Virus record (IMG/VR): IMGVR_UViG_3300020347_000033
Coordinates: 1 to 24,366 of that record
Direction: 5' to 3' (one strand)
DNA: 24,366 nt
Source: a virus
Shown in pieces: positions 1-24,366 of this stretch (position 1 is its first letter; each line of letters opens with the position of its first letter). Position numbers and translations under genes: made by a program. The notes under the pieces were generated by a model, which worked only from the letters and a program-made list of their open reading frames with translations, ran no database searches and was not told where the DNA came from.

Positions 1-27
1 TTACTGAAATAAAATGGAGAAAAAATT

Positions 28-201
28 ATGGACAACAATGAAAAAAGAAAATCAAAATACACACAGGTTGTAGTAACACATGATGTAAAGAGTATGCTAG
101 AAGCTATCACTAAAGAAACATTTAGAAGTGGGTCAGGTGAGGTAGCTTTCTTAGTCAACCAAGCATACAAAAAATTACAAGATAGAAAGCCGTACGATTA
201 A
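28..201 (+). CDS. Small putative ribbon-helix-helix DNA-binding protein (57 aa)
   Basis: A 57-residue reading frame starts at ATG 28 behind a clear ribosome binding site (GGAGA, 16-20) and ends just before the primase-helicase gene. The predicted pattern is a short polar N-terminus, one beta strand (about residues 11-17, YTQVVVT), a helix (about 20-32), a Ser/Gly turn (RSGSG, 33-37) and a second helix (about 38-51). This strand-helix-helix order and size fit the Arc/MetJ/CopG ribbon-helix-helix fold, whose dimers bind operator DNA through the paired strands. The assignment rests on pattern only, with no diagnostic catalytic residue, so the function is inferred. It could instead be a small early protein of unrelated function. 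Its place directly upstream of the replication genes and next to a possible phage promoter would suit a regulator. Confidence 0.6.
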   Translation: MDNNEKRKSKYTQVVVTHDVKSMLEAITKETFRSGSGEVAFLVNQAYKKLQDRKPYD

Positions 202-219
202 GTACCTCTATAAGAATGG
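199..219 (+). promoter_or_regulatory. Weak copy of the candidate phage promoter motif
   Basis: The bases AGTACC followed by TCTATAAGAAT resemble the motif found at 8088 and 23631, but with two bases missing after GTACC and further mismatches. As in those copies, the element begins at the stop codon of the upstream gene. It lies where T7 has a promoter just before gene 4. If transcription started at the A/G near 213, the full-length primase-helicase start at 216 would have almost no leader. The gapped match makes this the least certain member of the set. Confidence 0.3.
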
Positions 220-1811
220 AACAAAATGAAAGCACGTTTCTACACCATGCACCATGTTCGTCGTGTGGGTCTAAGGATAACTTAGCCGTATACACTGATG
301 GACACAGTTATTGTTTTGGTTGTGGATATCATACAAATGGAGAGTCAATGACAACACCTACCACCACAAAAGACACTGCTGACTTTGTCAGTGGGACTGT
401 CACCGCTCTTGCCAAACGTAAACTAGATGTCGATACGTTACAGAAGTTTGATTATCAAATAGGCACAGCTCATAAGAGACCAGTGCAGATAGCCAACTAC
501 TATAACAAAGACCATGAACTAGTAGCACAGAAGCTACGCTACCCTGATAAAAGTTTTCAGTGGATAGGTGAAGCTAAAGACGCTCAGTTATTTGGTCAAC
601 ACCTATGGCGTGATAAGGGAAGAATGGTTATCGTTACTGAAGGTGAGATTGACGCTCTCTCTGTCTCGAAAGTAAATCAAAATAAATATCCTGTAGTATC
701 AGTAAAGACTGGAGCTAAGGGGGCTAAGAAAGACTTACTTAAAGAGTTAGAATGGCTTGAGGGTTTCGACTCTGTCGTTCTAATGTTTGATAATGATACA
801 GCTGGTAAAGAGGCTGCCACTGAATGTGCAAAAATCTTCTCACCAAACAAGGCAAAGATATGTTCACTGCCTTTGAAGGACGCTAACGAAATGTTGTGTG
901 CTAATAAAAGCCAACAACTTATTGACTGCGTGTGGTCAGCTAAAGCTTACCAGCCTGATGGCATTGTAGCTGGTGCTGACCTTTGGGAAGATATTAAAAA
1001 AGAAGAAAGCTACGTCACTGTTCAGTATCCATTTGAATGTCTTAACACTAAGACACATGGGCTACGTAAAGGTGAGTTAGTTACCATCACTGCTGGTAGT
1101 GGTGTTGGTAAGTCTAGTTTCTGTAGACATGTTGCACTTCATTTATTGAAAGAAAATTTTAGTGTTGGTTACATAGCACTAGAAGAATCTATCAAGCGTA
1201 GTGCACTAGGTATTATGGGAATAGAAATGAAGAAGCCACTACACTTAGACCGCAAAGGTGTTGATGATAAGAAACTAAAAGAAGTATTCGACAGCACTGT
1301 GGGTGGTGGTAAGTTTTATTTATACAATCACTTTGGCTCAACAGCCAGTGACAATTTAATATCTAAGATAAGATACTTAGCTAAAGGTTGCGGCGTTGAC
1401 TTCGTAATACTTGACCACTTACACATGGCTCTATCAGCCGTTGGTGATGAGACCACAAGTGACGAGCGTAAACTTATAGATTATACAGTATCAAAGCTTA
1501 GGACTCTAGTAGAAGAGACAGGCATTGGATTAATACTGGTATCTCACCTTAAGAGACCTGAAGGAAACAAAGGCTATGAGGATGGGGTTGCAGTATCTAT
1601 GAATAGTTTACGTGGAAGTGCGTCAATCGGTCAGTTATCTGATATGATTATAAGTATGTCTAGAGACTTACAGTCAGACAAGAACTTGGCTCAGGTTAAC
1701 GTGTTGAAGAATAGGTTTAGTGGAGAGACAGGCAAAGCTTGTACACTCTATTATGATTTAGAAACAGGATGTTTACGGGAGACAGATGGAGATGTACAGG
1801 ACGACTTCTAA
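216..1811 (+). CDS. 4: Bifunctional DNA primase-helicase, T7 gp4 type
   Basis: The 531-residue protein makes RNA primers and unwinds DNA at the phage fork; T7 gp4 is 566 residues. In order, it shows a zinc-binding domain with Cys14, Cys17, Cys33 and Cys36, a TOPRIM primase domain (VTEGEID with Glu142; FDNDTAG with Asp192 and Asp194), and a hexameric RecA-like helicase domain. The helicase has Walker A GSGVGKSS at 294-301 (Lys299), a Walker B-type Asp400 in ILDHLHM, the VSHLKRP motif matching T7 His465, and LKNRFSGETG matching the T7 arginine-finger region. The C-terminus is acidic and ends in Phe531, like the T7 tail that docks on the polymerase. The start at 216 is the only ATG ahead of the zinc finger, but no Shine-Dalgarno sequence is visible before it. 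A second start at codon 45 looks well equipped. Confidence 0.96.
   Translation: MEQNESTFLHHAPCSSCGSKDNLAVYTDGHSYCFGCGYHTNGESMTTPTTTKDTADFVSGTVTALAKRKLDVDTLQKFDYQIGTAHKRPVQIANYYNKDHELVAQKLRYPDKSFQWIGEAKDAQLFGQHLWRDKGRMVIVTEGEIDALSVSKVNQNKYPVVSVKTGAKGAKKDLLKELEWLEGFDSVVLMFDNDTAGKEAATECAKIFSPNKAKICSLPLKDANEMLCANKSQQLIDCVWSAKAYQPDGIVAGADLWEDIKKEESYVTVQYPFECLNTKTHGLRKGELVTITAGSGVGKSSFCRHVALHLLKENFSVGYIALEESIKRSALGIMGIEMKKPLHLDRKGVDDKKLKEVFDSTVGGGKFYLYNHFGSTASDNLISKIRYLAKGCGVDFVILDHLHMALSAVGDETTSDERKLIDYTVSKLRTLVEETGIGLILVSHLKRPEGNKGYEDGVAVSMNSLRGSASIGQLSDMIISMSRDLQSDKNLAQVNVLKNRFSGETGKACTLYYDLETGCLRETDGDVQDDF
339..350 (+). promoter_or_regulatory. Internal ribosome binding site and ATG for a short helicase form
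   Basis: GGAGAG at 339-344 is followed at good spacing by an in-frame ATG at 348, which is codon 45 of the primase-helicase gene. Starting there would skip the whole zinc-binding domain (Cys14-Cys36) and give a 487-residue helicase. T7 gene 4 makes just such a short form, gp4B, from an internal start after the zinc finger. The stronger ribosome binding site at the internal start than at 216 supports the same arrangement here. Confidence 0.55.
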
Positions 1812-2010
1812 CATGGAATATAAATCAGTACAATGGACACAGATAATAATGAAAGCTTTAGCTGAGACTGAAGAGACGAATCATATTATCCAAATTCCAG
1901 TGGGCACTGAGCTAGCAGAACAAATGTTAAACAACGCACTAGATATGTTAGTAGAAGAGGGAGACACAAGGGCACTTCAAATAGAAGTAGTCAAACACTC
2001 AGTACACTAA
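1786..2010 (+). CDS. Hypothetical protein (74 aa)
   Basis: I do not recognise this protein. It is small and acidic in its second half (ALAETEETN, VEEGDTRAL), with a probable helix around residues 43-57 and no membrane segment, signal peptide or known motif. The start at 1786 lies inside the end of the primase-helicase gene and is preceded by GGGAG at 1777-1781, a good ribosome binding site. An alternative in-frame ATG at 1813, just after the helicase stop, would give 65 residues but has poorer spacing. The gene ends by sharing its stop with the next start (TAATG at 2008-2012), so the two are probably translated together. Confidence 0.7.
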   Translation: MEMYRTTSNMEYKSVQWTQIIMKALAETEETNHIIQIPVGTELAEQMLNNALDMLVEEGDTRALQIEVVKHSVH

Positions 2011-2297
2011 TGGAAAAGAAAAGATACTTACCTAAACTAGACCTTATCAAGCATGACTTTGTTATGGTCTATTGGGTTGATATAGAATCTGATAGTAACT
2101 GGCGTGGCGTTGATGACCTCATTACTGACGAGCTACCTATATGTATTTCTAGTGGGTGGTTAATTAAAAAAGATAACAAGGTGACTAGGCTCGCTAGTGA
2201 CTTCAACATAGATAGTGATGGTAAGATAAAAGATATCGGTAACACCACTATCATTCCGACTTGTGTAATACAAAAAATAATTAAAATAAAATTATGA
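2010..2297 (+). CDS. Small conserved-type phage protein of unknown function (95 aa)
   Basis: The start overlaps the previous stop as TAATG, and no independent ribosome binding site is visible, so coupled translation is likely. The sequence looks mainly beta-stranded: a strand with MVYWVDIESD, then W and a short acidic stretch, then SSGWLIKKDN, and a C-terminal strand IIPTCVIQKIIKI. From memory, this layout (Trp, Ser-x-Gly-Trp-Leu, Leu-Ala, then Ile-Pro near the end) recurs in small phage proteins of unknown function, but I cannot check it here. No catalytic motif stands out. Its place between helicase and nuclease suggests a replication-linked accessory role, which is inference only. Confidence 0.75.
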   Translation: MEKKRYLPKLDLIKHDFVMVYWVDIESDSNWRGVDDLITDELPICISSGWLIKKDNKVTRLASDFNIDSDGKIKDIGNTTIIPTCVIQKIIKIKL

Positions 2298-2623
2298 AGA
2301 AAAATGACAAGGGGCACTGGGCTGAGCTGTTCGGCAAGGCATGGTTAATCGAGCAAGGTTACTGGGTATTCACTAACGTTGCACCGCAAGGTGTAATTGA
2401 TTGTGTTGCCATTAATCAGAAGACACATGAGTGTATCTACATTGATTTCAAATGTGCGTCTTACAATCCAAAGGGCTGGATTACTTCACGTATTACTAAT
2501 GCACTTGGTAATAAGCTTGGGGTAAAAATAGTTTACGTCTGTCCTAAAACTAAAAAGGTTTGGTTTAAACGTGACCTAAAAGAATATCGACAACAGTTAA
2601 GCAAAGGAGAACATTATAAATGA
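2294..2623 (+). CDS. PD-(D/E)XK nuclease, possible resolvase
   Basis: This 109-residue protein has the layout of a small PD-(D/E)XK nuclease. An N-terminal helix carries Glu11 (KGHWAELFG), followed by a variable hydrophobic segment, Asp36 in QGVIDCVAI and Asp51-x-Lys53 in YIDFKCAS. These would form the metal-binding catalytic site. It resembles small phage and intron-associated PD-(D/E)XK endonucleases. T7 gp3 (endonuclease I), a Holliday junction resolvase, also belongs to this superfamily but is coded before gene 4, so this protein may fill the same branch-resolving and host-DNA-degrading role from a different position. The start overlaps the previous stop (ATGA), with no clear ribosome binding site. 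The exact DNA substrate cannot be told from sequence. Confidence 0.75.
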   Translation: MKKNDKGHWAELFGKAWLIEQGYWVFTNVAPQGVIDCVAINQKTHECIYIDFKCASYNPKGWITSRITNALGNKLGVKIVYVCPKTKKVWFKRDLKEYRQQLSKGEHYK

Positions 2624-4359
2624 AGAGGAGATACGTGTTTGACATTGAGTCTGATGGACTCATGGATGAAGCAACTAAGGTACATTGTATAATCTTGTAT
2701 GATATAGACAAAGATGAGATGATACACATTGATAACTGGGACGCTATTAAGTTAATGAGTCGTGCTAAGTTATTAATTGGACACAACATAGTTAAGTTTG
2801 ATTTACCTATGTTAAAAAAGTTTTATGACTTTGAACCTAAAGGAGAAATCTTTGACACTATTATCGCTACACGTTTATTATTCCCTGACATTAGAGACGC
2901 AGACTTTAAGCGTGGTAATGACTTTCCCACTAAGCTTATAGGCAGACACAGTCTTGAATCATGGGGACACCGCATTGGTAAATACAAAGCACAAATAGAA
3001 ACAGACTGGCAAACATTTACCCCTGAGATGTTGGAGTATTGTAAGCAAGACGTACTTGTTAACGTTGGTTTATATCGAGCAATAGAGAAGAAAGGATACT
3101 CTGATAGAGCAATGGAACTAGAGCATGACGTGGCTAAACTTATATTTAAACAAGAGCAGTATGGCTTTATGTTTGATGAAGACAAAGCCAAAGAACTCTA
3201 TGGTAAGCTAGAGTCTAGACGTTTAGACATAGAAGAAGAACTACAAGAACTGTTCCCACCTATAATTAAAGAGACAACATTCATACCTAAAGTTAACAAC
3301 AAGACTAGAGGGTATGTTAAGGGTCAACCGTTCATTAAGAAACACACAGAAACATTTAATCCATCCAGTAGACAGCACGTATCACAAAGACTGATAGATA
3401 AGTATGACTGGAAACCTGATGAGTATACAACTGATGGTAAGCCTAAGGTTGATGACCCAGTACTAAACAGTTTAGATTACCCTGAGGCAAAACTCCTCGC
3501 TGAACATTTCCTTTTAGATAAAAGGATTGGACAGTTAGCCACAGGTAATCAGGCATGGTTGAAGCTTGTTAAAGCGGGCAGACTTCATGGCACTTGCAAC
3601 ACCAACTCGACAGTGACTGCAAGAGCCAGCCATGCCTACCCTAATTTAGCACAAGTACCAAGTGCTCACGCACCTTACGGTAAAGAGTGTAGAGAATTAT
3701 TTACTACACCATTCAATCGTAAGCTAGTGGGTATAGATGTATCAGCATTGGAAGTCAGAATGTTAGCACACTACATGGCTAAGTTTGACAACGGTGCGTA
3801 CACTAAGGTGGTACTTGATGGTGACATACATACAGAGACACAGAAGCTAGCTGGTCTTGATTCAAGAGACTTAGCTAAACGTTTTTATTATTGTTTCTTG
3901 TATGGTGGTGGAGTTAACAAGATAGCTGATGTTACTGGTAAGACAGTGAAGGAAGCTAAACAAGTTAAACAAAGATTCCTAAATAACCTACCAGCCTTGA
4001 GTAAACTTATAGAAGCGGTGCAATCAGCAGCGTCCAAAGGATACATCAAAGGTCTTGATGGTAGGAACGTTAAGGTACGCTCAGCACACTCAGCATTAAA
4101 CACACTACTACAATCAAGTGGTGCATTAGTTTGTAAACGTTGGCTGGTTGAGTTTAATAAAAAAGTACAAGGTTACATGAATGTTAACCAAGTAGTGTGG
4201 GTACATGATGAGATACAAGTAGAGTGTGGCTCAGACTGGTCTGACATTATCGGTAAGATAGCTGTTGAGGCTATCGAAGAAACAGGCAAGTACTTTGATT
4301 TAAGAATACCACTGACTGGTGAATATAAAGTCGGTGATAACTGGAGCGAAACACATTGA
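2620..4359 (+). CDS. 5: DNA polymerase, T7 gp5-type family A
   Basis: The 579-residue replicative polymerase has both exonuclease and polymerase domains. The 3'-5' exonuclease shows Exo I FDIESDG (Asp8, Glu10), Exo II GHNIVKFDLP and Exo III YCKQD. The polymerase domain shows motif A GIDVSALEVR (Asp373), motif B with Lys420, Tyr424 and Tyr428 (the positions of T7 Lys522, Tyr526 and Tyr530), and motif C VHDEIQVEC (Asp530, Glu531). It ends in His, as T7 gp5 does at His704. T7 gp5 has 704 residues. Much of the difference lies in the thumb before FNPSSR (about residues 211-247 here), where T7 carries its thioredoxin-binding insert, and in the exonuclease. AAGGAG at 2603-2608 precedes the start, which overlaps the previous stop (ATGA). 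Confidence 0.97.
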   Translation: MKRRYVFDIESDGLMDEATKVHCIILYDIDKDEMIHIDNWDAIKLMSRAKLLIGHNIVKFDLPMLKKFYDFEPKGEIFDTIIATRLLFPDIRDADFKRGNDFPTKLIGRHSLESWGHRIGKYKAQIETDWQTFTPEMLEYCKQDVLVNVGLYRAIEKKGYSDRAMELEHDVAKLIFKQEQYGFMFDEDKAKELYGKLESRRLDIEEELQELFPPIIKETTFIPKVNNKTRGYVKGQPFIKKHTETFNPSSRQHVSQRLIDKYDWKPDEYTTDGKPKVDDPVLNSLDYPEAKLLAEHFLLDKRIGQLATGNQAWLKLVKAGRLHGTCNTNSTVTARASHAYPNLAQVPSAHAPYGKECRELFTTPFNRKLVGIDVSALEVRMLAHYMAKFDNGAYTKVVLDGDIHTETQKLAGLDSRDLAKRFYYCFLYGGGVNKIADVTGKTVKEAKQVKQRFLNNLPALSKLIEAVQSAASKGYIKGLDGRNVKVRSAHSALNTLLQSSGALVCKRWLVEFNKKVQGYMNVNQVVWVHDEIQVECGSDWSDIIGKIAVEAIEETGKYFDLRIPLTGEYKVGDNWSETH

Positions 4360-5147
4360 ACGAAAGACAACCACAAGTACCTAACGGTACTAAAAGAGAA
4401 ATACTCATTGATGGTGACATTCTTATTTATCAGACCGCTCTTCAAAATGAAGAAGCAGTTAACTGGGGTGATGGACTATGGACATTACACTCATATGAAG
4501 ACAAGTGCTGTGGTCTAGTAGATGAAGCTATCAAGAAACTTAAAGAAGACTTACAAGCAGATAGAGTTAAGATATGTTTAACATCCCCTACTAATTTTAG
4601 AAAGGATGTACTACCTACATATAAAGACAATCGTAAAGCTAAACGTAAGCCGCTGATACTTCCAGTGTTGCGTAAGTATATTATGGAACATCACAAAGGA
4701 ATCATGTGGGACAACGTAGAAGCTGATGATGTCTTAGGTATCTTAGCTACCACACCTGACCCACACTTTGATGTAGATAAAGTTATTGTATCTATTGATA
4801 AAGACTTAAAACAAATACCAGTGGGTGTATCTTCTGATGGTATTAACATCCAAAGGGTGACACCGTATCAAGCTGACTACTGGTTTATAACACAGGCACT
4901 TATTGGTGACGCAGTAGACGGATACACTGGATGTCCTACTGTGGGTATCAAGACAGCTGAGAAAATATTAGGGACAGATATTAATGTACCCCTCTTAGAA
5001 CTGTGGGACAAAGCGGTAGCTGTCTATGAGAAGAAAGGATATACACAAGCGGAAGCATTACAACAAGCTAGGTGTGCTCGTATCCTGAGGTACGGAGATT
5101 ATAATAAAAAAACTGGAGTAGTAAAATTATGGCAACCAAGAAGGTAG
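4356..5147 (+). CDS. 6: 5'-3' exonuclease, T7 gp6/FEN family
   Basis: The 263-residue protein is a flap-endonuclease-like 5'-3' exonuclease that, in T7, removes RNA primers and degrades host DNA. Acidic metal-binding residues appear in the expected order: Asp19 and Asp21 (LIDGDILIY), Glu122-Ala-Asp124-Asp125 (VEADDVLGI), Asp148 and Asp150 (SIDKDLKQ), and Asp185 and Asp188 (IGDAVDGY). The last group is followed by a helix-hairpin-helix-like VGIKTAEKIL. The basic segment YKDNRKAKRK suits the substrate-binding arch. The start is an unusual TTG at 4356 that overlaps the polymerase stop as TTGA, with GGAG upstream at 4342-4345. No in-frame ATG occurs before the first catalytic motif. The 3' end overlaps the next gene by 19 bases. 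Confidence 0.93.
   Translation: MNERQPQVPNGTKREILIDGDILIYQTALQNEEAVNWGDGLWTLHSYEDKCCGLVDEAIKKLKEDLQADRVKICLTSPTNFRKDVLPTYKDNRKAKRKPLILPVLRKYIMEHHKGIMWDNVEADDVLGILATTPDPHFDVDKVIVSIDKDLKQIPVGVSSDGINIQRVTPYQADYWFITQALIGDAVDGYTGCPTVGIKTAEKILGTDINVPLLELWDKAVAVYEKKGYTQAEALQQARCARILRYGDYNKKTGVVKLWQPRR
4982..5004 (+). promoter_or_regulatory. Candidate phage promoter inside the exonuclease gene
   Basis: This stretch matches the intergenic copy at 23631-23653 at 18 of 23 positions and carries the core GTACCCCTCTTAGAA, which differs from that copy at one base. It points along the + strand towards the DUF3310 and ribonucleotide reductase genes. T7 also has promoters inside coding genes. The site lies in coding sequence (protein NVPLLEL), so protein constraint cannot be excluded as a partial cause, but a core match this long is unlikely to be chance. 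Confidence 0.5.
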
Positions 5148-5380
5148 ACGTAGACGCAATCAATCCCAAGCATTATGCCAAGTATAAAATACAACCTGTA
5201 ACTTTTATAATGCACAATGAGATACCATACTGTGAAGCAAATGCTATTAAGTATTTATGTCGTTGGCGTACTAAGCACAAGGACACAGAGGGTAAGCTTG
5301 AGGACTTAAAGAAAGCAAGAGAGTATATAGATATATTAATTAGAGAGCACACTAAGGTGAACCCTCTCAACATATTATAG
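5129..5380 (+). CDS. DUF3310-family protein, possible nucleotide kinase-related
   Basis: The 83-residue protein consists almost wholly of a DUF3310-like domain: NPKHYAKYKIQPVTFIMHN, then AIKYLCRWRTKHKDTEGKL, then a helix with DLKKAREYIDILI. The family is common in phages, and the C-terminal part of T7 gp1.7, a phage nucleotide kinase, has a similar pattern. Because only the small domain is present here, kinase activity should not be assumed. ATG 5129 has GGAG at 5115-5118 and lies inside the end of the exonuclease gene. Its position just before the ribonucleotide reductase genes fits a role in nucleotide metabolism. Confidence 0.8.
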   Translation: MATKKVDVDAINPKHYAKYKIQPVTFIMHNEIPYCEANAIKYLCRWRTKHKDTEGKLEDLKKAREYIDILIREHTKVNPLNIL

Positions 5381-5388
5381 GAGTGAAT

Positions 5389-7140
5389 ATGGATTACAGT
5401 AGAGATGAATTGTTAACGGCGTTTGGTAAAACTACCTTACAGGATAGATACTTATTACCTGAGGAGACTTCACCACAAGAGGCTTTCCTTAGAGCAGCCA
5501 AAGCTTTCTCTGATAATGATGAGATGGCTGAACGTATATATAACTATTCATCTAAACTGTGGTTTATGTATTCAACACCTATCTTAACTAACGGTGGTAC
5601 ATCACGAGGTATGCCTATTTCATGCTTCCTTAATTATGTACCTGACAGCAGAGAAGGTTTGACTGGACACTACACAGAGAACGCTTGGCTAGCCTCAGTC
5701 GGTGGCGGAGTAGGTGGTTACTGGGGTCATGTCCGTTCTGATGGTACTGGTACTAGCAATGGTTCTCAGTCGTCAGGGTCAATACCTTTTTTACATGTAG
5801 TAGACTCAGAGATGTTAGCCTTCTCACAAGGAAAGACTAGAAGGGGCAGCTATGCCGCTTACATGGACGTAAGCCATCCTGAGATTATAGAGTTTCTAGA
5901 TATGCGTAAGCCTAGTGGTGGTGATGTACACAGGAAGTGTCTGAACCTACATCATGGTGTTAACATATCTAATGACTTTATGACATTGATTGATAACTGT
6001 ATTAAAGAGCCAACCTTTGATGACAGCTGGAATCTAATTGACCCACACACTAATGAGATAGTAAGGACTGTATCTGCTAGAGAATTATGGCAACGTATAC
6101 TAGAGAACAGAGTAGCGACAGGTGAGCCATACATTATGTTCAACGACACAGTTAATGATGGTCTACCACAAGCACAAAAAGATTTAGGACTTAAGGTCAA
6201 TCATTCTAACTTGTGCACTGAGATAACATTACCAACAGATGAACAACGTACAGCTGTGTGTTGTCTGTCTTCAGTCAACTTAGAAAAGTATGATGAGTGG
6301 AAGAATGACCCAATGTTTATATCTGACTTGATTCACTTTCTTGATAATGTCTTACAACACTTTATTGATAATGCCCCTGATACTTTATACAAAGCTAAGT
6401 ACTCAGCTATTAATGAAAGAAGCTTAGGATTAGGAGCAATGGGTTTTCATTCATACTTACAATCTAAAGGCATACCATTTGAATCAGCTTTAGCTAAATC
6501 TAAAAACTTACAAATGTTTAAACACATTAAAGAACAGGCAGTCAAAGAATCTAAACGATTAGCTATTAAGAAAGGTGAAGCACCTGACATGGAAGGCACA
6601 GGTATGCGTAACGCTCACCTACTTGCTATTGCACCCAACGCTTCTAGCTCAATTATATGTGGCACTACATCACCCGCCATTGAACCATACAGGGCTAACG
6701 CTTATGTACAGAAAACAATGTCAGGTTCTTTCTTGGTTAAGAATAAACACTTAGAGAAACTATTAGAAAACAAAGGTATGAATGATGAGAAAACATGGAA
6801 GAAGATACTAGCCAACAGAGGTTCAGTATTAGAACTCAAAGGTCTTACTGATTATGAGAAGGATACATTCAAGACAGCCATAGAGATTAATCAACAGTGG
6901 GTAATAGAACACGCAGCAGACAGACAAGAGTTTATTTGTCAGGGACAATCTGTTAATGTATTCGTTCCAGCTGATGTTCACATCCGTGAACTACATGACA
7001 TACACATGTTGGCTTGGAAAAGAAAACTCAAGACACTTTACTACTGTCGCTCAGAAGCAATGAAGAGAGCAGAATTAGTGTCACAAAAGATAGAACGAAC
7101 AATCATTCCTGATGGGGAATGTATAGCTTGCGAGGGATAA
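5389..7140 (+). CDS. nrdA: Class I ribonucleotide reductase, large (alpha) subunit
   Basis: The 583-residue catalytic subunit reduces ribonucleotides to deoxyribonucleotides for phage DNA synthesis. Key residues are Cys79 (PISCFLNY) and Cys291 (AVCCLSSVNL) as the redox pair, Asn274-Cys276-Glu278 (NLCTEI) holding the thiyl-radical cysteine, an NASSSIICGTTSPAIEP active-site segment, paired tyrosines in LKTLYYCRS for radical transfer, and a C-terminal Cys578-x-x-Cys581 for re-reduction. It begins almost directly with the catalytic barrel. E. coli NrdA has about 760 residues and an N-terminal ATP-cone, so the activity-control domain is missing here. The ATG at 5389 is chosen over the GTG at 5383 because AGGAG (5379-5383) is correctly spaced for the ATG and overlaps the GTG. 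Its stop overlaps the nrdB start. Confidence 0.95.
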   Translation: MDYSRDELLTAFGKTTLQDRYLLPEETSPQEAFLRAAKAFSDNDEMAERIYNYSSKLWFMYSTPILTNGGTSRGMPISCFLNYVPDSREGLTGHYTENAWLASVGGGVGGYWGHVRSDGTGTSNGSQSSGSIPFLHVVDSEMLAFSQGKTRRGSYAAYMDVSHPEIIEFLDMRKPSGGDVHRKCLNLHHGVNISNDFMTLIDNCIKEPTFDDSWNLIDPHTNEIVRTVSARELWQRILENRVATGEPYIMFNDTVNDGLPQAQKDLGLKVNHSNLCTEITLPTDEQRTAVCCLSSVNLEKYDEWKNDPMFISDLIHFLDNVLQHFIDNAPDTLYKAKYSAINERSLGLGAMGFHSYLQSKGIPFESALAKSKNLQMFKHIKEQAVKESKRLAIKKGEAPDMEGTGMRNAHLLAIAPNASSSIICGTTSPAIEPYRANAYVQKTMSGSFLVKNKHLEKLLENKGMNDEKTWKKILANRGSVLELKGLTDYEKDTFKTAIEINQQWVIEHAADRQEFICQGQSVNVFVPADVHIRELHDIHMLAWKRKLKTLYYCRSEAMKRAELVSQKIERTIIPDGECIACEG

Positions 7141-8090
7141 TGAATTTATTTAAAGAACGTACACACTATAAACCATTTACATATGACTGGGCATTTGAGT
7201 CTTATGATATGCAACAGAAAATGCACTGGCTACCGTCAGAAGTTTCATTGCATGAAGATGTAAGAGACTGGAATGAAAGACTTACAGATTCAGAAAAGAA
7301 CTTAATTAATCAAATACTAAAATTCTTTACACAGGGAGATGTAGACATAGCTAAGGCTTACTTAGATAAATACTTACCTAAGTTTAAAGTACCTGAAGTA
7401 CGTATGATGTTGACTTCTTTTGCAGCAAGTGAAGCTAATCATGCACATAGTTATTCTATGTTAAATGACACATTAGGTTTACCTGAGTCAGAGTTTAAAG
7501 CATTTCAAGAATACAAAGAGATGGCTGATAAACATAAGTATCTATTTAAAGATAAAGGAAAAGGAGTAGAAGGACTAGCTAGAGACATAGCTTGTTTTTC
7601 AGCGTTTGGTGAGGGACTACAACTGTTCGCTTCTTTTGTTATGTTACTTAACTTTCAACGCTTTGGTCGTATGAAAGGGATGTGTCAGATAGTAACGTGG
7701 TCAATACGTGATGAGTCACACCATGTAGAGAGTATGATTAAACTGTTTAAAGAAATGATTAAAGAGAATCCAAGTGTGTGGAATGATGATTTCAAAGCTA
7801 CCATCTATCAAACCTGTAGAGATATGGTTGAGCTAGAGGATAAGTTTATTGACCTAGCATTTGAGCAAGGGGGTATTCGTGGGCTAGAACCTAAGGAAGT
7901 TAAGCAATACATAAGGTACATTGCTGACCGTAGGCTGTTACAACTATCATTGAAACCTAACTACAAAGTAAAAGATAACCCATTAGAGTGGTTAGACTGG
8001 GTGCTTAATGGTGTTGAACATGCTAACTTCTTTGAAAATAGAGCAACTGAATACAACAAAGGAACAATAACTGGTACACTGTGGGATTAA
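7140..8090 (+). CDS. nrdB: Class I ribonucleotide reductase, small (beta) subunit
   Basis: The 316-residue subunit carries the metal centre and tyrosyl radical that activate the large subunit. All metal ligands are visible: Asp67, Glu98 and His101 in ASEANHAHSY, Glu158 in FGEGLQL, and Glu192 and His195 in RDESHH. Tyr105 stands at the place of the E. coli radical Tyr122, so this looks like an active tyrosyl-radical enzyme rather than a Tyr-less variant. The start at 7140 shares its A with the nrdA stop (TAATG) and has GAGGG at 7132-7136. An in-frame upstream ATG at 7119 lies inside nrdA and would add seven unrelated residues. The gene ends immediately before the candidate late promoter at 8088. 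Confidence 0.95.
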   Translation: MNLFKERTHYKPFTYDWAFESYDMQQKMHWLPSEVSLHEDVRDWNERLTDSEKNLINQILKFFTQGDVDIAKAYLDKYLPKFKVPEVRMMLTSFAASEANHAHSYSMLNDTLGLPESEFKAFQEYKEMADKHKYLFKDKGKGVEGLARDIACFSAFGEGLQLFASFVMLLNFQRFGRMKGMCQIVTWSIRDESHHVESMIKLFKEMIKENPSVWNDDFKATIYQTCRDMVELEDKFIDLAFEQGGIRGLEPKEVKQYIRYIADRRLLQLSLKPNYKVKDNPLEWLDWVLNGVEHANFFENRATEYNKGTITGTLWD

Positions 8091-8110
8091 AGTACCCGTT
8101 TTAGAAGGAT
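8088..8110 (+). promoter_or_regulatory. Candidate phage late promoter (copy 1)
   Basis: This 23-base element starts in the nrdB stop codon and matches the element at 23631-23653 at 21 of 23 positions; the shared core is AGTACCCGTYTTAGAAGRAT. It lies between the DNA-metabolism genes and the head genes, where T7 has phi6.5. Its length and its T/A-rich stretch followed by a G/A-rich start region (TTTTAGAAGG) recall single-subunit RNA polymerase promoters, with initiation perhaps at G8104. The end of the element also supplies the ribosome binding site (AGAAGGA) of the next gene. Confidence 0.6.
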
Positions 8111-8115
8111 AAAAT

Positions 8116-8316
8116 ATGTTTATAAAAGATATAGTAGGTAAGGATGAAGAAGAAACCACCCTACCTAAGACAGTACCACAGTTTATTAAGCTGTTAAATA
8201 GTTTATACCCTGAGCAATCACCTGATATCTCAGATGAAATGAAGGACATATACTTCAAGGCTGGACAACGTGATGTTGTTCGCTTTATTAACCAACTGAA
8301 GGAAAGAGATAAATAA
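8116..8316 (+). CDS. Hypothetical protein at the head of the late operon (66 aa)
   Basis: I do not recognise this protein. It is a small, charged, probably helical soluble protein, with segments TVPQFIKLLNSLYPEQS and a C-terminal helix around AGQRDVVRFINQLKERDK. No membrane segment or motif is seen. AGAAGGA at 8103-8109 precedes ATG 8116 at good spacing. It is the first gene after the candidate late promoter and shares its stop with the next start (TAATG at 8314-8318). The T7 genes in this position (6.5, 6.7, 7) are small and include virion components, so a minor virion or assembly role is possible but unproven. Confidence 0.75.
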   Translation: MFIKDIVGKDEEETTLPKTVPQFIKLLNSLYPEQSPDISDEMKDIYFKAGQRDVVRFINQLKERDK

Positions 8317-8534
8317 TGTGTATAGGCAAAGCAATGCAAACAGGGATGTACAGTAAACCAGCACCAACAACTACAACCACTGTCTCTTCCCCTAAAGAAG
8401 ACCAAGCTACAGACAAAACTAAAAAAGCTAGAGTCAAAACTAAAGGTACAGGAAAGCTTAATAATCCAGCATTGGGTACAAGTGATTTAAACAAGTCAAA
8501 CGCTGGCTTACAAATTCCAACTAGAAATCAATAA
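8316..8534 (+). CDS. Small basic protein, Met-Cys start, gp7.3-like paralogue (72 aa)
   Basis: This low-complexity protein begins MCIG, has a Thr/Pro-rich segment (PAPTTTTTVSSP), then a lysine-rich stretch (DKTKKARVKTKGTGKL), and ends near GLQIPTRN. The next protein has the same layout: MC-x-G start, Pro-rich segment, lysine-rich segment and GLSIPT near the end. The two are therefore probably an old tandem duplication. T7 gp7.3, a tail-assembly virion protein from the same region, also has a basic, glycine-rich C-terminus, which makes a relation possible. AAGGAAAGAG upstream and the TAATG overlap support the start. Confidence 0.7.
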   Translation: MCIGKAMQTGMYSKPAPTTTTTVSSPKEDQATDKTKKARVKTKGTGKLNNPALGTSDLNKSNAGLQIPTRNQ

Positions 8535-8543
8535 GGAGATAAT

Positions 8544-8768
8544 ATGTGCACAGGTAGTCCAAGAGTTTCAACGCCACCACCAGCACCTACTCCAGCTCCA
8601 CCTATCGCTTCACCATCAGGAGATGAGATAGCACCAACACTTAAGGTAGCTGAAGAGAAGTTAACTGACGAAGAAAGAAAAAAGAAAGCCAAACGTAAAG
8701 GTACAAAAGCTTTACAAACAACAGGCTTATCTATTCCTACTTCAGGTTCAGGATTAAACATTAGTTAA
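8544..8768 (+). CDS. Small protein similar to T7 gp7.3, Met-Cys start (74 aa)
   Basis: The protein starts MCTG, continues with a strongly Pro-rich segment (STPPPAPTPAPP), then a charged region (EEKLTDEERKKKAKRKGTK), and ends SGSGLNIS. T7 gp7.3, a small tail-assembly protein coded just before the portal, has a matching end: a basic run (RKKARAGGKKS) followed by SSGGGINI. Position, size and C-terminal similarity together suggest a gp7.3-like role, at moderate confidence. AAGGAG precedes ATG 8544. It resembles the preceding 72-residue protein in layout, so the pair looks duplicated. Two bases separate it from the portal start. Confidence 0.72.
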   Translation: MCTGSPRVSTPPPAPTPAPPIASPSGDEIAPTLKVAEEKLTDEERKKKAKRKGTKALQTTGLSIPTSGSGLNIS

Positions 8769-8770
8769 TT

Positions 8771-10318
8771 ATGCAAGAGATGATGAAAGAGACAGCGAAA
8801 CAACGCTATGAAAAGCTACAAGCAGATAGACAACATTATCTAGACAGAGCCCGTGAGTGCTCAGAACTTACAATACCAACCCTTATTCCTGACGAAGGCT
8901 TCGAGTCAAGCTCAGAACTATATACCCCATTTCAATCAGTGGGAGCACGAGGTGTTAACAACCTAGCTTCCAAACTTCTATTATTATTATTACCACCCAA
9001 CTCACCTTTCTTTAGGTTATCTTTATCAGGTAAAACTAAAGAGGAACTAGAGCAGAACCCTGAATTACAATCTGAAATTGAGAAGTCTCTAGCCAAAATT
9101 GAGCGTGAGATACACAAGAAGATAGAGAACTTAGCACTTAGAGTATCTGTATTTGAAGCACTAAAACATCTTATTGTAAGTGGTAATGTACTAACATATC
9201 TACCTAAGAAAGGCAACATGCGTGTGTATGGTATAACACAATTTGTGTGCAGACGTGATGAAGATGGTAATTTATTAGAAGTAATTATTAAAGAAAGCAT
9301 TAGTCCAGTAGCACTAGATGAAGAGACACTACAAATTATAGGTAAATATCCTGATTACAAAGAAGATGAGGACTGTGAGATATATACTCATATATACAGA
9401 TTACCTGACGGCAAGTACTATGTATGTCAAGAAGTTATGGGACACAAGATACCAAGCTCAGTAGGTACATACCCAGCAGACAACATGCCTTACCAAGCAT
9501 TACGTATGGTAAGAGTAGATGGTGAAGACTACGGTCGTGGTTATGTAGAGGAATTTCTAGGAGACCTAAGGTCACTAGAGGGACTATCACAATCACTAGT
9601 AGAATCATCAGCAGCTGCGAGTAAAGTAGTATTTATGGTACGCCCTAACGCTGTGACCCGTAAACGAGATTTGGCTAACACTAGAAACGGGGACATAATT
9701 ACAGGACAAAGAGACGACGTAACATGTTTGCAAACTGAGAAGCAATATGATTTAGGTATTGTAGAACGTAGCATAGGACGTTTAGAAGAACGTATGTCAT
9801 ACGCTTTCTTATTACACACAGCAATACAAAGAGACGCTGAACGTGTTACAGCACAAGAGATTAGATACATGGCTGAACAGTTAGAGACTAGTATGGGTGG
9901 TATATACTCATTATTATCTCAAGAGTTTCAGTTACCATTAGTACAAGTATTAATGAAACGTATGTCTCAATCCAATGAGATACCAAAGCTTCCAAAAGAT
10001 TCTGTAGCACCTACTATTATCACAGGTATAGAAGCTTTAGGACGTGGTAATGACCTACAGAAACTAAGAGAATTTGTTATGGAGATAGGACAGCTAGCTC
10101 AGATTAGCCCTGAAGTAGTACAGATATTAAACCCTAATGACCTGATTACTCGTGTTGCTACCAGCTTAGGTATTGATACTGAAGGATTAATTAAGAGTGA
10201 AGAGCAACTAGCTCAAGAGCAAGAAGCTGCTCAACAACAAATGCAGCAGCAACAAATGATGGATATGGCACAGGATGTAGTACAACCTGTTGCTAATAAC
10301 ATGACCAAACCACAATAA
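8771..10318 (+). CDS. 8: Portal (head-tail connector) protein, T7 gp8 type
   Basis: The 515-residue protein would form the dodecameric ring through which DNA is packaged and ejected; T7 gp8 has 536 residues. Similarity to T7 is clear throughout: YEKLQADRQHYLDRARECS near the N-terminus, VGARGVNNLASKL, FEALKHLIVSGNVLTYLP, ALRMVRVDGEDYGRGYVEE, ERVTAQEIRYMAEQLE, GGIYSLLSQEFQLPLV and APTIITGIEALGRGNDL. The C-terminus is glutamine- and methionine-rich, as in T7. No strong ribosome binding site precedes ATG 8771. In-frame ATGs follow at 8780 and 8783, and the latter has AAGAG just upstream, so the true start may be four residues later. Confidence 0.96.
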   Translation: MQEMMKETAKQRYEKLQADRQHYLDRARECSELTIPTLIPDEGFESSSELYTPFQSVGARGVNNLASKLLLLLLPPNSPFFRLSLSGKTKEELEQNPELQSEIEKSLAKIEREIHKKIENLALRVSVFEALKHLIVSGNVLTYLPKKGNMRVYGITQFVCRRDEDGNLLEVIIKESISPVALDEETLQIIGKYPDYKEDEDCEIYTHIYRLPDGKYYVCQEVMGHKIPSSVGTYPADNMPYQALRMVRVDGEDYGRGYVEEFLGDLRSLEGLSQSLVESSAAASKVVFMVRPNAVTRKRDLANTRNGDIITGQRDDVTCLQTEKQYDLGIVERSIGRLEERMSYAFLLHTAIQRDAERVTAQEIRYMAEQLETSMGGIYSLLSQEFQLPLVQVLMKRMSQSNEIPKLPKDSVAPTIITGIEALGRGNDLQKLREFVMEIGQLAQISPEVVQILNPNDLITRVATSLGIDTEGLIKSEEQLAQEQEAAQQQMQQQQMMDMAQDVVQPVANNMTKPQ

Positions 10319-10331
10319 AGGAGAAAAATAA

Positions 10332-11072
10332 ATGGTAGAACAAATAGTAGTACAAGCAGATGAAACTACAGCAGAAGCCCCCGCAGTAGAAGAACAAGTA
10401 GAAGGTTCTAAACCTGAAGGCTTGCCTGAAAAGTTTAATTCTGTAGAAGACATGGCTAAATCATACGCTGAATTAGAAGCTAAATTAGGACAACCTAAAG
10501 AAGAAGCTAAGGAAGAAGCGAAGGCTGAAGAACAACCTAAGAGTGATTTAGAGATTAAAGCTGATGAAGCTGTTGAGTCTGCTGGACTTGACATGGATTC
10601 ACTAAGTGCAGAGTATGCTGAAAGTGGACAACTAGCTGATGAGTCTTATGAAAGATTAGAGAAAGCTGGTATCAGTAGAGATATCGTAGACCAGTTTATT
10701 GCTGGACAAGAAGCTAGGGCATTACAACAAGGCACTGAAGTCAAAGGCTTAGTAGGTGGAGAAGAAGCTTACGTAGAAATGACTCAATGGGCTGGACAAA
10801 ATTTAACTGAAGCTGAACAGATAGCTTATAACAACGCTGTTAACAGTGGTGATATGGAAACTATCAAGTTAGCTGTTACTGGTTTACAAGCTAGATACAC
10901 AGCAGCTGAAGGAAGTGACCCTAAATTGCTATCAGGTAAAGCTGGTGCTACTTCACAAGGTGGTTATGAATCATGGGCTCAAGTACAAGCTGACATGGGT
11001 GACCCAAAGTATGCTAAAGACCCAGCGTTTCAAGCTGAAGTACAAGAGAAATTAGCAAACAGTAACTTATAG
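10332..11072 (+). CDS. 9: Capsid assembly (scaffolding) protein, T7 gp9 type
   Basis: The 246-residue protein is very acidic and helix-rich, lies between portal and capsid genes, and is preceded by AAAGGAG. Scaffolding proteins of this family direct procapsid assembly and leave before or during packaging. The N-terminal third is rich in Glu/Ala, with a short pattern typical of the family (GLPEKFNSVEDMAKSYAELE) followed by a Lys/Glu run (KEEAKEEAKAEEQPK). The C-terminal part (GGYESWAQVQADMGDPKY) would contact the shell. T7 gp9 is longer (about 307 residues). Assignment relies on position, composition and the SVEDMAKSYAELE segment. Confidence 0.9.
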   Translation: MVEQIVVQADETTAEAPAVEEQVEGSKPEGLPEKFNSVEDMAKSYAELEAKLGQPKEEAKEEAKAEEQPKSDLEIKADEAVESAGLDMDSLSAEYAESGQLADESYERLEKAGISRDIVDQFIAGQEARALQQGTEVKGLVGGEEAYVEMTQWAGQNLTEAEQIAYNNAVNSGDMETIKLAVTGLQARYTAAEGSDPKLLSGKAGATSQGGYESWAQVQADMGDPKYAKDPAFQAEVQEKLANSNL

Positions 11073-11082
11073 GAGACACACA

Positions 11083-11139
11083 ATGGCATATGGTAAACCA
11101 ATGAAAAAAGGTAAGACTAAAAAAAGAGGTAAATGTTAA
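11083..11139 (+). CDS. Very short basic peptide (18 aa)
   Basis: An 18-residue frame, MAYGKPMKKGKTKKRGKC, starts at ATG 11083 behind a good AGGAGA and ends sharing its stop with the next start (TAATG at 11137-11141). Half of the residues are Lys or Arg. Its ribosome binding site and coupling to the next gene make it more likely to be translated than a chance frame, but nothing else confirms it. Two more basic proteins follow. It may be a minor DNA-binding or virion peptide, or simply a leader that couples translation. Confidence 0.55.
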   Translation: MAYGKPMKKGKTKKRGKC

Positions 11140-11288
11140 TGGCTAAACGTGGACTATACGCAAATATAAATGCACGTAAGAAAGCTGGAACAAGTAGACC
11201 CAAGTCTAAATCTACTATCAGTAAGAAAGCTTATTCTAATATGAAAGCTGGTTTTCCTAAAAAGAAAACAGTGAGGAAGAAAAAGTAA
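11139..11288 (+). CDS. Small basic protein of unknown function (49 aa)
   Basis: This 49-residue protein starts MAKRGLYANINARKKAG and ends in a Lys/Arg run (FPKKKTVRKKK). About a third of its residues are Lys or Arg, and there are no acidic residues. AGAGG at 11125-11129 and the TAATG overlap support the start. The N-terminal pattern (K-R-G-L-Y-A-N-I, then basic residues) is one I associate with small phage proteins coded near capsid genes, though I cannot verify it here. Such composition suggests binding to DNA or RNA, perhaps inside the virion or procapsid. Confidence 0.72.
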   Translation: MAKRGLYANINARKKAGTSRPKSKSTISKKAYSNMKAGFPKKKTVRKKK

Positions 11289-11531
11289 ATGCCAGCAAAG
11301 AAACACCAAAGCCCTAGTGGCGGATTAAATGCCGCTGGTAGACGTTATTACAAACGTAAGACTGGGGCTAATCTTAAAGCACCTGTAACAGGGAAAGCTA
11401 AGAAAGGCTCTAAAGCAGCTGGAAGACGTAAAAGCTTCTGTGCACGGATGGGTGGTGTTAAAGGTGCAATGAAAAAACCAAATGGAAAGCCAACACGTAA
11501 GGCTCTAGCTTTACGTAAATGGAAGTGCTAA
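11289..11531 (+). CDS. Small basic protein, DUF6321-like (80 aa)
   Basis: The protein is very basic and contains conserved-looking blocks: SPSGGLNAAGRRYYKRKTG, NLKAPVTG, GRRKSFCARMGGVKG, and a C-terminal KPTRKALALRKWKC. I recognise this block pattern as that of a phage family I recall as DUF6321, with no known function. Two cysteines (CARM and the C-terminal Cys) are notable. GAGG lies 12 bases before ATG 11289, which directly follows the previous stop. It is the last and largest of three consecutive basic proteins between the scaffold and capsid genes, a place where T7 has nothing comparable. Nucleic-acid binding is likely from charge alone. Confidence 0.85.
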   Translation: MPAKKHQSPSGGLNAAGRRYYKRKTGANLKAPVTGKAKKGSKAAGRRKSFCARMGGVKGAMKKPNGKPTRKALALRKWKC

Positions 11532-11532
11532 T

Positions 11533-11560
11533 AGCTGTGCTATCTCGTTAGATGGCAGCT
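11533..11560 (+). promoter_or_regulatory. Hairpin in the capsid gene leader
   Basis: AGCTG pairs with CAGCT and CTATCT pairs with AGATGG (one G-T wobble) around a CGTT loop, with a two-base bulge, giving about 11 base pairs. It starts two bases after the stop of the 80-residue basic protein and lies in the 131-base gap before the capsid gene, the longest gap in the window. No T-run follows, so it is not a standard terminator. T7 has a promoter and an RNase III processing site in the matching place, so an mRNA processing or stability role is possible. Confidence 0.45.
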
Positions 11561-11579
11561 GCCAACAAGTAGTAGTAAC

Positions 11580-11600
11580 TTGACCTTCTGCGGAAGACAA
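11580..11600 (+). promoter_or_regulatory. UNCG-type tetraloop hairpin in the capsid gene leader
   Basis: CTTC and GAAG flank TGCG, which matches the very stable UNCG tetraloop class with a C-G closing pair. TTG and CAA outside extend the stem across a small internal loop. The hairpin lies about 60 bases before the capsid start. It may protect the abundant capsid mRNA or mark a cleavage site. The bases ACC, TCT and GAAG in this stretch loosely resemble the candidate promoter motif, but the spacing differs. Confidence 0.35.
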
Positions 11601-11662
11601 TCTTGGGGACGAAACTTAGAGGCGTTCAACAACAACTAAACTACAACCAAAGGAGATTTATT

Positions 11663-12646
11663 ATGGCAAATGCTAGTCCAGTATCTGTCGGTAAAATCAA
11701 CGCTGGTGGTTCAGAAGACGCTCTATTTCTTAAAGTATTTTCAGGCGAAGTTTTAACTTCATTTGAACGTGCTTCAGTAACTCAAGGAGCTGAAACTGTC
11801 CGTACAATCAGTAATGGTAAAAGTGCACAATTCCCTGTAATGGGCAGAATTGACGCTTCTTATCATACAGCTGGTACAGAAATCACTGGTAGTGACGTAA
11901 ACCACAACGAGAAAATCATAACAATCAATGACTTATTGATATCTTCTGTTTTTCTTTCTAACATAGAAGAAGCAAAGAATCATTATGATGTTAGAGGTTC
12001 TTATTCATCCGAAATCGGTAGAGCATTGGCTTTCCAAAAAGATAAGCACATTCTACAAACAATCGGACAAGCGGCTCAGGCTTCTGCAAACGTATCTGAT
12101 TCAGGCTACGCTTCAGGAACTGTCCTAACAAACACTTCAATCGCTAGTGCTACAGCTTCTACAGCTGCTAACGCTGTGATTGATTCACTCTTCGACGCTG
12201 CTAAACAGCTTGACGCAAACTTTGTGCCAAGAGAAGGACGTAAGTGCTTCATCAGACTTGAAGAGTATTATAAATTAGCAAACGCTACTAACGCTGTGAA
12301 TGTTGACTTTAGTGGTCAAGGTTCTATTGCTGAAGGAAAAGTATTGAAGATTGCTGGTATTGAATTAGTACCAACACCACACTTTGTGGCTTCAGACTTC
12401 TCAGCTTCAACAAACGTTGATGGTGGTTCTGCTACAGCTGGTGGTTCAAATCCACAACAAGTTAACTTAGCTAACTATGTTGCATTGGTTTGCCATCCTT
12501 CAGCTGCGGGTACTGTTAAGCTCATGGACTTAGCAACTGAAATGGAATATGACATAAGACGTCAAGGTACATTGATGGTAGCTAAATATGCTATGGGTCA
12601 CGGAGTGCTCCGTCCTGAAGCGTCTGTAGGTATTAAAGAAGCTTAA
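11663..12646 (+). CDS. 10: Major capsid protein, T7 gp10A type
   Basis: The 327-residue shell protein (T7 gp10A has 345) aligns with T7 along its length: ALFLKVFSGEVLTSFERASV, TISNGKSAQFPVMGR, EKIITINDLLISSVFL, IEEAKNHYDVRGSYSSE, AGTVKLMDLATEMEY and the C-terminal AKYAMGHGVLRPEA. The start at ATG 11663 is chosen because AGGAG lies at 11651-11655 and the T7-like sequence begins shortly after. A longer frame from TTG 11603 would add 20 unrelated residues and has no matching ribosome binding site. No T7-like frameshift site for a 10B-type extension is obvious near the end. A hairpin terminator follows 22 bases after the stop. Confidence 0.97.
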   Translation: MANASPVSVGKINAGGSEDALFLKVFSGEVLTSFERASVTQGAETVRTISNGKSAQFPVMGRIDASYHTAGTEITGSDVNHNEKIITINDLLISSVFLSNIEEAKNHYDVRGSYSSEIGRALAFQKDKHILQTIGQAAQASANVSDSGYASGTVLTNTSIASATASTAANAVIDSLFDAAKQLDANFVPREGRKCFIRLEEYYKLANATNAVNVDFSGQGSIAEGKVLKIAGIELVPTPHFVASDFSASTNVDGGSATAGGSNPQQVNLANYVALVCHPSAAGTVKLMDLATEMEYDIRRQGTLMVAKYAMGHGVLRPEASVGIKEA

Positions 12647-12667
12647 TCGTTTCTTATACTTAACCTT

Positions 12668-12696
12668 GAGGGGATGGCTTATGCTGTCCCCTCTTT
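12668..12696 (+). terminator. Hairpin terminator after the major capsid gene
   Basis: The arms GAGGGGATGGC (12668-12678) and GCTGTCCCCTC (12683-12693) pair over 11 base pairs (two G-T wobbles) around a TTAT loop and are followed by TTT. This is the strongest hairpin I noticed in the window. It lies between the capsid and tail tube A genes, where T7 has its class III terminator T-phi. The short T-run suggests partial termination, which would give high capsid expression with some read-through to the tail genes. Confidence 0.8.
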
Positions 12697-12708
12697 ACTG
12701 AGGAAATT

Positions 12709-13311
12709 ATGGCAACACAAATAACACCAACTACCGAGTTACAAGCTATCAACACTATGCTCTCTGCTATTGGAGAAGCACCTGTTAACTCAATTAGCGG
12801 CATAACAAACGTAGATGTATCTGTCGCTATAAATATCTTAGATGAAACTAGCCTTTCTGTACAAAGTGAAGGCTGGAACTTTAACACAGAATACAATGTA
12901 ACTTACTCAATAGATGATGATAGTAAGATTCCATTACCTTCCAACTGCGTCCAAGCTGACGCTCATGCAACACACAGATATCAAAACGTAGTAATACGTG
13001 ATGGTAAGCTGTATGACCTAGATAAACACACTGACGTTTTTACAATCGTCCCACCATTAGATGTTGTATTAGTACAACAATTTGAACAACTACCTGAATA
13101 CGCTAGACGCTATATTACAGTAAAAGCCGCTAGACGTTTTGCAGCTAGATTTATCGGTGACGCTGGTTTATCTGAACTAATGAGCATAGATGAACAGGAA
13201 GCTTATAATAACTTTAAGCAGTCTGATTCTAGAAGTGAAGATGTAAACATACTAGAAGGTGACGCAAATACATATTCTATAATTAACAGACCACCTAGAA
13301 GGACTTATTAA
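12709..13311 (+). CDS. 11: Tail tubular protein A, T7 gp11 type
   Basis: The 200-residue protein (T7 gp11 has 196) would form the gatekeeper ring between portal and nozzle. Typical segments are ELQAINTMLSAIGEAPVNSI at the N-terminus, a central SEGWNFNTEYNVTY with IPLPSNCVQAD, and LPEYARRYITVKAARRFAARF, the basic helix region of this family. GAGGA at 12700-12704 precedes ATG 12709. It is the first gene after the capsid terminator, and its stop overlaps the next start as TAATG at 13309-13313, so it is coupled to its partner tail tube B. Confidence 0.94.
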   Translation: MATQITPTTELQAINTMLSAIGEAPVNSISGITNVDVSVAINILDETSLSVQSEGWNFNTEYNVTYSIDDDSKIPLPSNCVQADAHATHRYQNVVIRDGKLYDLDKHTDVFTIVPPLDVVLVQQFEQLPEYARRYITVKAARRFAARFIGDAGLSELMSIDEQEAYNNFKQSDSRSEDVNILEGDANTYSIINRPPRRTY

Positions 13312-15797
13312 TGGCAGTAGTTTCACAGTCGATACCTAATTTCCTGAATGGCATAAGTCAACAGACCCCTACACAACGTGGTATTAATCAAGGGACTGAA
13401 CAGATTAACTGTCAGAACAACATAATTAAAGGCTTAGGCAAACGCCCACCTTCAGAATATATAGCTACAATAGACAGTACAAATGTGTTTCCTAACACTA
13501 CAAAAATATGGAACATACAAAGAGATGAAAACAATAAGTACATTGTTGCATTTTACAATGGTGGGGTAAAAGTTTTTGACTTACAAGGTAATGAGAAGAC
13601 TGTAAGCTACCCTGATGGCACATCTTATCTTACCACTACCAATCCTAAGAACGACCTTAAGATGGTTAACATTGCAGATTTTACTTTTGTATCTAACAAA
13701 TCTATTACACCAGCACAAAGTGGTTCAACTACAGCAGCTAAAGTAGAATACTTTTACGTGGTATTTAAGGTAACCAACTTTGGTAGAGAGTACGCAATAC
13801 ATCTTACTCACCCTGATTTACCATACGGTATCAACGCTATTATACAAATGCCTGACGGTAGTGACGCTAACCATGACACAGAGTTTAGAGACACAGCAAA
13901 ACTAATAGATATCTTTAGATATGGAACTGGTAGTCAATATTGGAACGCTTCATCTAGTATAGAATTTAAACTTACTAGAGCAGACACTGGAGCAACATTA
14001 ACTAGCTCACAAGGACTTTCTAATTACAGTGGAGTTACAGCAGAGTTTACATTTACAGAACACCAGTCTTCACTGCGTGGTTATGTAGTAGACCAAAACG
14101 CTAGCTACACAGTAGAAACACATGATGGTGCTGGTAATGCTGAACTATATGCTGTTAAAGATGAAATACAAGATTTTACTAAGTTACCTTATTATGCAAA
14201 GTTAAATGACAAGATTAAAGTAACAGGTGACGCTGGTGATACTACATCAGATTACTATGTTAACTATGTAGGCAATGGTGTATGGGAAGAGTGTATAGCA
14301 CCTAACACAAGTACAGGTCTAAATGACACTACAATGCCACATGCTCTTATTAATAATAATGATGGCACATTTACATTTGCTAAACAAAGTTATACAAACA
14401 GAGACGCTGGGGATGATACCACAAACCCTGACCCTTCATTTGTAGGACAGAAAATACAAAACCTTACATTCTATAAAAATAGACTAGGTATATTAGCTGG
14501 GGAGAATTTAATATTATCAGGAAATGCTGATTTCTTTAATTTCTTTGCAACAACAGTAACACAAGTATTAGATACAGATGTTATAGATGTAGCAGCTTCA
14601 GGTACAACTGTTAACGTATTAAGAAATTCAATATCATTTAACGAGACCTTACTGTTATTCTCCGACACATCACAGTATAAACTCGCTTCAGCAGCTGAGA
14701 CAATTACCCCAACCTCAGCTGTGTTAAATGAAGTATCAACATTCTCACACAATGCTAATGTAACACCTGTAGCTTCAGGTAGATATGCTTACTTCTCACA
14801 AGTACGTAATGCAAACACAGCAGTAAGAGAATATTATTCAGACAATGATACACTAACTAATGACGGTTTAGATGTTACTGTTGCGGTACAAACTTTAATA
14901 CCTGACAATGCTTATTCAATATTGAGTAACACAACAGAAGATTCTTTGATAGTGCTGTGTTCAGATACAGCTGACACTCAGACAGCACCATACACTACAG
15001 GAACAGCTGTATCACCTACCAATGCCAACACAATGTATATGTACAAATACTTCTTTGATAGAGGTGAGAAAGTACAAACAGCGTGGTCTAAATGGGAATT
15101 TGATGGTACTAAAATAATAGGTGGCATGGTAGATAATAGTTATATTTATCTATTTGTAGTAGAAGAAACAGACACAAAGTTACTACGTATTGACTTACAA
15201 GATTTATCAGATTCCACTATAGGTCATAATGTTTATGTAGACCTTAAGAAATCTGTAACTGGAACTTATGATTCAGGTACTGACCTTACTACATTCACTA
15301 GCCCATATGGAGCTAAGACAGGATTACTAGCTGTAAATGCTAGCACAGGAGCTGATTACACAGCAACAAATACCACAGGTTCAACATACACACTAGAAGG
15401 AAATCACACTAGTTTAATTATAGGTGTGCCTTATGAATCTAAATATACACTATCACCACAGTACGTAAGAGAAGCTTCAGGACAAGGTTCAATAGCTGTA
15501 ACTTCAGGTAGATACCAAGTGCGTACTATATCGTTTGATTATGAAAACAGTGGGTTTTTTAAAGTAGAAGTAACACCTGAGAATAGAGATACATATACTA
15601 CATTTATGAATGGTTATATTATTGGTTTATCAGGAGCAGTAGATAACCCAGCGATTTCGTCAGGTACTATTATTGTCCCTGTACAAAGTAGAAATACATT
15701 ATTTACATTAGATATAAAGAGTAGCTCACACTTACCTATGTTTATTCCTAGTGCTGAAGTGGAAGGTTACTACCACAGACGTTCTAGGAGAATATAA
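13311..15797 (+). CDS. 12: Tail tubular protein B (nozzle), T7 gp12 type
   Basis: The 828-residue protein (T7 gp12 has 794) would form the hexameric tail nozzle. The N-terminus SQSIPNFLNGISQQTPTQRG, with RPPSEYIATI, is typical of the family. Later come the conserved FYKNRLGILAGENLILSGN and a C-terminal VEGYYHRRSRRI. The body is mainly beta-stranded and rich in Thr, Ser and Asn, as expected of a beta-propeller nozzle. The start overlaps the tail tube A stop, and AGAAGGA is upstream. I see no sign of a frameshift or insertion. Confidence 0.95.
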   Translation: MAVVSQSIPNFLNGISQQTPTQRGINQGTEQINCQNNIIKGLGKRPPSEYIATIDSTNVFPNTTKIWNIQRDENNKYIVAFYNGGVKVFDLQGNEKTVSYPDGTSYLTTTNPKNDLKMVNIADFTFVSNKSITPAQSGSTTAAKVEYFYVVFKVTNFGREYAIHLTHPDLPYGINAIIQMPDGSDANHDTEFRDTAKLIDIFRYGTGSQYWNASSSIEFKLTRADTGATLTSSQGLSNYSGVTAEFTFTEHQSSLRGYVVDQNASYTVETHDGAGNAELYAVKDEIQDFTKLPYYAKLNDKIKVTGDAGDTTSDYYVNYVGNGVWEECIAPNTSTGLNDTTMPHALINNNDGTFTFAKQSYTNRDAGDDTTNPDPSFVGQKIQNLTFYKNRLGILAGENLILSGNADFFNFFATTVTQVLDTDVIDVAASGTTVNVLRNSISFNETLLLFSDTSQYKLASAAETITPTSAVLNEVSTFSHNANVTPVASGRYAYFSQVRNANTAVREYYSDNDTLTNDGLDVTVAVQTLIPDNAYSILSNTTEDSLIVLCSDTADTQTAPYTTGTAVSPTNANTMYMYKYFFDRGEKVQTAWSKWEFDGTKIIGGMVDNSYIYLFVVEETDTKLLRIDLQDLSDSTIGHNVYVDLKKSVTGTYDSGTDLTTFTSPYGAKTGLLAVNASTGADYTATNTTGSTYTLEGNHTSLIIGVPYESKYTLSPQYVREASGQGSIAVTSGRYQVRTISFDYENSGFFKVEVTPENRDTYTTFMNGYIIGLSGAVDNPAISSGTIIVPVQSRNTLFTLDIKSSSHLPMFIPSAEVEGYYHRRSRRI

Positions 15798-16274
15798 ATG
15801 GCATACGTAAGACCAGCAATCAGTGTAGACATTGCTTATCTTGCACCTAAAATGAGGCAAGCAGATAAGGATGAAATTTGGGCGTCAGATAGACTGACAA
15901 CTGGAGAAGCACTTATGCAACCCTTTCAACATAAAGGAAGTAAAACATGGTGTGTTATTGGGACAGAAGAAGAGTATGTTATCGGAATGTTTGGTAGCGT
16001 GCCTTCGTTAGATAAAGATTATGGGGTCGCATGGTTATTAGCCAGTGATGAGTTATTTAATTACAAGAAAGAATTTATAAAACAATCACCTGAATGGGTG
16101 GCACAAATGGGAAAAGGTTATAAATATTTATATAACTATGTAGATGTCCGAAATGACAAGTCTATTAAATGGCTTAAACATTTAGGATTTAAAACAATAA
16201 GACTAGAGGAACAATATGGCAAAGGTAAAATGCCATTCTATTTAATGATGAAGGAGATAATATGTGTGGCTTAG
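15798..16274 (+). CDS. 13: gp13-like protein with GNAT-like pattern
   Basis: The 158-residue protein lies where T7 has gene 13 (138 residues, needed for virion assembly). Similarity is modest but present at the end: KYLYNYVDVRNDKSIKWLKHLGFKTIRLEEQYGKG compares with T7 segments LWNYVWVGNTSHIRFLKTIGA and EEYTRDGQ. The N-R-x-S-I-x-W-L-x-x-L-G-F pattern is that of the C-terminal half of GNAT acetyltransferase folds. A clear acetyl-CoA-binding loop is not obvious, so enzyme activity is doubtful. AGGAGA precedes ATG 15798. The 3' end overlaps the next gene by 13 bases and contains its ribosome binding site. Confidence 0.82.
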   Translation: MAYVRPAISVDIAYLAPKMRQADKDEIWASDRLTTGEALMQPFQHKGSKTWCVIGTEEEYVIGMFGSVPSLDKDYGVAWLLASDELFNYKKEFIKQSPEWVAQMGKGYKYLYNYVDVRNDKSIKWLKHLGFKTIRLEEQYGKGKMPFYLMMKEIICVA

Positions 16275-16906
16275 CTGAAGCAATGGCAGTAATGTCAGTA
16301 GTGCAATCTATACAGGGTTATAATACACAAAAAGCCCAAGCTAAAGCTCAAGAGCGAGCTAACAAAATTACTGAACAAAATGCTAACATGTCTTACCTTA
16401 ATGACATCCAAAAGATAGAAGGTGAGAAAGTAGAAGCCGCTAGAGAATTTGCCTTAGAAAGTTTTAAAAGTAAAATGGACTTACGCAAAAAACAAGCAAC
16501 TGCACTTAATTTAGGTTTTGGTAATCCATTTAAAGTAATACAAGATTTAGCTGGAACAGCTGATACAGATTACGTAGAACTACAAAATGCTTTCTTATCA
16601 GATATGTATAAAGCTAACTATCAATATTCACAAGCGTATGCAGACATGCAAACAACACGAGCTAAATACTTAAAACCAGTAGTCTCACCAAGTGGGTTAG
16701 GTTTAGCATTAGAAATAGGAACAGCCGCAGCCAGCTATGGAATGAACTCAAATGCTATTGTTAACCAATCTACACAAGCTGAGATGGCTAATAAAGCCGC
16801 TTACGGCTGGGGTGTTAATGCACAAAGAACAATTACAGGTAAACAAAAACTTACGCCGTTTGCAAATAAAGTGCAATTAGGGAATATTACAGGAGTCTAT
16901 AAATAA
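16262..16906 (+). CDS. 14: Internal virion protein B, T7 gp14 type
   Basis: The 214-residue protein (T7 gp14 has 196) would be ejected with the DNA and form the outer-membrane channel of the ejection machine. It starts MCGLAEAMAVMSVVQSIQGY, and T7 gp14 also starts Met-Cys followed by an Ala/Ile/Ser-rich helix and a Gln/Ala-rich segment. The middle is a long Ala-, Lys- and Gln-rich helix (QKAQAKAQERANK), and the later GLALEIGTAAASYGMNSNA matches the small-residue, membrane-active segment of the family. AAGGAG precedes ATG 16262. The stop overlaps the next start (TAATG). Confidence 0.9.
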   Translation: MCGLAEAMAVMSVVQSIQGYNTQKAQAKAQERANKITEQNANMSYLNDIQKIEGEKVEAAREFALESFKSKMDLRKKQATALNLGFGNPFKVIQDLAGTADTDYVELQNAFLSDMYKANYQYSQAYADMQTTRAKYLKPVVSPSGLGLALEIGTAAASYGMNSNAIVNQSTQAEMANKAAYGWGVNAQRTITGKQKLTPFANKVQLGNITGVYK

Positions 16907-19020
16907 TGGCATATGAATCTAAAGTAACAAACAAATACTTCGGCACTACATTTGCTGGTGCTGGTAAAGCGTCTGTAGAAACTGATGGTTTAATGGAAGC
17001 CCTTAAAACTGTTTCTCCAAAGTTACAAGAAATGGGCTCTTCTTATGTAGAAAGACAACAAAAAGAAGCTGAATTAGAACTGTCTAAACTACAAGCTTCA
17101 GGTAAATCACTTGAAGATATACAAAAAATTATTACTTCAGGTGAGAACGAACAGCTGAATAGTATGTATGCAACAGCTACTAATGATATGTGGATGGGTA
17201 AAACACAGGCGGCTAAAGATTGGCAGTCAGTGTTGGCTAACCAAGATAACTATGACCCTAAGTCACAGAGTGCTGAAGAATTTTTAAATGAACATGTAAC
17301 AGCAGATTTTGATACAGGTGGTAAATATTTCTCAGGTGCTTATGCTTCTGTTTGGAATGAAAAAAAATCATCTTTTCTAACACAAGACGCTCAGAGTAGA
17401 TTTGAGGTTAGAAACAAAGAAGAGATAGATAGTATGTCTGACTTTATAAAAATATATCAAGGGACAGAAAACGGTGTAACAATCGCACAGCGTCTAGAAA
17501 CAAAACAAAATAGTGATGGCAAACCACCTACCCCTAAACAAATTAACGCAGCTATCTTACAAGGGACTGAACAACTTATAGAATTAGGTGACTATGATAG
17601 AGCCGAAAGTTTCTTAAAGTCACACAGAGGCTACAACGGTAAGATGGAAGTTAAATCATTGTTGGATTCAGGTAATGCAAAAGCACATGATTTAATGAAG
17701 CAAATTAGGGTTGCTAGGAACACCAAAGTAATTGCAGATGCCAAAGCTAGTAAAGATGAAATTAAACGTAGAGGTGATGTTTTATTGTCACAATATGCTA
17801 CAGGTGAAAAAGAAGGCGGAATTAAATTAACAATGGAAGAACAAGAAGCAGTTAAGAGAGAACTTATGACACCCGACCATATCGCTAGATTTAATTTGTT
17901 TGAAAAAATAGTAAGTAAATCAGGGAGTGTTATGAACAGTCCTATTGTAATGGAAAATTTAAAAAGTGAAATGTTAAGTAAGAACTTTATTGGAAGTGAC
18001 ACTGGTTTTGATGCCTATTTACAATTTTTAGCAGACAGGGGACAGACACTGACACCTAGTCAAGCAAATGATTTAAGTAGATATTTTTCTAAAGCTCAAG
18101 AAGCTTTTCGTGAGGGATATTCTGTTGAAAGTCAACCACAAGTTATAAATACCATAAATAGATTAAACCAAGAATTTGTACCATCTAGTAAAGAGTATGA
18201 CCGAAAAAAACAAGATGTTCTTTTTAAACACATAGAAGACCATGTAAACATGGAAATCAAAAAGTGGATGACAGAAGACATGGAAAACATACCTATGCCA
18301 AAAGGAGCGTCTTTAGAAGCAAAAAACGCTTACGATACACGTATTAAAAATAAGCTTAACGAGATTTATAATAACATTGCAGTTACATTTGACCCTAAAT
18401 CTCAACTAAGAGTCCATGCTGAAACAAGAGGGACAATTCTTGACTTTGACAAAGAAGAAACAAGAGTAAACATGCTAAGAGCCTCTTCTCAAATATTTAA
18501 AAATCTTATAGAACCTGAAGCTACTCAAGGCACTATAGGTGAATATGAGACAATTAATAAACTTGTTGAAGAATCTGAACGCTCAGGAGTACCTATTCCA
18601 AAACTTATTAAACAATCCAGCCAGTTTGAAGAAGCTATAAGATTAGCTAAAGGAAAAATGAATCGTGAAGATTTAGATTTATTAGCAATTCAAATTATGG
18701 ATGATTACAACATCACAGATAACACACAAGCATTACAAGAACGTGCAAAATATACTACAGATAAATTCAATCAACTAAAAAATATAGACATGGATGAGGG
18801 TGATTTAGGTGTTGTACAAACAGTTATTGATGCTTTTACTGATTCAGATGAAGTACGCCAAGCACAGCGTGTCCAAGAAACTTTAAGTGATTTATTAGGC
18901 TATGAAGTTTCAGGTAAATATTTATTAGGTGGAATAGAAGAAAGTGAATTAGAAGAGGTGGCAGACAAGTTTGGCATACCATTTGAAGAGTTTAAAAATG
19001 TTTTAAGGAGAATTAGATAA
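16906..19020 (+). CDS. 15: Internal virion protein C, T7 gp15 type
   Basis: The 704-residue protein (T7 gp15 has 747) lies between gp14 and gp16 equivalents and should form part of the periplasmic ejection tunnel. It is largely alpha-helical and strongly charged, with a helix after the N-terminus (YVERQQKEAELELSKLQASG) followed by tunnel-type segments such as AKDWQSVLANQDNYDPKS. Direct sequence similarity to T7 is weak, so the call rests mainly on order, size and composition. I see no lytic transglycosylase motif. AGGAG at 16891-16895 precedes the start, and the stop overlaps the next start as TAATG. Confidence 0.88.
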   Translation: MAYESKVTNKYFGTTFAGAGKASVETDGLMEALKTVSPKLQEMGSSYVERQQKEAELELSKLQASGKSLEDIQKIITSGENEQLNSMYATATNDMWMGKTQAAKDWQSVLANQDNYDPKSQSAEEFLNEHVTADFDTGGKYFSGAYASVWNEKKSSFLTQDAQSRFEVRNKEEIDSMSDFIKIYQGTENGVTIAQRLETKQNSDGKPPTPKQINAAILQGTEQLIELGDYDRAESFLKSHRGYNGKMEVKSLLDSGNAKAHDLMKQIRVARNTKVIADAKASKDEIKRRGDVLLSQYATGEKEGGIKLTMEEQEAVKRELMTPDHIARFNLFEKIVSKSGSVMNSPIVMENLKSEMLSKNFIGSDTGFDAYLQFLADRGQTLTPSQANDLSRYFSKAQEAFREGYSVESQPQVINTINRLNQEFVPSSKEYDRKKQDVLFKHIEDHVNMEIKKWMTEDMENIPMPKGASLEAKNAYDTRIKNKLNEIYNNIAVTFDPKSQLRVHAETRGTILDFDKEETRVNMLRASSQIFKNLIEPEATQGTIGEYETINKLVEESERSGVPIPKLIKQSSQFEEAIRLAKGKMNREDLDLLAIQIMDDYNITDNTQALQERAKYTTDKFNQLKNIDMDEGDLGVVQTVIDAFTDSDEVRQAQRVQETLSDLLGYEVSGKYLLGGIEESELEEVADKFGIPFEEFKNVLRRIR

Positions 19021-22000
19021 TGAGTGAAGAAAATCGTTATGATTTACCCCCTATAGAAGTAGATGAAAAACCTGAACCTTTAAATCTTCCTGAAAGCAGA
19101 CAGCGTTTAAATAGAAAAGAAAGACGAAGAAATGCAAGAGAAAGAAGAGAATATGATGATTCAGAAGGAATAGAAAGAGAACAAAATGCTTTAGAAAAGC
19201 TTGAGTCTCCTTATATTTTAAATGAAGTGTTGCCTCGTTTTTATGAAAAACAATACGGTAAAGACATTAGTGATTTAACTGATTTAGAAAAAATAAGTTT
19301 ATATTATGAAGATAGAATAGGTGCATACCATAATACTTATAAAGCTGGAGACGAAATTTATGAAATGAAATATGGTAAAAACGCTAAAGATAATGAGCAT
19401 AGAGCCGACTGGGCGGAACTGACTCAATTGTATGAGGACATTCCTTCATTTGGTGGTGGTCAAATAGGTTTTATGGAATGGGCATACCATTTTCTACCTG
19501 AGTTTACACTTAAAGACCCTACGTTTTATATAGGAATAGGAGCTGGTAAACTAGCAACAAGCATGGGCAAATCAAAAGCTATTAAAGAAGCTGTTGATAC
19601 AGTCAAAGAAGAAATTGCCAAAGCACAAATTAAAGCTAAAACAGGTAAAGAAACTGTAACATTAACAGATGATGAAATTATAAAAAACTTAGACCCCAAT
19701 CTTTTAAAAAACCAAATGTTTAAAAAAACTTTAAAATGGTCAGCTGCTGTAGATGGTGGAAGTGGATTAGCCATTGGAATGTTACACGACGCTCACGCTC
19801 AGTATTCAGAAATAGAAGCGGGACTAACAGGTGATTCTTTTGATAGATGGCGTATGCTAAAAAACGGAGTAGTAACGGGGAGTATAGGTGTACTCACTTC
19901 AGGAACAATATCAGGATTATCTTTAAAAGGAAGTATATCTAGATATTATGATGACCCTGAAACAGGTTTTTTAAGAGATGTTAAACAAGAGTTAGGTGAT
20001 TTAGATTTTGAAAACAATGTTAGTTATCAATTTAATTCAAAAACTGGTGAGATAGATGTTTTTCCACCTACTAAACGTGAGCAAACATCATTAGGTTCTA
20101 CTGTAGAAACTAAAGATAAATCTGTTGGTGTTGTTACTAAAATGTCTAAAGACGGTAAAAAAGCTACAGTGCAATTTGCAGATGAAGATGGAAAAGTAAC
20201 AACTAAAACTTTTAATACTGAAAATGTTAAATTTGTTAGTAAACCTGAGGCAAGCACAGACCCCAATGTTTTACCGCCTAGCTTATCTAAAGCTTCTCCT
20301 AGATATAACTATGGACAGACACCTATAGATTTAGACTTTGAAGATGACATAACAAAAGCTTTATATATTGTTGGGGGTAAAGGACAGAGTGCAAAGCACG
20401 CTGACTATCTAGCTTTTCTAGATAACGCTGGTGTTGAAAACATTACAGAAGAAGCAGCAAAAGTCCGTAAACAAATAAAAGACGCAGCTAAAGCTGGTGA
20501 AACTAGCGTGACTGTTAAAAAGCAATATAAACAAAAATCATTAGATATTAAAAAACCTGATGAATCTCCATTGATACAAAAGAAAGCTGAAGAAATTAAA
20601 AGGTCTACAGAGTTTTTAAATTGGGAAAAAATAGATGCAAACCCTGAATATAAAAATGCACTTAAACAAATAATGACTGACCTTGCTGAAAAAGGAATTA
20701 TAAGAGGTTCTTCTAGAAAACACTTAATAAAATTTATGGAAGAAAGAGGCAAAGAATTACAACAACATGACATGGATTATGTTTTTAAAAAACTAAAACA
20801 AATGTCAGACATGGGAGATGATGCTGGGGCTATAAAATTAGCAGCAGACATGGATTTTTTAGCCAGTGTTTCTGACTTTAAAAAACTTAGAGACATGATA
20901 GACGAAGCAGTCACAGATGTTGAAAAAGTTAAATTAGCTGAAGTGATGAAAGACGCTGTTATTAAATTAGGGGAGAAAGCCTCAATTACAACAGGAGCAA
21001 CAACCGCAGCTTCAGATATTATGCAGTCAGGTAAAATTATTAAAAACCTTAGTGAAGCTGAAAAGTTAAAATTAGAAAGACGTAAAATACTGGGTGAAGA
21101 AATTATACCTGATTTAAAAGTTGCCCTTATAGAAATGACACCTGACCAACAAATAGCAACTTTAGCTAAATTAGGTGAGCATATGGATAACCCATTCATG
21201 TTACAAAAGTTAAATCACATAGCTAAATTAAAAGCTGGTAGTGATGATGTTACTTTTGGTCAAGCTTTTAATGAAGTAATAACAGGTAATTTATTGTTAG
21301 ATTATTCTACCCATGTTATTAACGGCAGTAGTGCGGGAATAAAAACTGCTACGACACGAGTAGAAGATTATGCTGGTGGTCTTCTTTATTTTGGAAAAAC
21401 AGGAAGCATAGACTTACTAAGAATGATGAATGATGTAAACATGACAAATAAATTTGTTTATGGGGCTGCTCTTGAAGATGCCTTATTAGCTTTTAAATTA
21501 CAACGAAATGTTGGAGACGCACTGGAGCATAAGTTTGACCAGCCCCGTCAATTAATGGCTAATACATATCTTGAACAACACGCTAAAAGTAAAAACATAG
21601 TAAGAAAAACTCTTTTAAATCCTTATATAAGTACAATGGCTAAGTTTTCTAACTTTGCTTTTAAAACACTAGGAATGGAAGACACGTTTATAAAAGCATT
21701 AACTAACCGTGCTTATAGGATAGCTCATGTAAATCAGCGTATGCGTAAGTTTTACCCTGAGTTATGGAAACAAAAACCTAAAGATGTCACTAAAACTTTA
21801 GGGGAAGTACAGAAGATTAAAAATCTTAAAAGAGATAATAACTATGAACTATCTTTGGATAACCCTGATTATAAAAAAATACAAGCTAACAATGACCTAA
21901 TAAAAGACATTGAACCATTAATAGATAACAGTGATTTTGCTAAAAAATATCGTGAGTTGTTTTATCAATATGAAGATGAGTTTGGTAATTGGAGATTTAT

Positions 22001-23633
22001 AAAAGATTTTAGTGAGGATGAAGCAAGCTCATTAGATGATTTAACTAAGTCTATGGCATACGACCCTATGTACGTGGCAAGGGAAAACACTTTTACTAAC
22101 AATCCAGCTAGAGAAATTTTTGAGCCTTCACAATTCTTCCCTAAACAAACGCCTAATGATATGAACATTAGTGGATGGGCAATGACACAAGCTAATAAAA
22201 AAGGTGGGGCATGGGTAAGAGTTTTTAGTGGATTACACTTTATGAAAACACCTAATAATCTTGTAAAAGATTTTGCTGTGCGTACACCAGCCATTAATTT
22301 ATTGACCAGTGATTGGCATAAAATGATGAAAGCAGAAGACCCTATTGTTAGAAATAAAGCACATGCAATTACGTCTATAGGGATGTTAGCAACTGCTGCC
22401 GCTTATTATACGTTTAGTCCTGATAATTACATTGGAATGGGACACCCTGACCCTAAAAAACGACATACTTTTACATTTACAGAAGATGTTACAGACGAAG
22501 ATGGAAACACAAAACAACTAATACACTCTGTTAATATAGGTAAATATTTGCAGTTTGCCCCACAAATAGAACTGGCGGCAGACCTTCATTATATTGATGA
22601 TACTATTGCAAACATGTCACAAGACCCTATTTACTCTGCTGATATTCAATTAATCGAAGCTGCTTTAAGTGAACATTTTCAACAAAGAGCAGCATACATG
22701 AACCACAGGATTTCTAATCAAATGTTTTTTAGAGAGTTTTCTAATATGTTGTCAATTATAACAAAACCTGATTCTAGTCTAAGTTATAAATTAGAAAGTT
22801 TTGCTAATAATTTTGCTGCTAAATTAGTACCAGCTTCAACATTATCACGTTCTATAAATAGAACAATGGCTGAGGCTCGCCCTGAAATTGATACTATGAG
22901 GAAAAAACTTATTGACTCTACTCCTTACTCACTAATTAAATATGTTGATGAAGAAATGTTAGGGGGCAAAATGAAAGGTTACTATGCAGATATGGCAGCT
23001 CCACAACGAGATATCTTTCACAATCCTTTTCCACCTAAAAGTGCTTTACACGCTATTCCAATGGAAGGAGCATTAAGTAATTTAATTTATGATAGAAAAG
23101 GCAACAAGATTGACTTTAGTAAACCACAGGCTGAAACATTAATACAAGTTATACAAACATCAAATATATCACCTATGGCAGATGTCTATAAACTTAAAGG
23201 CACTGGTAAATATACAAAAGCACTGGAACTAAGAGAATATGAAATAGAATCTTTTACTCAAGAGGATGGAAGCGGGTATGAATTTGTAAGTAAAATTGAT
23301 ATGCCTGAACACACAAGCTTGTATCAAGGAATGAAAATAATAGCTAGAAATATTACACTCAGTGAATATGATGACAGGACTTTAAATGAACAAATAGCTT
23401 ATGAAATTACTCAACCATATTCTACATTCAACACTCAAAAAAGAAACAACAGAATGATAGCGGGAGAATATGAAGGGGGAGCATATATTAAACAAATACT
23501 TAATGATTATAATGAAGCTGCTAGAGACCACATGAAAGCACAGTTTAAATTTAAAATAGGTGGAAACATTAGAACAATAGACGGGTTAGATACTGAAACA
23601 GAATCTATACTACAAAATCTTTTAGAACAGTAA
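19020..23633 (+). CDS. 16: Giant internal virion protein D, T7 gp16 type
   Basis: This 1537-residue protein is longer than T7 gp16 (1318) and occupies its place at the end of the ejection-protein operon. Known relatives form the inner core and enter the cell with the DNA. An Arg-rich N-terminal helix (about residues 28-46, with RKERRRNARERR) precedes LEKISLYYEDRIGAYHNTY. At 368-408 a GVVTKMSKDGKKATVQF segment with alternating strands looks like an SH3/Tudor-type barrel. Small-residue hydrophobic stretches occur near 285-300 and 1113-1128 (ITSIGMLATAAAYY). T7 gp16 begins with a lytic transglycosylase domain, but I see no matching catalytic motif here. AAGGAG precedes ATG 19020, and the stop is also the start of the candidate promoter at 23631. 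Confidence 0.9.
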   Translation: MSEENRYDLPPIEVDEKPEPLNLPESRQRLNRKERRRNARERREYDDSEGIEREQNALEKLESPYILNEVLPRFYEKQYGKDISDLTDLEKISLYYEDRIGAYHNTYKAGDEIYEMKYGKNAKDNEHRADWAELTQLYEDIPSFGGGQIGFMEWAYHFLPEFTLKDPTFYIGIGAGKLATSMGKSKAIKEAVDTVKEEIAKAQIKAKTGKETVTLTDDEIIKNLDPNLLKNQMFKKTLKWSAAVDGGSGLAIGMLHDAHAQYSEIEAGLTGDSFDRWRMLKNGVVTGSIGVLTSGTISGLSLKGSISRYYDDPETGFLRDVKQELGDLDFENNVSYQFNSKTGEIDVFPPTKREQTSLGSTVETKDKSVGVVTKMSKDGKKATVQFADEDGKVTTKTFNTENVKFVSKPEASTDPNVLPPSLSKASPRYNYGQTPIDLDFEDDITKALYIVGGKGQSAKHADYLAFLDNAGVENITEEAAKVRKQIKDAAKAGETSVTVKKQYKQKSLDIKKPDESPLIQKKAEEIKRSTEFLNWEKIDANPEYKNALKQIMTDLAEKGIIRGSSRKHLIKFMEERGKELQQHDMDYVFKKLKQMSDMGDDAGAIKLAADMDFLASVSDFKKLRDMIDEAVTDVEKVKLAEVMKDAVIKLGEKASITTGATTAASDIMQSGKIIKNLSEAEKLKLERRKILGEEIIPDLKVALIEMTPDQQIATLAKLGEHMDNPFMLQKLNHIAKLKAGSDDVTFGQAFNEVITGNLLLDYSTHVINGSSAGIKTATTRVEDYAGGLLYFGKTGSIDLLRMMNDVNMTNKFVYGAALEDALLAFKLQRNVGDALEHKFDQPRQLMANTYLEQHAKSKNIVRKTLLNPYISTMAKFSNFAFKTLGMEDTFIKALTNRAYRIAHVNQRMRKFYPELWKQKPKDVTKTLGEVQKIKNLKRDNNYELSLDNPDYKKIQANNDLIKDIEPLIDNSDFAKKYRELFYQYEDEFGNWRFIKDFSEDEASSLDDLTKSMAYDPMYVARENTFTNNPAREIFEPSQFFPKQTPNDMNISGWAMTQANKKGGAWVRVFSGLHFMKTPNNLVKDFAVRTPAINLLTSDWHKMMKAEDPIVRNKAHAITSIGMLATAAAYYTFSPDNYIGMGHPDPKKRHTFTFTEDVTDEDGNTKQLIHSVNIGKYLQFAPQIELAADLHYIDDTIANMSQDPIYSADIQLIEAALSEHFQQRAAYMNHRISNQMFFREFSNMLSIITKPDSSLSYKLESFANNFAAKLVPASTLSRSINRTMAEARPEIDTMRKKLIDSTPYSLIKYVDEEMLGGKMKGYYADMAAPQRDIFHNPFPPKSALHAIPMEGALSNLIYDRKGNKIDFSKPQAETLIQVIQTSNISPMADVYKLKGTGKYTKALELREYEIESFTQEDGSGYEFVSKIDMPEHTSLYQGMKIIARNITLSEYDDRTLNEQIAYEITQPYSTFNTQKRNNRMIAGEYEGGAYIKQILNDYNEAARDHMKAQFKFKIGGNIRTIDGLDTETESILQNLLEQ

Positions 23634-23653
23634 AGTACCCGTCTTAGAAGAAT
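23631..23653 (+). promoter_or_regulatory. Candidate phage promoter before the tail fibre gene (copy 2)
   Basis: This element matches the one at 8088-8110 at 21 of 23 positions and again starts in the stop codon of the gene before it. The core is GTACCCGTCTTAGAAGAAT, with possible initiation at G23647. It lies in the 37-base gap before the tail fibre gene, where T7 has phi17. Unlike copy 1, the ribosome binding site of the next gene (GAGG, 23661-23664) is separate from the motif, so ribosome binding does not explain its conservation. Confidence 0.62.
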
Positions 23654-23670
23654 CAATTTAGAGGAAACAC

Positions 23671-24366
23671 ATGGCAAACAGTTTTGTAAGGTATACAGGT
23701 GACGGTAGCACAACTGCCTATTCTGTACCTTTTAGCTATAGGGCACAAGAAGATGTCACTATTACTATAGATGGTGTTGTAACTACAGCATTTACATTTA
23801 ATGGTGCTGGTACACAGGTTACATTTACCTCAGCTCCAGCTTCTTCTACAGCTATAGAAATCCGTAGAACCACAAGTCAGGGCACAAAGCTCGTAGATTA
23901 TGCGTCAGGTTCAGTACTAACAGAATCAGATTTAGACACGGATAGTGACCAAGCGTTCTTTATGTCTCAAGAGGCTATTGATGACGCTGGTGACGTAATT
24001 AAGTTATCTAACGTTAACTTCCAATGGGACGCACAGAATAAACGTATGACCAACGTTGCTGACCCTGTGAACGCACAGGACGCAGCTACTAAGAATTGGT
24101 CAGAAACATCTATGTCTGCTCAGGTAGCTCAGGCTACAACACAGGCAACTAATGCAGCAACTAGTGCGACCAACGCTTCTACTAGTGAGACCAATGCGGC
24201 AGCTTCGGCTACAGCAGCGGCAGCTAGTGCGACCGCAGCAGCAGCTAGTGAAACAGCAGCTGAAACTGCTGAGACTAATGCTGAAACAGCTGAGACTAAT
24301 GCTGAAACAGCTGAGACTAATGCAGCAGCTAGTGCGTCAGCAGCTTCAACTTCAGCTTCTAATGCT
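23671..24366 (+). CDS. 17: Tail fibre protein N-terminus, T7 gp17 type (runs off the window)
   Basis: The frame is open from ATG 23671 to the window edge, 232 codons with no stop, behind GAGG at 23661-23664. Residues 1 to about 150 match the T7 tail-fibre N-terminal domain that attaches fibres to the tail: MANSFVRYTGDGSTTAYSVP, TAIEIRRTTSQGTKLVDYAS, a helix with DLDTDSDQAFFMSQEAID, and RMTNVADPVNAQDAATKN (compare T7 RIVNLANAVDDRDAV). From residue 155 it changes to an uninterrupted heptad-repeat stem of Ala, Ser, Thr, Asn and Glu. The host-binding tip lies outside the window. Confidence 0.95.
   Translation, partial: MANSFVRYTGDGSTTAYSVPFSYRAQEDVTITIDGVVTTAFTFNGAGTQVTFTSAPASSTAIEIRRTTSQGTKLVDYASGSVLTESDLDTDSDQAFFMSQEAIDDAGDVIKLSNVNFQWDAQNKRMTNVADPVNAQDAATKNWSETSMSAQVAQATTQATNAATSATNASTSETNAAASATAAAASATAAAASETAAETAETNAETAETNAETAETNAAASASAASTSASNA
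24133..24363 (+). repeat. Eleven heptad (21-base) repeats in the tail fibre stem
   Basis: Eleven consecutive seven-residue units follow the pattern A-x-x-[S/A/Q]-x-[T/S]-[N/A], for example ATTQATN, AATSATN, ASTSETN, AAASATA and AAASETA. Each starts with Ala and keeps strict 21-base spacing to the window edge. This periodicity suits a trimeric coiled stem. Synonymous codons vary among most units, so they are old or under protein selection, except for the recent-looking triplet at 24259-24321. Confidence 0.9.
24259..24321 (+). repeat. Three near-identical tandem 21-base units
   Basis: Three consecutive units encode AETAETN. Units two and three are identical at the DNA level and unit one differs at a single base (ACT versus ACA). 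The flanking heptads differ in both codons and residues. Such near-identity points to recent tandem duplication, and the unit count could vary between relatives and change stem length. Confidence 0.9.

Follow-up and report, generated by a model that had tools for sequence, protein, structure and literature searches.

Near-identical elements at gene boundaries of a Pelagivirus-like ocean phage are very probably promoters for its own RNA polymerase

Why should two 23-base stretches, one before the late operon and the other before the tail fibre gene, be nearly identical in a phage genome? The DNA considered here (the window, 24,366 nucleotides) is a 24 kb fragment from an ocean virus, a Pelagivirus-like phage of the HTVC019P group (Autographiviridae). 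A first-pass annotation had taken the two elements as promoters of the phage's own RNA polymerase, and had stated that they agree at 21 of 23 positions and both open in the stop codon of the upstream gene. Re-reading of the coordinates and sequences confirmed the agreement, and the stop codons are the TAA of ORF 7119-8090 (RNR beta) and the TAA of ORF 19020-23633. The two gaps had also been equated with those that hold phi6.5 and phi17 in T7, a correspondence borne out by the positions of these promoters in the T7 record NC_001604 (18545 and 34566, respectively).

On the plus strand of the whole window, only two pairs of 23-mers lying at least 60 apart share at least 21 matches, this pair and one in the tail-fibre repeats beyond 24100, and eight first-order Markov sequences contained no 23-mer pair at that level. 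The core pattern, allowing up to 3 mismatches, is found twice in the window versus 0.01 expected, a figure to be taken as a guide only because the pattern was derived from the pair itself. A chance repeat is ruled out by these comparisons and by the pattern and matrix scans set against simulated sequences. The matrix (class B) is a position table from 44 distinct sites, and its scores (Table 1) are not independent, since its training sites were homologous and came from close relatives. The top score in 40 simulated windows (one strand each) was 14.0, and the best on the minus strand of the window was 1.7. Two weaker plus-strand copies also emerged from the scan. The one in the exonuclease gene includes a rare proline codon, CCC, that is kept in 36 of the 38 loci having the same peptide, and the degenerate one at the primase-helicase gene is intact, as TTAAGTACCCCTATAAGAATG, in the majority of the closest relatives. 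Both had been overlooked in the first-pass annotation.

Table 1. Copies of the element in the window, with class-B matrix scores and predicted start bases
Feature	Position	Strand	Sequence	Matrix score	Predicted start	Next ATG
Element before late operon	8088-8110	+	TAAAGTACCCGTTTTAGAAGGAT	31.2	G8104	8116
Element before tail fibre gene	23631-23653	+	TAAAGTACCCGTCTTAGAAGAAT	30.7	G23647	23671
Probable weaker promoter inside exonuclease gene, ahead of ribonucleotide reductase genes	4982-5004	+	TAATGTACCCCTCTTAGAACTGT	17.3	G4998	
Degenerate copy at primase-helicase gene	198-220	+	TTAAGTACCTCTATAAGAATGGA	17.2	G214	216

In related phages the element is present in the same two gaps as in the window. 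A site scoring above 11 was found in the late gap of 113/122 relative loci (34/40 distinct sequences) and in the fibre gap of 18/26 loci (13/21 distinct sequences). Further copies, which differ from genome to genome, stand upstream of the genes for RNA polymerase, SSB and primase, within the exonuclease gene and close to the genome end. We scanned five related isolates together with the window at a threshold of 14.5; four of the five had supplied sites to the matrix, and HTVC168P had been left out, its near relatives HTVC142P and Eistla being included. This gave 37 plus-strand and 3 minus-strand matches, mostly oriented along the transcribed genes, with all three minus-strand copies near the genome end, versus a single match in 20 simulated 41-kb genomes scanned on both strands. 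The plus-strand matches are distributed as 8 in HTVC109P, 7 in HTVC031P, 7 in HTVC142P, 6 in HTVC168P, 5 in Eistla and 4 in the partial window, and in HTVC168P all six places where a site was expected have one. In HTVC031P transcription is predicted to start at about 2731, 5242, 15045 and 29799, each 16 nt past a match. Thus the further plus-strand copies at T7-like positions and the conservation of both sites in relatives, which the first-pass annotation had named as support for its reading, were both found. No match above 14.5 occurs in HTVC010P or in the first 50 kb of HTVC008M, pelagiphages outside the group. Matrix misses in the gaps before SSB and before the polymerase gene were read directly in 14 more distant loci. 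In the SSB gap, 10 of these have the element with its spacer extended by one base, and in the other 4 a match lies past an inserted gene. Of eight misses read there in the polymerase gap, seven have the longer-spacer form and one (L073) is without a copy.

Over the 44 distinct sites, a specificity box is conserved at about -12 to -7, followed by A+T-rich bases and a purine at the predicted start. From -16 to +2 the sites have the consensus TAAAGTACCCNTWTTAGA, with transcription predicted to start at the G. It had been assumed that the three stop-codon bases agree for trivial reasons. This is doubtful because the spacing is nearly constant: the predicted start falls 14 nt past the stop codon in 111 of the 113 scored late-gap loci, and a parallel exists in the T7 record, where 7 of 17 promoters start exactly 15 nt past the upstream gene. 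The element probably includes the stop codon, which forms its 5' end.

A single-subunit RNA polymerase gene is present in the relatives examined, and the window, which starts downstream of its expected place, lacks the gene. Sister phages (class A) have a core TTACAC, not TACCC, at the SSB, late and fibre positions, and no copy was seen before the polymerase gene in class-A genomes. In the class-A phage HTVC022P the predicted starts are 6689, 16505, 31032 and 41907. HTVC019P gave no copy at up to 4 mismatches in a first plain scan because it uses this other promoter class, as direct reading of its gaps showed. The polymerases of classes A and B differ in their specificity loop, which in T7 is the 743-763 stretch that contacts the promoter, in line with the difference in promoter core. 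Promoter class and loop class agree for A, B, HTVC021P and HTVC309P, which represent few independent lineages; the loop of HTVC309P is nearer to class B than to class A, the remainder of its enzyme being equally distant from both.

Taken together, the repeated copies, where they lie, the way they point, how well they are kept in relatives and how their core changes with the specificity loop support the original proposal. On this comparative evidence we consider it very probable that the phage's own single-subunit RNA polymerase, an enzyme of T7 type, uses the elements as promoters, with some five to eight of them in each genome. On this model the phage polymerase would itself be made first, by the host RNA polymerase, and would in turn transcribe the DNA-metabolism, late and tail-fibre genes from these sites. 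A set of promoters for a phage polymerase is a kind of system already known; we found no published description of this promoter class in full-text literature searches, the survey of T7-like promoter specificity by Zhu et al. (2025, NAR) lying outside the scope of that search.

A site for the host transcription machinery (a sigma-70 promoter) or for a regulator of phage or host origin is a very unlikely alternative: many relatives carry a MarR-family regulator, but the motif is kept in the class-B phages HTVC031P, HTVC142P and HTVC168P, none of which has a MarR or integrase gene annotated, and is absent from HTVC010P, a phage of the same host. Moreover, the element is not palindromic by eye, and the 300 bases around either copy contain no sigma-70-like site (-35/-10 hexamers with 16-18 nt spacing). 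It is just as improbable that the elements act at the RNA level in mRNA leaders, for example as ribosome-binding or processing sites. The late copy does carry GAAGGA 7-12 nt upstream of the ATG and may double as a Shine-Dalgarno sequence, but the next ATG may follow at 1 nt or only after tens of nucleotides, one copy is intragenic, the best-conserved stretch would be upstream of the transcript start, and RNA folding at both sites is no better than that of shuffles (z +0.84 and +0.40). The window has no Rfam match at gathering cut-offs and no host terminator was found at the two sites; a weak terminator-like match falls within the fibre gene (23704-23718). Least probable of all is a replication, recombination or packaging signal, for although several genomes have a copy near their end and the T7 promoters phiOL and phiOR, which have a replication role, lie near its ends, the copies directly precede SSB, late and fibre genes, mostly in one orientation. 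The genome-end copy might have an additional role.

As probable promoters of a phage polymerase, the elements can be compared with those of T7, the same kind of phage with the same gene order and with promoters that overlap the upstream stop codon. Their places match phi2.5 (before SSB), phi6.5 (late operon), phi17 (tail fibre) and phiOR (near the end). The first-pass annotation had called the sequence quite unlike the T7 promoter; this holds for the core, which is CGACTC in T7 and GTACCC here, but not for the whole, as 9/17 and 8/17 positions from -16 to +1 agree. The stop codon occupies -17 to -15 in T7 and -16 to -14 here, the start is mostly GG or GA in T7 and GA here, and copies are fewer here. 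The matrix scan of the window gave no counterpart above threshold at the places of phi9, phi10 and phi13, and the major capsid gene, preceded by phi10 in T7, has no copy upstream of it. The recurrent opposite-strand copies are without counterpart among the annotated T7 polymerase promoters. The missing capsid-gene copy, the opposite-strand copies and the lack of a copy before the polymerase gene in class A weigh against the promoter reading.

LUZ100 (OP329100) is a related T7-like phage of related layout, with several promoters at conserved positions, and eight phage-specific promoters have been mapped in it by ONT-cappable-seq (PMC10134795); its promoter sequence, ATTACCACACAGNTATGGA, is different, it has a promoter, phi7, ahead of its capsid gene, and its genome gave no match above 11 with the class-B matrix. 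The cyanophage Syn5 is likewise marine with a single-subunit polymerase, and a single promoter is said to serve its genome (PMC3950665). That promoter, ATTGGGCACCCGTAA, with the start immediately after it, has its CCC 2 nt nearer the start by hand count. A Syn5-type promoter was ruled out by hand comparison, since only the letters ACCCGT are common to both, and at another distance. The promoter of Cronobacter phage Dev-CD-23823, tested in vitro (PMC12272871), has ACCCCTATA in common with some copies here, but the rest of the sequence and the specificity loop differ and no match above 11 was obtained with the class-B matrix; this resemblance was set aside.

Certain sites appear to leave almost no room for an mRNA leader. 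In 7/7 class-A genomes (the variant HTVC021P included) the ATG annotated for the first late gene comes 1 nt after the predicted start, and the primase ATG begins 2 nt past the predicted start base in the window and in most of the phages closest to it. The promoters of these SAR11 phages may perhaps be built into gene boundaries, beginning in a stop codon and in some cases ending at the next start codon, and therefore giving almost leaderless mRNA; we hold this tentatively, at somewhat less than even chances. If so, translation in SAR11 would begin on phage mRNAs that lack a leader.

The analysis supplies a likely promoter sequence for a family of polymerases from phages of SAR11, the most abundant bacteria in the ocean, and the pairing of two promoter classes with corresponding changes in the loop offers a natural, testable case of polymerase-promoter co-evolution. 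For HTVC031P, of the same phage group, a promoter had been predicted by PHIRE and its polymerase assayed with the predicted promoter, in a screen that found only 8 of 26 enzymes active and gave two likely reasons, incorrect promoter prediction among them (PMC11475235). The PHIRE 23-mer occurs exactly once in HTVC031P, at 33805 inside gp42, and differs from the motif with 7 plus-strand matches there, so that by the present analysis the promoter of that assay is an intragenic sequence distinct from the recurring motif. A candidate promoter sequence for the HTVC031P polymerase is TAAAGTACCCCTTTTAGAAGAGA. RNA-seq of a class-A phage, HTVC022P, is already public under accession PRJNA1253180.

A first-pass annotation of the window had reported two 23-base elements agreeing at 21 of 23 positions, one in the gap before the late operon and one in the gap before the tail fibre gene, and direct comparison on the sequence confirmed this agreement. 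The first three bases of the late element are the stop codon of the ribonucleotide reductase beta gene, and those of the fibre element are the stop codon of a gene encoding a 1537-residue virion protein. When every plus-strand 23-mer was compared with all others at a distance of 60 bases or more, these elements were the sole pair with at least 21 matches outside the tail-fibre repeats, and the same comparison on eight simulated sequences gave no such pair. The two-element finding is real, and comparative sequence evidence indicates that the elements are very probably promoters of the phage's own T7-type single-subunit RNA polymerase (RNAP), in a promoter system of the ordinary kind. The window is an entire virus record of 24,366 bases and runs from just before the primase-helicase gene to within the tail fibre, so the RNAP gene, expected upstream, lies outside it. 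The connector protein shares 63-75% identity with those of its 30 best-matching phage records, nearly all Pelagibacter podophages, and megablast of the window matched 20 phage records, 18 of them named Pelagibacter phages.

Coordinates of the elements, matrix matches and other features in the window and in related phages
Record	Feature	Position	Strand	Matrix score	Predicted start
Window	Late-gap element	8088-8110	plus	31.2	G8104
Window	Fibre-gap element	23631-23653	plus	30.7	G23647
Window	Exonuclease-gene copy	4982	plus	17.3	
Window	Matrix match	198	plus	17.2	
Window	Match in large virion protein gene	21116-21138	plus	11.3	
Window	Reductase beta gene	7119-8090			
Window	1537-residue virion protein gene	19020-23633			
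Window	Major capsid gene leader	11532-11665			
Window	Capsid/tail tubular A hairpin	12646-12708			
S35-C6 (L030)	Tandem class-A copies	29311; 29328			
Eistla (L032)	Annotated GTG start, gp39	23673			
Eistla (L032)	Opposite-facing copy	7349	minus		
HTVC142P (L036)	Annotated GTG start, gp22	13594			
HTVC142P (L036)	Opposite-facing copy	38835	minus		
L202	Opposite-facing copy	39034	minus		
L039	Opposite-facing copy	2565-2580	minus		
L079	Opposite-facing copy	2889	minus		
L092	Opposite-facing copy	2539	minus		
L099	Opposite-facing copy	1748	minus		

Homologous gaps were inspected in 13 phage genomes. HTVC109P, HTVC031P, Eistla and HTVC142P, and likewise the window, belong to class B, with TAAAGT(A/G)CCC..TTTAGAAG in both the late and the fibre gap, the fibre copy being set off from the stop codon by a few bases in HTVC109P, HTVC031P and others; the SSB and RNAP gaps of the four phages hold related forms. 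Late and fibre sites read (A/C)CTTACACTTTTAG in class A (HTVC019P, HTVC022P, HTVC131P, HTVC201P, HTVC304P and S35-C6), where the form ahead of SSB is TTACACTATTAG; class-A genomes have no copy before RNAP. The motif is GTTTCACTTTTAG in HTVC021P and CCCCATATTAGAA or CCCCTATTAGAA in HTVC309P, and HTVC200P, from another genus, has one possible site of its own type before SSB. Metagenomic relatives with 93-99% primase identity carry copies before RNAP, SSB and primase wherever the contig reaches, and whole records of relatives also have late, fibre and genome-end copies, the last assigned by distance. In S35-C6, two tandem class-A copies 17 bases apart lie past the last late gene. The GTG starts annotated for Eistla gp39 and HTVC142P gp22 fall within the promoter element, ahead of the base at which transcription is predicted to begin, and are probably misplaced.

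Using a matrix that drew on 44 distinct sites, all outside the window and mostly class B with a few from class A or HTVC309P, we scored the window, although this is not an independent test because the matrix contains close relatives. The best minus-strand score was 1.7, and 40 simulated windows, scored on one strand each, reached at most 14.0; the weak match inside the large virion protein gene falls within that range and is probably due to chance. The further plus-strand copies anticipated by the promoter reading were found: five isolates and the window together gave 37 plus-strand versus 3 minus-strand matches above 14.5, and 20 simulated genomes gave one in total. No match exceeded 14.5 in HTVC010P (34.0 of 34.9 kb), HTVC008M (first 50 kb, with a single match at 13.5), T7, LUZ100, Dev-CD-23823 or HTVC200P. 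HTVC168P, itself kept out of the matrix, which included its near relatives, has plus-strand sites at six expected places and one minus-strand copy near its end. A class-A matrix gave 4 to 6 plus-strand and no minus-strand matches in each of seven genomes, counts that are partly circular because this matrix was seeded with typed class-A cores; among these matches, HTVC019P, HTVC022P and HTVC131P each have one of uncertain significance within the tail tubular A gene. Copies facing against transcription recur either immediately past the final late gene or, ahead of RNAP, in the early region, and have no counterpart among the annotated T7 RNAP promoters of the T7 record.

Scores above 11 were obtained at 113 of 122 loci in the late gap (34 of 40 distinct sequences), 18 of 26 in the fibre gap (13 of 21), 24 of 50 in the RNAP gap (16 of 38), 36 of 73 in the SSB gap (24 of 46) and 28 of 91 in the primase gap (14 of 55). 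Most primase-gap loci lack a copy, the copy at that place belonging to the window's own branch. In the late gap, the loci missed were those of class-A phages, of HTVC309P and of two metagenomic relatives with a class-A score. Fourteen loci with RNAP or SSB misses were inspected by reading the sequence: in the SSB gap, ten have a core-to-start spacing one base longer (e.g. AAAGTACCCGTACTTAGAAC) and four have a matrix match beyond a gene inserted after RNAP, and seven of the eight RNAP-gap misses inspected have the longer form, L073 having no copy. In these two gaps, L079, L081, L083, L092, L099, L107 and L111 have variants in which TAG lies one base further from the CCC core; for these, either the start site or the tolerance of the enzyme may be different.

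The polymerases were compared in an alignment from 56 phages or contigs over the loop corresponding to T7 743-763, which reads KSKRVK(A/T)ML(M/L)G(E/Q)VIKPR in class B, KSKRV(R/C)SHLMGEVFAPQ in class A and KSKKVKSHLMGEVIQPT in HTVC021P. Five representative class-B RNAPs are 75-100% identical in the loop versus 68-83% pairwise elsewhere, and B-to-A pairs 50-70% versus 61-69% elsewhere. HTVC309P, whose promoters have a CCCC core, is 45-47% identical to A and B alike outside the loop and within it matches B at 12-13 of 20 positions and A at 8-9. This pattern, drawn from few lineages, is what promoter-polymerase co-evolution would predict.

The copy in the exonuclease gene is probably an internal promoter, lying upstream of the reductase genes. 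Among 57 aligned loci, 38 encode NVP(L/I)L at this place, with CCC as the proline codon in 36 (window counted, duplicates kept) and CCA only in HTVC201P and HTVC304P, both class A; CCC accounts for 4.9% of the 263 prolines in the window. S35-C6 (class A) has GTT ACA CTT TTA GAC here, which is the class-A motif and alters one amino acid. Counting against this reading, the motif is missing and the peptide is different at this place in six class-B loci (L062-L067) and in several class-A phages.

Counting from the G of TAG, the late and fibre elements agree with the T7 consensus at 9 and 8 of 17 positions, respectively. T7 promoters 1.3, 1.5, 1.6, 2.5, 4.3, 9 and 17 have their start exactly 15 nt past the upstream gene, whose stop is therefore the TAA of TAATACGACTCACTATAG, whereas here the distance from stop to predicted start is 14 nt in 111 of the 113 scored late-gap loci. 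All seven class-A genomes (HTVC021P counted) have the predicted start 1 nt ahead of the ATG annotated for their first late gene, and for primase the ATG starts 2 nt past the predicted start base in the window and in most of the relatives closest to it; either these mRNAs are leaderless or actual transcription or translation starts elsewhere. A longer leader, containing a GAGG sequence, follows the primase copy in the sister branch L061-L066.

No description of this promoter class was found in the literature consulted, although a 2025 survey of T7-like promoters may overlap. Eight phage-specific promoters of LUZ100 are reported as mapped by ONT-cappable-seq (PMC10134795), and an RNA-seq paper on HTVC022P describes early, middle and late clusters that lie next to each other, RNAP being early; its main text does not use the word promoter. 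The PHIRE-predicted promoter given for HTVC031P in PMC11475235 occurs once in that genome, within gp42.

The major capsid gene leader has no promoter copy in the window or in 13 relatives but shows two conserved hairpins in the same gap, with compensatory changes at 7 of 11 predicted pairs in the 14-sequence alignment. It had no match in an Rfam search, the window sequence on its own has no more stable a fold than its shuffles (z +0.59), and it is possibly a structured RNA leader. Between the capsid and tail tubular A genes lies a strong hairpin (z -4.60), at the place of the T7 terminator Tphi (24210 in the T7 record), and similar inverted repeats are visible there in relatives.
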